A stretch of DNA of 64,000 bases, taken from assembly GCA_001899205.1 (NCBI GenBank), contig MKVL01000004.1:1-64000 (forward strand). The letters run 5' to 3'. This document shows positions 1 to 64,000 of this stretch, in pieces. Numbering within the stretch: the first letter of the stretch is position 1; every line of letters begins with the position of its first letter. The notes under the pieces were generated by a model that was given only the letters and a program-made list of their open reading frames with translations, made no database searches and was not told where the DNA came from. The translations under genes were made by a program, and so were the position numbers. Source of the DNA: Mesorhizobium sp. 65-26. GTDB lineage: Bacteria > Pseudomonadota > Alphaproteobacteria > Rhizobiales > Rhizobiaceae.

Positions 1-1
1 G

Positions 2-535
2 GTTCCGGCCTACAAGCTCTCCGTCAACGACATGATCATCAAGGCGATGGCCATGGCGCTGAAGGCGGTTCCGGATGCCAATGTGTCGTGGACCGAGGGC
101 GCGATGGTGCGGCACAAGCATGCCGATGTCGGCGTCGCGGTGTCGATCCCCGGCGGCCTGATCACGCCGATCATCCGCCATGCGGACGAAAAGACGCTGT
201 CGGTGATCTCGAACGAGATGAAGGACCTGGCGAGCCGGGCGCGCAGCCGCAAGCTGAAGCCCGAGGAATACCAGGGCGGCACGACGGCGGTATCGAACCT
301 CGGCATGTTTGGGATCAAGGATTTCGCCGCCGTCATCAACCCGCCGCACGCGACGATCCTTGCGGTCGGGGCGGGCGAGGAGCGGGCGGTGGTGAAGAAT
401 GGCGAGATCAAGATCGCGACGGTGATGTCGGTGACGCTGTCGACGGATCACCGCGCGGTCGACGGCGCGCTCGGCGCCGAGCTCATCGGCGCCTTCAAGC
501 GCCTCGTCGAAAACCCGATGACCCTGCTGGTGTAG
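2..535 (+). CDS. pdhC: Pyruvate dehydrogenase complex E2 (dihydrolipoamide acetyltransferase), C-terminal part
   Basis: Only the last 177 codons lie in the window; the reading frame is open from base 2, so the start is upstream. This is the catalytic acetyltransferase domain that moves the acetyl group from lipoamide to CoA in the cytoplasmic pyruvate dehydrogenase complex. The active-site stretch DHRAVDGALGAEL is near the C-terminus, and the protein ends with ENPMTLLV, a form typical of alphaproteobacterial PDH E2. The lipoyl and E1/E3-binding domains are not visible. No lipoamide dehydrogenase gene follows, although lpd often lies downstream of pdh genes in rhizobia; the next gene encodes a DUF930 protein. 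Confidence 0.9.
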   Translation, partial: VPAYKLSVNDMIIKAMAMALKAVPDANVSWTEGAMVRHKHADVGVAVSIPGGLITPIIRHADEKTLSVISNEMKDLASRARSRKLKPEEYQGGTTAVSNLGMFGIKDFAAVINPPHATILAVGAGEERAVVKNGEIKIATVMSVTLSTDHRAVDGALGAELIGAFKRLVENPMTLLV

Positions 536-542
536 ACCAATC

Positions 543-586
543 CGGAGGGCCCGAGTCGGGCTTGCTTATACGGCACGGGCCCTCCG
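543..586. terminator. Perfect 11-bp inverted repeat after the E2 gene
   Basis: The arms at 543-553 and 576-586 (CGGAGGGCCCG and its exact complement) are separated by 22 bases. The hairpin starts 7 bases after the E2 stop codon, where a transcription terminator or 3'-end stabiliser is expected. No run of T follows, so a classic intrinsic terminator is not proven. Confidence 0.5.
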
Positions 587-671
587 ATCACCGACCTGTG
601 AGGCAGCTGGTTTGCGCCGTCTCCACTCCAATGCTTGAAGCCGCCGTTATTTCGTTCCACATCGGGGCGCA

Positions 672-1781
672 ATGACCGGCAAGATAGGAGAATGGTTTCG
701 GAATTGGCGCTGGGCCTTGGCCGCGTCGCTGATCCTGCATGTCCTGGCCGTAGCGCTCCTGCTCTTTGGCCAGCCGAGACCTGAGCAACAGCCAGATCAG
801 CAAGAACAGCCGGTCAATGTCGCGATCGTGCCGCTGCCCGAGCAGCCAAAGCCGAAACCCGCGCCTGCGCCGCCCAAAGCGGAAAAGCCGCCTCCGGAGC
901 CACCGAAACCAAGGGACGACCAGGTTCTGAAGCGCGTTTTCCAGTACGGCCAGAAGGATACCGGGCCCGAGAAATCGCTCGACGGGCAAAGTGCCAAACC
1001 CGATGCGCCGCAGCAGCCTGCCGTTGCGACACCGCCGCCCCAGTCTACCCCGCCCGCAAATTCTGCGCGGCAGGGAGAGCCCAGCAAGCCCGAGGAGAAG
1101 CCTGCGACCGCCGCGCCGGACGAAAAACCCGCACAAAGCGAGGAAAAGCAGGCGACCCAGGATGCTAACAAACAGCAGCCGGACAAACAGGAGCTGGCAC
1201 CGCAAACCGCCGACAAGCAAGCGGTCACGGCACCAAAGCCATCGGCGGCAGAGACCGACGCCAAGCCCGCGCCTTCAGCGTCCGTCGCAAAGGCGAAGCC
1301 TAAACCCGTCAAGACAATGACGTTCAAACCGGCAAGTGCCTTTAAGGCACCAAGTGGTAATGCAGGGAAGTCAAGTCCCACCAACAATGAGGATGCAGGG
1401 TCGCCGATCTACTCCGGCCTGCCCGGCGTTCGAAAACTCTATTCGCAGGGTGCGACCGGCGATGCGTTTGCCACAAGCTCCATGGAGAGGGTGTCGCGAG
1501 GTGAGCGCGTGGCAACGCTTTGCGGCAATGTTCTCAGCAGAGAACTGCAAAATGCCGACTATCCGGTCAAATGGGTGCCAACCATTACGCTGGACAAAGG
1601 CAATGTCCTTAACCCTTCGCTGTCCGCTTTCAGCACGAGAAAAACCTGGTATGACCTGAGCTTCCGGTGCGAGGTCGACCCTGATGCGACCAGGGTTCTG
1701 TCCTTCAACTTCCGCGTGGGACCATTGATCCCGCCCGGCGAATGGGCGCAGCGTGGATTCGCCAAATATCCGCTAAATTAG
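672..1781 (+). CDS. DUF930 domain envelope protein with TonB-like Pro-rich linker
   Basis: The 369-residue protein has a short basic N-terminus, one membrane segment at about residues 15-33, then a long low-complexity linker (about 35-240) rich in Pro, Lys, Gln and Ala with PKP, PEP and EKP repeats. A compact C-terminal domain (about 270-365) contains two cysteines and matches the DUF930 family found in Rhizobiales. The architecture is like TonB or TolA: an inner-membrane anchor, a periplasm-spanning extended linker and a globular tip. The function is unknown, and a link to the envelope is inferred from topology only. The gene stands alone between E2 and a gene remnant. Confidence 0.8.
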   Translation: MTGKIGEWFRNWRWALAASLILHVLAVALLLFGQPRPEQQPDQQEQPVNVAIVPLPEQPKPKPAPAPPKAEKPPPEPPKPRDDQVLKRVFQYGQKDTGPEKSLDGQSAKPDAPQQPAVATPPPQSTPPANSARQGEPSKPEEKPATAAPDEKPAQSEEKQATQDANKQQPDKQELAPQTADKQAVTAPKPSAAETDAKPAPSASVAKAKPKPVKTMTFKPASAFKAPSGNAGKSSPTNNEDAGSPIYSGLPGVRKLYSQGATGDAFATSSMERVSRGERVATLCGNVLSRELQNADYPVKWVPTITLDKGNVLNPSLSAFSTRKTWYDLSFRCEVDPDATRVLSFNFRVGPLIPPGEWAQRGFAKYPLN

Positions 1782-1789
1782 GCCGGTAC

Positions 1790-1905
1790 CACGAGCCCGG
1801 CCGACTGACGGCGATCTCCTGCCAGTGTGCGCAAGTCGTGGCGGCAACGGCCGCTGCGCTGGCTGCCGGTCTTGCTCCCGTGGCCAAGCGGATGCCCGGA
1901 CGATC
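1790..1905 (-). pseudogene. Decayed C-terminal fragment of a HAD hydrolase gene
   Basis: Bases 1812-1845 match 6016-6049, inside the HAD gene at 5981-6655, at about 30 of 34 positions, including a 15-base identical stretch. Read on the minus strand, the fragment encodes a HPLGHGSK piece, then after a frameshift AATTCAHWQEI. These parallel YPEHGSR and GAATICADWQEI at the C-terminus of the intact HAD protein. No start or catalytic aspartates are present, so this is a remnant. It lies in the same orientation as the intact gene, and the two flank the ABC operon as direct repeats. The rest of the 333-base gap (to 2114) shows no gene, only the ribosome binding site of the next CDS. Confidence 0.55.
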
Positions 1906-2114
1906 GGGTGCTGAGGCTGTTCAAGGAAGGTTCCTGCGAGTTCATCCCGCACGCACGGACGAGCATGGCTGCTCCCGTCCGATTGCCGTTCGACGGCGAC
2001 AGGCTTGCCGCTCGCCGTTTGCGCGGACTGTCATGCGGCAGTCACGTCCGCCGTGCAGGAGGGGGTAACGGATCGGCCAGGGCGCCGGTCGCTCATGCAT
2101 CAGGAGAGGCCCTC

Positions 2115-3101
2115 ATGAAGACGCTATTCACCAAGCTGCTGGCGAGCCAGATCGTTCTCGCGGCAACGCTGTTTTCCGGTGTGGCCGGTGCCGAAACGCT
2201 GACCCTCTACACCTCGCAGCCGGAGGCCGACGCCGCCAGGACGGTGGATGCCTTCAAGAAGGCGCATCCCGGTATCGACGTCACCATCTACCGATCCGGC
2301 ACGAGCGACATCCTGACCAAGATGGCGGCCGAGTTCGCCGCCGGCAGCCCGCAGCCGGACGTGCTGTTGATCGCCGACGCCGTCAGCATGGAGCTGTTGA
2401 AGAAGGACGACCGGCTGATGCCTTATCCCGAGGCCAAGCTCGATGGCATCGAGGCTGACGCCTATGACGCCGACAAGACCTATTTCGGCAGCAAGCTGAT
2501 CACGACCGGCATCGTCTACAACACAGCCGCCGCGCAGAAGCCGGAGCACTGGGCCGATCTCGCCAAACCGGCCTATGCCGACGGCCTCGTCATGCCGAGC
2601 CCGCTCTATTCCGGGGCGGCCGCCTACCTCCTGTCGGGCTTCGCCGGCCAGGCCGATCTCGGCTGGGACTTCTTCGAGAAGCTCAAGGCCAACAGCACGG
2701 TCTCCGTGCGCGGCAACGGCGCCGTGCTGAAGTCGGTGGCGAGCGGCGAGAAGCCCTATGGCATCCTTGTCGACTTCATGGCCATGAATGCGAAGAAGAA
2801 GGGGTCGCCTGTCGAGTTCGTATTCCCCTCAGAAGGCGTGCCTGCGGTGACCGAACCGGTCGCCATCATGAAGACCGCCAGGAATGTCCAGGGTGCCAAG
2901 GCCTTCGTCGACTTCATCCTGTCCGACGAAGGACAGAAGCTGGCGCTCGACATGGGTTACCTGCCCGCGCGGGCTTCGGTCGGCCGTCCTGACTGGCTGC
3001 CGGAAGGCGTCAAGGTCAAGGTGATGTCGTTCGACACCAAGGCGATCGTGGCGCGCACCGAGGCCGACAAGGCCAAGTTCTCGCAACTGTTCGGCGGCTG
3101 A
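2115..3101 (+). CDS. ABC importer periplasmic binding protein, AfuA/ferric-type family
   Basis: The start is the ATG at 2115, preceded by AGGAGAGG and followed by a signal peptide (about residues 1-26, ending GVAGA). The frame stays open upstream, but that extension lacks a signal sequence. The mature protein (about 300 residues) has the class II binding-protein fold of the ferric/AfuA/2-aminoethylphosphonate family, starting with the usual LTLYTSQPEADA motif. The paired tyrosines that bind iron in FbpA are not seen in the middle region, where LYSGAAAYLL stands instead. A phosphorylated or organic anion, as for the hexose-phosphate importer AfuABC, is therefore as likely as Fe(III). It is the first gene of an importer operon with the permease and ATPase that follow. 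Confidence 0.8.
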   Translation: MKTLFTKLLASQIVLAATLFSGVAGAETLTLYTSQPEADAARTVDAFKKAHPGIDVTIYRSGTSDILTKMAAEFAAGSPQPDVLLIADAVSMELLKKDDRLMPYPEAKLDGIEADAYDADKTYFGSKLITTGIVYNTAAAQKPEHWADLAKPAYADGLVMPSPLYSGAAAYLLSGFAGQADLGWDFFEKLKANSTVSVRGNGAVLKSVASGEKPYGILVDFMAMNAKKKGSPVEFVFPSEGVPAVTEPVAIMKTARNVQGAKAFVDFILSDEGQKLALDMGYLPARASVGRPDWLPEGVKVKVMSFDTKAIVARTEADKAKFSQLFGG

Positions 3102-3163
3102 CGGCGCGCCGGCTTTGCCGGGCAATCCTGAGCCGGCGAAGCGCTTGACGGGTTGCCATCGGC

Positions 3164-4903
3164 ATGCGCCGATGGCGCGGATACGCGATGCAGTCATCGA
3201 GAGCAGAGGCAAGGCAGGGGCAGGGCCAGTTCGCGGCCCTGATGGCCGTTGCTGTCTTGCTCATTGTCCTGCTTTCGCTGCTGCCGATGCTACGCCTCGT
3301 GAAGGAGCTCGTGGCGCCAGGCGGCACCCTGTCCGCCGCAGCACTTGCCGCGGGACTGGCGAGCCGTTCCACCTGGATCGCGACCTGGCACACGCTGGTC
3401 GTCGGTCTCGGCGGCACGATGCTTGCCGTCCTTTCGGGAACGCTGGTGGCGTTGCTGGTCACACTCACCGATCTGCGCCGGCGCGGCCTGCTCGTGCTCT
3501 GCTACGTCACGCCCCTGATGATCGCCCCGCAGGTCACGGCACTCGCCTGGCTGCAACTTTTCGGGCCGGCAAGCCCCTTGCTCCGGCTGCTCGGCGTGGC
3601 TCCGCCGCTCGGCGCCAGGAACCCGCTCTATTCGGCCGAAGGCATCATCCTGCTGCTCGGGGTGCAGTATGGACCACTCGTCTTCCTCGTCGTCCGCGCC
3701 GGGCTGCGCAAGCTGCCGCGTGAGCTGGTCGAGGCCGCGCGGGCCACTGGCGCCGGCTGGCCGAGGGTCGTTGCCACCGTCGTGCTGCCGCTGATGACGC
3801 CGTCCATTGTCGCCGCCGCCGCGCTTGCCTTCGTTTCCTGTGTCGGCAATTTTGGCATCCCCGCCTTCCTTGGCATTCCCGCCAACTACCTCGTGCTGCC
3901 GACCCTCATCTACCAGCGCCTTGCCGGCGGCGGTCCCGCCGCGCTTGGCGAGACGGCTTTCCTGTCGGTGCTGATCGGCGTCATCGCCATTGCCGGCATT
4001 CTGGCGCAGGAGACAGTAAGCCGCCGCCGCGACTACCGCGTGGCCTCGGTCTCGCTTCCCGCTGAACCCTACGAGCTCGGCCGCTGGCGCATGCCGGTCG
4101 AAGCGTGCATGTGGTTGTTCGCTGTACTGGTTCTGGCAATGCCCCTGCTCGGCCTCGCGCTCACCTCGCTGGTGTCGGGCTATGGCGTCGTGCTCAGCGC
4201 CGCCACGGCGACGCTCGACAATTATCGCTTTGTCCTGTTCGAGCATGCAGCCGCGGGCCGCGCCTTCGTGAACAGCGTCTGGCTCTCGGCCCTTGCCGCG
4301 ACTTTCGCCGTCGTCGTGGCCGTGCCGATGGGCTACCTCGTCGCCTGGGGTGGAGGTGGCCGCTGGATCCGGCTGCTGAGCCTTGCGGTCGAGCTGCCTT
4401 ATGCCTTGCCCGGCGTGGTGCTGGCGATAGCCGCGTTGCTCCTGTTCCTGCGGCCTGTGCCGTTGGTCGGCCTGCAACTCTACAACACGCCCTGGATCAT
4501 CCTCTATGCCTATATGGCGCGCTTCCTCGTGCTTGCCCTGCGGCCGGCGGTCAGCGGCTATCACCAGATCGACAGGGCGCTCGAGGAGGCCGCGCAGGTG
4601 GCCGGCGCGGGGCTGTTCACACGCATGCGCACCATCGTCTTCCCGCTGGTCGCGCCCGCTGCCATCGCCGGCGGGTTGCTGATCTTCATGACGGCCCTCG
4701 GCGAACTGACAGTCTCCGCACTCCTGTGGTCGTCGGGCTCGGAAACCATCGGCGTGGTGATGTTCTCATTCGAGCAGGGCGGCGATTCCGGTTACGCGGC
4801 GGCGATGTCGATGATCACCGTGGCGCTGACATTCGCGCTGATGCTGCTTGCCAGCCTGCTTGCTCCCTACCTGCCTGACGGAGTCCTGCCATGGCGAGAC
4901 TGA
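3164..4903 (+). CDS. ABC importer fused permease, ferric/AfuB type
   Basis: The 579-residue inner-membrane protein has about 12 hydrophobic segments in two homologous halves. Each half carries a cytoplasmic EAA loop that contacts the ATPase: one around ELVEAARATGAGWPR, the other around RALEEAAQVAGAGLF. This fused arrangement and length are usual for FbpB/AfuB permeases. Starts at 3164 or 3188 are both possible and neither has a strong ribosome binding site. The 3' end overlaps the ATPase gene by 13 bases, which suggests translational coupling. It should form the channel for the substrate delivered by the binding protein at 2115. Confidence 0.85.
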   Translation: MRRWRGYAMQSSRAEARQGQGQFAALMAVAVLLIVLLSLLPMLRLVKELVAPGGTLSAAALAAGLASRSTWIATWHTLVVGLGGTMLAVLSGTLVALLVTLTDLRRRGLLVLCYVTPLMIAPQVTALAWLQLFGPASPLLRLLGVAPPLGARNPLYSAEGIILLLGVQYGPLVFLVVRAGLRKLPRELVEAARATGAGWPRVVATVVLPLMTPSIVAAAALAFVSCVGNFGIPAFLGIPANYLVLPTLIYQRLAGGGPAALGETAFLSVLIGVIAIAGILAQETVSRRRDYRVASVSLPAEPYELGRWRMPVEACMWLFAVLVLAMPLLGLALTSLVSGYGVVLSAATATLDNYRFVLFEHAAAGRAFVNSVWLSALAATFAVVVAVPMGYLVAWGGGGRWIRLLSLAVELPYALPGVVLAIAALLLFLRPVPLVGLQLYNTPWIILYAYMARFLVLALRPAVSGYHQIDRALEEAAQVAGAGLFTRMRTIVFPLVAPAAIAGGLLIFMTALGELTVSALLWSSGSETIGVVMFSFEQGGDSGYAAAMSMITVALTFALMLLASLLAPYLPDGVLPWRD

Positions 4904-5958
4904 TCCTCGACAATGTCGGCAAGAGCTTCGCGGGCGCCGATGCGGTGAAGGATGTCTCGATCGACGTCGCGGACGGCGAGTTCCTGGCGGTGCTTGGCCC
5001 TTCAGGCTGCGGCAAGACCACGCTTTTGCGGCTTGTCGCCGGCTTCGAGAAGCTCACCCGTGGCGAGATCCGCATTGGCGGCACCGTGATGTCCGGACCG
5101 GATGGCAGCGTGCCGCCGGAAAGGCGGCGCGTCGGCATTGTCTTCCAGAACTATGCGCTGTGGCCGCATATGAGCGTTGCCGAGAATGTCGGCTATTCGC
5201 TCAAGGTGGCGGGCCTCGACAGGGCGCTCGCCGGCCGCAAGATCGCCGAGGCACTGGCGCTTGTCGGCCTGGAAGGTCTTGGCGACCGCCGTCCCGCAAG
5301 CCTTTCCGGCGGCCAGCGGCAGCGTGTGGCGCTCGCGCGCTGTCTCGTGGCGGCGCCGTCGCTGGTGCTGTTCGACGAGCCGCTCGCCAATCTGGACGTC
5401 CATCTGAGGTCCTCGATGGAGAACGAGTTCGCCGCCTTCCACAAGCGGACGGGCACGACGATGGTCTACGTCACCCACGACCAGGGCGAGGCGATGGCGT
5501 TGGCCGACCGCATCGCGGTGATGGATCGCGGCCGTCTCATGCAACTGGCGTCGCCGCGCGACCTCTATCATGAGCCGGCAAATGAAATGGTGGCGTCCTT
5601 CATCGCCAAGGGTACACTGCTTCCCGTCCAGGTGCTAGGCGAAGAGGCGGCGGGCCATTGCAAGGTGCGGGTGCTCGGTCAGGAGGCGGTCGTGCGCTGC
5701 CGGCGAGGCGAGCGGCCCCGCCATGGCAGGATCTGCTGCCGGTCCGCCGATTTCGAGATTGCCGGACCGGGAGAACCGGGCATCGATGGCATCGTGCGCA
5801 GGGTCGTCTATCGGGGTGGCGGGGCGCGCGTCGAGTTCTCGCCGCTGGAGAATCCGGACACCATTGTGCCCCTTGATCAGCCTGATCCTGTCTTTCACCA
5901 GGTCGGCGACAGCCTGCGCCTGCGGGTAAGAGCTGGCTGGCTTATTCCCGCGTCGTAA
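4891..5958 (+). CDS. ABC importer ATP-binding protein with TOBE domain
   Basis: The 355-residue cytoplasmic ATPase has Walker A GPSGCGKTT (residues 36-44), the signature LSGGQRQRV, Walker B LVLFDEPLANLD and a switch histidine in YVTHDQ. The C-terminal third (about 240-355) is the TOBE-type regulatory part of the MalK/PotA/FbpC class. The start overlaps the permease gene by 13 bases, so the three importer genes form one operon. The sequence does not give the substrate. Its neighbour on the opposite strand is a HAD phosphatase, which suggests a phosphorylated solute. Confidence 0.9.
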   Translation: MARLILDNVGKSFAGADAVKDVSIDVADGEFLAVLGPSGCGKTTLLRLVAGFEKLTRGEIRIGGTVMSGPDGSVPPERRRVGIVFQNYALWPHMSVAENVGYSLKVAGLDRALAGRKIAEALALVGLEGLGDRRPASLSGGQRQRVALARCLVAAPSLVLFDEPLANLDVHLRSSMENEFAAFHKRTGTTMVYVTHDQGEAMALADRIAVMDRGRLMQLASPRDLYHEPANEMVASFIAKGTLLPVQVLGEEAAGHCKVRVLGQEAVVRCRRGERPRHGRICCRSADFEIAGPGEPGIDGIVRRVVYRGGGARVEFSPLENPDTIVPLDQPDPVFHQVGDSLRLRVRAGWLIPAS

Positions 5959-5980
5959 CGGTAGGCTCAGCCCGCCGGCC

Positions 5981-6655
5981 TTACGCGTCGACCCCGAGGC
6001 TGGCCAGGTAGCGCTCGATCTCCTGCCAGTCGGCGCAGATCGTGGCGGCGCCGGCGGCCGTCAGGCGGGAGCCATGTTCAGGATAGGTATGACCGCCGCC
6101 GGTGTAGCCGATCGCCGTCATGCCCGCGGCGACCGCGCCCTGGATGCCGAACGGCGAGTCCTCGATGACGACGCAGTCCGCGGGCCGGGCGCCCATCTTC
6201 TCGGCGGCGTACAGGAAGATGTCCGGGGCCGGCTTGCCGTTCTTGACCATCGAGGAACTGTAGATCGCGTCGCCGAAGAATCGCGCCAGGCCGGTGACGG
6301 CAAGGCTGTGGTTGATGCGCTCGACCGAAGACGAGGATGCGACGCAGCGGCCACCCTCGAGCTTTTCCAGGAAGCTGGCGATGCCCGGCGTCGGAGTCAG
6401 CGACTGTGTGAACAACAGCTTCGTCTCCGCCCAGATGTCGCTGTCTGCGTGGGCCGGAAACTGATGCCCGGTCAGCTCCTTGATCCGAACGATGATGTCG
6501 GCCTGCTTCATGCCGATGCATTGGGCGATGATGCCGCCATGCACGCCGGGCATGCCGTGCTTCTCGTAGACACGCTCGTAGGCGCGTGCCGCCAGGGGCT
6601 CGCTGTCGACCAGAACGCCGTCGCAATCGAAAATGATGAGTCGTGACCGCGCCAA
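5981..6655 (-). CDS. HAD-superfamily hydrolase, beta-phosphoglucomutase-like
   Basis: The 224-residue protein opens with the HAD motif I FDCDGVLVDS (nucleophile D10, acid D12), has motif II at ASSSS, and motif III/IV around KPAPDIF and VIEDSPFGI. A helical cap lies between motifs I and II, as in subclass IA sugar-phosphate phosphatases and beta-phosphoglucomutases. The start codon is TTG at 6655, with GGGAG seven bases upstream. The gene converges on the ABC operon; the association suggests dephosphorylation of an imported organophosphate, an inference only. A frameshifted fragment of a second copy lies at 1790-1905. Phosphonatase is less likely because no 2-aminoethylphosphonate genes are nearby. 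Confidence 0.8.
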   Translation of the reverse strand: MARSRLIIFDCDGVLVDSEPLAARAYERVYEKHGMPGVHGGIIAQCIGMKQADIIVRIKELTGHQFPAHADSDIWAETKLLFTQSLTPTPGIASFLEKLEGGRCVASSSSVERINHSLAVTGLARFFGDAIYSSSMVKNGKPAPDIFLYAAEKMGARPADCVVIEDSPFGIQGAVAAGMTAIGYTGGGHTYPEHGSRLTAAGAATICADWQEIERYLASLGVDA

Positions 6656-6714
6656 CGCGTTACTCCCTGTCCGTGTTGCACGCTCATCCTGCGGAAATGG
6701 GTCGATCCCGAGGC

Positions 6715-6744
6715 GATGAAGCGCAAAATCAAAGTGTTACAGCG
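6715..6744. repeat. Degenerate partial copy of the rhizobial palindromic repeat
   Basis: The segment containing ATCAAAGTGTTACAGCG resembles the ACTCAAAGTGTTAGAGCG part of the repeat at 56461-56560. The bases upstream (about 6692-6714) look like a worn copy of its hairpin part. It sits in the 207-base gap between two minus-strand genes, which otherwise shows nothing definite. Confidence 0.4.
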
Positions 6745-6862
6745 ACAATGCTTGCCTCGAAGGGCGTGTCGCGCTGTGGGGCCGAACATCGCTATCGGCA
6801 AAAGATCAAATGTTCAATAGCGCATGCGCGGGCGCCCGCTTTTGCAGGCGCTCTCCAGTTGA

Positions 6863-7504
6863 TCACAACTGGCGAATGGCGTCTGTCGGTCGCGAGGCGC
6901 CGAGCGCCCGCTGCATGGCCTGTCGTGACTGCGCGTGGTCGGGCGTCAGCCAGTTGGGCTCGGCGCCGAGGAACCGATCCAGAAAGGCCACGGCATAGGC
7001 CGGCATCTCGGTCACATTCTCGCGATAGGACCACCATGTCCTGAGGTCGTCGGCGCATTTGTCGATGCTCGGCGCGCTGCCGAATTCCTGCTCGTGGATC
7101 GCCGAAATGGCCGACACGCAATAGTTGGTATAGAGGAAGCCTTCGGGCCAGAAACGGATGATTTCCAGCGTCTTGGCGCTGTTTCCGTCCTCGATCATCT
7201 GCGTCAGCCCGGACACTTCGCGGGCCGGCGCCTGGCGGAAAAGCTCCCTCAGCACCAGTCCGGCGGCAAAGACGATGAAGTCGGCGCGATCGACCGCCGC
7301 GAAGCCCTTCTGCGCTTCCATCACGTCGATCCAGTCGAGGAACGCCCTCGTCAACCGGGCCTCGTCGATCTCGTAGCGCACGCCGAAAGTATCGGAGACG
7401 ACCTTGGCGCTGCCGCGGAAGGTGGCTCGAAACCAGCGCAACTGCCTCAGCCGATGCCGAAGATCGGGCATGAGGGCCAGTTCGTCCCTGAACGGCAAAT
7501 CCAT
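6863..7504 (-). CDS. Conserved hypothetical protein, helical
   Basis: I do not recognise the family. The 213-residue product, counted from the ATG at 7504 (MDLPFRDELAL), is soluble and mostly helical, with many Arg and Trp residues and no signal peptide or membrane segment. Upstream in-frame starts exist at 7552 and 7675, but the extra residues look like translated intergenic DNA. It is transcribed divergently from the sorbitol-type PTS operon across a 209-base gap that holds an inverted repeat. A role connected to that operon is possible but not shown. Codon usage matches the neighbours. Confidence 0.6.
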   Translation of the reverse strand: MDLPFRDELALMPDLRHRLRQLRWFRATFRGSAKVVSDTFGVRYEIDEARLTRAFLDWIDVMEAQKGFAAVDRADFIVFAAGLVLRELFRQAPAREVSGLTQMIEDGNSAKTLEIIRFWPEGFLYTNYCVSAISAIHEQEFGSAPSIDKCADDLRTWWSYRENVTEMPAYAVAFLDRFLGAEPNWLTPDHAQSRQAMQRALGASRPTDAIRQL

Positions 7505-7606
7505 TCCGTGGTGTATCCTGTTCTCCGGGCGGTCAGGTTTCGAGCCTAGCATAACCGCGCCCGCCGCCGAAATCGAATGGCGTTCGGTCGACGCCGTTGT
7601 TGACCA

Positions 7607-7623
7607 CAATATCATACATATTG
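7607..7623. promoter_or_regulatory. Candidate operator of the PTS operon
   Basis: CAATAT and ATATTG form an inverted repeat around the 5-base centre CATAC, in an AT-rich patch 91 bases before gutM. A TTGACA hexamer overlaps its right end (7621-7626), but no convincing -10 box follows. The SorC-family regulator at 13477 is the obvious candidate to bind here. Control of the divergent gene at 7504 is also possible. Confidence 0.45.
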
Positions 7624-7713
7624 ACATTCTAGGAAACAAATGTTCTCTCTTTGCGATCGTCTCGCGCTGGTTCACGGTGTGGGGCGCGGGAGGTATCGGG
7701 AGGAGAGACCTGA

Positions 7714-8151
7714 ATGGCTATTTGGCAGTGGGGCCTGCTGCTGCTCGGATGCGTCTGGGCGCTTCAGTCCTTGGGCGTCTGGCTGCAGATGCGGCACTAT
7801 TCCGATGTTTTCAAAGGCGTCACCGGCCAGTTCAAGGACGGCTATGTCGGTGCCGGCAATTTTCGCGGTCGGTTGGCCAAGGGCACCATCGCGCTGGTCG
7901 TGGTGACACCCGACCTGATCGTACGTCGCATGTTGGTGATGAGCGGTCGCTCCGTATTCACCAAGTTCAAGCGGCATGAAGAATTCGAGGGCGTGTCCCT
8001 CGATCGACTCCGGTCCAACCCTGCGATCATGGGGGAGGGGGAACCCGGTGTGGCCGAGGCCGTGAAACGGGCGATCGAACAGATCGACCGCGCACGGTCG
8101 GAGCCGGGCAAGCAGCCGGGCCTGTCCGGCTTGAACGTAGCAAGGGCATAG
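7714..8151 (+). CDS. gutM: Glucitol operon activator family protein GutM
   Basis: The 145-residue protein starts with a hydrophobic segment (about residues 5-22) and continues with a soluble domain containing FRGRLAKGTIALVVVTPD, typical of the GutM/SrlM family. In Escherichia coli GutM is an accessory activator of the glucitol operon; its biochemical action is poorly known. The ATG at 7714 follows GGAGGAGA. It is the first gene of a run encoding glucitol-type EIIC, EIIBC and EIIA, the same association as in enteric gut/srl operons, though here gutM comes first. The single membrane segment suggests that it is membrane-associated. Confidence 0.85.
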   Translation: MAIWQWGLLLLGCVWALQSLGVWLQMRHYSDVFKGVTGQFKDGYVGAGNFRGRLAKGTIALVVVTPDLIVRRMLVMSGRSVFTKFKRHEEFEGVSLDRLRSNPAIMGEGEPGVAEAVKRAIEQIDRARSEPGKQPGLSGLNVARA

Positions 8152-8202
8152 AGGACACCACGCCGGCTGGGATTGACCGGCGGGGGCGCACAAGGAGGAG
8201 AA

Positions 8203-8964
8203 ATGTCTGTATTTTCGTTGTTGGCGCAACACGCCGACATGGCCGTTCAGAACCTGCATGTCGCGGGTTCGATGGTCTCGGATGCCACATTGCATGGCAA
8301 ACAGGCGGTGCAGCACGCCGCCGACCACCTCGTCATTCTGGCGCAGGCGGACAGCGCGCCGGTCACCGCCGATCAGCTCAAGGAACAGCTGAAGAGCGTG
8401 CAGCAGGAAGAGCAGCTCGGCTGGCTGACCGCAGTCGGCAAGTACTTCATCGGCATCTTCCAGAAGGGCGGCGAGGTGTTCGCCGGTTTCGTCACCGGCA
8501 TCATTCCGACGCTGGTGGTGCTGATGACCGCCTTCTACGCCGTCACCGAACTGGTGGGCGAACAGCGCGTGCATGGCCTGGCGCGCGGCGCCGGCCGTAT
8601 CGCCCTGACCCGCTACACCGTCCTGCCGCTGCTGGCGGTGTTCTTCCTGACCAACCCGATGGCCTACACCTTCGGCTCGTTCCTGGAAGAAAAGCACAAG
8701 CCCGCCTTCTATGACGCGGCGGTTTCCTACGTGCATCCGCCGCTCGGCCTGTTCCCGCACATCAACCCCGGCGAGTATTTCGTCTGGGGCGGCATGCTCG
8801 TGGCGCTGCTCGATCTTGAGAAGCGCGGCGTCGTCCCCGGCGGCTATCACGTCAAGGTGGCCATCTGGTACGCCATCGTCGGCCTCGTCGTGATCCTGCT
8901 GAAGGGCATCCTCACCGAGCGCATCACCGCCATCATGGCGCGCCGCCAGGGCGTCGAGCTGTAA
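8203..8964 (+). CDS. srlA: PTS glucitol/sorbitol-type EIIC component
   Basis: The ATG at 8203 follows AAGGAGGAG; an in-frame ATG at 8173 is less likely. The 253-residue inner-membrane protein is one half of the sugar channel, with hydrophobic segments from about residue 95 onward and the family stretch around NPMAYTFGSFLEEKHKPAFYD. It is longer than the E. coli SrlA (about 187 residues) because of an N-terminal extension of about 65 residues rich in polar helix. It should pair with SrlE, encoded 15 bases downstream, to translocate a hexitol-like sugar and phosphorylate it. Confidence 0.9.
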   Translation: MSVFSLLAQHADMAVQNLHVAGSMVSDATLHGKQAVQHAADHLVILAQADSAPVTADQLKEQLKSVQQEEQLGWLTAVGKYFIGIFQKGGEVFAGFVTGIIPTLVVLMTAFYAVTELVGEQRVHGLARGAGRIALTRYTVLPLLAVFFLTNPMAYTFGSFLEEKHKPAFYDAAVSYVHPPLGLFPHINPGEYFVWGGMLVALLDLEKRGVVPGGYHVKVAIWYAIVGLVVILLKGILTERITAIMARRQGVEL

Positions 8965-8979
8965 GGGCGGGAGGACATC

Positions 8980-9987
8980 ATGGCCAAGACATACAAAGCC
9001 GTAAAGATCTCCCGCGGCTCGACCGGCTGGGGCGGCCCGCTCGTCATCGAGCCGACCGAACAGCGCAGCAAGGTGGTTTCGGTCACCGGCGGCGGCATCC
9101 ATCCGGTTGCCGCGCAGATCGCCAAGATGACCGGCGCCGAGGCCGTCGACGGCTTCAAGGCGCCGCCGATCGAAAGCGAGATGGCGGTCGTCGTCGTCGA
9201 CTGCGGCGGCACCGCCCGCTGCGGCGTCTATCCGCGCAAGCGCATCCCGACCGTCAACCTGACGCCGGTCGGACAGGCTGGGCCGCTCGCCCAGTTCATC
9301 ACCGAGGACATCTACGTTTCCGGCGTGAAGCCGGAGAACATCACAATGGCGGACGGATCCGAAGCCGCCACCACTGCCGGGGGAGCAGCAGCGATGGTTT
9401 CGAGCAACAGCAACGCGTCGGCCTCGGCCGCCAAGGAATTGCCAAGCGAAGGCGGCCTCATCGGCTTCATCAGTTCGGTCGGCCGTGTCATGGGTCGCGT
9501 CGTGGGCATCTTCTTCAATGCCGGCCGTCGCACCATTGACCAGGTGGTCCGTAACGTGCTGCCGTTCATGGCCTTCGTGACCATGCTGATCGGTCTCATC
9601 CTCTACACCGGCATCGGCGACGTGCTCGCCCAGCCGATGGGACCGCTGGCCAACAACATCGTCGGCCTACTGATCATCTCGGCGATCTGCGGCCTGCCCT
9701 TCCTGTCGCCCATCCTCGGGCCGGGAGCGGTCATCGCGCAGGTCATCGGCGTTGCCATCATCGGCCCGCAGATAGCCAACGGTACCATCTCGCCGGCGAT
9801 GGCACTGCCAGCGCTGTTTGCCTACAACACCCAGGTGGGCTGCGACTTCGTCCCGGTCGGCCTGGCGCTGGGCGAGGCCAAGCCGAAGACCATCGAGATC
9901 GGCGTTCCGGCGGTGCTCATCAGCCGCCAGATCATGGGCCCGGTTTCGGTGCTTATCGCCTGGGTCGTCAGCCTGATCGTTTTCTAG
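8980..9987 (+). CDS. srlE: PTS glucitol/sorbitol-type EIIBC component
   Basis: The 335-residue protein has an N-terminal cytoplasmic EIIB domain and a C-terminal membrane domain (about residues 185-335). The phospho-accepting cysteine is C75 in [16 protein letters not shown], a near-exact match to the family motif. A Ser/Ala-rich linker (about 120-145) connects the domains. Phosphate should pass from EIIA (gene at 10104) to C75 and then to the sugar during transport. A good ribosome binding site (GGGAGGA) precedes the ATG. All catalytic elements are present, so the transporter appears functional. Confidence 0.92.
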
Positions 9988-10103
9988 GACGTCTTGCGGC
10001 CGGTCGGCATCGCCTGGCCGCGAGATCAAGCTAATGGAGCGGGATGCTGATCCCCTGGATGCAACCCGCTCTCAACACCACCAACAACAACGAGGTTCGC
10101 CAT

Positions 10104-10484
10104 ATGTCGGTTCTTCTCAAGACACGGGTCACATCGATCGGGCCCGAAGTGGCGGACCTCGCCGAGGGCGGCGTGCTCATCCTGTTCGCCGATGGTTCGC
10201 CGCCCGAACTGGCCGAAGTCTCCGTATTGCACAAGACGGAGGAAGGCCCGAGCGACGACGCCCCCGCCAAGGGTGCTTCGATCACCGTCGGGCCGGTCTC
10301 GGCAGCGATAACGGCGGTCGGCTCGACCGCATGGAACAAGGTCCGCGAGATGGGCCATGTGGTCATCTCCTTCAATGGAGCGGGCGACGCCGAAAGGCCT
10401 GGCGAGATATGCGCGTCGCAGATCGACACGGAAGCGCTCGTGGCGGCCCTGACGCCCGGTGCTCTCATCACCATCGCCGCCTGA
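10104..10484 (+). CDS. srlB: PTS glucitol/sorbitol-type EIIA component
   Basis: The 126-residue cytoplasmic protein matches the length of E. coli SrlB (123). The phospho-accepting histidine aligns with H43 in VLHKTEEG, and the family motif TAVGSTAWNKVREMGHV follows. The ATG at 10104 is preferred to the in-frame ATG at 10044, because the protein then starts at the conserved first strand. It takes phosphate from the HPr-Enzyme I fusion encoded next and passes it to SrlE. Confidence 0.9.
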   Translation: MSVLLKTRVTSIGPEVADLAEGGVLILFADGSPPELAEVSVLHKTEEGPSDDAPAKGASITVGPVSAAITAVGSTAWNKVREMGHVVISFNGAGDAERPGEICASQIDTEALVAALTPGALITIAA

Positions 10485-10532
10485 TAGGATTCGCGCCGTC
10501 GAAATGACGGCGCCACAAGCTGAGTATTTGCC

Positions 10533-12512
10533 ATGGAACGCTCGACCATCGTCAGAGTGCATGAAGGTCTGCACGCCCGTCCCGCAACGCGGTTCGTGAA
10601 GCTCGCCAAGGGTTTCGAATCCGATGTGGAGATCATCAAGGACGGCAAGGCGGTCAGCGCCAAGAGTTCGGTCAAGCTGATGCTGCTGGCGGTGAAGGAA
10701 AACCAGGAAGTCACCGTGCGCGCCAATGGCGCCGACGCCATCGAGGCCCTGGAAGCGCTGATCGGCTATCTCGAAAACCCCAAGGCAGGCCTCGAGGAAG
10801 AGGAGCCCGCGGCAAACGCCGATACGCCGGAGGCTCCCGCCGCGCCGGCACCAAGGGTTGCCGCCCCAGCCGCCACCGAGGAGGCCGGCCTGCGCGGCGT
10901 CGCGGCCAGCGAAGGCGTCGCCATCGGCCCGGCCTTCGCGCATTTTCCGCCCGAGATCGCGGCGCAGGGCCGCACGCTCAAGCAGGACGAGATCGCCGGC
11001 GAGATCGAGCGCTTCCGCGGCGCCGTCGCCACCGTGCAGGCCCGGATGGATCGCGCCCTCGCGCAGGACAGCCTGTCGGCGGGGGATCGCGGCATCATCG
11101 CAGCCCTGCGCGACATAGCCGCAGACGATTCGCTGACCGGCGAGGCCGAGGCCCTGATCCGCGATGCCTCCGACGCGGTCTCCGCCACCATCACCGCCGC
11201 TTCGACCATCGCCGCCGACTTCAGCAAGGTCGACGATCACTATCTCAACGCCAGGGCCGACGACGTCCAGGCCGTCGGCCGGCAGATCTGCCTTGCCCTT
11301 CTCGGCCAGGACGACGTGAGCCTGGAGACCATACCTCAGGGCGCCATTCTCATCGCCGACGACATCGGCGCCTGGGACCTGGCGCGCGCGCCGCTCAAGC
11401 GCATTGGTGGCGTCGTCTGCGGCCATGGCGGGGCAACCTCGCACATCGCCATCATCGCCCGTACGCATGGCATTCCCGCCGTGCTCGGCCTCGGCGACAG
11501 GATCAACGCGCTGCGCACGGCACGCGATGTGGCGCTCGATGGCAACAGCGGTCGCGTCGTCATCGATCCGGACGCCGCGACGCGCGCCGACTTCACCGCC
11601 CGCGTCGAGGCGGCCGCCAGGGAGCGCGCCGGCCTGACCGCCTTCAAGGCGGTAACGCCGAAACGCGCCGACGGCACAATCATCGAGGTCGCCGCGAACC
11701 TTGGTTCGCTGGAGGAGATCGAGGCCGCCGTCGAGGCCGGCGCCATGGGTGTCGGCCTGTTCCGCACCGAACTGCTGTTCATGCGGCACATGCACCTTCC
11801 CTCGGAGGACATGCAGGCCGAGACCTACGCGGCGCTGGCCAAGGCCTTCGCGCCGTATCCGGTAATCGTCCGCACGCTCGACATCGGTGGCGACAAGCCG
11901 ATCGCCGGCATCGACTTCCCGGAGGAGGAAAACCCGTTCCTCGGCTGGCGCGGCATCCGCATGTGCCTCGACAGGCCCGACATCTTCAAGCGGCAGTTGC
12001 GCGCGCTGCTGAGGGCGGCCGTCCAGGGTAACGTCAAGGTCATGCTGCCGATGGTCTCGGATGTCGCCGAAGTGCGACAGACGCGCGTCCTGATCGAGGA
12101 ATGCGCCGCCGAGTTGAAGGCCGAGGGCGTGCCGCACGCCGCCTTCGATCTCGGCGTGATGATCGAGACGCCGGCCGCGGTGCTGATCGCTCCCGCGCTT
12201 GCCCGGGAAGTCTCGTTCTTCTCGATCGGCACCAACGATCTCACCCAGTACATCATGGCCGCCGACCGGCTCAACCCGACGGTGGCCAAGCTAAACGACG
12301 TCAGCAATCCGGCCGTCATGTCGGCCATCGAGATGACGGCCAAGGCGGGTGTCGCGGCCGGTATCATGGTGGGCATGTGCGGTGAGGCGGCCGGTCGGCC
12401 CGACCTCATCCCGGCATTCGTCGGCATGGGGCTGACCGAGCTCAGCATGAGCCCCGCCTCGATCCAGCGCGCCAAGAAGACCATCGCGGGGATGGCCGGC
12501 GCTTCAACCTAG
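10533..12512 (+). CDS. HPr-Enzyme I fusion phosphotransferase
   Basis: The 659-residue cytoplasmic protein joins HPr (about residues 1-85, phospho-histidine H14 in GLHARPA) by an Ala/Pro/Glu linker (86-125) to a full Enzyme I. The Enzyme I part has the active histidine at about residue 304 in GGATSHIAI, the PEP-binding barrel with GVGLFRTELLFM and FSIGTNDLTQY, and the catalytic cysteine motif GMCGEAA. It lacks the GAF domain of the nitrogen-type PtsP. The operon therefore carries a whole PEP-dependent relay for its own sugar, independent of the PTS-Ntr proteins usual in rhizobia. Confidence 0.93.
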   Translation: MERSTIVRVHEGLHARPATRFVKLAKGFESDVEIIKDGKAVSAKSSVKLMLLAVKENQEVTVRANGADAIEALEALIGYLENPKAGLEEEEPAANADTPEAPAAPAPRVAAPAATEEAGLRGVAASEGVAIGPAFAHFPPEIAAQGRTLKQDEIAGEIERFRGAVATVQARMDRALAQDSLSAGDRGIIAALRDIAADDSLTGEAEALIRDASDAVSATITAASTIAADFSKVDDHYLNARADDVQAVGRQICLALLGQDDVSLETIPQGAILIADDIGAWDLARAPLKRIGGVVCGHGGATSHIAIIARTHGIPAVLGLGDRINALRTARDVALDGNSGRVVIDPDAATRADFTARVEAAARERAGLTAFKAVTPKRADGTIIEVAANLGSLEEIEAAVEAGAMGVGLFRTELLFMRHMHLPSEDMQAETYAALAKAFAPYPVIVRTLDIGGDKPIAGIDFPEEENPFLGWRGIRMCLDRPDIFKRQLRALLRAAVQGNVKVMLPMVSDVAEVRQTRVLIEECAAELKAEGVPHAAFDLGVMIETPAAVLIAPALAREVSFFSIGTNDLTQYIMAADRLNPTVAKLNDVSNPAVMSAIEMTAKAGVAAGIMVGMCGEAAGRPDLIPAFVGMGLTELSMSPASIQRAKKTIAGMAGAST

Positions 12513-12531
12513 GTTGCCCGGGGAGGGCGCT

Positions 12532-13338
12532 TCACGGCAGATGGGCAAGCAGCGGGGCAAAGACCGCGGTCAGTTCATCGACGGTGTCAGGTCGGCCGAA
12601 AGCCCTCGCGATTCGCTCGTGGCGCACATCCGCCACCAGCACGGCGATATCGAGTATGTCAGGCTCGCGCGCGCCGCTTGTGTCGAGGGTCGCAAGGCCG
12701 CAGGCCAGCACCAAAGGCGCCAGGCAGCGCAGATCGGCGTGTCCGGCGGCAGGCGCCGAGACGTCGGGCTCGGCCCCGGCCAGGCGCACCGGCCTCTGGC
12801 CGACCATTTCAACCAGCAGCGCCGAGCAGGCGGCCGCGACCGCGGAAAGCCGCTGGTCAGCTCCGCCCTGGGTCATGGCCGTCAGCAGGTCGCCATGGCG
12901 GCTTCGCATCGAAGCATGCGCTGCCGCGAAACTAGCCTCGTGGACGCGGGCACCTTCGATGCCGAGCGCGTCCAGAACCGCCTTCGCCAGGTAATACATG
13001 TCACGCCGGAACAGCCTTTCACCGGCTGGCGGCTCGCCCCTGTCGTCCGCCGCGAAATAGACGTCGAGGCTCTTCACGGTCGTGCCGTCGACCCGCAGCG
13101 GCCTCGTGTGCGGGATGAGCGATTCGGCGATCGTCAACGCATCGTCGACCGCGCTGGCGGCGTGGCTGAGCAGATCCTCTATCCCCTTGCCCGGAAAAGG
13201 CGGCAGGTGGTTGGCGACCTCGCGCAGCGCGCCCGCGTCGCCGGCACTGTCGTGCCGGTTCTGGCGGATTGCGTCACGCATCTCGCGCAACCGGTCCTTG
13301 AGGTTGACGCGGACGTCCTCGGAGATTTGTCGCAGCAT
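12532..13338 (-). CDS. Conserved hypothetical protein next to the PTS operon
   Basis: I do not recognise the family. The 268-residue product (ATG at 13338, GAGG nine bases upstream; an in-frame start at 13386 is weaker) is soluble and mostly helical, with several Arg/Asp pairs and no signal peptide. Helices around residues 40-75 carry a LSHAASAVDDALTIAESLIP stretch. It lies between the HPr-Enzyme I gene, on which it converges, and the SorC regulator gene, from which it diverges. This suggests a role with the imported sugar, but no catalytic motif was identified. Confidence 0.6.
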   Translation of the reverse strand: MLRQISEDVRVNLKDRLREMRDAIRQNRHDSAGDAGALREVANHLPPFPGKGIEDLLSHAASAVDDALTIAESLIPHTRPLRVDGTTVKSLDVYFAADDRGEPPAGERLFRRDMYYLAKAVLDALGIEGARVHEASFAAAHASMRSRHGDLLTAMTQGGADQRLSAVAAACSALLVEMVGQRPVRLAGAEPDVSAPAAGHADLRCLAPLVLACGLATLDTSGAREPDILDIAVLVADVRHERIARAFGRPDTVDELTAVFAPLLAHLP

Positions 13339-13476
13339 CGCGGATCGCCTCGAATCTTCAGCCGGTCGAAGGACGGCGGCAGCCAATGTCTAGATTGTTC
13401 CTACCGAATGCCAGATCAATAGGATAGTAGACCGAAAAGACGGATTCGGCGACGGCGGACCGATACCAGGGAGGGG

Positions 13477-14505
13477 ATGGTGAAGAGGCGGCGCAACAGA
13501 ACCGAGAACGGCCAGGCCGGCGAGGCCGAGCAGTCCGTCAGCGAAAGCAAGTCCGATCGGCTGCGCATACGCGCCGCCTGGATGTACTTCGTCGAGCAGA
13601 TGACGCAGAACGAGATCGCCGACGTGCTCGGCGTCGGCCGCGTGACCATCGTGCGCATGCTGGCGGATGCGAGAGCCCGCAACGAGGTCAAGATCTCCAT
13701 CGAGAGCGAGCTCTCCGAGATCGTCCGCCTGGAACGTGCCCTGGAACGCACCTTCGGCCTGCAACAGGCGCTGGTCGCGCCGCTTTCCGATCCCAATGCC
13801 GACCCCATTCCGGCCATCAGCGCCCGCACCGGAAGCTTCATGTCGGAAGCCATGAAATCGGGCATGCGGGTGGGCGTTGGCTGGGGCCGCACGCTGTTCG
13901 GCACCCTGCCGTTCATAAGCGCCAAATCGCTCAGCGACTTCCGCGTCATTTCGCTGCTCGGCGGCATCGGCGCGGCGCGGCGCTTCAATCCGGCCGAGTT
14001 CGCCTGGCGCTTCGCCCAGATATTCCAGGGCGAAGGCTATCTCATTCCCACCCCGGCCGTGGTCGACAGCATCGAGACCAAGGTCGCGCTGGTCGAGCGT
14101 TGCGGCCTGAACGAGATTTTCGAGATGGCGGATGCCCTCGACGCAGTGCTTCTCAGCGTTGGTGGCGTCGCCTCCGAGACCACCTTCTACCGCGACGGTT
14201 TCCTGACCGAGAAGGAACGCGAGGCGCTGGTGTCGCACGGCGCCGTCGGCGACCTGCTGTTCCACTTCTTCGACCGCAACGGCGATCTCGTCGACCATCC
14301 CATCAACAGCCGCGTGATGTCGGTCGATGTCGACCGCCTGCGAAAGGCGCCGATCCGTATCTTGACCTCTGGCGGCCGCGAAAAGGACGACGCTATGCTG
14401 GGCGCCATGAACCTGGTCCAGCCGACGATCCTCATCACCGACGAGGAAAGCGCCCGCAGGATGCTCGAAGCGCATGGCGTGGACCTGAACCTGGGCGGGC
14501 GCTGA
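13477..14505 (+). CDS. SorC-family sugar-binding transcriptional regulator
   Basis: The 342-residue protein has an N-terminal helix-turn-helix (about residues 40-63, QMTQNEIADVLGVGRVTIVR) and a large SorC/DeoR-type effector domain with the sugar-phosphate-binding fold. GVGWGRTLFGTLPFI and ISLLGGIGAA are typical of the family. The ATG at 13477 follows GGGAGGGG. SorC-family proteins regulate sorbose and polyol operons in response to sugar phosphates. The genomic link points to the PTS operon at 7.7-12.5 kb, and the inverted repeat at 7607-7623 is a candidate site. It is transcribed divergently from the hypothetical gene at 12532. Confidence 0.88.
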   Translation: MVKRRRNRTENGQAGEAEQSVSESKSDRLRIRAAWMYFVEQMTQNEIADVLGVGRVTIVRMLADARARNEVKISIESELSEIVRLERALERTFGLQQALVAPLSDPNADPIPAISARTGSFMSEAMKSGMRVGVGWGRTLFGTLPFISAKSLSDFRVISLLGGIGAARRFNPAEFAWRFAQIFQGEGYLIPTPAVVDSIETKVALVERCGLNEIFEMADALDAVLLSVGGVASETTFYRDGFLTEKEREALVSHGAVGDLLFHFFDRNGDLVDHPINSRVMSVDVDRLRKAPIRILTSGGREKDDAMLGAMNLVQPTILITDEESARRMLEAHGVDLNLGGR

Positions 14506-14603
14506 CGCCCGTTCCAGGACGGCGGTCGTCGGCGCGGTTACCCGCAATTTACGACCGCGGGGCTACCAAGGAGGTCGTCCGATTCGCCGGGAGTCTCGAC
14601 GTC

Positions 14604-15089
14604 ATGAGCAAGGCCCTCACCTCATTTGCATTGGTCGCCGTCCTTTCGGCCCTGCTCATGGCGCTCAGCCTGGCAGTGGCCAGGCACGGCTATCCCTTCG
14701 GCGCATTCGGCGTCAAACGCCTGGACGGCATCGCCGATGCGGGCACGTTTCTGCCGTTGGCGGCCGTCTATTTCCTGAGCGCGGTGCTGATGATGATCCT
14801 GCCGCTGCGCGCCGCCAGCATCGTGCTCACCAACGCCGCCGACGCGCTTTTCTGGACGGTCGTGGCGCTGTTCGCCGCCATCGTCGGCTGCCTGCTCGCC
14901 CGATGGGCATTCGGCCAGGGGAGCGTCCTGTTGTCGCTGCTGAACTGGCGCTTCCTGTTCGGCGCCGCCGTGGTCGGGGCGCATCTGGGGATGAATGAGC
15001 TGCGCCGCAACATCCTGCTGCGCAGCCTGTTCGTCGTCATCTTCGCGGCGGCGACGCTCGCCTGCCTGTTCTGGTCGTTCCCGGTGTAA
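14604..15089 (+). CDS. Small multi-pass membrane protein of unknown function
   Basis: The 161-residue product has about five hydrophobic segments: roughly residues 5-25, 45-68, 75-97, 115-132 and 140-158. It has no recognisable catalytic motif. The ATG at 14604 follows GGGAG at normal spacing; the frame stays open far upstream but overlaps the SorC gene there. It follows the regulator by 98 bases on the same strand and could be co-transcribed. It may belong to the sugar module or be independent; the sequence alone does not decide. Confidence 0.7.
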   Translation: MSKALTSFALVAVLSALLMALSLAVARHGYPFGAFGVKRLDGIADAGTFLPLAAVYFLSAVLMMILPLRAASIVLTNAADALFWTVVALFAAIVGCLLARWAFGQGSVLLSLLNWRFLFGAAVVGAHLGMNELRRNILLRSLFVVIFAAATLACLFWSFPV

Positions 15090-15133
15090 CGCGGACAGCC
15101 GGGTGGCAACGCACCCCGGCGGCGTCTTTTGCT

Positions 15134-15670
15134 CTACTTCTGATTGGCCGCGATCTGTCTGGCCGTCATTTCCAGCCAGGTCCAGAGATAGGCGGCCAGC
15201 CCGCGGTCGACATGGATCCGCAGTGCTTCGCCGTGGCGATAGACGATGGCCGAAATGCCGGCAAAGGAAAGAGCCGCGCTGGCGCTGGGCTGCTTCGGAT
15301 CGAGCGTCGTCGCCCGGGCGATCAGCTCGTTGAGGGCAGCGCCCTCGGCCTCGAAGACCTGCATGGCGGCGCTGACGGCCGTCACAGCAAATCCTTCCGC
15401 GTGCCAGCCGGCGGCGACTGGCGGAGCCGAGCGCGACACGGCGAGCAGACGGTCGCGCGCCAGCCGCGCCGTATAGCTTTCGCCTTGTGCGGCTTCGAAC
15501 GCGCCGACACCCGGTCCGGCGTTGCCCGAGGCCTTGCCCCAGGCCGCCAGGTCGCCGCTCACCATCTGCTGCTCGAGCCCAAGGACGGGACGGATGGTCA
15601 ACCCAGGCACGGCGAGCACGGCGTTGCGCCAGTCCGGCGCGATCGACCACTTCTCGGCAAGATTACGCAT
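15134..15670 (-). CDS. soxG: Sarcosine oxidase gamma subunit
   Basis: The start ATG at 15670 overlaps the last 8 bases of soxA, as expected for coupled subunits. The 178-residue protein contains the family C-terminus with a RHGEALRIHVDRGLAAYLWTWL segment. It is the small subunit of the heterotetrameric sarcosine oxidase, which converts sarcosine to glycine, with H2O2 and methylene-tetrahydrofolate. It is the last gene of the soxBDAG operon. Confidence 0.88.
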   Translation of the reverse strand: MRNLAEKWSIAPDWRNAVLAVPGLTIRPVLGLEQQMVSGDLAAWGKASGNAGPGVGAFEAAQGESYTARLARDRLLAVSRSAPPVAAGWHAEGFAVTAVSAAMQVFEAEGAALNELIARATTLDPKQPSASAALSFAGISAIVYRHGEALRIHVDRGLAAYLWTWLEMTARQIAANQK

Positions 15671-18539
15671 GCAGCCGGTCTCCCGCCGGATCGAGGGCGC
15701 AGGGCGCGGCGATGGTCGCCGTCCTGACCTTGCCCAGGTGCTGGATTTCGACGCTTTCGCCATGCCGCGCGGCACCACGCCGGATGAGGCCCAGCGCGAT
15801 CGGTCGGCCGAGCGCCGGGCTCATGTAGCTCGACGTCACGAAGCCCTGGCTGCGCAGATTGCCGCCGTCGCGCAGGATGGCATGCGCGCCGGTGTCCAGC
15901 GGCGCCTCGCCTTCCGGCACAGCGAGCCCGACGAACTGCAGGCGATCGCCGCGCGACGCCTCCTCGGTGAACAGCGAACGGCGCCCGACGAACTCGTTCT
16001 GGCGCTTGGCGCGGGGGCCTTCGACACCGAGATCGTGGGGCAACGTCGTGCCGTCCGTATCCTTGCCGATGACGATGTAGCCCTTTTCCGCGCGCAGGAT
16101 CATCAGCGCCTCGAGGCCGATGAGCACGGCGTCGAAGGCCTTGCCCGCCTCGCGCAGCCGCGCCCACAGGGGCTCGGCGCGGTCGGCGCGGATGGAAATC
16201 TCGTAGCTTCTGTCGCCGGTGAAGGAGACGCGGGCAACGCGCACCGGCTCGCCGTCATGGATGCCCTGGCCCATGGCCATATGCGGCAGGTCGGCATCGT
16301 CGAGCGACAGGCCGAGACCGACCGTTTCGAGCAGCTTGCGCGCATTGGGTCCGGAAACGGTCAGCGTCGCCATCTCGGCCGTGGCGTTGTGGATGTAGAC
16401 GGCGGCGCGGCCGAACCGGTCCTGTCGCCATTCCTCCAGCCGTGCGTGCACGGCGGCCACGTGCGAGGACGAGCAGGACACGATGAAGCGGTGCTCGTCC
16501 AGCCGCACGAGGATGCCGTCGTCGAACACCACGCCGTTCTCGGCCAGCATGAAGCCGTAGCGGCAGCGGCCCGGCTTCAGCGTCGACATGGTGTTGTAGT
16601 AGATGAAATCGACGAAGGCGGCGGCATCGGGCCCGATGACCTCGATCTTGCCGAGTGTCGAGCCGTCGAACAGCGCCACCGACTGGCGCGCGCGCAGTGC
16701 CTCGTCCTGGATCGAGCGATCCGCTTCGCCGCCGCCGTAATAGGCCGGCCGCAGCCAGCCGCCATATTCCTGGAAAACCCCGCTATCGCCACGATGGACG
16801 TTCTCCAGCGGCAGGCGGCGCACCGGCGCCATCAACTCGCCGCGCCGGGATCCGGTGAAGCTGGCGAGCGGCACCGGCGTGAAGGGCGGCCGATAGGTCG
16901 TGGTGCCGACCTCCGGCACACTGCGGCCGGTGATGTCGGCCATCAGCGCCAGCCCGGCCAGGTTGGAGGTCTTGCCCTGGTCGGTCGCCATGCCGAGCGT
17001 CGTGTAGCGCTTCAGGTGCTCGACCGAGACGAAGTTCTCGCGCGCCGCGAGTTCGACGTCCTTGGCGGTCACGTCGTTCTGGTAGTCGATCCAGACGCGT
17101 CCATGCGCGCCGCGGCTCGGCCAGGCGGCAACGATGCCGGCAGTCGCCTCGGATCCTGTGCTGCGCGGCACGGTGCCTTTCGGCTCGCCGGGCACCGCCT
17201 TGGCGGCGGTCGCGAAAACATCGGACAGCGACACCGCGCCGGCGGCGGCGCCGGCCACCGAAATGCCCTTCACCGGATCGCCCGGCAGGAAGGCGGCGCG
17301 CGCTTCGTTCCAGGCGAGCTTGCCCCTGGCCTGGCAGAACAGGTGCACGGTGGGCGTCCAACCGCCCGAAACCGCAACGCTGTCGGCGTCCAGGCGGGTG
17401 CCGTCGTCCAGCGTCACGCCTTCGACGCGCATCGTGCCGCGCGCCGAGGCGATGCGCCGCCCGGAGACGACGCGCACCTTGGCTGGCGCACCGGGTATTT
17501 CCCTGGCGCGCGAGTCCACGAGCGTCACCTCGGCGCCGGCCGCCGCCAGCGCGCTGGCCACCTCATAGGCGCTGTCATTGTTGGTGGCCACCACGATGCG
17601 CCGCCCGACAAGAACGGCATGCCGCCGCAGATAGGACAGCGCCGCGTCCGCCGACATGATGCCCGGCAGGTCGTTGTTGGCGAAAGGCAGCGGCCGCTCG
17701 ATGGCGCCCGTCGCCAGAACGATATGACGCGGCCTCACCCTCCACAGCGTGTCGGGCCGGTCGTCGCCATGGCGCTGGTTCAGTCCGACGAGATGATGGT
17801 CGTAGATGCCGAAGGCGGTCGTCGACTGCAGCACCGGATGGCCGGCCGCGAGCAGGGCGGCAACGGTCTCCTCCACGAAGGCGGCGGCCGACCGGCCGTC
17901 GATCTCGCCGTCGCGGTGGGCGAGCGAGCCGCCGGCGCGCGGCTGGTCGTCGACCAGCATGGTCGAGAAGCCGGCCTCCGAGGCGAGCCGCGCGGCAGCG
18001 AGGCCTGCCGGTCCGGCGCCCACCACCAGCACGTCGCAATGGTGGTTGACCTGGGCGGACGGCTGCTTCGGCGTCCACCCGGCGTCGACCGTGCCCAGAC
18101 CCGCCATGGCGCGGATGCGCGGCTCGAACATATGCCAGTCCGGCCACATGAAGGTCTTGTAGTAGAACGCCGCCGGGATGAAGCGCGAGAAGCGGTCGAG
18201 GAAGGCGTTTCTGTCCGTTGCCGCGCTCGGCGTGGCGTTGACGCTGCGCGCCACCAGCCCTTCGCGGGCTGCTTCTGTGGTGGCGCGGGTGTTGGGCGTG
18301 GTCGGCGTGGCGCCGCCAATGTCGACCAGCGCGTTGGGCTCCTCGACGCCGGCCCCCCAGATGCCGCGCGGCCTGTGATACTTGAAGCTGCGGCCGACGA
18401 CCGCGACGTCGTTGGCGAGCAGCGCCGAGGCGATCGTGTCGCCGGCGAAACCCGTCACAGTGTGGCCGTCGAAGCTGAAGCTCAGCGGGCGCGAGCGATC
18501 GATGGCGCTGCCGCCGGACTGGAGACGCTTGGCGCTCAT
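15663..18539 (-). CDS. soxA: Sarcosine oxidase alpha subunit
   Basis: The 958-residue protein matches the usual SoxA length. An N-terminal ferredoxin-like fold (about 15-100) is followed by an NAD-binding domain (VLVVGAGPAGLAAARLAS, near residue 170) and a C-terminal GcvT-like tetrahydrofolate domain (from about 580). The folate domain receives the methyl-derived formaldehyde. The start ATG overlaps the soxD stop by 4 bases. A 1036-codon open frame exists on the opposite strand but is a composition artefact. Confidence 0.95.
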   Translation of the reverse strand: MSAKRLQSGGSAIDRSRPLSFSFDGHTVTGFAGDTIASALLANDVAVVGRSFKYHRPRGIWGAGVEEPNALVDIGGATPTTPNTRATTEAAREGLVARSVNATPSAATDRNAFLDRFSRFIPAAFYYKTFMWPDWHMFEPRIRAMAGLGTVDAGWTPKQPSAQVNHHCDVLVVGAGPAGLAAARLASEAGFSTMLVDDQPRAGGSLAHRDGEIDGRSAAAFVEETVAALLAAGHPVLQSTTAFGIYDHHLVGLNQRHGDDRPDTLWRVRPRHIVLATGAIERPLPFANNDLPGIMSADAALSYLRRHAVLVGRRIVVATNNDSAYEVASALAAAGAEVTLVDSRAREIPGAPAKVRVVSGRRIASARGTMRVEGVTLDDGTRLDADSVAVSGGWTPTVHLFCQARGKLAWNEARAAFLPGDPVKGISVAGAAAGAVSLSDVFATAAKAVPGEPKGTVPRSTGSEATAGIVAAWPSRGAHGRVWIDYQNDVTAKDVELAARENFVSVEHLKRYTTLGMATDQGKTSNLAGLALMADITGRSVPEVGTTTYRPPFTPVPLASFTGSRRGELMAPVRRLPLENVHRGDSGVFQEYGGWLRPAYYGGGEADRSIQDEALRARQSVALFDGSTLGKIEVIGPDAAAFVDFIYYNTMSTLKPGRCRYGFMLAENGVVFDDGILVRLDEHRFIVSCSSSHVAAVHARLEEWRQDRFGRAAVYIHNATAEMATLTVSGPNARKLLETVGLGLSLDDADLPHMAMGQGIHDGEPVRVARVSFTGDRSYEISIRADRAEPLWARLREAGKAFDAVLIGLEALMILRAEKGYIVIGKDTDGTTLPHDLGVEGPRAKRQNEFVGRRSLFTEEASRGDRLQFVGLAVPEGEAPLDTGAHAILRDGGNLRSQGFVTSSYMSPALGRPIALGLIRRGAARHGESVEIQHLGKVRTATIAAPCALDPAGDRLHA

Positions 18540-18802
18540 TGCGCGTGTCCTCCGTCCAGCGCGGTCGACGACAGCACCTCATGCGTGACCGTGTCACGCT
18601 CCATGACGAAGAATTCGCTGCAATTCATGTGAACCCAGACCTCGCGGGCGACACCTTTCGGATTGCCGCGCATGTGGAGATAGTTGGCCCAGCGTTCGAT
18701 CGGCACGTCGGCGCCGTCGGGGCGCGCGTTGCCGGCATCGCCGCCATAGTGGAATTCCGTCTCGTCGCGCGGACCGCAGAAGGGGCAGGGAAAGAGCTGC
18801 AT
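18536..18802 (-). CDS. soxD: Sarcosine oxidase delta subunit
   Basis: The 88-residue protein carries the zinc-site residues of the family: C6 and C9 in CPFCG, then H58 and C61 in VWVHMNC. The delta subunit is structural in the heterotetramer. It lies 10 bases after soxB and overlaps soxA by 4 bases, so all four genes are one transcription unit. Confidence 0.92.
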   Translation of the reverse strand: MQLFPCPFCGPRDETEFHYGGDAGNARPDGADVPIERWANYLHMRGNPKGVAREVWVHMNCSEFFVMERDTVTHEVLSSTALDGGHAQ

Positions 18803-18812
18803 CGAAGGTTCC

Positions 18813-20066
18813 CTAGTGCGCTATGCCGGAGCCGGCCGCCTCGTCGATCAGCCTGCCGGTGGCGAAGCGATCGAGGTCGAAGGGACGGCTGATGTCGTTG
18901 TGGCGGCCGGTGGCGAGCAGGTTGGCCAGCAGCGTGCCGCCGGCGGGAATAGCCTTGAAGCCGCCCGTGCCCCAGCCGCAGTTGAGGAAGAGGCCCGGCA
19001 GGGGCGATTCACCGATGATCGGCGAGGAGTCCGGCACGACGTCGACGATGCCGGCCCATTGCCGCATCAGCTTGAGTTGGCCGAAGATCGGAAACATTTC
19101 CAGCGTGCCGGCCACGACGCCTTCCAGCGTCGGCAGGTTGCCGCGCTGGCCGTAGGACGGGACGCGGTCGAGCGCGCCGCCGATCACCATCTCGCCCTTG
19201 TCGGACTGGCTGACATAGACGCCGACGCCGGGCGACAGAACCACCGTGTCGAGGATGGGCTTCACCGGCTCCGAGACGCATGCCTGCAGGGCATAGGAAT
19301 TGATCGGCAGCCTGAAGCCCGCCTTGGCCGCCAGAACCGAGGAATGGCCGGCGACCGCCATGCCGATCCGCTCGGCGCGGATGTCGCCGCGCGTGGTGCG
19401 CACGCCGCGGCAGCGGCCGCCCTCGATGATGAAGTCGGTGATCTCGCAATTCTGGATGATGTCGACGCCGAGCCGGCTTGCGCCGCGCGCGTAGCCCCAG
19501 GCCACCGCGTCGTGCCGCGCGGTGCCCGCCCTGCCTTGCCAGATGCCGCCGAACACCGGGAAACGGGCGTTGGGTGAGAAATTGTAGATCGGCGCGACGC
19601 GGCGCACGTCCTCGGGCGAGAACAGCTCGGCGTCGATGCCGTTGATCTGCATGGCGTTGACCGTGCGTGCGCCGATCTCCATCTCGCCGACGCTGTGGCA
19701 CAGATTGACCATGCCGCGCTGCGACAGCATCACGTTGTAGTTCAGGTCCTTGGAGAGGCCCTCGTAGAGCCGGTGCGCCAGCCCGTAGAGCGCCACACTC
19801 TCTGGATAATAGTAGTTGGAGCGCACCACCGTGGTGTTGCGGCCGGTGTTGCCGCCGCCGATCCAACCCTTTTCCAGCACCGCGACGCGCGTGATGCCGT
19901 GGTTCTTGGCCAGGTAATAAGCCGTCGCCAGCCCATGGCCGCCGCCGCCGATGACGATCGCGTCGTAGGTCGGCTTCGGTTCGGGCGAGCGCCAGGCCGG
20001 CTTCCAGCCGGTCTGGCCGGCCAGGCCCTCCTTCAGGAGCGACAAAGCGGAATAGCGTGTTGTCAT
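18813..20066 (-). CDS. soxB: Sarcosine oxidase beta subunit
   Basis: The ATG at 20066 gives a 417-residue protein, the normal SoxB length; an upstream frame extension to 20309 is not conserved in style. The FAD-binding motif VIGGGGHGLATAYYLA is at about residue 35, followed by the family stretch GNTGRNTTVVRSNYYYPES. SoxB carries the flavin centre that oxidises sarcosine. It is the first sox gene and lies 82 bases after the dimethylglycine-dehydrogenase-like gene on the same strand, so read-through from that gene is likely. Confidence 0.94.
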   Translation of the reverse strand: MTTRYSALSLLKEGLAGQTGWKPAWRSPEPKPTYDAIVIGGGGHGLATAYYLAKNHGITRVAVLEKGWIGGGNTGRNTTVVRSNYYYPESVALYGLAHRLYEGLSKDLNYNVMLSQRGMVNLCHSVGEMEIGARTVNAMQINGIDAELFSPEDVRRVAPIYNFSPNARFPVFGGIWQGRAGTARHDAVAWGYARGASRLGVDIIQNCEITDFIIEGGRCRGVRTTRGDIRAERIGMAVAGHSSVLAAKAGFRLPINSYALQACVSEPVKPILDTVVLSPGVGVYVSQSDKGEMVIGGALDRVPSYGQRGNLPTLEGVVAGTLEMFPIFGQLKLMRQWAGIVDVVPDSSPIIGESPLPGLFLNCGWGTGGFKAIPAGGTLLANLLATGRHNDISRPFDLDRFATGRLIDEAAGSGIAH

Positions 20067-20148
20067 GATGTGCTGGCTGGGTGTGATTCTCTGGGCGGAA
20101 ACATGATCATTGCACTGTCTTTGGCGCGCACGCCACCGCTTTGAACGG

Positions 20149-22560
20149 TCAGGCCCGCATCTTGAGGCCGCCTGGATCATAGGGCGAGGCGGCGATGACG
20201 CGGGCGCCACGCTCCACGCCGACGATGTGCGTCGCAAGCTGCGTGCCCTCGACGGCCGCGCCGGCGTCGACGAGCGCCATTGCCAGGCTCTTGCCGATCG
20301 TGTGGCCATAGCCGCCCGAGGTGACGAAGCCGGCGAGCTTGCCGTTGTTCCACACCGGCTCGTATCCGCTGGCGTCGGCGCCGTCGGCGTCGATCTCCAG
20401 CGTCACCAGCTTGCGGCCGCCGCCGGCGGCACGTTGATCGAGCGCCGCCTGCCTGCCGACGAAATCGCCCTTGTCGAAGGCGATCCAGCGATCCATGCCG
20501 GTCTCGGCCGGCGTGTAGTCCTGCGTGAACTCGCGCGACCAGATGCCGAAGCTCTTTTCCAGCCGCAGCGCGTTGACCGCCGAGAAGCCGTATTCGGTCA
20601 TGCCGAGCTCCTTGCCGGCGGCAAGCAGCGTGCGCCGCAACGTGGCGTGCTCGTTGGCCTGGCAGTGGATCTCGTAACCGAGTTCGCCAATCACGGAGAG
20701 GCGTCCGACCCGTGCCCTGATGAGGCCGACATCCACCGTTGTGCAGGCGAGGAAGCCGAGCGCCGCGTGCGACACGTCCTGATGCGTCACCCGCTCCAGC
20801 ACCTTTCGCGCGTTGGGGCCGGCAAGCGAGAAGCCGACGACGGCGTCCGAGATGTCGCGCACGGCGACGCCGGGCTGGAGATGGCTCTCGAACCAGCGCA
20901 TGTGCCACTGGCGCAGATAGTAGGAGCCCATGATCCACCAGGAGCCGTCACCCCAGTTGAAGACCGTGAGATCGCCCTTGAGCTTGCCGTTCTCGCCCAG
21001 CATCGGCGCCAGCCTGGCGCGGCCGGGCCCGGGCAGCGGGCAGGCCAGCAGGCGGTCGAGCCAGGCGCGCGCGCCGGGCCCGGTCACTTCGTAGCGGGAG
21101 AAAGCCGTGATATCGAGGAGGCCGACGCCCTCGCGCACCTTGCGGCATTCCTCGCCGACGATGTCGAAGGCGTTGGAGCGCTTCAGCGTCGGCGTTTCGA
21201 TGAAGCCGGGCGGCGCGAAATAGAGCGGCACTTCCATGCCCCATGAGTTGCCCCAGCGCGCGCCGGCGGCCTCCATGGCGTCATACGCGCCAGCGGTGCG
21301 CAGCGGCCGTCCCGCCGGCAATTGCTCGTTGGGATAGCTCATGACGAAGCGGCGCGAATAGAACTGTCCGGTCGTCTGCTTGATGTATTCGCGGTTGGAG
21401 GCGAAATCGCCGTAGCGGGCGATGTCCATGCCGTAGACGTCGGCCTGCGGCCCGCCATGGATCATCCATTCGGCGAGCGACTTGCCGACGCCGCCGCCCT
21501 GAAGGAAGCCGGCCATCACGCCGCAGGCGACCCAGTAGTTCGGAACGCCGCGCACCGGGCCGACCAGCGGATTGCCGTCGGGCGAGAAGGTGAAGGCGCC
21601 GTTGACCCAGCGCTTGATGCCGGCCGTCTCCAGGCAGGGATAGCGGCTGAAGCCGAGCGCCAGCTCGTCGGCGATACGGTCGGTGTCCTCCTGGATCAGC
21701 TCGATGCCGTAGTCCCACGGCGCGCCATCCATGTTCCAGTGCTTGTGGTTGATCTCGTAGATGCCGAGCAGCAGGCCCTTCTGCTCCTGGCGCATATAGG
21801 TGAAACCCTCGAGGTCGACGATCAGCGGCAGTTCGCGGTCGAGCGCCTGGATCTCTGGCAGCGCCTCGGTGACGAGATAGTGGTGCTCCATCGGCGATAC
21901 GGGAAGCTCGATGCCCGCCATCCTGCCGACCTGCTTGGCCCACAGGCCGGCTGCGTTGACCACGTGCTCGGCGACGATGGTGCCTTTCTCGGTGATCACG
22001 TCCCAGCCGCCGCCGGGCCGCTGGCGGAGTTCCAGCACCCGGTTGTGCTCGATGATCTCAGCGCCGCGCAGCTTCGCGGCCTTGGCATAGGCGTGGACGA
22101 CGCCGGACGGGTCGATGTGGCCTTCGCGCTCGGCGTAGAGGCCGCCGAGCATGCCGTCGGTGTTGAGGATGGGGCAGCGCTGCTTGATCTCGTCGACGCC
22201 GACCAGATGCACGTCGTCGATGCCCATGGTCTGGAAGATCCGGTAGGAGGCTTTCAGCCATTCCCAGCGCTCGGGCGCGGAGGCCACCGAAATGCCGCCG
22301 GTCATGTGCATGCCGATGTTCTGGCCGGATTCCTTCTCGACCTCCGTAAGCAGGTCGATCGTGTAGGCCTGCAGTGCCGCGATGTTGGGATCGGCATTCA
22401 GCGCGTGGAAGCCGCCCGCCGCGTGCCAGCTCGATCCGGCGGTCATCACGTTGCGCTCGATCAGCGCGACATCGCTCCAGCCGAATTTCGCAAGATGGTA
22501 GAGCACCGAGGCTCCGACCACGCCGCCGCCGATGACCACCGCCCGATAATGGGATTTCAT
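20149..22560 (-). CDS. Dimethylglycine/sarcosine dehydrogenase-like flavoprotein (FAD + GcvT domains)
   Basis: The ATG at 22560 (GGAG seven bases upstream) gives an 803-residue protein. The N-terminal oxidase domain has the FAD motif VVIGGGVVGASVLYHLA and SSWHAAG, where H46 is at the position of covalent FAD attachment in dimethylglycine and sarcosine dehydrogenases. The C-terminal half (from about 430) is a GcvT-like tetrahydrofolate-binding domain. With soxBDAG downstream it would perform successive N-demethylation of dimethylglycine to sarcosine to glycine. The exact N-methyl substrate is inferred from context; related enzymes use other N-methyl amines. A TetR operator lies 43 bases upstream. 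Confidence 0.88.
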   Translation of the reverse strand: MKSHYRAVVIGGGVVGASVLYHLAKFGWSDVALIERNVMTAGSSWHAAGGFHALNADPNIAALQAYTIDLLTEVEKESGQNIGMHMTGGISVASAPERWEWLKASYRIFQTMGIDDVHLVGVDEIKQRCPILNTDGMLGGLYAEREGHIDPSGVVHAYAKAAKLRGAEIIEHNRVLELRQRPGGGWDVITEKGTIVAEHVVNAAGLWAKQVGRMAGIELPVSPMEHHYLVTEALPEIQALDRELPLIVDLEGFTYMRQEQKGLLLGIYEINHKHWNMDGAPWDYGIELIQEDTDRIADELALGFSRYPCLETAGIKRWVNGAFTFSPDGNPLVGPVRGVPNYWVACGVMAGFLQGGGVGKSLAEWMIHGGPQADVYGMDIARYGDFASNREYIKQTTGQFYSRRFVMSYPNEQLPAGRPLRTAGAYDAMEAAGARWGNSWGMEVPLYFAPPGFIETPTLKRSNAFDIVGEECRKVREGVGLLDITAFSRYEVTGPGARAWLDRLLACPLPGPGRARLAPMLGENGKLKGDLTVFNWGDGSWWIMGSYYLRQWHMRWFESHLQPGVAVRDISDAVVGFSLAGPNARKVLERVTHQDVSHAALGFLACTTVDVGLIRARVGRLSVIGELGYEIHCQANEHATLRRTLLAAGKELGMTEYGFSAVNALRLEKSFGIWSREFTQDYTPAETGMDRWIAFDKGDFVGRQAALDQRAAGGGRKLVTLEIDADGADASGYEPVWNNGKLAGFVTSGGYGHTIGKSLAMALVDAGAAVEGTQLATHIVGVERGARVIAASPYDPGGLKMRA

Positions 22561-22602
22561 GTCACGCTCCACCCGTTCCATTCCGGCTTAGCGTAATAGC
22601 AT

Positions 22603-22618
22603 TGTACACTAGTGTCCA
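22603..22618. promoter_or_regulatory. Operator shared with tetR, upstream of the demethylation operon
   Basis: TGTACACTAGTGTCCA is a 16-base imperfect palindrome 43 bases before the minus-strand gene at 22560. Its complement agrees at 14 of 16 positions with the site at 23425-23440. The two flank the tetR gene and are probably bound by its product. The 135-base gap has no gene. Confidence 0.7.
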
Positions 22619-22716
22619 GTATGGGGCGCGCGAAACTGCGGGGCGGCGTGGGGCGCGGGCAATGCGGGTATAGGCTCGTAAGGAGGGCAGTCCGCGGCTT
22701 CCGCTCCCGCCGCCCT

Positions 22717-23400
22717 TCAGGGCTGGCGTTGCCGGGAAAGCGTTTCCTCGACGTAGCGCTGGAACTCCTCGACGTCCCTCTCGGCGGGCTCCTGGCCGGT
22801 GAAGCAGCGCAGGTACGAGGTGACGTAGGGCAGTCGCCGGCTCATCGGTTCGTTGAGTTCCAGCGAATAATAGCCGATCTGCATGAAGTAGAGGACACGG
22901 GCCCGCACGAATGCGTCCTCGGCCTCATAGCCATGGCGAACGAACATCTCGCTTATCGCCTTGACGCGCTCCTCGTCGGCGTCGTCGATGACGCGCCGGA
23001 TGGCGGGTGAGCGGCGAGCCCAGGCGCGGATGGCGAAATCCAGCCGTGGATCGAAAAGCGTTTCGTCGACCCAGCATTCGAAGACGGCCATAACACCCCT
23101 GACGGCGGAGGAGGAAGGCCGCGCGGCGCGCTCGACGATGAACCGGGTGTTGGTCTGGCGCCAGTATTCGAGCAACTGGTCGAGCAGGTCCTGCCGGCTC
23201 TTGAAGTACCAGTAGAAGCTCGATCGCGATACGTCGAGTTTCTGGCCGAGCGGAAGCACGCGGACATTCTCGACGCCGTCCGAAATCAGCGTCTCCAGCG
23301 CGAGCTTCAGCCAGTCCTCGCGGGTCGCCTTGACGTTGCCGCCGGCGCCGGTTCGCTGGGTCGTGGTGTCGGTGACTTCCATCGGCACGAGGCATGGCAT
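22717..23400 (-). CDS. TetR-family regulator of the demethylation operon
   Basis: The protein (about 227 residues from the ATG at 23400; GTG at 23406 or ATG at 23382 are alternatives) has a helix-turn-helix around residues 45-70, VLPLGQKLDVSRSSFYWYFKS, and a helical ligand domain. It is encoded upstream of the dimethylglycine-dehydrogenase-like gene on the same strand. Near-identical palindromes lie before its own start (23425-23440) and before that operon (22603-22618), which indicates autoregulation and control of the demethylation genes. The effector is unknown; an N-methylated amine is plausible. Confidence 0.88.
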   Translation of the reverse strand: MPCLVPMEVTDTTTQRTGAGGNVKATREDWLKLALETLISDGVENVRVLPLGQKLDVSRSSFYWYFKSRQDLLDQLLEYWRQTNTRFIVERAARPSSSAVRGVMAVFECWVDETLFDPRLDFAIRAWARRSPAIRRVIDDADEERVKAISEMFVRHGYEAEDAFVRARVLYFMQIGYYSLELNEPMSRRLPYVTSYLRCFTGQEPAERDVEEFQRYVEETLSRQRQP

Positions 23401-23424
23401 GGCCACGCCGGCAAATCAAGACTA

Positions 23425-23440
23425 TGGACAATTGTGTACA
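23425..23440. promoter_or_regulatory. Operator upstream of tetR
   Basis: TGGACAATTGTGTACA is an imperfect palindrome 24 bases before the tetR start. It matches the complement of the site at 22603-22618 (consensus TGGACAMTWGTGTACA). It may also affect the divergent aldehyde dehydrogenase gene, 228 bases away. Confidence 0.7.
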
Positions 23441-23539
23441 TTAGAGCGTGAAGCGTCCCTTGGGACGCGCAAAGGACGCTCTGACACTTCGATTCGGCTC
23501 ACGATCCTTTCCGAAAATCGGAACCGATTTTCGGCTCAT
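23441..23539. repeat. Rhizobial palindromic intergenic repeat, copy 1
   Basis: This ~100-base element has a GCGTCCC-TT-GGGACGC hairpin, an AAAGGACGCTCT stretch, a spacer, and a second perfect hairpin with 11-base arms CCGAAAATCGG around AA. The copy at 56461-56560 in the opposite orientation aligns over the whole length. It resembles the RIME-type mosaic elements known from rhizobial genomes. It fills the gap between tetR and the aldehyde dehydrogenase gene; the remaining 128 bases show no other signal. Confidence 0.8.
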
Positions 23540-23667
23540 GCGCTGCAAGCCGCGCCCATTCGTTGCAGGCGGGACGCCGGGGCTGGTGGAAGGCTTCCGC
23601 GAAGGTTATTTGTCTGTCAAATGCGTCGGCTGACGGCATCGTCAGCAAACTCCGGAAAGGCTAAGCC

Positions 23668-25107
23668 ATGACATTCTCTCGCAAGAACCTCATCGATGGC
23701 GAGTGGGTCGGCGCGGCCGGCTCGCGCAACATCAACCCGTCCAACCTCGGCGACGTGGTCGGCGAATACGCCTCGGCCGATGCCGGGCAGGCCGGCCAGG
23801 CCATAGCGGCGGCCAAGGCGGCCTTCCCGGCCTGGTCGCGCTCGGCGCCGCTGGTGCGCCATGCCGTGCTGAGGAAGACCTCGGACGAGATCATGGCGCG
23901 CAAGGACGAGATCGGCCGATCCCTGGCGCGCGAGGAAGGCAAGACGCTGGCCGAGGCGGTCGGCGAGACGATCCGCGCCGCCCAGATCTTCGATTTCTTC
24001 GCCGGCGAGACGTTGCGCCTGTCCGGCGAGTTGCTGCCCAGCGTGCGGCCCGGCGTCGGCGTCGAGATCACGCGCGAGGCGGTCGGTGTCGTCGGCCTCA
24101 TCACGCCCTGGAATTTCCCCATCGCCATCCCCGCCTGGAAGATCGCTCCGGCGCTCGCCCACGGCAACACCGTCGTCTTCAAGCCGGCCGAGCTGGTTCC
24201 CGAGAGCGCCTGGACCATCGTCGATATCCTGCACCGCGCCGGCCTGCCGAAAGGCGTCCTCAACCTCGTCATGGGCAAGGGCTCGATCGTCGGCCAGGCG
24301 ATGCTCGACAGCCCGGATGTCGATGCCATCAGCTTCACCGGTTCTGTAACGACGGGCCGGCGCGTGGCGGAGGCGAGCGTGCGCCATATGCGCAAGTTCC
24401 AGCTCGAGATGGGTGGCAAGAACCCGCTTGTTGTGCTCGACGATGCCGACCTGGCGGTCGCGGTCGATTGCGCCGTCAACGGCGCCTTCTTCTCCACCGG
24501 CCAGCGCTGCACCGCTTCGTCGCGGCTGATCGTGCAGGGCGGCATCCACGACCGTTTCGTCGAGGCGCTGAAGGAGCGTCTGGCCAAGCTGGTCGTCGGC
24601 GATGCGCTGGACGCCGCCACCCATATCGGTCCGGTGGTGGACGAGAGCCAGTTGCGGCAGGATGAAAGCTACATCGCCATCGGCCGCGACGAGGGCGGCG
24701 AACTTGCCTTCGGCGGCGAAAGGGTCGAACGCGGCACGCCGGGCTTCTACCTGCGGCCGGCCCTGTTCGTCGGAACCAACAACGCCATGCGCATCTCGCG
24801 CGAGGAGATTTTCGGTCCGGTGGCCAACGTCATCCGGGTCGACAGCTACGACGAGGCGCTGGCGATCGCCGATGACACGCCCTTCGGACTGACCTCGGGC
24901 ATCTGCACCACCAGCCTCAAGCACGCCACGCATTTCAAGCGCAACTCGCAGGCCGGCATGGTCATGGTCAACCTGCCGACGGCGGGCGTCGATTTCCACG
25001 TGCCGTTCGGCGGCCGCAAGGGGTCGAGCTACGGTCCGCGCGAGCAGGGCCGGTACGCGGCCGAGTTCTACACCACCGTCAAGACCGCATACAGCTTCGC
25101 GGGCTGA
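23668..25107 (+). CDS. Aldehyde dehydrogenase, alpha-ketoglutarate-semialdehyde type
   Basis: The 479-residue NAD(P)-dependent enzyme has the ALDH signature residues: general base E247 in LEMGGKNP, nucleophile C281 in STGQRCTASS, the ITPWNFP motif and the C-terminal PFGGRKGSSYG. It resembles alpha-ketoglutarate-semialdehyde dehydrogenases. The downstream DHDPS-family and GntR genes are the partners seen in the rhizobial hydroxyproline (hyp) cluster, where this enzyme (HypH) makes 2-oxoglutarate. Pentose and glucarate pathways use the same enzyme pair, so the substrate is not settled. Confidence 0.85.
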   Translation: MTFSRKNLIDGEWVGAAGSRNINPSNLGDVVGEYASADAGQAGQAIAAAKAAFPAWSRSAPLVRHAVLRKTSDEIMARKDEIGRSLAREEGKTLAEAVGETIRAAQIFDFFAGETLRLSGELLPSVRPGVGVEITREAVGVVGLITPWNFPIAIPAWKIAPALAHGNTVVFKPAELVPESAWTIVDILHRAGLPKGVLNLVMGKGSIVGQAMLDSPDVDAISFTGSVTTGRRVAEASVRHMRKFQLEMGGKNPLVVLDDADLAVAVDCAVNGAFFSTGQRCTASSRLIVQGGIHDRFVEALKERLAKLVVGDALDAATHIGPVVDESQLRQDESYIAIGRDEGGELAFGGERVERGTPGFYLRPALFVGTNNAMRISREEIFGPVANVIRVDSYDEALAIADDTPFGLTSGICTTSLKHATHFKRNSQAGMVMVNLPTAGVDFHVPFGGRKGSSYGPREQGRYAAEFYTTVKTAYSFAG

Positions 25108-25141
25108 TTGGGGCCGTCGAGAGGCGCAGAGGGGAATGCCG

Positions 25142-25723
25142 ATGACCTTAGCGAATACAGGGCTGACCTGGCTCAACCCGCCGCCGCACCATGCCTTCGA
25201 AGGCGGCGACCTGCGCGTGCGCACCGGCAAGGAGACCGACTTCTGGCGCGAGACCTTCTACGATTTCTGGCGTGACAATGGGCATTTCCTCTACCGGCGC
25301 GTCGAGGGCGACTTCAGCGCCGAGGTCACCGTCAAGGGTGATTACAAGGTGCTCTACGATCAGGCGGGACTGATGATCCGGCTGAGCGAAACGCACTGGA
25401 TCAAGGCCGGCATCGAATACACCGACGGCCTGATGTATTTTTCCGTCGTGGTCACCAACGACGCCTCCGACTGGTCGCTCGCCAACATCCCGGCCAGCCC
25501 GGACGGCGTGAGCATCAGGCTGACCCGCCATGGCGAGGCAATCCGCGTCCAGTATCTCGATGCGTCGGACGGGCACTGGAAGCCGGTGCGGCTGGCCTAT
25601 TTCCCGCCGTCCAGGGCGGTCGACGTCGGCATGATGTGCTGCTCGCCGCAGCGCGAGGGCTTCGAGGTCACGTTCTCGGGCTTCGTCATCGGGCCGCCGA
25701 TCGCGCGCGATCTCCACGACTGA
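25142..25723 (+). CDS. DUF1349 family protein
   Basis: The start at 25142 is chosen because GAGGGG lies at proper spacing; an ATG at 25136 is too close to it. The 193-residue soluble protein matches the DUF1349 (concanavalin-like beta-sandwich) family, with TDFWRETFYDFWRDNG and a KAGIEYTDGLMYFSVVVTND stretch. Its biochemical role is unknown; related proteins often bind carbohydrates. It lies between the aldehyde dehydrogenase and the DHDPS-family gene, 34 bases after the former, and ends at a terminator-like hairpin. Confidence 0.8.
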   Translation: MTLANTGLTWLNPPPHHAFEGGDLRVRTGKETDFWRETFYDFWRDNGHFLYRRVEGDFSAEVTVKGDYKVLYDQAGLMIRLSETHWIKAGIEYTDGLMYFSVVVTNDASDWSLANIPASPDGVSIRLTRHGEAIRVQYLDASDGHWKPVRLAYFPPSRAVDVGMMCCSPQREGFEVTFSGFVIGPPIARDLHD

Positions 25724-25759
25724 AGATACCCAAACCACAAGCATCCTGTCGCAATTGTC

Positions 25760-25783
25760 CGGCGCCGCGAGGCGCCGCTTTTG
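25760..25783 (+). terminator. Intrinsic terminator after the DUF1349 gene
   Basis: The 7-base arms CGGCGCC (25760-25766) and GGCGCCG (25771-25777) enclose the GCGA loop, followed by CTTTTG. It ends the aldehyde dehydrogenase-DUF1349 unit 37 bases after the stop codon. Confidence 0.7.
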
Positions 25784-25825
25784 TCTTCGCGCTCCTTCTG
25801 GATTCCAATTTCTGGATATTGTAAG

Positions 25826-25837
25826 ATTGGATCCAAT
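25826..25837. promoter_or_regulatory. Candidate GntR operator upstream of the DHDPS-family gene
   Basis: ATTGGATCCAAT is a perfect 12-base palindrome 42 bases before the start of the gene at 25879, in an AT-rich stretch that also holds GGATTCCAATT and GGATATTG half-site-like pieces (25799-25823). Its form fits FadR-type GntR operators. The regulator at 26785 is the likely binder. Confidence 0.6.
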
Positions 25838-25878
25838 TCAGTTTGGGCGCATCAACAGACAGGAAGGGCGGAAGGAAA

Positions 25879-26772
25879 ATGGCGCATTGGAAAGGGGTGT
25901 TTCCCGCGGTCACCACCAAGCTTCGGCAGGACGGTTCGGTCGACCTCGACGCGACGCAGAAGAGCATCGACCGGTTGATCGTCAATGGCGTGTCCGGCGT
26001 CATCGTGCTGCCCATGCTGGGCGAGAACGCCTCCCTGCAGCCGCAGGAGCGCGAGGCGGTTGTGCGCGCCGGCAAGGAGGTCGCGGCCGGGCGCGTGCCG
26101 TTGCTTTCGGGCCTTGCCGAAATCTCGACCGAGAATGCCACCGCCGCCGCCCGCAAGTACCAGGGCTTTGGCGCCGAGGGCCTGATGGTGTTTCCGAGCC
26201 TCGGCTACAAGACCGATCCGCGCGAAACCGCCGAATGGTACAGGGCCATCGCCGGCGCCAGCGACTTGCCGATCATGATCTACAACAATCCGATCGCCTA
26301 CGGCGTCGACGTCACGCCGCCGATCCTCAAGGCGCTGGCGGACTGCCCGACGATCGTGGCGGTGAAGGAGGAGACCGGCGACGTGCGCCGCGTCACCGAC
26401 ATGTATATCGAGCTCGGCAACCGCTTCGACATCTTCTGCGGCGTCGACGACCAGATCGTCGAGAGCATGGCGCTCGGCGCGGTCGGCTGGGTGTCCGGCA
26501 TGACCAATGCCTGGCCGAAGGAATGCGTGCGCCTCTTCAACCTGTGCGCGGAAGGCAACTTCGCCAGGGCGCGCGAGCTCTATCGCATCATGACGCCATC
26601 CTTCCATCTCGACACGCACGTCAAGCTGGTCCAGTACATCAAGATGGCCGAGCATCTCGTCTACGGCGCGCCGGAATGGACGCGCGCGCCGCGCCTGCCG
26701 CTGGTGGGCGAGGAGCGCGAGCGGGTCATCGCCACCATCCGGGCGGCGATCGAGAAACTCAAGCAAGTCTGA
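25879..26772 (+). CDS. Dihydrodipicolinate synthase-family lyase/deaminase, hydroxyproline type
   Basis: The ATG at 25879 follows GGAAGGAAA and gives 297 residues, the normal family length. The Schiff-base lysine is K163 in VAVKEETGD, the catalytic tyrosine is Y135 in MIYNNP, and the GEN motif at 48-50 replaces the usual G(T/S)TGE carboxylate site. The long conserved stretches (LPIMIYNNP, FCGVDD, HLDTHVKLVQYIKMAE) resemble the pyrroline-4-hydroxy-2-carboxylate deaminases of hydroxyproline catabolism. That reaction would produce alpha-ketoglutarate semialdehyde, the substrate of the dehydrogenase at 23668. A keto-deoxy sugar acid dehydratase is the alternative. Confidence 0.78.
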   Translation: MAHWKGVFPAVTTKLRQDGSVDLDATQKSIDRLIVNGVSGVIVLPMLGENASLQPQEREAVVRAGKEVAAGRVPLLSGLAEISTENATAAARKYQGFGAEGLMVFPSLGYKTDPRETAEWYRAIAGASDLPIMIYNNPIAYGVDVTPPILKALADCPTIVAVKEETGDVRRVTDMYIELGNRFDIFCGVDDQIVESMALGAVGWVSGMTNAWPKECVRLFNLCAEGNFARARELYRIMTPSFHLDTHVKLVQYIKMAEHLVYGAPEWTRAPRLPLVGEERERVIATIRAAIEKLKQV

Positions 26773-26784
26773 GGCTGGCGCGGA

Positions 26785-27504
26785 ATGGACGGAGGACGAC
26801 GCGGCGCGGAAGGGCAGCAGGGCCAGCGGCCGGTGGCTGCCAGTCCGCTGCGTCGCCAGACCGTGACCGCCATGGTCGCCGACCATATCGCCGGCAAGAT
26901 CATCGGCGGCGAATATCCGGGTGGGCATCAGATCCGCCAGGAAGCGATCGCCGCCGAACTCGGCGTCAGCCGCATCCCCGTGCGCGAGGCGCTGCTCCAG
27001 CTCGAGGCCGACGGGCTGGTCGTGATCCGCACGCATCGCGGCGCCGTCGTTTCGGAGCTTTCAGCCGAGGATGCGGTCGATCTGTTCGAGGCACGGCTTC
27101 AGCTCGAGCCGTTCCTGGTCGGCAAGGCGATCGAGCGTGTGTCCGATGGCGGGATTGCCGAGGTCGAGACCTCGATGCGCGCCTATGAACGAGCCATAGC
27201 GCGCGGCGACGACCCGAAGGAGCTCAGCCGCCTCAACTGGGCCTTCCATACGGCGCTTCTAGAGCCGGCCGGCCGGCCGCGCTCGATGGCGGTCGTCCAG
27301 ACGCTTTTCAATTCCGCCGACCGCTACCTGCGCCTGCAGATCGAACCCGCCAAGGCGCAGGCCAAGGCGCTGCGCGAGCATCGCGAGTTGTTCGAGGCTT
27401 TCCGGCGGCGCGACGCCGCCGAGACCGCGCGCCTGCTTACCCGTCACATAGCGGACGCCGCCGGCGAGATCGTCGCCCAGTTGCGGCACGAAGCGGCTGG
27501 CTGA
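26785..27504 (+). CDS. GntR-family (FCD) transcriptional regulator
   Basis: The 239-residue protein has a winged helix-turn-helix at about residues 30-90, with QEAIAAELGVSRIPVREALLQLEADGLV, and a helical FCD effector domain containing the metal-ligand type histidines (LNWAFHTALL). It follows the lyase gene by 12 bases and is co-transcribed. A perfect palindrome before the lyase gene (25826) is a probable operator. By analogy with HypR of rhizobia it may respond to hydroxyproline or a derivative. Confidence 0.87.
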   Translation: MDGGRRGAEGQQGQRPVAASPLRRQTVTAMVADHIAGKIIGGEYPGGHQIRQEAIAAELGVSRIPVREALLQLEADGLVVIRTHRGAVVSELSAEDAVDLFEARLQLEPFLVGKAIERVSDGGIAEVETSMRAYERAIARGDDPKELSRLNWAFHTALLEPAGRPRSMAVVQTLFNSADRYLRLQIEPAKAQAKALREHRELFEAFRRRDAAETARLLTRHIADAAGEIVAQLRHEAAG

Positions 27505-27553
27505 GAACGGGGCTGTCGCGAAGCCCGAATTTCTGATTTGTTGCGAAGGGACG

Positions 27554-28573
27554 ATGGGAGCCGGGTCCCCGCCCCGGTTTGCTTCGATGCCTGAAAACGA
27601 TCCGCTGATCCTCTACTACACCAGGTTCTTCAACTGGCAGGTCGACATCGCCGCCCTGCCGGACTGCGGCGCGCGCGGACGCTGGACGGTGGACCAGAGG
27701 CTGTTGCCGGTGGCGGACGCGGTTGTCTGCCACGTTCCGAATTCCCGCGAGATTTGCGACGCGCGCAAATATCCCGGGCAGCTCTGGGTGGCGTGGTCGC
27801 AGGAGAGCCGGGTGAACTACCCGCGCATGGCCGATCCCGGCTTCATGCGGCACTTCGATCTGACGATGAGCTATGAAATCGGAGCGGACATCTGGATGCC
27901 TTACCTGCCTATCGCCAGCTGGTGGGAAGCCGCGCGAACATCACCGATGGCGCCAAAGACGGAGGCCGCGTCGGTCGTGCATTTCCAGTCCTCGCGGATC
28001 GACCACAGTGGCCGCGGACGCTTCACGCAGGAGCTTTCCCGTCACATTGGCTTCGATGGCTACGGGAAGGCCTACCATAACCGGACGCTGGAGCAGGACC
28101 TCGGCCAGCGCAGCAAGCTGGAAACCATCGCCCGCTACCGCTTCTGCCTCGCGCTGGAGAACTCGATCGCGCCTGACTACGTCACGGAAAAGATGTTCGA
28201 TCCGCTGCTCGCCGGCACGGTGCCGATCTATCTCGGCGCCCCGAATGTCGCTGATTTCGTGCCACCCGGTTCCTATATCGACGCCACCGCTTTCGGCGGC
28301 CCGGCGGAGCTTGCCTCCTACCTGCGCCATCTGGAGCGGACGCCCGAGGACTACGATGCTTATTTCGCCTGGCGCTCCCGGCCATTGCCAGCGCCTCTGG
28401 TCCAGCGCTTGCGGGGGCTGGAAAGCCCGCCGGAATGCCGCCTGATGGATCGGATTCGGCAACATGTCGAGACCAGGGCCGATCGTTCGGGGCGTTCGTC
28501 GCTGCCCTTCGGCTATCTGGCGTTCGCGCGCGCCCGGCTTGCGCGTCTTCGCCGCCGCGCCCGCCACCGTTGA
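27554..28573 (+). CDS. GT10-family fucosyltransferase-like glycosyltransferase
   Basis: The 339-residue protein has the alpha-1,3/4-fucosyltransferase hallmark region: FCLALENSIAPDYVTEK at residues 197-213, followed by LLAGTVPIYLGAPNVADFVPPGSYID. The acceptor-side region has AWSQESRVNYP and the MSYEIGADI motif. It should transfer fucose (or a similar GDP-sugar unit) to a surface glycan in the cytoplasm or at the inner membrane. There is no signal peptide. AAGGGA precedes the ATG closely; an ATG at 27587 is an alternative. It is encoded 5 bases before another putative glycosyltransferase gene, so the two form an operon. Confidence 0.85.
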   Translation: MGAGSPPRFASMPENDPLILYYTRFFNWQVDIAALPDCGARGRWTVDQRLLPVADAVVCHVPNSREICDARKYPGQLWVAWSQESRVNYPRMADPGFMRHFDLTMSYEIGADIWMPYLPIASWWEAARTSPMAPKTEAASVVHFQSSRIDHSGRGRFTQELSRHIGFDGYGKAYHNRTLEQDLGQRSKLETIARYRFCLALENSIAPDYVTEKMFDPLLAGTVPIYLGAPNVADFVPPGSYIDATAFGGPAELASYLRHLERTPEDYDAYFAWRSRPLPAPLVQRLRGLESPPECRLMDRIRQHVETRADRSGRSSLPFGYLAFARARLARLRRRARHR

Positions 28574-28578
28574 GCGCG

Positions 28579-29550
28579 ATGAAAAGACGACGCTGGCACC
28601 TGCCGGGGGCGGTGCATTCCGCCGTGCTCAACCTGTCGCCCGAACCAGAGCTTCTGTGGTCGAAGGGCATCGGCGCATTCTGCGACTTTGCCGGACCGCG
28701 CTCCTACCGTCTGGCGCCCACCGAATCGACGCAGACGGAGGCGTTTTTCCTGAGGCATTTCCGCGGCGCCCACGGCGTCGTCTGGGTGCGGCTGAGCACC
28801 CTTTCGCGGGTCCGTCACCCTTGTGACCTGGATACGTTCGCCCGCGTCGTGCTGCCGACCATCGAAGCGCCGTTCACCTTGCTGACCACGGATGGCGATG
28901 CCTCGGCGCCGTCGGATTTCGCCGGGGAAACCGTCGACAGGCTGCTCGCCAGCCCGTTCCTGGTGTCATGGTACACGCAGAACCGCGATGGCGATGATCC
29001 GCGCATCAAGCCGTTTCCGATCGGCCTCGATCTGCACACGCCGCGCCTGCCGGCCACGCCAGCCGGCCTGGTGAAGACATTGATGACGATCCGCGCCCGG
29101 CGGACACCGGCCGCGAATGCTCCGCTCAAGGTGTTCTGCGATCTCGCCATCAACACGAACTCCCCCGAGCGGCGCGAGCTTCTCGAAGTGCTGAGAGGGT
29201 GCCCGCATGTCGACATTCTGGCGAGGCGCGTCTCGCAGCGCCGGATATGGGAGCTCTATGCGCAATATCCGCTGGTCTTGTCGGCCGCGGGCAATGGCAT
29301 GGACTGTCATCGCACCTGGGAGTTGCTCTATCTCGGCTCGATCGTCGTCACCCTCCGCTCGCCGCTCGATCCGCTTTACGATGGCCTGCCCGTGTTGTTG
29401 CTCGACGACTGGGGTCAGCTTCTCGACGTCAAACTTCTGTCACGGGCGGTCGAGAAGCTCGCGCCATTGACCGACCGCGAGCATGTGTGGCGGCGCCTGC
29501 GATCCGAGACATATCTCGCTGCCATCCGGCGGGAACTCGAACAGCACTGA
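28579..29550 (+). CDS. Putative glycosyltransferase, exostosin/RXYLT1-like C-terminus
   Basis: The ATG at 28579 gives 323 residues. The C-terminal part has AAGNGMDCHRTWELLYLGSI followed by a LDPLYDGLPVLLLDDW stretch. This resembles the donor-binding half of exostosin-like and xylosyltransferase-like enzymes, where a Gly/Asn/Asp-His-Arg segment precedes a glutamate that contacts the nucleotide sugar. No signal peptide or membrane helix is visible. It lies 5 bases after the GT10 gene and probably acts on the same glycan. The family call rests on this motif only. Confidence 0.6.
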   Translation: MKRRRWHLPGAVHSAVLNLSPEPELLWSKGIGAFCDFAGPRSYRLAPTESTQTEAFFLRHFRGAHGVVWVRLSTLSRVRHPCDLDTFARVVLPTIEAPFTLLTTDGDASAPSDFAGETVDRLLASPFLVSWYTQNRDGDDPRIKPFPIGLDLHTPRLPATPAGLVKTLMTIRARRTPAANAPLKVFCDLAINTNSPERRELLEVLRGCPHVDILARRVSQRRIWELYAQYPLVLSAAGNGMDCHRTWELLYLGSIVVTLRSPLDPLYDGLPVLLLDDWGQLLDVKLLSRAVEKLAPLTDREHVWRRLRSETYLAAIRRELEQH

Positions 29551-29581
29551 GTCCAGTGTTGCGCAGCGGGTCTGCTATAGC

Positions 29582-31153
29582 TCACCAGGGAACGTGCAGG
29601 ATTTCCAGCTTGGGCAACCCCACGGGCTGGACGCCGACATCCTTGGCCAACACGCCAAAACCCTCCGTCTCGACAAGGTCGCGATAGGGGAGTTCCGGGA
29701 AGCGCAGGCCGCCGCGATGCAGCGCGGCGTCGACGAGCAGCATCGTCCCGCCGACGCCGTCGAGGCCAATGATATCGAGATGGCGCACGTCGCTGAGATG
29801 GAGCCGGCACATCGAATAGGCCCGCGGTTGATGCAGGCCTCCCCTCACGTCGCGATAGTAGCGATAGTCCTTTTGTGGCTGGGTGGTGATGAAGCTGTTG
29901 AGGTCGAAGCTGTCGCCGCCAACGACCTTGACGCAGTTCGGAACCACGATCCTGTGACCGCTGCCGATCAGCCGATTGAGGACGTCGGGCTGGAAGCGCC
30001 AGACGTCGATGTCGATCCACAGGGCCCAGTCATCGCTCGCGTCAAGGCCATGGTCGATCAGGTGGTTGCGCACCTTGGCGATGGTGCCGCGCCTGACGCG
30101 CTGCAGGCGCCGCTTGGCGCGCTTCAGGCGATCGAGCGGCGTACCGACATGCTTCTGCAAGAGCACGACGCCGCGATAGTCGGCCGCCAGCGGCGCGACC
30201 GCCGCCTTCAGCCTTTCGAAACTGCCGTCGACGCTGTCGCCTTCGCAGAAGACGAGCTTGATCTTGTCCTTGGGGTAGTCCAGCGCCCGCACCAGTTCCA
30301 GGAATGGCAGTATGTGGTCTGCCGCGTCCCGCAGCGGCACGAGCAGCGCGACGTTGCCGCCGGTTGGCGGCGCCGCCTCGATTGCCGCGCGGTCGACGCC
30401 CGCCCTGGTCTGCGCTTCGTCGAGGCGCTGCCCGCGTGTCGCGAGGTACCAGAGCCGGAATGCCTGCGTGCGAAGCCTGTCGCGGAAGCGGTTGGCCGGC
30501 CGAGTGCCCAACCAGGTACCGGCCCAACGATGGATGGAAAGGGTTGGTGAGTCCCCCTGAGCCGGGGCAGGCGTGCGCCCGGACGAATCGATCGGCGCGA
30601 ACAGGGAACTCGAATGGATGGCGAAGGCATTCTGGTCGCCATAGCTCACCTGCGCCGAGGTCAAGACGCAAGGACCCGTGGCGTCGAGCACTTCCTTGGC
30701 GCGCGCCAGGTTTGGCAGCAGCGACATGAGATGCGGCCAGAAAGGATGATGGGGCGGGCTCGCCATGGTGCCGTTGAACAGGAGGTACGGCAGCCCCCGG
30801 AAGTCGGCCTGCTGGACGGCATGCGTGTCGGGTTCCTTGCACAGCACGATCCGGTCCTCAGTGAGAAGCGGGTCGAAGGGCGCCACGCACTCGCAGTCGA
30901 TGTCGGCGTAGACGCCGCCGAAATGATGCAGCAGCAGGTAGCGTCCGGCGTCCGCCCGTTCGACGCCGATATAGCCGCAGTAGATCGGCAGGAAGTCCGG
31001 ATAGTGCTCGGCCACGAACTCGAGCAGCTTGCGGTCGCTCCAGAACATGATCGTCCAGTGCGGGTGGTGCCGCTTCCAGCTGTCGACATAGGCCTGGAAG
31101 CGCGCGGGCACGCTTTCGGTCTTCCAGGTCTGGTGCAGGATCGGTGGGATCAT
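29582..31153 (-). CDS. Two-domain glycosyltransferase: GT32-like DXD domain fused to an Anp1/Mnn9 (GT62-like) domain
   Basis: Residues 1-210 form a GT32-type domain: IPPILHQTWK start, WSD motif, and DXD at 84-86 in YADIDCE. Residues 267-523 match the Anp1/Mnn9/Van1 family of fungal mannosyltransferases: VALLVPLRDAADHI, LVFCEGDSVDGSFE, a VRNHLIDHGL segment, a second DXD at 381-383 in LWIDIDVWRF, and GVGGTMLLVD. Both metal-binding motifs are intact, so two transferase activities are likely in one chain. The start ATG overlaps the preceding gene by 4 bases. No signal peptide is seen. Confidence 0.82.
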   Translation of the reverse strand: MIPPILHQTWKTESVPARFQAYVDSWKRHHPHWTIMFWSDRKLLEFVAEHYPDFLPIYCGYIGVERADAGRYLLLHHFGGVYADIDCECVAPFDPLLTEDRIVLCKEPDTHAVQQADFRGLPYLLFNGTMASPPHHPFWPHLMSLLPNLARAKEVLDATGPCVLTSAQVSYGDQNAFAIHSSSLFAPIDSSGRTPAPAQGDSPTLSIHRWAGTWLGTRPANRFRDRLRTQAFRLWYLATRGQRLDEAQTRAGVDRAAIEAAPPTGGNVALLVPLRDAADHILPFLELVRALDYPKDKIKLVFCEGDSVDGSFERLKAAVAPLAADYRGVVLLQKHVGTPLDRLKRAKRRLQRVRRGTIAKVRNHLIDHGLDASDDWALWIDIDVWRFQPDVLNRLIGSGHRIVVPNCVKVVGGDSFDLNSFITTQPQKDYRYYRDVRGGLHQPRAYSMCRLHLSDVRHLDIIGLDGVGGTMLLVDAALHRGGLRFPELPYRDLVETEGFGVLAKDVGVQPVGLPKLEILHVPW

Positions 31154-33318
31154 TGGTGGCTCATCGGAGGAACAGGAGGTCGGGAGGCTTCGGCGAGGCC
31201 GAGCCCGGAACGAACGGCATTGCGCAGGGCGGCGGGTCCGAAGCGCGACCAGGCGGCGTCGTGGGCGGCCATGCGTTGCCGTCGCAGTCGGTCGGGGTCA
31301 AGGGACAGCGCCACCGCCTTTGCGGCCAGATCAGCATCCGTCTCCGCCAGAAGCATCTCCTCGCCGTCGATGAGATCCAGCCCCTCGACCGCCAGCGGGG
31401 TGGCGATCACCGGAACGCCCCAGGCCATCGCCTCGAGGATCTTGATGCGGGTGCCGCCGCCCATCGACAGAGGGATGATGCTGAGATGTGCTCCACACAG
31501 CAGGGACGCCATGTCGGCGGGGCTGTCTATGAGCTGGACGCCGTCCAGATCCGAAAGGGCGCGCACGGCGGGCTTGGGATAGCGCCCGGCAAGGATCAGC
31601 CGCGCCCGCGGCAACGCGGCGCGGATATGCGGCAGGATGCGGCGCGCCAGCCGTTCCGCCGCCTCGATGTTCGGCTGGTAGCCGAGATGGCCGACGAAGA
31701 TGATGACAGGAAAGCCATCCGTCTCGGGCGGCGGCGTCGGCAGTTCCGGCGGGATGTCCTCCATGCGCGGAATGCCGTTCGGCACGATGTCGATCGGCAC
31801 GTTCGATCGGGCCAGCGCGGCCAGCCGGTCCCGATCCTGTCCTGAGCACACCCAGATCCTGTCGACGAGCTTCATGGCCTGTCGTTCGAGTCGCTTGTAG
31901 GCGGCGACGTCCACCGTGGCGGCGCGCTCCGAACGGGTGTCCTCGCCCGACTGTGCGGCGAGATGGGACTCGACGTTGTGCATGTCGAGGATGAGTTGCC
32001 TCGCCAGTGGTCGCAGCGGGGCGAGCAGCTTGAACAGCGCAATACCCTCGACGACGATCGTATCCGGGCGAAAGGACGTGACCAGGGCTTCCAGCCGAGT
32101 GAGCGCGGAACGCGCAATGCGCTTCTCGACGCTTGTCCGCCACCAGCCGATCGAGGCGGAGCGCGGCTCTCCCTCGACGGTCAGCGCGCCGACGCGGATC
32201 CGCGTGTCCCGGGGCTGCTCCACGCCGGTTCGTGGGCGAATCGAAACCATGTGCACCGCCCCGAACTGCGAGGCGGCGATGGCATTGCGATGGTTTCGCA
32301 GGTCCGCGCCGGAGGTCGGAGGAAAGGCCGGGTCATAGCAGACGATCAGCGTGCGTCGGTCCCTGCCGGAAGGCGGCGGCGTCTTGCCCGCGCCTCGCGC
32401 CAGCCTGCCAAGCCGGATCAGCGCGAGATATCGCCGGCTTCGCCATGTTCGCGCAAAGGCCTGGTGGGCGCACACCGCCCGCATCATGCCGGCAGCGTCG
32501 GCATACAAGCGATGCTTGATCAACTGGCGTGCGATCCGCTGGGCGATCCAGGCCTTGCGCCACTGGACCGCGTCGCGCGGCACACCCAATTCCACCAGCC
32601 TGTCGAGTTCAAGCGCGATGGCGAGGAATGTCCGCCGTGGCTCGATGAGGAAACGCCGCGTCATGCGGGCCTCGTCGTGGTGATAGAGGAGCACCGGGGC
32701 CGGTACAGTCACCGGGTCTGCCCGTGCCAGCAGCGCCGCCCAGTAGCAGGTGTCTTCGTCCAGTCCGATCGCCTCGGGAAAGCGGATGCCTTGCGTGGCG
32801 GTCGCGACGATCAGGGCACTGCCCATGGCGATCGGCCAGAGCTGGTTGCGCAGATAGGCGCCGACATTGCCTGCCCTATCGTCTGAATAGCCGTGCGGTG
32901 CCTTCAGCTTGTCGGGCCGGCCTTCGGTACGGCGGATGCTGGCGCCGATCGCCAGTCCCGCGCCGGGCCGGTCGAGCAGCGCGTCGCGCAGGCGCTTCAG
33001 GCTGCCTGGCATCACCTCGTCGTCGGCGTCGAGAAAGAAGATGTATTTGCCGCCGGCCAGATCGATGCCGGCGTTGCGCGCGGCCCCGGCGCTCCCCAGC
33101 CGTATCGCAACGACCCGCAGCGGCAGTTCCTGCCGGGCAGCGCTTTCGCTCGCCGAGGCGGCGGTTCCGTCCTCGGAGCCGTCGTCGATGAGCAGCACTT
33201 CGCCGATGAGATCCCTGTCGGGCGCGAGGCTTCGCAACGTGCCGGAGATCGTCGCGGCGGCGTTCCGCGCCGGGATGACGACGCTCACGTCTCGCGACGG
33301 CGGCCCGGCCACGTTCAT
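31150..33318 (-). CDS. Two-domain glycosyltransferase: GT2 fused to GT4
   Basis: The 722-residue protein begins with a GT2 domain (about 10-240: VSVVIPARNAAATI, LLIDDGSEDG, and DXD in FFLDADDE at 97-100). It continues with a GT4 domain (about 325-700) carrying DIVPNGI, VFVGHLGY-like strands and the GGTRIKILEAMAWGVPVIAT donor-binding motif. The GT4 part has the CYDPAFPPTSGADLRNH start typical of its family. It overlaps the flanking genes by 4 bases at both ends (ATGA type), so three genes are tightly coupled. It should add two sugars to a surface polysaccharide. Confidence 0.87.
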   Translation of the reverse strand: MNVAGPPSRDVSVVIPARNAAATISGTLRSLAPDRDLIGEVLLIDDGSEDGTAASASESAARQELPLRVVAIRLGSAGAARNAGIDLAGGKYIFFLDADDEVMPGSLKRLRDALLDRPGAGLAIGASIRRTEGRPDKLKAPHGYSDDRAGNVGAYLRNQLWPIAMGSALIVATATQGIRFPEAIGLDEDTCYWAALLARADPVTVPAPVLLYHHDEARMTRRFLIEPRRTFLAIALELDRLVELGVPRDAVQWRKAWIAQRIARQLIKHRLYADAAGMMRAVCAHQAFARTWRSRRYLALIRLGRLARGAGKTPPPSGRDRRTLIVCYDPAFPPTSGADLRNHRNAIAASQFGAVHMVSIRPRTGVEQPRDTRIRVGALTVEGEPRSASIGWWRTSVEKRIARSALTRLEALVTSFRPDTIVVEGIALFKLLAPLRPLARQLILDMHNVESHLAAQSGEDTRSERAATVDVAAYKRLERQAMKLVDRIWVCSGQDRDRLAALARSNVPIDIVPNGIPRMEDIPPELPTPPPETDGFPVIIFVGHLGYQPNIEAAERLARRILPHIRAALPRARLILAGRYPKPAVRALSDLDGVQLIDSPADMASLLCGAHLSIIPLSMGGGTRIKILEAMAWGVPVIATPLAVEGLDLIDGEEMLLAETDADLAAKAVALSLDPDRLRRQRMAAHDAAWSRFGPAALRNAVRSGLGLAEASRPPVPPMSHQ

Positions 33319-33965
33319 GGCCGGTCGAAATAGCCGCGCTTCAGCACGCGGTCATAATAGCGCTTGAGGGGTGATACGGGTCCGAGTGAGAGACTGGCGA
33401 GATTTTCAATGGGCTGCGGCTCGAGATCGAAAGGTGATTGGTTCGCCAGCCAGCTGTAGCCCCCTCCGTCCTTGAGTGTAGAGGGGCTGGCGACGATATA
33501 GCCGCCCAGCGCCTTGACGTGGCCCACGCGACGCATGCCGAAATGCAGGCTGGACGAGACGGTCGGCTCGCGCGTCCTGAGATAGACGTGGAAACCGTTC
33601 GGCGACCGTGCGACCGGTGTCCGGCTCGTCAGGTCGCGGTGGTTTTCCTGCCAGGCGCGATAGCCCGCGGCCTTGTCGAAATCCAGGACCAGCAGGTCGG
33701 AGAAACCGCCCAGGATTCCGATGTTGCCCGTGTAATCGCGAAACCAGTTCCGCACATCCGCTTCCGTCGGTGGCTTCTGCGACATCTGGAAGGCCACTGA
33801 GCAGAAAGCGAGTTCCTTGAGATCCTTGCGCAAGGTCTGGAAATGCAGCGGCGCGTAGCCCATCGCCTCGAGGTCGAGATGCTTGCCGCCGGCGCGCAGG
33901 GGCAGGCACACATAGCCTCGCTCCAGCAGTCGGGCGGCGTACTCGGCTCTCGTTTCGGATGGCAT
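33315..33965 (-). CDS. Stand-alone bifunctional primase-polymerase (PrimPol) N-terminal domain protein
   Basis: Counted from ATG 33965 the protein has 216 residues; a TTG at 34001 would add 12. It matches the PrimPol_N family: a leading helix (AEYAARLLERGYVCLPLRAGGKHL), NIGILGG, the metal-binding DFD at 95-97 in LLVLDFDKA, motif II SPNGFHVY at 121-128 (H126) and motif III around VKALGGYIVASPS. Helicase or zinc domains usual in plasmid and phage primases are absent. It is the first gene of a glycosyltransferase operon, overlapping the next gene by 4 bases, an unusual context for a DNA-priming fold. Its function here is unknown. Confidence 0.78.
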   Translation of the reverse strand: MPSETRAEYAARLLERGYVCLPLRAGGKHLDLEAMGYAPLHFQTLRKDLKELAFCSVAFQMSQKPPTEADVRNWFRDYTGNIGILGGFSDLLVLDFDKAAGYRAWQENHRDLTSRTPVARSPNGFHVYLRTREPTVSSSLHFGMRRVGHVKALGGYIVASPSTLKDGGGYSWLANQSPFDLEPQPIENLASLSLGPVSPLKRYYDRVLKRGYFDRP

Positions 33966-34027
33966 CCAGAGGGGTCCAGCGGCCTCGGTAATTTCGCGCA
34001 AACTTCTTTAGCCGAACGGAGCTTTCG

Positions 34028-35557
34028 TCAAGCTTTATCCGTGGTGCCGCGCGGCCAGCGTTTGCCGAGGCGCGAACGCAACGACGTCAACTTCGCCTTG
34101 CGGTAGGCATCGCCCGCCATCTTGATGCCTTGCGCCTGGGTCGGGAAGGGATGGATGACATCGGCCAGTGCATGCAACCCCATGTCGGCCGCGATGGCGA
34201 GCGAAACGGCGTTGATCATTTCGCCGGCATGAGTGGCGACGACGGTGGCGCCGAGGATGTGATCCGACCCTTCCCGGACATGGACCTTCACGAAGCCGTC
34301 CTCCTCGCCGTCCATCACCGCGCGCGGCACGTCATGCATCAGCACCGTGTAGGTCTTGACCGGCACCGCGTCGCGTCGCGCCTCGGCGGGGTAAAGGCCG
34401 ACATGTGCAATCTCGGGATCGGTATAGGTGCACCATGGCACCACCAGTTCGCTGAGCTTCAACCGGCCGAGGAACAGGGCGTTGCGCATGGCGATGCGGG
34501 CGCTCGCCTCGGCTGTGTGGGTGAATTTGTGCTTCAGGCAGACGTCGCCCGCCGCGAAGATATGTTCGTTCGTGGTCTGGAGATGGTCGTTGACCGTGAT
34601 GCCGGATGCATCATAGGCGACACCGGCCGTGTCCAGGCCGAGGTTCTCGACATTCGGCGACCGGCCTATGCCGGTAATGATCTCGTCGACCTCGATGGTG
34701 ATCGTCTCGTCGTCGCGCACGAGGTCGGCGAATTTCCGGCCGTCCCGCGCGTGCACCGCCACCACTTCCGTGTTCAGGCGCACCTCCACGCCTTCGCGCG
34801 CCAGCGCGTCGGAGAGGACCTGCGCCGCGTCCCGCTCCTCGCCAGGCAGGAACATCGGGTCCCGCTGCGCCAGGATCACATGTGCCCCGAGGAGGCAGAA
34901 GGCCTGCGCCGCCTCGCAACCGAGAGGTCCGCCGCCGATCACCAGGAGCCGTTTCGGACATTCGACGAGATCGAACACGGTTTCGTTGCTGAGATAGCCG
35001 GCTTCGGCCAGCCCGGGGATCGGTGGCAGGCTGGCGCGCGCGCCGGTGGCGATGAGCGCCTTCGCGAAGGACAGGTTCCTGCCGGCGACGTCGAGGCTGT
35101 TCCTGCCGGTGAAAAGGGCCTCGCCGAAATGCACGTCGATGCCCGCCCCGGTCAGGTTGGTGGCGCTGTCGGCATGGCCGATGCGCTGCCGGACACGCCG
35201 CATCCTTGTCATGGCATGGGAGAAGTCCACCGGAATACGCTTCGGCGGATCGGCGCCGAAATTCTCGGCGTCGCGCAGGTCGGCATAGAGCCGCGAGGTG
35301 CGGATCAGCGCCTTGGACGGAACGCCACCGGCCTTCAGGCTGACGCCGCCGATCAGGTCGCGCTCGACGAGTGCCACCCTGGCGCCCAGAGCGGCCGCTT
35401 CGCGAGCCGCCGTCAGGCCGGCGGGACCGGCACCGATCACCACCAGGTCGTAAGGGCCGTCCGGCTCGGGGTTGCGCCAGCGTGGCGGATGCGTGGCCCT
35501 GACCAACGCCAGGTCGTTGTCGTCGACCGGAAAGGTACCGAGATATCTATGCGGCAT
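34028..35557 (-). CDS. Lipoamide-dehydrogenase-like flavoprotein lacking the redox-active disulfide
   Basis: The ATG at 35557 (GGTGG five bases upstream) gives 509 residues with the full pyridine nucleotide-disulfide oxidoreductase fold: FAD motif GAGPAGLTAAREA (42 on), NAD motif VIGGGPLGCEAAQ, ATG motif FAAGDVC and dimerisation domain. The usual CxxxxC motif is replaced: position 73 is Ser and 78 is Gly in GGVSLKAGGVPSK. The C-terminal HPT-E dyad reads HPFPTQAQ. It cannot therefore use the classic dithiol cycle and may reduce quinones or another acceptor. It overlaps the glycoamylase-domain gene by 11 bases. Confidence 0.85.
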   Translation of the reverse strand: MPHRYLGTFPVDDNDLALVRATHPPRWRNPEPDGPYDLVVIGAGPAGLTAAREAAALGARVALVERDLIGGVSLKAGGVPSKALIRTSRLYADLRDAENFGADPPKRIPVDFSHAMTRMRRVRQRIGHADSATNLTGAGIDVHFGEALFTGRNSLDVAGRNLSFAKALIATGARASLPPIPGLAEAGYLSNETVFDLVECPKRLLVIGGGPLGCEAAQAFCLLGAHVILAQRDPMFLPGEERDAAQVLSDALAREGVEVRLNTEVVAVHARDGRKFADLVRDDETITIEVDEIITGIGRSPNVENLGLDTAGVAYDASGITVNDHLQTTNEHIFAAGDVCLKHKFTHTAEASARIAMRNALFLGRLKLSELVVPWCTYTDPEIAHVGLYPAEARRDAVPVKTYTVLMHDVPRAVMDGEEDGFVKVHVREGSDHILGATVVATHAGEMINAVSLAIAADMGLHALADVIHPFPTQAQGIKMAGDAYRKAKLTSLRSRLGKRWPRGTTDKA

Positions 35558-36899
35558 CGCGGCCACCTATCGCGGGCCCAGCCGCCGCCGCCGCCAGCCA
35601 GCCGCCGCCGAAGCCCGCCGCGCTGAGGCCGCGGCGTATGTGCGGGTGCGACCGCATCAGGTCCCAGACCAGTCCGGAGCGATGGTTCTCGATCATCAGC
35701 ACCGTGATGCCCTGGTCGAGGCCGTAGTAGCCCTCGGAAATCCAGCCATTGCGCCCGAATCCCCTTCGGTGCGCCAGCGTCGGATTGAAGCCGCTCGGCA
35801 GGCGGAAGCCTTCGACCACTTCTGGATAGCGCGCCAGCAGATGGCGCATCGCCGAGAGGCAGATGTCGGGGGCGAAGGGCAGCGACGCCGGATAGGACCA
35901 CGGGGTTATCGTGCCGTCATCGGGGCCGAAGGGCGCGCCGCGCGCGGAGTAGCCGATGAAGCCGCGCGGCCGGCCCTCGATGCGCGCCCGGCGACCGCCC
36001 GGGCCGTCGCCGGCCGAAAGCCCCCACAGGTTCTCGCTATAGCCGGCATAGCCATAGGGATTGCGGCTGGCATATTCGCGATGCAGATGGGTCGAGCGGC
36101 GGCTGTTTTCGAAATAATCCGAATTCTTCTCGCGCATGAAGGCGTCGCGTATGCCCCTGAAGTCGATCCAGGCATGCGAGAACTGATGCATGAACAGCGG
36201 GCCGCCATAAAGCACGTCGTAGCCGTATATGTTCTCCCACTGGTAGGTGGCCGTCCAGCCGGTGTAGCTGTCGTTCGTGGTGGCGCGCTCGGGCGATGCC
36301 ATGGCCAGGACGTAGAGGACCGTCGCCTCATTGTAGCCTTCCCAGCCATAGTGGAGGAAGCCGCTCCTCGGCTTCCAGCCCTGCCGCAGCGTGGCGCCGC
36401 CGCCCTGTGCCCAGCGCCAGTCGACACGGCGGTAGAGCGCCTCCGACAGGCGCCGGATCTCGGTTTCCTCCTCGCTTTCGCCGGAGAAATAGGCGCCCGC
36501 CAGCAGGATGCCGGCCATCAGCAGGGCGGTGTCGACCATGGACAGTTCGCAGCGCCAGACGCGCCGGCCGCTCTGCATGTCGAGGAAGTGATAGTAGAAA
36601 CCCTTGTGGCCGGTGACGTCCTTGGCGGAGCCTTGCGGGCTTTCCCAGAAGAAGCGCAGCGCGGCAAGCGTCAGGCCGGCCGCAGCCTGGCGCGTTATCC
36701 AGCCGCGCTCGACCCCGATCGGATAGCACGACAGCGCGAAGCCGACGACGGCGATGCTGGCCGGCGAATTCGGCCGCGACGTGTCGGCGACGAGGCCATT
36801 GGCGGGATTGGCGTTGGCCAGGAAGTACTCGAAGGCAGCGTGCTGGAAGCGGTCCAGCAACTCGTCGTCGGACAGGGGGGAGGGCTCGACCCTAGGCAA
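35547..36899 (-). CDS. Glycoamylase-domain protein (cyclic-glucan-synthase-type GH domain)
   Basis: The 450-residue protein matches the glucoamylase/glycoamylase domain (PF10091 type) found at the C-terminus of cyclic beta-1,2-glucan synthases: QHAAFEYFL, GFYYHFLDMQSGRR, LMAGILLAGAYF, FLHYGWEGYNEATVLYVLAM, and GPLFMHQFSHAWIDFRG. The only start in frame is a TTG at 36899. No signal peptide is seen, so it may act in the cytoplasm unless the start is wrong. It is translationally coupled to the flavoprotein gene downstream. A role in trimming or making glucan oligosaccharides is inferred from the domain. Confidence 0.82.
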   Translation of the reverse strand: MPRVEPSPLSDDELLDRFQHAAFEYFLANANPANGLVADTSRPNSPASIAVVGFALSCYPIGVERGWITRQAAAGLTLAALRFFWESPQGSAKDVTGHKGFYYHFLDMQSGRRVWRCELSMVDTALLMAGILLAGAYFSGESEEETEIRRLSEALYRRVDWRWAQGGGATLRQGWKPRSGFLHYGWEGYNEATVLYVLAMASPERATTNDSYTGWTATYQWENIYGYDVLYGGPLFMHQFSHAWIDFRGIRDAFMREKNSDYFENSRRSTHLHREYASRNPYGYAGYSENLWGLSAGDGPGGRRARIEGRPRGFIGYSARGAPFGPDDGTITPWSYPASLPFAPDICLSAMRHLLARYPEVVEGFRLPSGFNPTLAHRRGFGRNGWISEGYYGLDQGITVLMIENHRSGLVWDLMRSHPHIRRGLSAAGFGGGWLAAAAAGPAIGGRDAA

Positions 36900-37030
36900 G
36901 AAGACAGGCTCCGGCGTGATCGCGGCGATGGAATGCCGAATCGAATTCCACCACGCGCCGGCCCGCTTTGTAAACGGCGGTGGTCAGGCAGGTTCCGCAA
37001 AGCGTCTCACGGTTTTGCGATCAGGACCGC

Positions 37031-37840
37031 TTAGGCGCGTTCGCCCTCGAGCAGCAGGGCGAGATTCTCCGCCAGCTTGACCAGGGCCGGTCCGATCTCG
37101 GAATGGGCCCGGTCCTCGGGCACGATCTCGGCGATGCCGCCGCAGGTGATCGCCACCAGCGGTGACCCGTCGCGCGGCCGGAAAGGCACGCCTACGGCAT
37201 GGATATAGCTGTGCCAGGCACCGAACGAGGTCACGTAGCCGAGCCGGTCATGCTGGGCGATCGCCTCATCGACGGTTCTTACGATGGTCCCGGCGTTTTC
37301 GGGCTCGGCCTGCCTGAGCAGTTCGATCAGCGCCGCGCGTTCGTCAGGCAGCAGGCCAGCCATGTAGGCCAGGCCCATCGACGTCCGCCAGATCGGCAGG
37401 TACGAGCCAGGGTTGAGGCGAAGCGTCACCAGGCTCTCGGAGCGGCAGTTGGCGAGATAGACCATGTTGAGGCTGTCGCGCGTGCCGATTGCCACGGCGG
37501 CCCCGGTCTGGTCGGCCAGCCGCTGCATCAGCGGCCGCGACAGATGAACCACCGCGCTCGAACTCAGCGCCGAATAGCCAAGCGCGACCGTCGCCGGTCC
37601 CAGGCTGTAGCGGCCGAGGTCCTTGTCGTAGTGCAGGTAGCCGAGCGCGCTCAGCGTATAGGTGATGCGCGACACCGTGGCCTTGGGCAGGCCGGTGCGG
37701 GCGATGATATCCTGGTTGCCGAGCGAGGAATCGCCAGGGCGGAAAGCCCGCAGGATGCCGAGCCCGCGCATCAGCGAGGAGGACAGTTGCCCGGCCTCGC
37801 CGTCGCCGTCGGCCTCGTCCCTGGATGTACGCTTGCGCAC
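37031..37840 (-). CDS. IclR-family transcriptional regulator
   Basis: The GTG at 37840 follows AAGGA at good spacing and gives 269 residues. A winged helix-turn-helix at about 25-85 (LGNQDIIARTGLPKATVSRITYTLSALGYL) precedes the IclR effector domain with MVYLANCRSES and TSMGLAYMAGL. It is transcribed divergently from the DppBCDF-like operon. A 15-base palindrome 74 bases upstream recurs upstream of the E1-binding protein operon at 53.6 kb, which suggests it regulates both halves of the island and itself. Confidence 0.9.
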   Translation of the reverse strand: MRKRTSRDEADGDGEAGQLSSSLMRGLGILRAFRPGDSSLGNQDIIARTGLPKATVSRITYTLSALGYLHYDKDLGRYSLGPATVALGYSALSSSAVVHLSRPLMQRLADQTGAAVAIGTRDSLNMVYLANCRSESLVTLRLNPGSYLPIWRTSMGLAYMAGLLPDERAALIELLRQAEPENAGTIVRTVDEAIAQHDRLGYVTSFGAWHSYIHAVGVPFRPRDGSPLVAITCGGIAEIVPEDRAHSEIGPALVKLAENLALLLEGERA

Positions 37841-37913
37841 GCTGCGGTCCTTCCGGCGGTGTCGCCCGCCATTCAGGGGCCGCTGACGCGATCCCCGGCC
37901 GGTGGATGAAAAA

Positions 37914-37928
37914 TGAAATTAAATTCCA
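37914..37928. promoter_or_regulatory. IclR-type operator, copy 1
   Basis: TGAAATTAAATTCCA is a 15-base near-palindrome in the iclR-permease divergent gap. Its complement differs from the site at 53626-53640 only at the central base. Both face genes of one importer system. Confidence 0.7.
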
Positions 37929-37931
37929 TAA

Positions 37932-37964
37932 ATATTGACAGCGCCTTTCGTGCGCTGTCAATAT
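37932..37964 (+). promoter_or_regulatory. Perfect 12-bp inverted repeat over a candidate promoter of the permease operon
   Basis: ATATTGACAGCG (37932-37943) and its exact complement (37953-37964) are separated by 9 bases. The left arm contains a consensus TTGACA -35 box (37935-37940); CAATAT at 37959-37964 is an approximate -10 box at 18 bases spacing. It lies 70 bases before the permease start, so it can be an operator that covers the whole promoter. Confidence 0.65.
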
Positions 37965-38033
37965 GCTGGCGTCGATGGCATCTCATTGCACCTTGTGCCA
38001 TCTTACGAGCCCCGTCCTTGTGAAGGTAGCCAC

Positions 38034-39047
38034 GTGTCCCGCTATATTTTGCGCCGGCTTATCGCGATGCCGTTTCTGGTGCTCGGCATCGTCACCATTG
38101 CCTTCCTGATCACCACCGTGACCAAGGGCGATCCGCTGACCGCGATCGTCGCCGAGCAGCAGATGAGCAACCCCGAAGTGGTTGCCGCGGCCAAGGCCCG
38201 CTGGGGCCTCGATCGTCCCCTGCCGGAGCGCTATATGATATATCTTGGCAATCTCCTAAGCGGCGATCTCGGCACGTCCTTCATCACCAAGCGCAATGTC
38301 GGCACCGATATCCTCTACCGCCTCCCGGCGACGCTGGAACTCGTCTTCGCGGCGATGATCTTCGGCACCGTCCTCGGCATTTCGCTCGGCGTGCTGGCCG
38401 CCTATTTCCGCAACAGCCTGATCGACCATGGCGCCCGGCTCTTCGCCCTTTTCGGCTCCTCGCTGCCGGTCTTCTGGTCCGGGCTCGGGCTGCTTTTCAT
38501 CTTCTCCGTCATCCTCGGCTGGCTGCCGGGGCCGGGGAGGCTGGATGCCCGCCTGGCGTTGCCCCCCAGCGTCACCGGCTTCCTGACGATCGATTCCCTG
38601 CTGGCCGGCGACCTCACCGTGTTCCGGGACGCGCTGTGGCATCTCATGCTGCCGGCCTTCGTGCTCGGCTGGACCGTCTCCGGCACCATATCGCGCCTGG
38701 TGCGCGCCAACATGCTGGACGTCATGAGCCGCGAGTTCGTGCTCACCGCGCGCGCCAAGGGCGCGGGCGAGTTCCGCGTCGTCGTCGTTCACGCCTTGCG
38801 CAACACGCTGGTGCCGACGCTCACCGTCATCGGCTATTCCTTCGCCTACCTGATCACCGGCGCCGTGCTCACCGAGACGATCTTCTCCTGGCCGGGCATG
38901 GGCTCCTACGCGGTGGAGGCGGCGCGCGCGCTGGATTTTCCCGCGATCATCGGCGTGACCATCGTCGGCGGCCTTGCCTTCCTGGTCACCAACCTGCTCA
39001 CCGACATTGCCTATGTCGTGGCCAACCCGCGCGTCAGGCTGGGCTAG
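38034..39047 (+). CDS. ABC importer permease, DppB type
   Basis: The start is GTG 38034, preceded by GAAGGTAG; the frame is open upstream without a better start. The 337-residue inner-membrane protein begins with the family motif YILRRLIAMPFLVLGIVTIAFL and has six hydrophobic segments and the EAA loop around VLTARAKGAGEFRVV. It is the first gene of a dppBCDF-like operon that has no binding-protein gene of its own. The likely partner binding protein is encoded at 49692. Confidence 0.9.
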   Translation: MSRYILRRLIAMPFLVLGIVTIAFLITTVTKGDPLTAIVAEQQMSNPEVVAAAKARWGLDRPLPERYMIYLGNLLSGDLGTSFITKRNVGTDILYRLPATLELVFAAMIFGTVLGISLGVLAAYFRNSLIDHGARLFALFGSSLPVFWSGLGLLFIFSVILGWLPGPGRLDARLALPPSVTGFLTIDSLLAGDLTVFRDALWHLMLPAFVLGWTVSGTISRLVRANMLDVMSREFVLTARAKGAGEFRVVVVHALRNTLVPTLTVIGYSFAYLITGAVLTETIFSWPGMGSYAVEAARALDFPAIIGVTIVGGLAFLVTNLLTDIAYVVANPRVRLG

Positions 39048-39051
39048 CTTC

Positions 39052-39894
39052 ATGTCGGTTACCGCCACCAAAACCCGTTCCGTCGTCATGCCCGAATGGC
39101 TGACCGCGCCGCTGGTCATCGGCTGCGTCGTCATCCTGTTCTGGCTGTTCATGACGGTGTTCGCGCAGTTTGTCGTGCAATACGATCCGCTCGACATGGT
39201 CGGCCGGCGACTGCAGGCGCCGAGCTGGCAGCACTGGCTGGGCACCGACGCGCTTGGCCGCGACGTGTTGAGCCGGACCTTGCACGGTGCGCTGCACTCC
39301 TTGCCGATCGCCGTCCTTGTGGTGATCTCGGCCGTGGTTATCGGCTCGCTGCTGGGCGCGATCTCCGGCTTCGTCGGCGGCCTGACGGGCGCCGCCATCA
39401 TGCGCCTCGTCGACGTGACGCTGTCCTTCCCGCCGATGCTGCTCGCCATGGCGGTGGCAGCCTCCCTCGGCCCGGGGCTGGGCAATGCGGCCATCGCCAT
39501 GGTGCTGGTCTGGTGGCCGGTCTATGCCCGGCTGATGCGGGCGCAGGTGCTGGAGGTGAAGGAGCGCGAGCATGTCGAGGCGGCGATCGCCGCCGGAGCC
39601 CGGCCGCATCGCGTTCTGTTCAAGCATATCCTGCCGCTCTGCTGGACGCCGGTGCTGATCAGCGCCACCATGGATCTGGGGCAGGTCGTGCTGCTGGCAG
39701 CCTCGCTTTCCTTCATCGGTCTCGGCGCCACGCCGCCCACCCCCGAATGGGGCTCGATGATCTCCGACGGCGCGGTGCATTTCTATCAATGGTGGATCGC
39801 CTTCGGTCCCGGCATCGCCATTCTCACCATCGTGCTCGGCTTCAACTTCATCGGCGACGGCTTGCGCGACATTCTGGATCCGAGGTCCGACTAG
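39052..39894 (+). CDS. ABC importer permease, DppC type
   Basis: The 280-residue membrane protein has the DppC/OppC motifs HWLGTDALGRDVLSR and an EAA loop around REHVEAAIAAGARPHRVLF. The ATG at 39052 lies 4 bases after the dppB-type stop. It forms the transport channel with the preceding permease. Confidence 0.92.
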   Translation: MSVTATKTRSVVMPEWLTAPLVIGCVVILFWLFMTVFAQFVVQYDPLDMVGRRLQAPSWQHWLGTDALGRDVLSRTLHGALHSLPIAVLVVISAVVIGSLLGAISGFVGGLTGAAIMRLVDVTLSFPPMLLAMAVAASLGPGLGNAAIAMVLVWWPVYARLMRAQVLEVKEREHVEAAIAAGARPHRVLFKHILPLCWTPVLISATMDLGQVVLLAASLSFIGLGATPPTPEWGSMISDGAVHFYQWWIAFGPGIAILTIVLGFNFIGDGLRDILDPRSD

Positions 39895-39897
39895 GCC

Positions 39898-40950
39898 ATG
39901 AGCGTGACCCAGCTTTCAACGGCGCCTGGCGCCTCCATCGGCGAGCCGCTGCTCTCCATTCGCGGCCTGCGCGTCGGCTTCCGGCGCGGCGGCGCCCAGT
40001 TCGAGGCGGTGCGCGGCATCGACCTCGACGTCGCCAGGGGCGAGGTCGTCGGCATCGTCGGCGAATCCGGCTCCGGCAAATCGGTGGGCATGCTCGCCGC
40101 GCTCGGGCTTGCATCCAGCAACGCCATCGTCACCGGATCGGTCCGCTTCAAGGGCGAGGAACTGGTCGGCAAGCCGGCGCGCGAGATGCGCACGATCAGG
40201 GGTGCGCGCATCGCCATGATCTTCCAGGACCCGCTGTCCTCGCTCAATCCGGTGATGACGGTCGGCGCGCAGATCGCCGAGGCGATCAGGCTGCACCAGC
40301 GCCTGACCCGCAAGCAGGCCATGGCGCGGGCCGTCGAACTGCTCAGCCTCGTCGCGATCCCGCAGCCGGAACGCCGCGTCCACCAATATCCGCACGAGTT
40401 CTCCGGCGGCATGCGCCAGCGCGCCGTGATCGCGATGGCGGTCGCCAACGATCCCGATCTCTTGATCGCCGACGAGCCGACCACGGCCCTCGACGTCACC
40501 GTCCAGGCGCAGATTCTGTCGGTGCTGCGCTCGCTGCAGGAGAGGCTGGGTCTCGGCCTCATCCTCATCACCCACGATCTCGGCGTCGTTGCCGGCCACG
40601 CCGACCGGGTGGCCGTCGTCTATTCCGGCCGCGTCGTCGAACAGGCGACAGTGACCAGGCTTTTCGCCGACCCACGCCATCCCTATACGCGCGGCCTCAT
40701 CGCCTCGATCCCCAACCTGGAGGACAGCCGCGAGCGGTTGTTCTCCATTGACGGCGCCCCGCCTGCGCTGGGCAGGCTACCGGGCGGCTGCGCCTTTCAT
40801 CCGCGCTGCGTCCACGCCGAGGCGCGCTGCCGGACCGACGATCCGCCGCTGCTCGACATTGGCGACAGGTTGTCGGCCTGCCATTTCGCGACGACGCTGC
40901 CGCCCTTTCACGGACTGGCGGCTACGGAGATCGGAAGCGTGGCATCATGA
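39898..40950 (+). CDS. ABC importer ATPase, DppD type
   Basis: The 350-residue ATPase has Walker A GESGSGKS, the signature [14 protein letters not shown] and Walker [13 protein letters not shown]. The C-terminal oligopeptide-family region contains the [14 protein letters not shown] cysteine motif, which in related proteins binds an iron-sulfur cluster. It lies 3 bases after the dppC-type gene and overlaps the next gene by 4. Confidence 0.92.
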
Positions 40951-41972
40951 GTGCGGCACAGGAAACACCCACGGGCAAGACGCCAGCGCTTTCAGTCCGC
41001 AATCTGGTGAAGGATTTCCCGGTGCGCGGCGGCCTCATCCTCGATCGCGCGGTCGCCCATGTGCGGGCAGTGGCCGACGTCTCCTTCGACCTGCCGGCCG
41101 GCGAGACGCTGGGGCTGGTCGGCGAATCCGGCTGCGGCAAGTCAACGCTCGGGCGCTGCCTGATGCGGCTCATCGAGCCGACCAGCGGCGAAAGCTGGTT
41201 CCGTGGCCAGAACATGCTCGGCCTCGACCGCGAGGCCATGCGCCAGATGCGGCGCTACATCCAGCTTGTCTTCCAGGACCCCTATGGCTCGCTGCATCCG
41301 CGCATGCGCATCGCCGACAATATCGCCGAGCCGCTGCGCATGGGCGACATGTCGGCCGCGGCGCGCCGGGCGCGCGTGGCCGAGCTCCTCGAACTGGTCA
41401 GGCTCAACCCCGAGCACGGCCGGCGCTATCCGCACGAGCTCTCCGGCGGCCAGCGCCAGCGCGTCGTCATCGCCCGCGCGCTCGCGCTCAATCCGGAAGT
41501 GGTCATTCTCGACGAGCCAGTATCGGCGCTCGACGTCTCCGTGCAGGCCGGTGTGCTCAACCTGCTCAGCGACATCCAGAAATCCTTCGGCACATCCTAT
41601 CTGTTCATCGCGCACGATCTCTCGGTGGTGCGTCACATCTCGCACCAGGTGGCGGTGATGTATCTCGGCAAGATCGTCGAGATCGCGCCGGCGGCGGAGC
41701 TCTATTCCGCCGCGCGTCATCCCTATACCCAGGCTCTGCTGTCGGCCGTGCCGCTCGCCAATCCGGAGAAGGAGCGCAAGCGCGAGCGCATCGTGCTCAG
41801 CGGCGACGTGCCAAGTCCGCTCAACCCGCCGTCCGGCTGCCGCTTCCGCACGCGCTGCTTCAAGGCTCAGGCGATCTGCGCCGCGCAGGAGCCGCCGCTC
41901 GGTCCACAGGGGGCCAGGCATCGTGTCGCCTGTCATTTCCCCGAGGCCGTCGACACCTTCAAGGCCGCCTGA
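40947..41972 (+). CDS. ABC importer ATPase, DppF type
   Basis: The 341-residue second ATPase has Walker [10 protein letters not shown], the signature [14 protein letters not shown], Walker [13 protein letters not shown] and the C-terminal [14 protein letters not shown] cysteine motif. It overlaps the DppD-type gene by 4 bases. With the two permeases it makes a complete importer core. Confidence 0.92.
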
Positions 41973-42006
41973 TGGCCGGTCTTCGCCCGACTTCTACACG
42001 CAGGAT

Positions 42007-43269
42007 ATGACAGTGACCGAAACCAATTCCAACGACGCCCCGCGCGCGCGTCTTCCGCTCGAGGGCATCAAGATCCTCGATCTGTCACGCGTCCTCGCCG
42101 GGCCGTGGGCGACGATGAGCCTGGCCGATCTCGGCGCCGAGGTCTGGAAGATCGAGAACATCGACGGCGGCGACGACACGCGGGCCTGGTCGGTGCCCAG
42201 CTACAAGGGTGTCAGCACCTATTATCTCTGCGCCAATCGCGGCAAGCAGAGCATCGCGCTCGACATGAAGAGCCCTCAGGGGCTGGAGATCGTGCGCGAG
42301 CTCGCCGCCAAAGCCGACGTGGTGGTCGAGAATTTCCGCGCCGGCACCGCCGACAGGCTTGGGGTGGGCTGGGAAGCGCTGCGCGCGGTCAACCCGCGGC
42401 TGATCTACTGCTCGATCTCCGGCTACGGCCAGACCGGCCCGGACGCGACCCGCCCCGGCTACGATTTCGTCATGCAGGCCGAAAGCGGTCTCATGGCGAT
42501 CACCGGCGAGGCCACGGGCGAACCGATGCGCGTCGGTGTCGCCATCACCGACGTGGTCTGCGGCATGGTCGCCGCCCAGTCGATCCTCGCCGCGCTGTTC
42601 GAGCGCCAGGCGACGGGCAAGGGGCAGCTCCTCGATCTCGCGCTGTTCGACTGCGCGCTGAACCTGCTGATCAATGTCGGCAGCGGCTACCTCAACACGG
42701 GACGCGAGTCGGGCCGCTTCGGCAACGCCCATCCGACGGTGGTTCCCTATCAGATCTTCGACACCTCCGACGGGCGCTTCGCGCTGGCGGTCGGCAACGA
42801 CCGGCAGTTCGCCGCCCTGTGCGAGAAGGTCGTGCACCTGCCGCATTTGGCCGAGGATCCACGCTTCATCCGGGCGGCGGGCCGCGCCACCCATCGTGAG
42901 GCGCTCATCCCCGAACTGGCGGCCGCGTTCACGGCAAAGCCGCGCGACCACTGGATGGCGGCCTGCGCGGCGGCGAGCGTGCCCGCCGGCGAGGTGAAGT
43001 CGATACCGGAAGTCTTCGACAGCCCGAATGTGCGTGAGCGCGGCGTCGTCCAGACCCCGCGGCATCCGCATCTCGGCTCCGTGTCCCTCGTGCGGCCCGC
43101 CCATGGCCTCGCCGCGCAGGCACAGGCCGACTACAGCGCACCGCCCATGCTGGGCCAGGACACCGAAGCGGTGCTGGCCGGCGTGCTCGGCTACGACGCG
43201 ACGCAGATCCAGGCTCTGATCGGCGCCGGCGCCGTCAGCGTCTACCCGGCCGCTTCGGCGACCGCCTGA
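42007..43269 (+). CDS. Class III CoA-transferase (CaiB/BaiF family)
   Basis: The ATG at 42007 follows CAGGA and gives 420 residues. Family features are the start [31 protein letters not shown] (split here by position 23 to 53), [15 protein letters not shown], and [17 protein letters not shown] near the catalytic aspartate. Such enzymes move CoA between carboxylic acids. In this operon it would activate the imported compound or a degradation product. The gene lies 34 bases after the ATPase gene and 16 before the aldehyde dehydrogenase gene, so it is probably one operon with the importer. Confidence 0.9.
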
Positions 43270-43285
43270 CCCAGGGACACACGAC

Positions 43286-44722
43286 ATGTATCCAGACGTT
43301 CTCCTGCATATCGATGGCCAATGGCGCGCCGCGCGTGGCGGTCGCACCATGCCCGTCGTCAATCCGGCGACCGAGGCCGAGATCGGCTCGCTCGCCCATG
43401 CCGGCGTCGAGGATCTCGACGAGGCGCTGGTCGCCGCCGCGAAGGGCTTCCAGGCCTGGCGGCGCGTGTCGCCCTTCGAACGCTCGAAGCTGATGCGCAA
43501 GGCCGCCAACCTGCTGCGCGAGCGCAACGAGGCGATTGCCACGATGATGACGCTGGAGCAGGGCAAGCCGGTCGCCGAGGCGCGCATGGAAGCCTTCGCC
43601 GCAGCCGACATCATCGACTGGTTCGCCGAGGAGGCGCGCCGCAGCTACGGCCGCATCGTGCCGCCGCGCTTCGACAATGTCAGCCAGCTCGTCGTGAAGG
43701 AGCCGATCGGCCCGGTGGCGGCCTTCACGCCGTGGAACTTTCCGCTGAACCAGGCGGTGCGCAAGCTTTCCGCCGCGCTCGCCGCCGGCTGCTCGATCAT
43801 CATCAAGGGGCCGGAGGAGACGCCGGCGTCGCCGGCCGAACTGGTGCGTGCCTTCATCGAAGCCGGCCTGCCCGACGGCGTGGTCAATCTGGTCTATGGC
43901 ACGCCGGCGGAGATTTCGTCCTACCTCATCCCGCATCCTGTGATCCGCAAGATTTCCTTCACCGGCTCGACGGCGGTGGGCAAGCAGCTCGCCGGCCTCG
44001 CCGGCCAGCACATGAAGCGCGCCACGATGGAACTTGGTGGCCATGCACCCGTCATCGTGTTGCCCGACGCCGACCTCGATCAGGCGGCGCGATCGATGGT
44101 CGCCGCGAAGTTCCGCAACGCCGGACAGATCTGCGTCGCCCCGACCCGCTTCCTCGTCGAGGAGAGCGTCTATGGCGCCTTCGTCGAGCGCTTCGCCGAT
44201 GCCACGCGCCGCATCAAGGTCGGCGATGGCCTGGCCGAAGGCACCACGATGGGACCGCTCGCCAACGCGCGCCGTGTCCAGGCGATGGAGGACCTCGTCC
44301 GTGATGCCGTGCAGAAGGGCGCGGAGCTGGTCACCGGCGGCAAGCGCGTCGGCAATTCGGGTTATTTCTTCGAGCCGACCATCCTGTCGAATGCCGGTAC
44401 CGACGCCCGCGCCATGAATGACGAGCCGTTCGGCCCGCTGGCGCTGATGACCCCGGTGAGCGGCCTTGACGAGGCGCTGGCCGAGGCCAACCGCCTGAAT
44501 TACGGGCTTGCCGCCTATGGCTTCACGCGCTCGTCCGTCGACGCGGCGCGCATGTCGTCCGGCATCGCCAGCGGCATGGTGTCGATCAACCACTACGGGC
44601 TGGCGCTGCCCGAAGTGCCGTTCGGCGGCATCAACGATTCCGGCAGCGGGACCGAGGGCGGCGCCGATGCGCTCGACGCCTATCTCAACACCAAGTTCGT
44701 GTCGCACCTGCAGGCTGGTTGA
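43286..44722 (+). CDS. Aldehyde dehydrogenase, succinate-semialdehyde type
   Basis: The 478-residue enzyme has the general base E249 in MELGGHAP, the nucleophile C283 in [11 protein letters not shown] and the [10 protein letters not shown] motif. It resembles GabD-like semialdehyde dehydrogenases. It follows the CoA-transferase gene by 16 bases and ends the plus-strand run of the island. A class III aminotransferase is encoded at 48351, so a transamination-then-oxidation sequence on an amino compound is possible. The exact aldehyde is not known. Confidence 0.88.
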
Positions 44723-44740
44723 GCGCTCCCCCGGCTGCGG

Positions 44741-45139
44741 TCAACCCGGCACATGGACGGACTGTCCCTGGGCCGCAAGCAGTTTGGTGGCATTTTTGTC
44801 GAAAGAGACGAAGATTTCGCCACCCAGCCAGTTGCCTTCGTAGGCCATGACGCCGTCGGCGAAATCGCCGCCGGCCTCGAGGATCGCCAGTCCGGCCTCG
44901 ACCGCCGGTCTGTTCATCACCACTTTTTCGGTGTCGAGCAATGCGCGGATTGCCTGGGCAACGGACATCGCATCGAAGCGATAGAGTCTCTGTAGAACCC
45001 AGGCGAACTCGCAAAGGCAAGGCGGCGATACCGCGATCAATGTCGCGTTTCTGAGGATATTGTCGGCGGCATTTGCCTGCTTCTCGTTATCGCGAACGAC
45101 AGCCCGGACGAGAATGTTCGTGTCTGCGATGATTTTCAT
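44741..45139 (-). CDS. vapC: VapC-family PIN-domain toxin
   Basis: The 132-residue protein has the acidic PIN residues: D6 in IADTNILVRAV, E44 in CLCEFAWVL, D95 in FADGVMAY and probably D114. VapC toxins are Mg-dependent ribonucleases. The ATG at 45139 overlaps the antitoxin stop by 4 bases, as usual for vapBC. The frame stays open upstream, but reading through would run over the antitoxin gene. The module is inserted between the aldehyde dehydrogenase and the otnC gene. Confidence 0.9.
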   Translation of the reverse strand: MKIIADTNILVRAVVRDNEKQANAADNILRNATLIAVSPPCLCEFAWVLQRLYRFDAMSVAQAIRALLDTEKVVMNRPAVEAGLAILEAGGDFADGVMAYEGNWLGGEIFVSFDKNATKLLAAQGQSVHVPG

Positions 45140-45387
45140 TCCTTGCCTGCCCACCCCGCCGCCGCGGCGTCGGCAATCTCCTCGATCGTGGCGCTCTTCT
45201 TCGTCTTGCCGGCCAGCAATCCCAGGAAACCGTCGATGGTTCCTGCCGGTCGTGCCGCTTGGACACGCAATTCGCCGCCGGGCAGCTTTTCGATGTCGAT
45301 CCGACCGCCCGGTTGGATGCCGAGATGTTGCAGCAGGTCGCGCTTCAGCGTGACCTGCCCTTTCTTCGTCACCGTTTGCGCACTCAT
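45136..45387 (-). CDS. vapB: VapB-family AbrB/SpoVT-type antitoxin
   Basis: The ATG at 45387 follows GGAGG; a TTG further up is not needed. The 83-residue protein has a swapped-hairpin AbrB DNA-binding half (SAQTVTKKGQVTLKRDLLQ, GGRIDIEKL) and a C-terminal toxin-neutralising tail rich in Ala, Glu and Lys. An 11-base perfect inverted repeat lies 25 bases upstream and is the probable autoregulatory operator. Confidence 0.9.
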   Translation of the reverse strand: MSAQTVTKKGQVTLKRDLLQHLGIQPGGRIDIEKLPGGELRVQAARPAGTIDGFLGLLAGKTKKSATIEEIADAAAAGWAGKE

Positions 45388-45411
45388 GGTCTGTGCCTCC
45401 AAAAAACCTGT

Positions 45412-45440
45412 AAGTAAGGTAAGGTGAATTTACCTTACTT
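45412..45440. promoter_or_regulatory. vapBC operator
   Basis: AAGTAAGGTAA (45412-45422) and its exact complement (45430-45440) are spaced by 7 bases. The repeat is just upstream of vapB on the minus strand, where VapB-VapC complexes normally bind to repress their operon. Confidence 0.75.
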
Positions 45441-45477
45441 TCAATAGCGGCAGGTGAATCGTTGGCCCGGGCGAACG

Positions 45478-46125
45478 CTACTTCTGCTGGCCGTAGGTCT
45501 TGTAGCGGCCGCGGATGGCGGGAATTTCGCTGTTCTCGATCAGCACCGGCGTGCCGGCGGCGCGTGCGATCAGATATTGCCGCGCCAGCGTCTCCAGCTT
45601 CACCGTGCGGGCGAGCGCCGTGTCGAGATCCTTGCCGAAGGCGATCATGCCATGGTTGGCGAGCAGGCAGGCGGTGCGGTCTTGGAGCGCCACGACCGCG
45701 GCCTTGGCAAGGTTGCTGGACGCGAACAGCGCATAGTCCGAGCAGCGCACGTCGTCGCCGCCGAAGCCGGCCACCATGTAGTGGAAGAGCGGCATCGGCT
45801 CGCGCAGGCATGACAGCGCCACGCAATGGTCGGGATGAGCGTGCACCACAGCTCCGGCTTCCGGAAACGCCTTGTAGATCTCGGCGTGCATCTCCCACTC
45901 GCTCGAGGGCCGCAGCGCGCCTTCCCAGCTTCCGTCGAAGCGCATCGTCACCATCTGCTCGGGCCGCAGCATGGGCGAGGGTATCCCGGTGGGCGTGATC
46001 AGCATTCCTCCGCTCTCGATACGCAGGCTGATGTTGCCCGTGGTGCCGGTGTTCATGCCGCTGGCATCCATGGCCCTTGCGCCGGACACCAGGCTTGCGC
46101 GGGAATTGTCGAGGTCCATCATCAT
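45478..46125 (-). CDS. otnC: Class II aldolase, OtnC-like 3-oxo-tetronate 4-phosphate decarboxylase
   Basis: The 215-residue protein has the class II aldolase fold with GNISLRI, LITPTGI, the zinc histidines in HAHPDHCVAL and a third in LANHGMIAFG. Its partner gene otnK overlaps by 4 bases, the normal pairing in the four-carbon acid sugar pathway. There OtnC decarboxylates 3-oxo-tetronate 4-phosphate to dihydroxyacetone phosphate. A fuculose-phosphate aldolase is the alternative, but the OtnK link favours OtnC. The dehydrogenase and isomerase genes of that pathway are not in this window. Confidence 0.82.
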   Translation of the reverse strand: MMMDLDNSRASLVSGARAMDASGMNTGTTGNISLRIESGGMLITPTGIPSPMLRPEQMVTMRFDGSWEGALRPSSEWEMHAEIYKAFPEAGAVVHAHPDHCVALSCLREPMPLFHYMVAGFGGDDVRCSDYALFASSNLAKAAVVALQDRTACLLANHGMIAFGKDLDTALARTVKLETLARQYLIARAAGTPVLIENSEIPAIRGRYKTYGQQK

Positions 46126-47471
46126 GCCTTTCCTGAGGGCGGCCAGGTGCCGATCGCCGGCGCTTTCGTGCTCGGCCGCCTCATGTCTTCGAGTACGTTC
46201 GTGAATATGTCGGGCTCGCCGAGCTTGCCGGACTTCAGCATCAGCGCCAGCGGATCGGACGTATCGCCGCCGGGATAGGCGATTGCCCGCGACACGCCAG
46301 GCCCCTCATAGGCGCCCATGGCGATCCGGTCGATGCCGAGCGCCTTGACCACCGAGCCGGCGGTCTCGCCGCCGGCCACCACCAGGCGCCGCACGCCGAA
46401 CGCGCCGACGAGCAATTGCGCGATCTCGGCCAGGACCGCCTCCGCCTTCGCGGCGGCGGCTTCCCGGCCATGCGCCTTTTGCAGCGCCTCGACCTCACCC
46501 TGCGGCGCGGTCGTGGCAATGGCGATCATCTCCCCCGGCAGGTGCCGGGCGGCAAAGGCCCGCGCCTCGCCGACCACGTCGGCGCCGGCTAGCGCCTTGC
46601 CGAGGTCGATCGACAGAAGGGGGTGATGGCGCGCGAACCGGTCGAGCTGCTCGGCGGTCCGGTCGGCGACACTGCCTGCCAGCACCGCCGCCGGTCCCTC
46701 GACCGCCGGCAGCTTGGCCGTCACGAGATCGCCGGCATCGAGCAGGCCGTGGGCGATCCATGCCGGCGGCAGATGCGCGGTCACCGAGGAATTCCCGGTC
46801 ATCAGCGGCAGGTCGAAGGCGGCATCGGCGATCGCCTGCAGGTCGCGTTCGCGGATCGTGTCGGTGACCAGCAATTTCTCGCCGCGCGCCGTGCGCTCGC
46901 GCACCGCCTCGCGGATCGCCTGGGCGCCGGCGTCGACGACCGTGAAGGGTACGAGGCCGACCTTGCTCCTGCTCTGCGCGGCAAGCACCCGGACCAGGTT
47001 GGAATCGGTCATTGGCGTCAGCGGATCGAAGCGCTTCGGTGATTCGCCCAGCAACTGCGTACCGCCGAACATATGGCCCTGGTAAACGGTGCGGCCGGTT
47101 TCGCACAGCGCCGGCGTGAACAGCGTGACGGCGGCGCCCAGCCGCTCCAGCAGCGCCTCGGCGCAGGGGCCGATATTGCCGGCCGGGGTCGAATCGAACG
47201 TCGCGCAATATTTGAAGAAGATCTGCCGCGCGCCGGCGGCGAGCAGTTTTTCCGCGGCCCGCAGCACCTGCGCCACCGCGTCGGCGGCCGGGATCACCCG
47301 CGTCTTCAGGAGGATGACATGGGCGACGTTGCCGGCCTGGATCGGCGCGTCCGTCCCCACCGTGCATCCGGTGGGGATGCCCCGCGCCACCAGCATCGAG
47401 GCCAGCTCCGTGCCGCCGGTCAGGTCGTCGGCGATGGCGCCGAAAAGCAGGGGAGGGGTAGGCCCGCTCAT
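46122..47471 (-). CDS. otnK: Four-carbon acid sugar kinase, OtnK-like (DUF1537 family)
   Basis: The 449-residue protein has the family start GAIADDLTGGTELA, the KYCATFDSTPAGNIGP segment, and the C-terminal nucleotide-binding part with VVAGGETAGSVVKAL and GDTSDPLALMLKSGKLG. It phosphorylates 3-oxo-tetronates at C4. The ATG at 47471 follows GAGG. It diverges from the GntR gene across a 101-base gap that contains an AT-rich palindrome. Confidence 0.88.
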   Translation of the reverse strand: MSGPTPPLLFGAIADDLTGGTELASMLVARGIPTGCTVGTDAPIQAGNVAHVILLKTRVIPAADAVAQVLRAAEKLLAAGARQIFFKYCATFDSTPAGNIGPCAEALLERLGAAVTLFTPALCETGRTVYQGHMFGGTQLLGESPKRFDPLTPMTDSNLVRVLAAQSRSKVGLVPFTVVDAGAQAIREAVRERTARGEKLLVTDTIRERDLQAIADAAFDLPLMTGNSSVTAHLPPAWIAHGLLDAGDLVTAKLPAVEGPAAVLAGSVADRTAEQLDRFARHHPLLSIDLGKALAGADVVGEARAFAARHLPGEMIAIATTAPQGEVEALQKAHGREAAAAKAEAVLAEIAQLLVGAFGVRRLVVAGGETAGSVVKALGIDRIAMGAYEGPGVSRAIAYPGGDTSDPLALMLKSGKLGEPDIFTNVLEDMRRPSTKAPAIGTWPPSGKA

Positions 47472-47503
47472 GTGTTTTGCCTCATGTCGATGGCCATGTT
47501 GCC

Positions 47504-47519
47504 TGTGATATCATATACA
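47504..47519. promoter_or_regulatory. GntR-type operator in the otnK-gntR gap
   Basis: TGTGATATCATATACA contains the palindrome TGATATCA and, on the other strand, GTATATGATATCACA. It shares the core ATATNTGATAT with the boxes at 49597 and 53540. It lies between divergent otnK and gntR, a place for joint control. Confidence 0.65.
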
Positions 47520-47572
47520 GCCTCCGCGTGGCGCCGGCTGGACATGCGGGGCCGCAAGGACGGAGAACGAAC

Positions 47573-48310
47573 GTGACTGCCTCTATCGCGCCGATCGCGC
47601 GCGACAATCTGACGACGCGCGTTTACGAGGAACTGCGCAACGCGATGATGGAAGGTCGTTTCTGGCCCGGCCATCGCTTCAAGATCCGCGAGCTTGCCGC
47701 CAGCCTCGAGGTTTCCGAGACCCCGGTGCGCGAAGCGCTCATGCAGCTTGTCCGCGAGAAGGGCCTGGAGATGGAGGCGGGACGGTCGATCACTGTCGCC
47801 CGGCTGTCGCTCGCCCAGTATCTGGAACTGCGCAGCATCCGCCTGCACCTGGAGGGCATGGCCGGCGCCGCGGCAACCACGCGCATCGAGCCGCGCGAGA
47901 TCGACCGTCTCGCCGCTATCCACGAAAGGCTTGTCGCCAACGAGGACAACGGCCGCTGGTTCGAGGCCGTTCGCGACAATTGGGAATTCCATCACTCGAT
48001 CTATCTCGCCGCCGGCATGCCGGAACTTCTCGCCATCATCGAGGGCATCTGGCTGCGCAACGGGCCGCTGGTGAACTACCAGTACCCGCATGCCCGGCCG
48101 ACCTATGACAATCGCCATCGTCACCTCGACATCCTCGACGCGTTGCGCGCGCGTGATGAGAATGGCGTACGCAAGGGCATCCAGCAGGACATGGTCGAAG
48201 GCGGCCGGCTGCTGGTGAAGGTTCTGGAGAAGCTGAACGACGGCACGGTGACGCCCGAGGAACTGCGCAGCGCGGCCCAGAACGGCCGCGTGGTTTCGGC
48301 CGCCGGCTGA
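47573..48310 (+). CDS. GntR-family (FCD) transcriptional regulator
   Basis: The GTG at 47573 follows GGAG and gives 245 residues; the upstream frame extension lies over the operator. The winged helix-turn-helix is at about residues 10-75 (FKIRELAASLEVSETPVREALMQLV), followed by the FCD domain with the metal-ligand motif DNWEFHHSIYLAAG. Related AT-rich boxes lie in its own promoter gap, before the aminotransferase gene and before the E1 gene, so it is the likely regulator of this set. Confidence 0.88.
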   Translation: MTASIAPIARDNLTTRVYEELRNAMMEGRFWPGHRFKIRELAASLEVSETPVREALMQLVREKGLEMEAGRSITVARLSLAQYLELRSIRLHLEGMAGAAATTRIEPREIDRLAAIHERLVANEDNGRWFEAVRDNWEFHHSIYLAAGMPELLAIIEGIWLRNGPLVNYQYPHARPTYDNRHRHLDILDALRARDENGVRKGIQQDMVEGGRLLVKVLEKLNDGTVTPEELRSAAQNGRVVSAAG

Positions 48311-48350
48311 GCAGCCGGCGACCTGAGGCAGCCTCGACGCTGTCGCCAGT

Positions 48351-49580
48351 TCAGGCCGCATTCGCGGCGGCGGCCATGCCGGCGTCGGCCGCGCGCAGGG
48401 CGATGTCTATGTCCTTTTCGGTGTGCGCCGCGCTCAGGAACATGTTGTGGCGGGGGTGGAAATAGGCGCCCTCGCGCAGCGCCGCCGAGCAGAATGCGTC
48501 GGCCATTTTGAACTCGGCGTCACCGTCGAACAGCACCATCGGCATCGACACCGGACCGGTCTGGCGCAGGGCAACGCCGTGCCGCTTCGCCGCGGCGTCG
48601 AGCCCGTCGCGCAGCCTCGTCCCGGCTCTCGTCATGCGGGCGATTGCATCCTCGTCGCGCAGCGTGGTGATGGTGGCGATCGCCGCCGCCATCGAGACGG
48701 CGCCGTACCAGAACGATCCTGTGACGTAGATCTTGGTCGCGGCCTCACGGAAGCGGTCCGTGCCGGTGATGGCCGCCAGCGGATAGCCGTTGGCGATCGC
48801 CTTGCTGAAGGCGGAAAGGTCGGGCCTTACGCCGAGCGGCTCCCAGCTGCCGCCAAGATCGATGCGGAAGCCGGCCCGCACGTCATCGACGATCAGCGCC
48901 GCGTCCGCCGCCGTGGCAAGCTCACGGGCCCGCCGGGCGAAGGCAGCGGTCGGCATTTCCTGGTCGCGGGCGATGTCGTGCCGGAACGCCGTCACGATGA
49001 TGGCGGCGAGGTCGTTGCCCGCCTGCTCGACGGCGGCCTCGAGGCTGGCGACGTCGTTATAGTCGAAATGGATGAGATGCGCCCGGTCCTCGGCGGTGAC
49101 GCCGGCCAGCGAAGGCGTGCACCACGGCACCGCGCCATGGTATGAGCCGCGCGCCACCAGCACCTTGCGCCGACCCGTGCCCGCCCTGGCGATGGTCACG
49201 CAGGCGGTGGTGGCGTCAGTGCCGTTTTTCTGCAGCATCGCCCAATTCGCGTGGGCAACCGTTCCGACCAGCAACTCCGCCAACTCGACCAGCACTTCGC
49301 CCGGACCGTTCATGGCGTCGCCCAGGCGGCGCTGGCGCTCGGCCGCGGCCTCGACTGCCGGATGGTGATGCCCGAGCACGTTCGGGCCCCAGCTGCACAT
49401 CAGGTCGACATATTCGCGCCCGTCGACATCCCAGACCCGGCAGCCGTCGGCACGCTCGAAGAACTGCGGATAGGCCGAGCCGAGATAGCGGGTGGCCATG
49501 TGCCCCCACATGCCGCCCGGGATGACAGCGGCCGCGCGTTGCCGCAGCGCCATGTCCTTGGAGTTCGTCAGGGACTGCAT
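48351..49580 (-). CDS. Class III PLP-dependent aminotransferase, glutamate-1-semialdehyde aminomutase-like
   Basis: The 409-residue protein has the PLP lysine at K260 in DLSAFSKAIANGYPLA and the ring-nitrogen aspartate D232 in LIVDDVRAGFR. It also has the cofactor segment KNGTDATTACVTIAR and the N-terminal VIPGGMWGHMATRY. It resembles GSA-aminomutase-type enzymes, which in catabolic clusters often act as amino acid or amine transaminases. GGAG precedes the ATG. It has its own AT-rich operator box (49597) and lies downstream of a terminator, so it is a separate transcript. Confidence 0.88.
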   Translation of the reverse strand: MQSLTNSKDMALRQRAAAVIPGGMWGHMATRYLGSAYPQFFERADGCRVWDVDGREYVDLMCSWGPNVLGHHHPAVEAAAERQRRLGDAMNGPGEVLVELAELLVGTVAHANWAMLQKNGTDATTACVTIARAGTGRRKVLVARGSYHGAVPWCTPSLAGVTAEDRAHLIHFDYNDVASLEAAVEQAGNDLAAIIVTAFRHDIARDQEMPTAAFARRARELATAADAALIVDDVRAGFRIDLGGSWEPLGVRPDLSAFSKAIANGYPLAAITGTDRFREAATKIYVTGSFWYGAVSMAAAIATITTLRDEDAIARMTRAGTRLRDGLDAAAKRHGVALRQTGPVSMPMVLFDGDAEFKMADAFCSAALREGAYFHPRHNMFLSAAHTEKDIDIALRAADAGMAAAANAA

Positions 49581-49596
49581 CGGGAATTCTCCGCCG

Positions 49597-49616
49597 TTTG
49601 ATATATCATATATGTA
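49597..49616. promoter_or_regulatory. GntR-type operator upstream of the aminotransferase gene
   Basis: The palindrome TGATATATCA (49599-49608) is followed by TATATGTAAA. On the minus strand the site reads ACATATATGATATATCA, which matches ATATTTGATATATCA at 53540. It is 17 bases before the start codon, so binding would block initiation. Confidence 0.7.
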
Positions 49617-49624
49617 AATCGATG

Positions 49625-49654
49625 AAAAAGGGACAGTCGGTTTCCGCCTGTCCC
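49625..49654 (-). terminator. Intrinsic terminator after the binding-protein gene
   Basis: On the minus strand the arms GGGACAG and CTGTCCC (7 bases, 49654-49648 and 49636-49630) enclose an 11-base loop and are followed directly by TTTTT. It ends the E1-binding protein transcript before the aminotransferase promoter. Confidence 0.8.
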
Positions 49655-49655
49655 A

Positions 49656-49688
49656 GGGGGAAGCGACGAGCGCCGCTTCCCCCTTTTT
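49656..49688. terminator. Second hairpin in tandem
   Basis: GGGGGAAGCG (49656-49665) and CGCTTCCCCC (49674-49683) form a perfect 10-base stem with an 8-base loop. TTTTT follows on the plus strand, so it can terminate transcripts from the left as well as stabilise the 3' end of the minus-strand mRNA. Confidence 0.75.
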
Positions 49689-49691
49689 CCG

Positions 49692-51293
49692 TCAGTGGCT
49701 GATCTCGGCCAGCGGCAGGTTGCAGCAGGCGCTGTAGCGCACGCCCTGCACGTTCGACTTGTAGGCGAGGATCAGGTTCGGGCTGATCAGCGGCAGGATG
49801 ACCCTGTCCTTGATCATTTCCTCGCCAGCCTGGTGCCAGAGCTTGGCTGCCTCGTCGCCGCTCGCCGCGAGCGCCGACTTGTAGAGCTCGGACTCCTTCG
49901 GATTGAGCACCGAGGGTTCGCGTTCGGCGCCGGCGCGACGTGCCCACGGGCTGCCCTTGGTCATGCCGAAATACTCGATGTACTGCGAGGTGCCGTAGTA
50001 GTCCGGCGCGTAGAACACCGCCGTCATCGGGATGCCGTCGCCGTTGACGCGTTCACGCCAGTTGGCGAAGGGGACCGGCTGCAGGTCGAGCTTGACATTG
50101 ATCTTGGACAGGTCCTGCTGGACCTTCTGCATCAGCAGCGACAGGTCGACGCCGTAGACGTTCATGCCCGGGAAGGCGGCCTCCATCTCGAAGCCGTCCG
50201 CGTGGCCTGCCTTGGCCAGCAGTTCCTTGGCCTTGGCGATGTCATAGGGCTGTTCCTCGAAACCCGAGCCGCCGGGGAAACCGATCGGGATCGGCGCGCT
50301 GATCAGCTGGCCCTGGTCGCCAAGGGTGAAATCGAGGATGCTCTTGCGGTCGAGCGCCAGCGAGATCGCCTCGCGCACTTCCGGCGTCAGCGGCACCTTG
50401 TTGGCCTTGGCGCCGGGCGACAGTGCCACGTAGAGGAAGTTGTAGGACGGTACGGTGTCGATCTTGATGTCGCCGCCGGTAATCGTCTTGGCCGTGTCGG
50501 GGTCGATCTGCATGGCGATGTCGGCGGTGCCGTTCTGCAGCATCTGCGCCTGCGCCACCGCGTCCTTGGTCTGGCGGATGACGACTTCGCTCAGCGCCGG
50601 CTCCTTGCGCCAGTACTTGTCGTTGCGGGCCAGCCGCAGTTCCGAGTTGGGCTCGTAGGACTTCAGCACGAAAGGCGCGGAGCCGGCCGAGTGCTGCAGG
50701 AACCAGGCTTCGGCATTGTCCGTGGTGGAAGCATCCTTGTCCGCCTTGGCGCCGGCCTCGGAAGCAACCTTGCTGTTGACGATCGCGGTGTACGGCGCCG
50801 CCGCGATGTTGAGGAACTCCGAGCTCGGCGCCACCATCTTGACGACGACCGTGTGCGCGTCCGGAGCCTCGATCGAGGCCACGTTGTCCATCAGGAAGGA
50901 GGAGGAGCCCTTCAGGTTCTTCAGCCGTTCCCAGGACCATTTGACGTCCTTGGCCTCTACCGGCGAGCCGTCGGAGAATTTTGCGGCCGGATCGAGCGTG
51001 AAGGTGAAGCTCGTCTGGTCGGCGTTGCTTTCCCACTTGGAAGCCAGCAACGGGATCAGCTTGTTGTCCTTGTCCAGCGTCAGCAGCGATTCATAGACGC
51101 TCGAATTGTAGATCTGGCAGGTGTCGCAGAAGGCGCGGTGCGGATCGAGCGAGTTGAGGTCGATGTTGCGCGCGATGATCAGCGGCTTGCTGTCCTGCGC
51201 GAACGATGACGGCGCCCAGAAGGCGCTCGTGGCGAGCAATGCCGCGACGGCCGCCGCTCTCGCCTTCTTTGCTGGAAAGGTCGTTATGTTCAT
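49692..51293 (-). CDS. Peptide/nickel-type (family 5) ABC binding protein
   Basis: The 533-residue protein has a signal peptide (residues 1-32, SSFA before QD) and the family 5 solute-binding fold, with NIDLNSLDPHRAFCDTCQIY near the N-terminus and REAISLALDRKSILDF further on. It should deliver the substrate to the permease. It is the only binding-protein gene for the DppBCDF-like importer at 38-42 kb and shares an operator motif with it. It is encoded 54 bases after the E1 fusion gene, in one operon. Confidence 0.88.
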   Translation of the reverse strand: MNITTFPAKKARAAAVAALLATSAFWAPSSFAQDSKPLIIARNIDLNSLDPHRAFCDTCQIYNSSVYESLLTLDKDNKLIPLLASKWESNADQTSFTFTLDPAAKFSDGSPVEAKDVKWSWERLKNLKGSSSFLMDNVASIEAPDAHTVVVKMVAPSSEFLNIAAAPYTAIVNSKVASEAGAKADKDASTTDNAEAWFLQHSAGSAPFVLKSYEPNSELRLARNDKYWRKEPALSEVVIRQTKDAVAQAQMLQNGTADIAMQIDPDTAKTITGGDIKIDTVPSYNFLYVALSPGAKANKVPLTPEVREAISLALDRKSILDFTLGDQGQLISAPIPIGFPGGSGFEEQPYDIAKAKELLAKAGHADGFEMEAAFPGMNVYGVDLSLLMQKVQQDLSKINVKLDLQPVPFANWRERVNGDGIPMTAVFYAPDYYGTSQYIEYFGMTKGSPWARRAGAEREPSVLNPKESELYKSALAASGDEAAKLWHQAGEEMIKDRVILPLISPNLILAYKSNVQGVRYSACCNLPLAEISH

Positions 51294-51347
51294 GTCCGGT
51301 TTCTCCCATTTTGATCGGATGTTCGAGGCATTGATGTCGCTTCGCCC

Positions 51348-53519
51348 TCAGTGTTTGCCGGCGAGGGTCTGGAGCGCGGCCCTGAGCTTGTCGGCGCCGC
51401 CGAGGGCGGCCCGGTTCAGCGGGGCCGATACGACGGGCGCCGAAAGGCTTCCCGTCACATGCAGGACCTCGTGGTCGAGATAGTCGAACACACGGTCCTG
51501 AATTTCCTGCGTCAGGCGGCCGCCGAGCGACAGGCCGCGCGCGACCTGCTCGACGATCGCGACCCGGTTGGTCTTGCGGATCGAGGCTTCAACCAGCGGC
51601 CAGTCGAGACCGGTCGGATCAAGGCTGCGCAGGTCGACGATCTCGGCGTCTATGCCGGTCTCCTCGACGACCTGCCGGGCCAGCGGCACCATGCTGGCGT
51701 TGGCGAGCAGCGTGCAGGCGCCGCCCGGCCGGACGATGCGCGCCTTGCCGAGCCGCACGCAATAATCGCGGTCGCTTTCCGGCGCCGGCCCCTCCGTCGT
51801 GAACAGTTCTACATGCTCGATGACGACGACGGGATCGTTGCACTTCAGCGCCGCGTTCATCAGGCCGATATAATCGAACGGCGTGGTCGGCGCGACGATG
51901 CGCCAGCCAGGGAAGAGCGCGAACAGGCCGGACGGATCGCCCGAATGCTGCGAGCCGTAGCCGGTGTGTGGCGAGACACGTACGCGCAGCACGATCGGCA
52001 CCGGGAAACCGCCACCGAACATGTGGCGCACCTTGCTCACCGCGTTGAAAAGCTGATCGGCGGCGACGAGACAGAAGTCGCCGAACATGATCTCGACGAT
52101 CGGGCGCAGGCCGCACAGCGCCGCGCCCAGCGCCACGCCGACGAAGCCGTTCTCGGCGATCGGCATCGCCAGCACCCGCTCGGGCCAGCGCTCGAGCGCG
52201 CCCTTGGTGGCGCCGGAGACGCCGCCGCGCAGCCGGTGCACGTCCTCGCCCATGATGATGATGCGCGGGTCCTGCTCCATCGCCCGGGTGATGACTTCCG
52301 AAGCAGCGGCGATGAACTTGACCGGCTTCGTCTCGGCCGGTGGCACGTCCTCGATCTCCAGGAAGCGTTCGTCCCGCAACTCGGACAGATCGCCCCGGAT
52401 CTCATTGTCCACCTCGCCGGCGTCCGGCCAGAGGTGGTCGGGGATGCGCCGCGCATTGCCGCTGGTCTCGGTCAGCGCATCGGCGGCGGCGTCAACCACC
52501 TCCATCACACGCTGGTCCAGCGTACGCAGGCCGTCGGCATCGAGAACGCCCATCGCCTTCAGCCGCGCTGCTGCCGTGGCGATCGGGTCGCGCGCCTTCC
52601 AGGCGTCTTCCTCGGCGCGGGTCCGATAGCCGAACTCGCTGCCAGGCCGCGCGCCGCTCTGATGCAGGAAGCGATAGCAGAGCGCCTCGACCAGGACGGG
52701 GCCGCCCTCCTGCTCGATCGTGCGGCGCGCCTCGCGCATGGCCTGATGCACCGCAACGACGTCCATGCCGTCGCATTCGATGCCACGAAAACCCAGCATC
52801 GGCCCGCGCGACGCGAGCCGCGTCTCTCGCGTCTGCTCGCCGATATGGGTGGAGACGGCGTAGAGATTGTTCTCTGCGAAGAAGATCACCGGCAGACGGT
52901 AGAGCGCGGCGATGTTCATTGCCTCATAGGCGGCACCCGCCATCATCGTGCCGTCGCCGAAGAAGGCGACCGAGACATTGCCGGTGCCGAGCAGCTTGTC
53001 GGCCAGGGCGTAGCCCGCGGCATGGGGCAGGTTGCCGCCGATGATGGCGCTGGTGCCCGGTATGCCGGAAAGATCATGGCGCATGTGCATCGAGCCGCCG
53101 CGTCCGCCGCAATAGCCTGTGTTGAGGCCCATGATCTCGGCCATCAGCCCGCGCACTGCCGCTTGCATGGGATCGTCGAACGTGTCGTGCAGCGGATCGA
53201 AGCCGAGGGGTGTCTGGGCATTCACCAGCTTGGCCAGCACCTGGTGGTGGGCGCGATGCGTGCCGTTGATGCGGTCGCCCGTGCCGAGCACCGACATGGC
53301 TCCGACGGCCGTTGCCTCCTGGCCGATGCTGGCATGCGCCGGCCCATGCACGAGGCCGGCATTGGCCAGATCGAGGATCTTCTCCTCGAAGCGGCGGATG
53401 AGCACCATCTGATGGTACCAGCGCACCAGGGCCGAAGCCTCGGCGGCGTTCCAGTCGGCGTCGTCGACGTCGAGCCGCGACCAGGGCGCCGATGGCTGGA
53501 GGGAAGTCACATGGACCAT
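51348..53519 (-). CDS. 2-oxoacid dehydrogenase E1, fused alpha and beta subunits
   Basis: The ATG at 53519 gives 723 residues. The first half is E1-alpha with the thiamine diphosphate motif from G188-D189-G190 (VAFFGDGTMMAGAAYEA) to FFAENN, and GGRGGSMHM. The second half, from about residue 400, is E1-beta (MGEDVHRLRGG, RPIVEIMFGDF, HSGDPSGLFALFPGW). A fused E1 of this kind occurs with branched-chain, acetoin or other 2-oxoacid substrates. No E2 or E3 gene lies in the island, so it either borrows subunits or acts as a decarboxylase. Two different operator types lie upstream. Confidence 0.88.
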   Translation of the reverse strand: MVHVTSLQPSAPWSRLDVDDADWNAAEASALVRWYHQMVLIRRFEEKILDLANAGLVHGPAHASIGQEATAVGAMSVLGTGDRINGTHRAHHQVLAKLVNAQTPLGFDPLHDTFDDPMQAAVRGLMAEIMGLNTGYCGGRGGSMHMRHDLSGIPGTSAIIGGNLPHAAGYALADKLLGTGNVSVAFFGDGTMMAGAAYEAMNIAALYRLPVIFFAENNLYAVSTHIGEQTRETRLASRGPMLGFRGIECDGMDVVAVHQAMREARRTIEQEGGPVLVEALCYRFLHQSGARPGSEFGYRTRAEEDAWKARDPIATAAARLKAMGVLDADGLRTLDQRVMEVVDAAADALTETSGNARRIPDHLWPDAGEVDNEIRGDLSELRDERFLEIEDVPPAETKPVKFIAAASEVITRAMEQDPRIIIMGEDVHRLRGGVSGATKGALERWPERVLAMPIAENGFVGVALGAALCGLRPIVEIMFGDFCLVAADQLFNAVSKVRHMFGGGFPVPIVLRVRVSPHTGYGSQHSGDPSGLFALFPGWRIVAPTTPFDYIGLMNAALKCNDPVVVIEHVELFTTEGPAPESDRDYCVRLGKARIVRPGGACTLLANASMVPLARQVVEETGIDAEIVDLRSLDPTGLDWPLVEASIRKTNRVAIVEQVARGLSLGGRLTQEIQDRVFDYLDHEVLHVTGSLSAPVVSAPLNRAALGGADKLRAALQTLAGKH

Positions 53520-53539
53520 GAAGGCTTTTTTCGCTCTGG

Positions 53540-53560
53540 TAGATGATATATCAAATATTG
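53540..53560. promoter_or_regulatory. GntR-type operator upstream of the E1 operon
   Basis: TGATATATCA (53544-53553) is the same 10-base palindrome as at 49599, with AATATT beside it. On the minus strand it reads CAATATTTGATATATCA. It lies 25 bases before the E1 start codon. Confidence 0.7.
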
Positions 53561-53618
53561 GTTCGATCGAATGTGTTCTGTCGTCTGTTCCTGCACCCGG
53601 CATGGGTTCAAAGGGAAT

Positions 53619-53650
53619 GTGCAAATGGAATTAAATTTCATTTTTTGCAC
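53619..53650. promoter_or_regulatory. IclR-type operator, copy 2, inside a larger inverted repeat
   Basis: TGGAATTAAATTTCA (53626-53640) matches the complement of 37914-37928 at 14 of 15 bases. It is enclosed by GTGCAAA and TTTGCAC, which makes a 32-base interrupted palindrome about 107 bases before E1. The rest of the gap to the UDP-glucose dehydrogenase gene (53651-53938) shows no gene and no clear promoter. Confidence 0.7.
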
Positions 53651-53938
53651 AAAGTCGAGACTAAGCCGGGACCGGGGCGTTTCGCAACAAGAATCTTGAT
53701 GCCGCCACAGGGCGCCGCGCGGGATGATTGGACATTCTCGAAGACACCCCCGAAACGGGTATAAGCCGGCCCGATTTCCCGATGTTCTGCTCTGTCGAGT
53801 GCGACGGATTTCTGTCGTCATCGTGACGTCTTGGCCATGCCATCTATGAAGCGCGGGCAAAGACCGGTACAGGATGCGCGATCATCGGCCTACCGGCCGG
53901 CCAGGACGATACGTTGCCTTGGAGAGGGATAGAACCGA

Positions 53939-55276
53939 ATGAAGTTGACCGTCTTTGGGATTGGATATGTCGGCCTCGTGCAGGCGGCGGTGCTGGCGGA
54001 AGTCGGTCATGACGTCTTGTGCGTCGACGTCGACACCAACAAGGTCGAACGGCTGAACCAGGGCTACATTCCGATCTATGAGCCGGGGCTGGAGAACCTC
54101 GTCAAGGAAAACCATGCCGCCGGCCGGATCCGCTTCACCACCGACGCCGTGGCAGGGGTCAAGCATGGCGAGATCCAGATGATCGCCGTCGGCACGCCGC
54201 CCGGCGAGGATGGATCGGCCGACCTAAAATACGTGCTCGCCGTGGCCGAAACGATCGGCCGCGAGATGGAGGGCCCCAAGATCGTCGTCGGCAAGTCGAC
54301 GGTTCCGGTCGGCACCTGCGAAAAGATCAAGATCAGGATCGCCGAGACGCTCAAGGCGCGTGGTCGCGAGGACCTGGCGTTCGATGTCGCCTCCAACCCG
54401 GAATTCCTCAAGGAGGGCTCGGCGGTCGCCGATTGCATGAAGCCCGACCGGATCATTGTCGGCACCGGCAGCCCCAAGACGGAGGCGGTGATGCGCGAGC
54501 TCTACGCGCCCTTCAACCGCAACCACCAGAAGATGATCGTGATGGATGTGCGCAGCGCCGAATTCACCAAATATGCCGCCAACTGCATGCTGGCGACCAA
54601 GATCAGCTTCATGAACGAAATGGCCAACCTCGCCGAGGAGTTGGGCGCGGATATCGAGGAGGTACGCAAGGGCATCGGCAGCGATCCGCGCATCGGCTAT
54701 CACTTCATCTACCCCGGCCTCGGCTATGGCGGCTCGTGCTTCCCGAAGGACGTGCGGGCGCTGATCAAGACCGCCGAGGGGGTGAAATTCGACGCCAGGC
54801 TGCTGCGCGCCGTCGAGGAGCGTAACAACGAGCAGAAGTCGGTGCTCTTCCAGAAAGTCGAGCGCCGTTTCAAGGGCGACCTCAAGGGCCGGACATTTGC
54901 GCTGTGGGGGCTGGCCTTCAAGCCCAACACCGACGACATGCGCGAGGCGCCCTCCCGTCCGCTGATGGAGGCGCTCTGGAAAGCCGGCGCCAAGGTGCAG
55001 GCCTACGATCCCGAGGCGATGCAGGAATGCCAGACCATCTACGGCCTGCGCGATGATCTGATGCTGTGTGGTACCAAGGAGGCGGCGCTGCGCGGCGCCG
55101 ACGCGTTGCTGATCGCGACCGAATGGAAGAGTTTTGGCGCGCCGTCCTTCGACGCCATGAAGGAAGCCTTGACCTCCCCGCTCATCTTCGACGGCCGCAA
55201 TCTCTACGACCCGAAGGTCGTCGCCCGGCATGGTTTCGAGTATCACAGCATCGGCAGGCAGCCGGCCCGGGACTAG
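53939..55276 (+). CDS. ugd: UDP-glucose 6-dehydrogenase
   Basis: The 445-residue cytoplasmic enzyme has the NAD motif [12 protein letters not shown] (6-17), IPIYEPGL, the catalytic cysteine C267 in [10 protein letters not shown] and the C-terminal domain with [15 protein letters not shown]. It oxidises UDP-glucose to UDP-glucuronate, a precursor of acidic surface polysaccharides; rhizobial homologues are called rkpK. It stands alone here and could supply the glycan cluster at 27-37 kb. Confidence 0.95.
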
Positions 55277-55302
55277 GTTGGGTTGACAAATGCCTGGTGC
55301 GG

Positions 55303-55806
55303 TCAGAACCCGTTTTCATATGCAACTTCGCCGAGATTGACGGGGTCGACCTGAAATCCCGTTGGCCGGCTTCGAAAGCCCGGCTGCTTGAGTAGATTTT
55401 TCACCGCATGCCTCGCCAATTCCAGATCGGAATAGAGGCCGATGATCTTTGTTTCGGTGCGGTTCCACTGGTCGACATAGGAGTGCAGGACATGCCACAA
55501 ACTGTCCTCGCTTTCTCTGATTTCGAAGTCCAGTACCGACGCCAGGCCAAAGGGTGTTTCCGGTTCCGGCATGGTGGTGTCACCCAAACAAGTATGAAAG
55601 CCTTCCTCCCAGGCGGCTTCATTGAGGGTTGGCCTGCCGACAAAAAAGCCTCTTTGATGATCGGCAAATCCAGGCTTTCTCTTCAGGTTGCGAACAACTG
55701 TTCGCGCCTGCTCCCGGGTTCGGAAAAAACCTATAACCTTGAAGTGTTCGCAGAATTCAGCGTCCTCAAACTCGTGATAGACCATCCATGCGGTCATTTT
55801 AGGCAT
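55303..55806 (-). CDS. Hypothetical protein with two tandem related domains
   Basis: The product (167 residues from ATG 55806; GTG 55815 and ATG 55797 are alternatives) is an internal duplication. The first half has KVIGFFRTREQARTVVRNLK ... PGF ... AAWEEGF; the second has KIIGLYSDLELARHAVKNLL ... PGF ... VAYENGF. Each unit is about 70 residues with the form of small DUF7336-like or immunity-type domains. No signal peptide is present. It converges on ugd and may be transcribed with the pentapeptide gene upstream. The function is unknown; an immunity or adaptor role is speculation. Confidence 0.65.
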   Translation of the reverse strand: MPKMTAWMVYHEFEDAEFCEHFKVIGFFRTREQARTVVRNLKRKPGFADHQRGFFVGRPTLNEAAWEEGFHTCLGDTTMPEPETPFGLASVLDFEIRESEDSLWHVLHSYVDQWNRTETKIIGLYSDLELARHAVKNLLKQPGFRSRPTGFQVDPVNLGEVAYENGF

Positions 55807-55858
55807 CTCTTTCACGCCATCTCGTCAATGCCGACACACGGTCGGTGGGCGATTCACA

Positions 55859-55909
55859 AGAGCATCATGTCACTCGAAAACCGCTCCGCACTTTTCGTCA
55901 CCATGCTCT
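55859..55909. repeat. Second type of rhizobial palindromic repeat
   Basis: AGAGCATCATG at the left end and CACCATGCTCT at the right end are near-complementary and enclose CGAAAACCGCTCCGCACTTTTC. This resembles a short palindrome that is frequent between genes in Mesorhizobium and relatives. It lies in the 260-base gap between two minus-strand genes, which otherwise shows no gene. Confidence 0.6.
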
Positions 55910-56066
55910 GGAGCCGCTTTCCGAAAGTGTCCGGTGGTTTCGGAGCTTCTGTGGAAACAGCAATCTGCAGTGCGTCGAACGTATTTGACAGATCGTTCCG
56001 AAGCCGCCAGCGCGTCTTGGACGGTCTGTAGGATTTCCGCGACGTTGTCTCGGAAGCAAATGGCCT

Positions 56067-56444
56067 TCAGGTTTTCGCCTTTTCATAGGCCAGGAACAGA
56101 TCGGTTACGAGAACGCCATTGATCCGCATCCCAGTCAAATCGGCATCCTTGATGTCTGAATCTGCCAACGTGACGCCGCATAAGGTCAATCGCGATAGGT
56201 TTGCATTCGTGATGACGGCTCCGGACAGATTGACGTTGTTGAAGCGAGCATCCGCAAGGCTGATATCATCGAAAACCGCTTCGCTTAAATTGGTGTCGAT
56301 GAATTTTGCCTTGGTCAGAACAGCGTAAAAGCGTGCTTCCGCGAGGTTTACGCCATCGAAATTAGCGCCCGACATATCGGCCCGCTCGTAGTGCATTCCC
56401 TGCATCTGAGGACCATCAAATGGGTTGTGTTGGTGATCGCTCAT
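56067..56444 (-). CDS. Pentapeptide-repeat protein
   Basis: The ATG at 56444 follows AGGAAA and gives 125 residues; a longer frame to 56507 is over the repeat element. From about residue 22 the sequence follows the A(D/N)LXX pentapeptide pattern (ADMSGANFDGVNLAEARF, TNLSEAVFDD, ADARFNNVNLSG, ANLSRLTL), about 15 units that form a right-handed quadrilateral helix. Some family members protect gyrase or act as scaffolds, but the role of this one is not shown. Confidence 0.82.
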   Translation of the reverse strand: MSDHQHNPFDGPQMQGMHYERADMSGANFDGVNLAEARFYAVLTKAKFIDTNLSEAVFDDISLADARFNNVNLSGAVITNANLSRLTLCGVTLADSDIKDADLTGMRINGVLVTDLFLAYEKAKT

Positions 56445-56460
56445 TGTCGTTTCCTCGCGC

Positions 56461-56560
56461 ATGACCCCGAAAATCGGGACCGATTTTCGGAAAGGATCAT
56501 GCGCCAACTCAAAGTGTTAGAGCGTCCTTTGCGCGTCCAAAAGGACGCGCGGCGCTCTAA
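56461..56560. repeat. Rhizobial palindromic intergenic repeat, copy 2 (inverted)
   Basis: The reverse complement aligns along its length with 23441-23539. It carries both hairpins: CCGAAAATCGG-type arms at 56467-56490 and a GCGTCC...GGACGC hairpin at 56531-56550. It sits directly upstream of the pentapeptide gene. The remaining 160 bases before the propionyl-CoA synthetase stop codon contain only a weak 73-codon frame, which was rejected. Confidence 0.8.
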
Positions 56561-56721
56561 AATCAATCATGATTGCGACCCAAAGGGTGCCAGATTGCGT
56601 GATCATTTGCGACCGTCGAATCTGAAATCGAAACGAGCCCACGCCAATTCCGGCTGTGCCGTTGTCGCGAAAATCCTGAAAGATCGTGACGCGCTTCACC
56701 GCATCGGGCACCAGGGCTCGC

Positions 56722-58629
56722 TCATATGCCGATGCCACGGCTCCTCAGGGCGGCGGTGATCTCGTCCAGTATCGCCGGATCGTCGATGGTGGCGGGCATA
56801 GCCCATTCCTCCTTGTCGGCGATCTTCTGCATGGTGCCGCGCAGGATCTTGCCCGAGCGCGTCTTGGGCAGGCGCTTGATGGTGACCACCGTCTTGAAGG
56901 CGGCGACCGGTCCGATGCGTTCGCGCACCAGGCCGACCACCTCGCCTTCGATCGCGGCGGCGTCACGGGCGACGCCCGCGTTGAGCACGACGAAGCCGAG
57001 CGGCACCTGGCCCTTCAGGGCGTCGGCGATGCCTATGACGGCGCATTCGGCGACATCGGGATGCGCGGCCAGCACTTCCTCCATGGCCCCCGTCGACAGC
57101 CTGTGGCCTGCGACGTTGATGATGTCGTCGGTGCGGGCCATGACATAGAGGTAGCCGTCCTCGTCCATCAGGCCGGCATCGGCCGTCTTGTAGTAGCCGA
57201 GGAATTCCTCGAGATAGGCACTCCGGAAGCGGTCGTCGGCGTTCCACAGCGTCGGCAGGCAGCCGGCTGGCAGTGGCAGCTTCACCACCACATTGCCCAG
57301 CGTGCCGCGCGGCACCTCATGGCCGGCATCGTCGAGCACCCTTATGTCGTAGCCGGGCATCGGCACGCCCGGCGACCCGTATTTGACCGGCAGGATGCCG
57401 AGCCCGACCGGATTGATCGTCATCGGCGAGCCGGTCTCGGTCTGCCACCAGTGATCGACCACCGGCACGTTGAGCTTCTGCTCAGCCCATTTGATCGTTT
57501 CGGGGTCGGCCCGCTCGCCGGCGAGGAACAGCGTGCGGAACTTCGACAGGTCGTATTTCGGCACGAACTCGCCCTTGGGGTCCTGCCCCTTGATGGCGCG
57601 AAAGGCGGTGGGCGCCGTGAACAGCGCCACCACGCCATGCTCGGCGATGACGCGCCAGTAGGTGCCGGCATCGGGCGTGCCGACGGGCTTGCCCTCGAAC
57701 AGGATGCTGGTACAGCCGTGCAGGAGCGGGGCGTAGACGATGTAGGAATGGCCGACCACCCAGCCGACGTCGGACGCCGCCCAGAACACCTCGCCCGGCT
57801 TCACGCCGAACTCGTTCTCCATGGTCCATTTCAGCGCGACCATGTGGCCGCCATTGTCGCGCACGATGCCCTTGGGCTGGCCGGTCGTGCCCGACGTGTA
57901 GATGATGTAGAGCGGGTCGGTGGCGAGGACCGGGACGCAGTCGACATTGGCGCCCGCCGCCCGCTCGCGCGCCACGGCATCGGCGTAGTCGACATCGCGC
58001 CCTGGCTTCATCTCGCAGATGAGTTGCTCGCGCTGCAGGATGAGACAGACGTCCGGCTTGTGGCGAGACATGTCGACCGCATTGTCGAGCAGCGGCTTGT
58101 AGGCGACGACCCGGCCCGGCTCCAGTCCGCAGGACGCCGAGATGATCAGCTTCGGTCGCGCGTCGTCGATGCGCGTCGCCAGTTCGTGCGAGGCAAAGCC
58201 GCCGAACACCACCGAATGCACCGCGCCGATGCGGGCGCAGGCCAGCATCGCTATGGCGGCTTCCGCCACCATCGGCATATAGATGATGACGCGGTCGCCC
58301 TTGCCGATACCCTGGTTGCGCAGCACCGAGGCCAGCGCCACCACCTCGCGCTTGAGCTCGGCATAGGTGAACTTGCGGATGGTGCCGGTGATCGCGCTGT
58401 CGTGGATGAGCGCGATCTGGTCGGCGCGTCCGCCCGATACGTGACGATCGATGGCATTGAAGCAGGTGTTGCAGGTGGCGCCGTCGAACCAGCGGCCGTA
58501 GACGCCGGCATTCGGGTCGAACACGGTGTCGTAAGGCGAGAACCAGTCTATGTCCCTGGCGGCTTCGGCCCAGAACCTCTGCGGGTCGCGCCTCCAGCCG
58601 TCATAGACCTCATGATAGCGTGATGCCAT
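56722..58629 (-). CDS. prpE: Propionyl-CoA synthetase-like acyl-CoA synthetase
   Basis: The 635-residue enzyme has the PrpE start YHEVYDGWRRDPQRFWAEAA, the AMP-binding motif YIIYTSGTTGQPKG, the WWQTETG motif and the C-terminal lysine in KTRSGKILRGTM that is subject to acetylation control in this family. It activates propionate (or acetate) with ATP and CoA in the cytoplasm. It is a single gene; a prp methylcitrate cluster is not in the window. Confidence 0.9.
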   Translation of the reverse strand: MASRYHEVYDGWRRDPQRFWAEAARDIDWFSPYDTVFDPNAGVYGRWFDGATCNTCFNAIDRHVSGGRADQIALIHDSAITGTIRKFTYAELKREVVALASVLRNQGIGKGDRVIIYMPMVAEAAIAMLACARIGAVHSVVFGGFASHELATRIDDARPKLIISASCGLEPGRVVAYKPLLDNAVDMSRHKPDVCLILQREQLICEMKPGRDVDYADAVARERAAGANVDCVPVLATDPLYIIYTSGTTGQPKGIVRDNGGHMVALKWTMENEFGVKPGEVFWAASDVGWVVGHSYIVYAPLLHGCTSILFEGKPVGTPDAGTYWRVIAEHGVVALFTAPTAFRAIKGQDPKGEFVPKYDLSKFRTLFLAGERADPETIKWAEQKLNVPVVDHWWQTETGSPMTINPVGLGILPVKYGSPGVPMPGYDIRVLDDAGHEVPRGTLGNVVVKLPLPAGCLPTLWNADDRFRSAYLEEFLGYYKTADAGLMDEDGYLYVMARTDDIINVAGHRLSTGAMEEVLAAHPDVAECAVIGIADALKGQVPLGFVVLNAGVARDAAAIEGEVVGLVRERIGPVAAFKTVVTIKRLPKTRSGKILRGTMQKIADKEEWAMPATIDDPAILDEITAALRSRGIGI

Positions 58630-58758
58630 CCGACTTTCCTCCCGGAACGATCTGCCGTTTTCGCGGACAAACTATGCCGTTTCGCGAGGGAATGTCTTCC
58701 TGCATTTTCGTAGGGATTGCCAGATGCCGGCTGGCGCCCGGATTTCGGTTCGCCTTGC

Positions 58759-58875
58759 CTAGAACGGCAAGGCGACGAACATCAGCCCAACGCCGCCCAC
58801 GATCAGCACGGCGGCCGCCAACGCCTTCCTGTAACGCTCGAAAGCTGTCGGAGCCCGTTCCCAATTGTAACGCAT
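58759..58875 (-). CDS. 38-residue single-pass membrane peptide
   Basis: The ATG at 58875 follows a strong GGAGG with 6-base spacing. The peptide has a polar, Arg-rich N-terminus (RYNWERAPTAFERYRK) and one hydrophobic helix (ALAAAVLIVGGVGLMFVALPF) that reaches the stop codon. Such small inner-membrane peptides are often missed in annotation. The 420-base gap between the synthetase gene and the PIG-L gene contains nothing else convincing. Confidence 0.65.
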   Translation of the reverse strand: MRYNWERAPTAFERYRKALAAAVLIVGGVGLMFVALPF

Positions 58876-59049
58876 ACCAAGCCTCCCAAGTCCCGCGAGA
58901 ATCCTTAGCTGGCGTGGTTAACTGACGCAACGGCAGTGTTGGCTCCATCCACGCCTTGTCGTCTCTTCGCCAGGACTATTTCTGGGAGGGCTTTTCGCCG
59001 GCGAGCGCCATGAGCGCGTCGCCAGTTCGGCGCGGAGCCATCGACACCG

Positions 59050-59739
59050 TCACGTGAGCTTTACGGTGCTGACCGTCACCGGGATGATCGGCGGCGCCGG
59101 CGGCAGCAGCGCGCGAATGTCGGCGAAGGGGTACGACGGCTCGAAACGGAACGCCTCCGCCAGCGCTTCCGGCGCGCCGTTGCACTGGCTGGCGCGAAAC
59201 AGGTTCTGCGTCCGCGCCATGGCGACGAAACGGTCCGGGTCCTGCGAACGGTGCGCGCGGATGGCCCTGGCCTTGAGGTCGCCCTGCGCGGAGATGTCGA
59301 CATAGTGCGTCGGCAGGAAGCCGGTGCCGCCCAGCGTGTCGGCGTGCAGCACCGGCACCGCGAAGGAGGCCGCGATGCGCACGCCGTCCGACAGGGCGCG
59401 ATGGTCGCCATGATAGTCGTATGGCGCATGCGTGATGACGAGGTCGGGCCTGGTCTGCGTGATCAGCGCCTTGAGCGCTCCTATCAGTGCGGCGTCAGCG
59501 ACGAGCGCGCCATCGGGAAAGTCGAGGAAGCGCGGGATCGCGCCCAGCAGCGCGGCTGCCGCCGTCGCTTCCTCGCGGCGAACCCTGGCCAGTTGGCCGG
59601 GATCGCCTGGACCACCCCTGGCGCCATCCGTGGCGATGGCAAAAGTGAGTTCTGCGCCTTGCGCCGCATAGGCGGCCAGCGTACCGAACATGAAGATTTC
59701 GATGTCGTCCGGATGCGCCCCGAGCGCCAGTACTTTCAC
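59050..59739 (-). CDS. PIG-L family deacetylase
   Basis: The 229-residue protein has the zinc-site motifs of the PIG-L/LmbE family: AHPDDIE at residues 8-14 and HGDHR near 110. These enzymes remove acetyl groups from N-acetylglucosamine-containing compounds. The gene is divergent from the EamA transporter gene with only 25 bases between the starts. The substrate is unknown. Confidence 0.88.
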   Translation of the reverse strand: MKVLALGAHPDDIEIFMFGTLAAYAAQGAELTFAIATDGARGGPGDPGQLARVRREEATAAAALLGAIPRFLDFPDGALVADAALIGALKALITQTRPDLVITHAPYDYHGDHRALSDGVRIAASFAVPVLHADTLGGTGFLPTHYVDISAQGDLKARAIRAHRSQDPDRFVAMARTQNLFRASQCNGAPEALAEAFRFEPSYPFADIRALLPPAPPIIPVTVSTVKLT

Positions 59740-59764
59740 TCTACTCTCCCGGAAATGGAAAAAC

Positions 59765-60655
59765 GTGACGAACGGTATTGTGCTCGCCCTGATAGCCTAT
59801 GCAAGCTATTCGTTCAGCGATGCGGTCATCAAAAGCCTTGGCGGACAGTTCACCGTTTTCGAGATCGGCTTCTTCTCGACGCTGTTCGCCGGGTGCTTCC
59901 TGTTCTTCACCAGGCCGGCCGGCGAGCGCTGGCGCGATTTCTGGCGCACCAAGAGGCCCTGGGCCGTGCAGGCACGCGCCTGGGCCGGCATGGCGTCGGG
60001 CGTGCTCAGCGTCTATGCCTTCACCACCATCCCGCTGGCCGAAGTCTACGCGCTGATCTTCCTGGCGCCGCTGTTCGTCACCATCCTGTCGACCGTCGTC
60101 CTCAAGGAAAAGGTCGGGCCTTGGCGCTGGCTCGCGGTCGCCGCCGGCTTTGCCGGTGTCATGCTGGTGGTGCGGCCGGGCTTTCGCGAGCTGCATCTCG
60201 GACATCTCGCGGCCTTCACCATCGCCTTCCTCGCCGCCGCCAGCGTCATCCTGATGCGGTCGCTGGCCCAGCAGGAAAAGCGCACCACCATGCTGGGCGT
60301 GCTGATCGGCTACGGCCTGCTTTTCAACGGCGTGGGAGCGGCGGCGACATCGTTCAGCCTGCCGGACGGCAAGCAATTGCTGTGGCTGGTGCTGGCCGGC
60401 GCCTTCACGGCCTGCGGGCAACTGCTGCAACTGCTGGCCGTCAAGCACGCGCCGGCCAACCGCGTGGCGCCGACGCATTATTCGCAGATCGTCTGGGCGG
60501 TGATCCTCGGCGCGATGTTCTTCCGCGAGTATCCCGACTGGATAACTCTCGTCGGTCTGGCCGTCGTCGGTGGCTCCGGCCTGCTGACGATGGTGCGTGA
60601 GGAGGTGCGGCTCGGCACGGTGCGCTGGAACCCGTTCTCGCGCAACCGGCTCTGA
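59765..60655 (+). CDS. EamA/DMT-superfamily transporter
   Basis: The GTG at 59765 (GGAAATGG upstream) gives a 296-residue protein that starts in the first membrane helix, the usual form of this family. About ten hydrophobic segments form two EamA repeats; the first ends with VLKEKVGPWRWLAV and the second with FFREYPDWITLVG. An upstream start at 59690 would overlap the PIG-L gene. It is likely an exporter of a small metabolite; the substrate is unknown. Confidence 0.88.
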   Translation: MTNGIVLALIAYASYSFSDAVIKSLGGQFTVFEIGFFSTLFAGCFLFFTRPAGERWRDFWRTKRPWAVQARAWAGMASGVLSVYAFTTIPLAEVYALIFLAPLFVTILSTVVLKEKVGPWRWLAVAAGFAGVMLVVRPGFRELHLGHLAAFTIAFLAAASVILMRSLAQQEKRTTMLGVLIGYGLLFNGVGAAATSFSLPDGKQLLWLVLAGAFTACGQLLQLLAVKHAPANRVAPTHYSQIVWAVILGAMFFREYPDWITLVGLAVVGGSGLLTMVREEVRLGTVRWNPFSRNRL

Positions 60656-60727
60656 CGGCATGCGCCGGTTGCGCGCCGGCGGTGCCCGCTGTTATGCCGG
60701 GCGCCGAAGACAGACTGTCCTGGACCG

Positions 60728-63202
60728 ATGACGACAATATCCCTGCCGGAGCTTCCGGTTACCGCCGTGCTACCGGCGCTTGGCGAGGCGCTGGCGCGCA
60801 ACAACAGCGCCGTGCTGGTGGCCCCGCCTGGCGCCGGCAAGACGACGCTGGTGCCGCTGGCGCTGCTCGACGCGCCATGGCTGGGCAAGGGCAGGATCGT
60901 GCTGCTCGAGCCGCGCCGGCTCGCCGCGCGCGCCGCCGCCCGCCGCATGGCCGAACTGCTCGGCGAGGAGCCGGGCGGCACCGTGGGCTATGCCATGCGC
61001 ATGGAAAACCGCGTCTCGGCGAGAACGCGAATCCTGGTGGTCACCGAAGGCGTGCTGTCGCGCATGATCCTGGACGATCCCGAATTGCCCGGGATCTCCG
61101 CCGTCATCTTCGACGAATTCCACGAACGTTCGCTCGACGGCGATTTCGGCCTGGCGCTGGCGCTCGACGTCCAGGGGGCGTTGAGGCCCGACCTGCGGCT
61201 GCTCGTCATGTCGGCGACGCTCGACGGCGCGCGCGTGTCCCGGCTTCTGGCCGGCGCGCCGGTGATAGAGAGCGAGGGTCGCGCCTTCCCGGTCGACATC
61301 CGCTACGACGAGCGCCCGCCCGGCGTCGCCATAGAGGATGCCATGGCCGGCGTCGTCCGCAGGGCGCTCGCCGAGGAGGAGGGCAGCGTCCTTGCGTTCC
61401 TGCCCGGCCAGCGCGAGATCGAGCGCACGGCCGAGCGTCTCTCCGGCAAGCTTGCCGATCAAACGGACATCGTGCCGCTCTATGGACAGCTCGACGGCAG
61501 GGCTCAGGACGCCGCGATCCGCCCTTCGCCGGTCGGCCGCCGCAAGGTTGTGCTGGCGACTTCCATCGCGGAAACGTCCGTCACCATCGACGGCGTGCGC
61601 GTCGTCATCGATTCCGGCCTGTCACGCCTGCCGCGCTACGAACCGTCGAGCGGCCTGACGCGGCTGGAAACCGTGCGCGTGAGCCGCGCCTCGGCTGACC
61701 AGCGCGCCGGCCGCGCCGGCCGCACGCAGCCTGGCGTCGCCATAAGGCTGTGGCGGGCCGAGCAGACGGCGGCATTGCCGGCCTTCACCCCACCCGAGAT
61801 CCTGGAGGCGGACCTGTCGGGGCTCACGCTCGACTGTGCCGCCTTCGGTGTCGCCGATCCGGCGAGCCTTGCCTTCCTCGATCCGCCGCCCGCCCCCGCG
61901 CTCAACGAAGCGCGTGTCCTTCTGCGCGCCCTGGATGCCATCGACGAAGCCGGGCGCTTGACGCCGGCGGGCGCCGCCATGCGCGGGCTTGCCCTGCCGG
62001 TGCGGCTGGCGCACATGGTCGCCGAGGCGGCTAAGGCCGGCCATGCGCTGGACGCGGCGATGCTTGCCGTCCTGCTCACCGAGCGCGGCCTGGGCGGCGA
62101 CAGCGCCGATCTCGAACGACGCCTGCTGCGCTTCCGTGGCGAGAAATCACCCCGCGCCAATGCCGCCCGGCAGCTTGCCGAGCGGTTGTCGAAACAGGCG
62201 TCTTCCGCCTTGCATTCTTCCGGAAAAGGGGAGGGCGTAACCGCCGGCGCGGTTCTCATCCATGCCTGGCCGGACAGGGTCGCCAAGGCGCGCGGAGAAC
62301 GTGGCCGCTTCGTGCTGGCGAATGGTTCGGGTGCGATGGTGGACCCTGCCGACCCGCTGGCCGGCGAAGCCTATCTCGTCGTCGCCGACTTGCAGGGCAA
62401 GGCGCAGAACGCCCGCATCACGGCCGCCGCCGCCGTCGACGAGGACGACATCCGCGCGGCGCTCGGCGAGCGGATCGAGGCGCGCCGCGAAACGGCCTTC
62501 GACAGGGAGAGACGCGCGGTGCGCGTGCGCGAGGTCACGCGGCTGGGGGCGATCACGCTCGCGGAGCGGATGTTGCCGGCGCCTTCAGGCGCCGATGCCG
62601 ACCGAGCGATCCTAGATGCCTTGCGCGCGCACGGGCTTTCGCTGCTGTCGTGGGGCAAGGACGCCGACGTGCTGCGGCAACGCCTGTCCTGGCTGCATCG
62701 CGGCCTTGGCGAGCCCTGGCCCGACATGTCCGACGCGGCCCTTGTCGCACGCCTAGATGACTGGCTGCTGCCCTTTCTGTCCGGGGCCGCCTCCTTCGCG
62801 GCGATCGATCCGGCAATACTGACGGCGGGGCTCATGTCGCTGGTGCCGCACGATCTGCAGCGCAGTGTCGACAAGCTGGCACCGACCCATTTCGACGTCC
62901 CGTCGGGCAGTCGCGTGCCGATCCGCTATGACGGCGAATGGCCGGTGCTCGCCGTGCGCGTCCAGGAGTTGTTCGGCCTCGACCGCCATCCCGCGATCGC
63001 CAATGGCACCGTGCCGCTGACGCTGGAGCTCCTGTCCCCCGCGCACAGGCCGATCCAGACCACCCGCGACCTGCCAGGCTTCTGGCGTGGCTCATGGGCC
63101 GATGTGCGCGCCGACATGCGCGGCCGCTACGCCAAGCATGTCTGGCCAGAAAATCCGTTGCTCGCCGCGGCCACCAGCAGGGCCAAGCCGCGCGGGACGT
63201 GA
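60728..63202 (+). CDS. hrpB: ATP-dependent RNA helicase HrpB
   Basis: The 824-residue DEAH-type helicase has Walker A APPGAGKTT (32-40), DEFHERS as motif II, SAT as motif III, and QRAGRAGRTQPG as motif VI. The C-terminal HrpB domain contains SLVPHDLQRSVDKLAPTHFDVPSGSRV. The length and domain order are typical. It is upstream of the redox kinase gene on the same strand, an order I expect in rhizobial genomes. Confidence 0.95.
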   Translation: MTTISLPELPVTAVLPALGEALARNNSAVLVAPPGAGKTTLVPLALLDAPWLGKGRIVLLEPRRLAARAAARRMAELLGEEPGGTVGYAMRMENRVSARTRILVVTEGVLSRMILDDPELPGISAVIFDEFHERSLDGDFGLALALDVQGALRPDLRLLVMSATLDGARVSRLLAGAPVIESEGRAFPVDIRYDERPPGVAIEDAMAGVVRRALAEEEGSVLAFLPGQREIERTAERLSGKLADQTDIVPLYGQLDGRAQDAAIRPSPVGRRKVVLATSIAETSVTIDGVRVVIDSGLSRLPRYEPSSGLTRLETVRVSRASADQRAGRAGRTQPGVAIRLWRAEQTAALPAFTPPEILEADLSGLTLDCAAFGVADPASLAFLDPPPAPALNEARVLLRALDAIDEAGRLTPAGAAMRGLALPVRLAHMVAEAAKAGHALDAAMLAVLLTERGLGGDSADLERRLLRFRGEKSPRANAARQLAERLSKQASSALHSSGKGEGVTAGAVLIHAWPDRVAKARGERGRFVLANGSGAMVDPADPLAGEAYLVVADLQGKAQNARITAAAAVDEDDIRAALGERIEARRETAFDRERRAVRVREVTRLGAITLAERMLPAPSGADADRAILDALRAHGLSLLSWGKDADVLRQRLSWLHRGLGEPWPDMSDAALVARLDDWLLPFLSGAASFAAIDPAILTAGLMSLVPHDLQRSVDKLAPTHFDVPSGSRVPIRYDGEWPVLAVRVQELFGLDRHPAIANGTVPLTLELLSPAHRPIQTTRDLPGFWRGSWADVRADMRGRYAKHVWPENPLLAAATSRAKPRGT

Positions 63203-63266
63203 CCCGCAAAACATCGCGCTCTACAGTTTCCTCGTTCGGCGCTATAGGGTCCAGGACCATATTGAT

Positions 63267-64000
63267 ATGATCGGGACGGCATCGTCGTTTCGATCCCAGG
63301 TTCGGACCCTATCCTTGGCGATCAACATTCTCCACGCTCCCGATCCACAGCAAAGCCAGAGGCTGCGGCTCAACACGCTGATCAGGCTGCGCTGGCTGGC
63401 CATTGTCGGCCAGAGCACGACGGTGCTCATCGTCGCCTATGTGCTGAAGTTCCCACTCCAGGTCAGCATCTGCTTCGCGCTGATCGCAAGCTCGGCCTGG
63501 ATGAACCTCTTCCTTGCCTTTCGCTACCCGGCGGCGCATCGGCTGACGCCGTTCGCCGCCTTCGGGATCCTCGTCTTCGACAGCCTGCAGCTCGCCGGGC
63601 TGCTCTACATGACCGGCGGCCTGACCAATCCGTTCTCGCTGCTGATGACGGTGCCGGTGGTCATCTCGGCGACCTCGCTGCCGCTGCGCCTCACCGCCAT
63701 CCTCGGTGCGCTGGTGATGACGGTGGCGACGCTGCTGGTGTTCTTTCACATGCCGCTTCCCTGGTACGAGGGCTCGCCGCTCGTCATGCCGTTCATCTAC
63801 GTCGCCGGCATGTGGATGGCGGTGCTGTCGTCGATCGCCTTCACCGCCATGTATGCCTTCCGCGTCGCCGCCGAGGCGCGGCTTCTGGCCAATGCGCTCG
63901 CCGCCACCGAACTGGTGCTGCAGCGCGAGCAGCATCTGTCGGCGCTCGATGGCCTTGCGGCTGCTGCGGCGCACGAACTGGGCACGCCGCTCGCCACCAT
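63267..64000 (+). CDS. actS: ActS/RegB-type redox sensor histidine kinase, N-terminal part
   Basis: The frame stays open to the window end (244 codons). Six hydrophobic segments are followed by a helix and the phospho-acceptor H-box with H236 in AAAAHELGTPLATI. The quinone-sensing loop GGLTNPF at about residues 117-123 is the hallmark of RegB/PrrB/ActS kinases. The redox cysteine and ATPase domain lie beyond the window. It would phosphorylate an ActR/RegA response regulator in reply to quinone redox state. Confidence 0.9.
   Translation, partial: MIGTASSFRSQVRTLSLAINILHAPDPQQSQRLRLNTLIRLRWLAIVGQSTTVLIVAYVLKFPLQVSICFALIASSAWMNLFLAFRYPAAHRLTPFAAFGILVFDSLQLAGLLYMTGGLTNPFSLLMTVPVVISATSLPLRLTAILGALVMTVATLLVFFHMPLPWYEGSPLVMPFIYVAGMWMAVLSSIAFTAMYAFRVAAEARLLANALAATELVLQREQHLSALDGLAAAAAHELGTPLAT

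Follow-up and report, generated by a model that had tools for sequence, protein, structure and literature searches.

Gene content of the island

Mesorhizobium is a soil bacterium and kin of legume symbionts. We analysed 64,000 nucleotides of contig MKVL01000004.1 of Mesorhizobium sp. 65-26 (the window). Thirteen genes at 37031-53519 form one conserved unit by open reading frames and Pfam/NCBIfam matches, which bears out a preliminary description that had placed this gene set in one stretch. These genes, and a toxin-antitoxin module lying among them, are listed below.

37031-37840, minus strand: IclR-family regulator (Pfam IclR_C and HTH_IclR)
38034-39047, plus strand: DppB permease (Pfam BPD_transp_1)
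39052-39894, plus strand: DppC permease (Pfam BPD_transp_1)
39898-40950, plus strand: DppD ATPase (Pfam ABC_tran and oligo_HPY)
40947-41972, plus strand: DppF ATPase (Pfam ABC_tran and oligo_HPY)
42007-43269, plus strand: class III CoA-transferase, SUGCT-like (CoA_transf_3, 424 bits)
43286-44722, plus strand: SSADH-like aldehyde dehydrogenase, ALDH (Aldedh, 525 bits)
44741-45139, minus strand: VapC-like PIN toxin (PIN, 25.4 bits, cut-off 23.6)
45136-45387, minus strand: AbrB/VapB-like antitoxin ORF overlapping the VapC start (by reading frame and position; family assigned by eye)
45478-46125, minus strand: class II aldolase, FucA-like, the "OtnC" of the preliminary description (Aldolase_II, 177 bits)
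46122-47471, minus strand: OtnK, 3-oxo-tetronate kinase family (NF043035, 408.5 bits, cut-off 350)
47573-48310, plus strand: FCD/GntR-type regulator (below-cut-off NCBIfam match and domains of a relative)
48351-49580, minus strand: class III aminotransferase, FumI-like (Aminotran_3, 140 bits)
49692-51293, minus strand: family-5 substrate-binding protein (SBP_bac_5, 260 bits)
51348-53519, minus strand: fused E1 (alpha-beta), thiamine-diphosphate enzyme (E1_dh, Transket_pyr, Transketolase_C)

The start of the fused E1 was set at 53519 after its relatives, the ORF itself extending to 53624, and its sequence contains the thiamine-diphosphate motif GDG...NN. The VapBC-like module, which the preliminary description does not mention and whose PIN toxin clears the Pfam cut-off, is an insertion in this strain; it was not seen in the relatives and lies outside the pathway. 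ALDH and the aldolase are 762 bp apart here, against 20-81 bp in the 10 relatives with both genes.

The best solved relative of the aminotransferase is FumI (6hbs; 449 bits, aligned over residues 8-404, with the runner-up at 167 bits), the sole solved protein matching it below E 1e-100. Judged by this closest solved relative and the near full-length alignment, the enzyme is a putative FumI-type amino-alcohol aminotransferase. Among the other genes of the fum cluster are those of a thiamine-diphosphate enzyme and of an ALDH. In the fumonisin (HFB1) catabolism of Sphingopyxis sp. MTA144, the FumI step is of the type proposed for the island aminotransferase, although FumI is placed in a different part of the aminotransferase tree. 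According to passages of the published accounts, FumI strips the C2 amino group from hydrolysed fumonisin B1 (PMC2933618; PMC4843849). The combination of aminotransferase and transketolase suggested chloramphenicol-type (nitrophenylserinol) catabolism as a further model, which we rejected; the passages of PMC13400229 on that route show different enzymes, a GMC oxidoreductase and an L-threonine aldolase, and mention no aminotransferase, transaminase, transketolase or thiamine.

The preliminary name OtnC/OtnK holds for only one of the two proteins. OtnK clears its family cut-off, but the aldolase scores 106.7 bits with the OtnC model NF043034 (cut-off 250) and higher, at 179.4 and 171.3 bits, with the FucA models NF005984 (cut-off 264) and TIGR01086 (cut-off 400.25), all three of which it fails. 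The label OtnC is imprecise, and by score the protein appears nearer to fuculose-phosphate aldolase. The island thus resembles the OtnK-OtnC pair of the threonate/erythronate (four-carbon acid sugar) pathways in its kinase but differs in its aldolase, and no LtnD/DenD/OtnI-type enzyme is among the island genes as annotated by Pfam/NCBIfam.

The CoA-transferase belongs to the same class III family as the glutarate/dicarboxylate CoA-transferases (346 bits to SUGCT 9br6), but it stays well under the cut-off of the curated SucGlutTfsCaiB model NF052585 (374.8 versus 750 bits); its best solved relative is 10uh (616 bits). The ALDH likewise fails the SSADH cut-off (TIGR01780, 476 bits versus 646). 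The acyl-CoA dehydrogenases of the related loci L064 and L082 were considered as naming the acid and set aside, having passed no listed cut-off. The dpp operon has no DppA gene, and the E1-linked family-5 binding protein probably fills this role; elsewhere, in aminotransferase loci such as L061, L063, L072, L074 and L117, its gene directly adjoins dppBCDF. The AlphaFold model of the binding protein (mean pLDDT 78.9) was uninformative about the ligand, since the best 50 of 660 Foldseek matches are family-5 binding proteins of 17-24% identity with many ligands.

In both domain trees the fused E1 branches as a deep clade of its own, 30-38% identical to other E1s and no closer to AcoC-adjacent E1s than to the remaining ones (of the 17 comparison loci fetched, 16 yielded a match and own_C12 did not). 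The trees do not group it with pyruvate or acetoin dehydrogenases, so the E1 itself does not show acyloin cleavage. The acetoin dehydrogenase complex (AcoABC-Lpd) shares with the island an alpha/beta-type thiamine-diphosphate E1, and rearranged cousin clusters carry an AcoC-type E2; in contrast, the island E1 is fused and a clade apart, and its own genome (G000) has no match to AcoC-type E2 at E 1e-40. Matches of 76-100% to this E2 occur only in G043, G007 and G063, the remaining ones being 33-45%, and among the 13 island genomes, 4 contain just a 35% relative of it. The neighbouring gene at 34028-35566, suggested by Pfam as an E3, was rejected: NCBIfam identifies it as an FAD-containing oxidoreductase (728 bits against a cut-off of 620), and with the lipoamide dehydrogenase model it stays below the cut-off (330 bits against 409).

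Conservation across genomes

Of 121 genomes, the same 13 have close orthologues of the aminotransferase (at least 89% identity), the CoA-transferase (at least 81%) and the E1 (89%). In 11/11 relatives whose fetched stretch covers the whole island, gene order, which the preliminary description had proposed to compare, is kept, ALDH being missing from one; the homologous genes are thus not always scattered. No ALDH match was found in L035 and L058. Identities are 95-96% for DppB and 91-94% for DppC in 11 island relatives, 93-94% for the GntR-type regulator among island relatives, and 80-82% for IclR in 10 relatives (two pieces, 89% and 75%, in L040).

A rearranged cousin cluster (L054, L053 and L136) lies on one contig of G043, with identities of 58% for IclR, 66-76% for DppBCDF, 69% for the CoA-transferase, 59% for OtnK, 63% for the aldolase, 65% for the E1 and 59% for the binding protein. 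In the cousin cluster, an acetoin-dehydrogenase-type E2 adjoins iclR (NF011457, 363 bits, cut-off 307); an acyl-CoA dehydrogenase is also present, and ECH/HCDH genes lie within the E1 operon.

We also inspected the best 80 GTDB loci of the aminotransferase, which span Pseudomonadota, Actinomycetota, Acidobacteriota and Myxococcota. A thiamine-diphosphate enzyme, either split transketolase or E1, lies near the aminotransferase in 25 of the 80; the other 55 have none within the available stretch, which is under 18 kb in 27 of the 80. Among the OtnK-bearing loci, 14/15 also have a thiamine-diphosphate enzyme (Fisher 4e-8; the loci are not independent), and the aldolase is present in 14/15. OtnK and aldolase are adjacent in the window and its relatives. 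In 41 genomes, all 7 OtnK matches of at least 46% lie within 20 kb of the aminotransferase as against 0/16 weaker ones; the threshold was chosen after viewing the list, and of one gene split between contigs the second part was excluded. An E1 of at least 65% accompanies two separate aminotransferase clades, and a split transketolase occupies its place in many related loci; two of the six transketolase-N matches of at least 45% are not near an aminotransferase. Of 596 pattern matches, 585 encode some relative of the aminotransferase at E 1e-3, and other class III aminotransferases may be among these relatives.

Operators and regulators

Two exact matches to operator A, ATGGAATTWAATTTCAT, exist in the genome (6.84 Mb), one ahead of iclR/dppB and the other ahead of E1, and at 2 mismatches only two further places match genome-wide (C10, C25); the reversed control pattern gave 0 matches in the same genome. 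Operator B, ATWTGATATATCA, is also matched exactly twice, before the aminotransferase and before E1. At 1 mismatch, further matches to it lie inside dppB and in three places elsewhere (C3, C32, C35), and its control pattern had 0 matches in the genome. The following sites were surveyed in 13 loci, the window and L031-L042.

37913-37929: operator A copy 1, iclR/dppB intergenic region (ATGGAATTTAATTTCAT on the minus strand; 12/12 loci with the region)
37934-37962: inverted repeat ATTGACAG-N13-CTGTCAAT (arms identical and spacing constant in 12/12 loci; spacer variable)
47505-47519: operator B variant between gntR and otnK (TGTATATGATAYCAC on the minus strand; 13/13 loci)
49599-49611: operator B, aminotransferase promoter (13/13 loci)
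53544-53556: operator B, E1 promoter (13/13 loci)
53625-53641: operator A copy 2, E1 promoter (13/13 loci)

Exactly two A sites are found in each of the 12 loci spanning both A promoters, and one in L032, which stops at a contig end. The inverted repeat possibly marks a pair of divergent promoters that overlap, its arms being their facing -35 boxes. Among the cousin clusters, L047, L048, L049 (the same contig as L124) and L100, from 4 distinct genomes, carry an exact operator A ahead of the ECH-HCDH-E1-SBP operon, and L136 and L139 carry a copy with 1 mismatch in their iclR/dppB region. The L047-type clusters gave no match to operator B.

Because the E1 promoter holds both operators in 13/13 loci, the two halves of the island probably form one regulon. 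The island had been described as tied together by two operator types, and this view gains weight from the exact matches, all of which lie within the island. That the thirteen genes are one regulon joined by two operator families is well supported. IclR is predicted to bind operator A, from which it would control uptake (DppBCDF and the E1-linked binding protein), the CoA-transferase, ALDH and E1. The GntR-type regulator is predicted to bind operator B and would control OtnK-aldolase, the aminotransferase and E1. Neither regulator reaches the cut-off of its model: IclR scores 119.1 bits with the PcaR/PcaU/PobR model TIGR02431 (cut-off 284.75), and the GntR-type regulator 110 bits with a GntR-family NCBIfam model (cut-off 225), its 59% identical relative having GntR and FCD domains.

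A possible route for vicinal amino alcohols

The gene set, its linkage and its operators are established by the analysis; the chemistry of the regulon is inferred. We tentatively propose, as plausible if short of probable, that the island is a single regulon for the uptake and catabolism of a vicinal amino alcohol, R-CH(OH)-CH(NH2)-R'. The substrate would enter via DppBCDF and the E1-linked binding protein, and the FumI-like aminotransferase would convert the amine to an alpha-hydroxyketone. The fused E1 would cleave the bond between the carbonyl and hydroxyl carbons in the fashion of acetoin dehydrogenase or transketolase, and the resulting aldehyde R-CHO would be oxidised by ALDH to an acid, which the CoA-transferase would activate for beta-oxidation. 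OtnK may phosphorylate the small fragment, either free or after transfer to an acceptor, and the aldolase may split or decarboxylate the product to dihydroxyacetone phosphate (DHAP). This reading is favoured by the conserved linkage and operators, the closeness of the aminotransferase to FumI, the thiamine-diphosphate enzymes and OtnK of the related loci, and the AcoC-type E2, acyl-CoA dehydrogenase and ECH/HCDH of the cousin cluster. Against it stand the 55 aminotransferase loci with no thiamine-diphosphate enzyme in the available stretch, the separate E1 clade, the lack of an E2 in the island and of an AcoC-type match in its genome at E 1e-40, the two loci with no ALDH match, the two transketolase-N matches away from an aminotransferase, the CoA-transferase and E1 relatives in genomes with no aminotransferase match, and the L047-type clusters with no operator B match. 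A more specific version, which we consider improbable, has the thiamine-diphosphate enzyme moving the two-carbon ketol unit of the alpha-hydroxyketone onto glyoxylate; OtnK would phosphorylate the 3-oxo-tetronate formed, the substrate after which its family is called, the FucA-like enzyme would decarboxylate it to DHAP, and the residual aldehyde would pass through ALDH and the CoA-transferase. Our literature search found no description of this gene combination, nor, in the literature searched, of such a ketol transfer to glyoxylate.

The preliminary description had suggested transamination, oxidation and CoA transfer of an amino or hydroxy acid. Its catabolic unit is retained; the closeness of the aminotransferase to FumI, and the thiamine-diphosphate enzyme nearby in 25 of the 80 loci, make a vicinal amino alcohol likelier than an amino acid as substrate. 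In an amino-acid pathway, which we regard as somewhat unlikely, the aminotransferase would yield a 2-oxo acid for oxidative decarboxylation by the fused E1 with E2/E3 borrowed from another complex, and OtnK-aldolase, controlled by the same regulators, would handle an independent C4 sugar acid. The E1 domains do have their best NCBIfam scores with pyruvate dehydrogenase models, and E2 genes occur outside the island in the same genome (10 matches to PF00198, fragments counted). However, the island has no E2, the aminotransferase is FumI/GSAM-like, and E1 is replaced in many related loci by split transketolase, for which 2-oxo acids are not usual substrates. OtnK is also not independent of the thiamine-diphosphate enzyme, which it accompanies in 14/15 loci, so the separate C4 sugar-acid branch earlier read from OtnCK becomes less likely.

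The aldolase's higher FucA scores, its adjacency to OtnK and its presence in 14/15 OtnK loci would suit a route in which the aminotransferase yields a ketose-like 1,3,4-trihydroxy-2-ketone. OtnK would phosphorylate C1 and the FucA-like aldolase would release DHAP and R-CHO, leaving E1/transketolase to take another stereoisomer or product. This route is quite unlikely in our estimate; OtnK passes the cut-off of a kinase family known for acids, and its tight link with the thiamine-diphosphate enzyme would have to be explained in some other way. Chance neighbourhood of two unrelated catabolic operon sets is already disfavoured and very improbable. Two regulators are present, and some relatives do occur apart: at the thresholds used, CoA-transferase relatives (67-69%) in G071 and G012, beside an NtaA/DmoA-like monooxygenase, have no aminotransferase/E1 match, and E1 relatives (49%) in G013 and G048 are in genomes with no aminotransferase match. 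Against chance stand the E1 promoter with its two operators, the transporter genes divided between both halves, and the parts that stay together in cousin clusters.

Ketol transfer to glyoxylate, if true, would explain why OtnK and the aldolase lie beside a thiamine-diphosphate enzyme in alphaproteobacterial amine-degradation loci. If the amino-alcohol proposal is true, a good part of the aminotransferase loci would represent bacterial use of vicinal amino alcohols, and the thiamine-diphosphate enzymes, fused E1 or split transketolase, would be exchangeable in these loci.

Gene set, operon layout and operators

The window comprises the first 64 kb of contig C4, in a genome of 6.84 Mb. Among named relatives, Mesorhizobium is the nearest. 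All genes listed in the preliminary description were found as ORFs with Pfam/NCBIfam assignments, 13 in total. No description of this gene set was found in the literature searched, with most subscription journals lying outside that search. From gene direction and spacing, we assigned the genes to the following units:

minus strand: iclR
plus strand: dppBCDF, CoA-transferase and ALDH
minus strand: otnK and aldolase
plus strand: gntR
minus strand: fused E1, substrate-binding protein (SBP) and aminotransferase, the last preceded by an operator of its own

The Dpp operon of the window has no DppA. Because relatives of the SBP directly precede dppBCDF elsewhere in this aminotransferase family (e.g., at loci L061, L063, L072, L074, and L117), the place of DppA is probably filled by the family-5 binding protein adjoining E1. 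The predicted structure model of this protein gave no hint of its ligand. In the SBP family (window 49692-51293), an unusual cysteine motif, CDTCQ, lies near the N terminus in 11/11 aligned proteins, and RYSACCNL lies near the C terminus in 10/11.

Operator A (ATGGAATTWAATTTCAT) has two exact matches in the 6.84-Mb genome, both inside the island. Allowing two mismatches added two places, and a reversed control pattern had no match in the genome. Around operator A, 22 bp are invariant in all 13 E1 promoters and 21 bp in all 12 iclR/dppB regions, while adjacent bases drift. Operator B (ATWTGATATATCA) has two exact genome matches, before the aminotransferase and before E1, and both are kept in 13/13 loci. 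Allowing one mismatch adds a site within dppB (38233) and three others elsewhere in the genome. All 13 loci also have a variant, TGTATATGATAYCAC, in the gntR/otnK intergenic region. The E1 promoter holds both operator types, and the two halves of the island are therefore tied together. Since the divergent promoter of each regulator holds its own site, operator A is the predicted target of IclR and operator B that of the GntR-type regulator.

Conservation of the island and its cousin clusters

Among 121 genomes (own and 120 relatives), the same 13 were marked by the aminotransferase (at least 89%), the CoA-transferase (at least 81%), and the fused E1 (89%). Each query had weaker matches in six more genomes, and the six differ between queries. 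Of 20 stretches taken from relatives, 12 (L031-L042) are of the island type, one of which (L032) ends at a contig end. The order IclR-DppBCDF-CoA-transferase-ALDH-aldolase-OtnK-GntR-aminotransferase-SBP-E1 is kept in the other 11, with no ALDH match found in L035, nor in the locus L058. The flank beyond IclR is common to 10 of these 11 relatives (79-82% DNA identity over 0.8-1.4 kb) and has no match with L042; beyond E1, the relatives' DNA does not match that of the window. A glycoamylase-type gene (PF10091, window 35547-36899) adjoins IclR in this flank, which is about 80% DNA-identical in 10 of the 11.

A VapBC-like module (window 44741-45440) between ALDH and aldolase occurs in the window only and is absent from the 10 relatives holding both genes. 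The ALDH-aldolase gap is 762 bp in the window, whereas it is 20-81 bp in those relatives. A perfect inverted repeat, AAGTAAGGTAA / TTACCTTACTT (45412-45422 and 45430-45440), was read by eye just upstream of the module.

In a rearranged cousin cluster, most of the kit stays together at 50-76% identity despite the changed order. This cluster, on one contig of genome G043 (L054, L053, and L136), carries:

ECH, HCDH, E1 (65%), SBP (59%) and a class IV aminotransferase
a FumI-like aminotransferase (50%)
aldolase (63%), OtnK (59%) and a shikimate-dehydrogenase-like protein
a split transketolase and two monooxygenases
CoA-transferase (69%), DppFDCB (66-76%) and a divergent IclR (58%)
next after IclR, an AcoC-type E2 (NF011457, 363 bits, cut-off 307) and an acyl-CoA dehydrogenase

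The ALDH match (73%) lies some 7 kb past IclR. An AcoC-like protein of at least 76% was found only in G043, G007, and G063, the three cousin-type genomes, on the cousin contig in each. Matches of 33-45% occur in 15 other genomes, including four island genomes, and the own genome gave no AcoC-type E2 at the search threshold.

Exact operator A precedes the ECH-HCDH-E1-SBP operon in four cousin genomes (L047, L048, L049 = L124, and L100), and in cousins L136 and L139 the iclR/dppB intergenic region holds a copy that deviates at one position. A search allowing up to two mismatches detected no operator B in the L047-type cousins, L137, or L138; L051 and L062 have copies deviating at one or two positions.

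Kit parts without the rest were found in G012, G071, G013, and G048. In G071 (L137, 8526-12645) and G012 (L138, 7698-17358), the CoA-transferase lies beside an NtaA/DmoA-like monooxygenase, and no aminotransferase or E1 match was found in either genome at the thresholds used. In G071, operator-A-like sites accompany the pair, with one mismatch each, just before the CoA-transferase and before the monooxygenase (65% identical to an NtaA/DmoA-family protein). This set may represent a second pathway sharing the regulator and the CoA-transferase.

Aminotransferase family and proposed chemistry

Hydrolysed fumonisin B1 carries a hydroxyl on C3. Against solved enzymes, the aminotransferase matched FumI, of fumonisin catabolism, with 449 bits, the next best being 167. 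FumI takes the C2 amino group off hydrolysed fumonisin B1 (PMC2933618). Deamination of this type at C2, beside the C3 hydroxyl, would leave an alpha-hydroxyketone. Two enzymes, acetoin dehydrogenase and transketolase, are known to cut beside the carbonyl of such a compound. This shared cleavage would make E1 and the split transketolase interchangeable beside a FumI-like aminotransferase, and an acetoin-dehydrogenase-like reaction would explain the AcoC-type E2 of the cousin cluster.

We examined 80 loci obtained from a single GTDB scan whose query was an alignment of five aminotransferases, and compared their neighbour genes with a panel of proteins from the window and the cousins. Among these loci, L056, L057, and L124 lie on the same contigs as L037, L042, and L049; L056 is from Mesorhizobium strain Root102, which has the island. 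Thiamine-diphosphate enzymes, either E1 or a split transketolase, occur in 25 loci, DppB in 21, OtnK in 15, and aldolase in 21; only 53 loci reach at least 18 kb, and absences are thus uncertain. A thiamine-diphosphate enzyme is present in 14 of the 15 OtnK loci (Fisher 4e-8), and in 10 of 11 once the four island loci are left out (Fisher 3e-6), both values being a guide only as the loci are non-independent. Across 41 genomes, with cut-offs set post hoc, 4/6 transketolase-N matches of at least 45% identity and 7/7 OtnK matches of at least 46% lay within 20 kb of the aminotransferase. None of 16 weaker OtnK matches did, two lying at 29 and 31 kb. In the aminotransferase tree, E1 of at least 63% identity appears in two separate clades, that of the window and that of L047/L100/L124, which shares its half of the tree with FumI. 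L044 and L062, at a third place, combine a split transketolase with an E1 that is more distantly related.

In the proposed pathway, the aminotransferase would convert an amino alcohol to an alpha-hydroxyketone, and E1 or transketolase would cleave this ketol to give an aldehyde. ALDH would then produce an acid, which the CoA-transferase would activate to an acyl-CoA for beta-oxidation; the beta-oxidation genes ECH and HCDH sit in the cousin E1 operon. OtnK and the aldolase could enter in two ways, each of low probability: the ketol unit may be passed on to glyoxylate, which would yield 3-oxo-tetronate, or a ketose-like product may itself be phosphorylated and then split by the aldolase.

The fused E1 on which the ketol cleavage would depend forms a deep clade of its own in trees. 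The own genome has 17 E1_dh matches, representing about 14 separate genes with strong scores, and only 10 E2 matches, fragments included. Given this surplus of E1, several of these genes may function without an E2 of their own. The contig itself begins within an E2 gene (2-oxoacid_dh, window 14-529), matched at profile positions 58-231 only.

Amide hydrolases recur in the aminotransferase family: a penicillin amidase in L066, an amidase clustering in 14 loci (scanned in L068), and a dimethylformamidase-like protein in eight loci. These would fit some family members starting from N-acylated amines.
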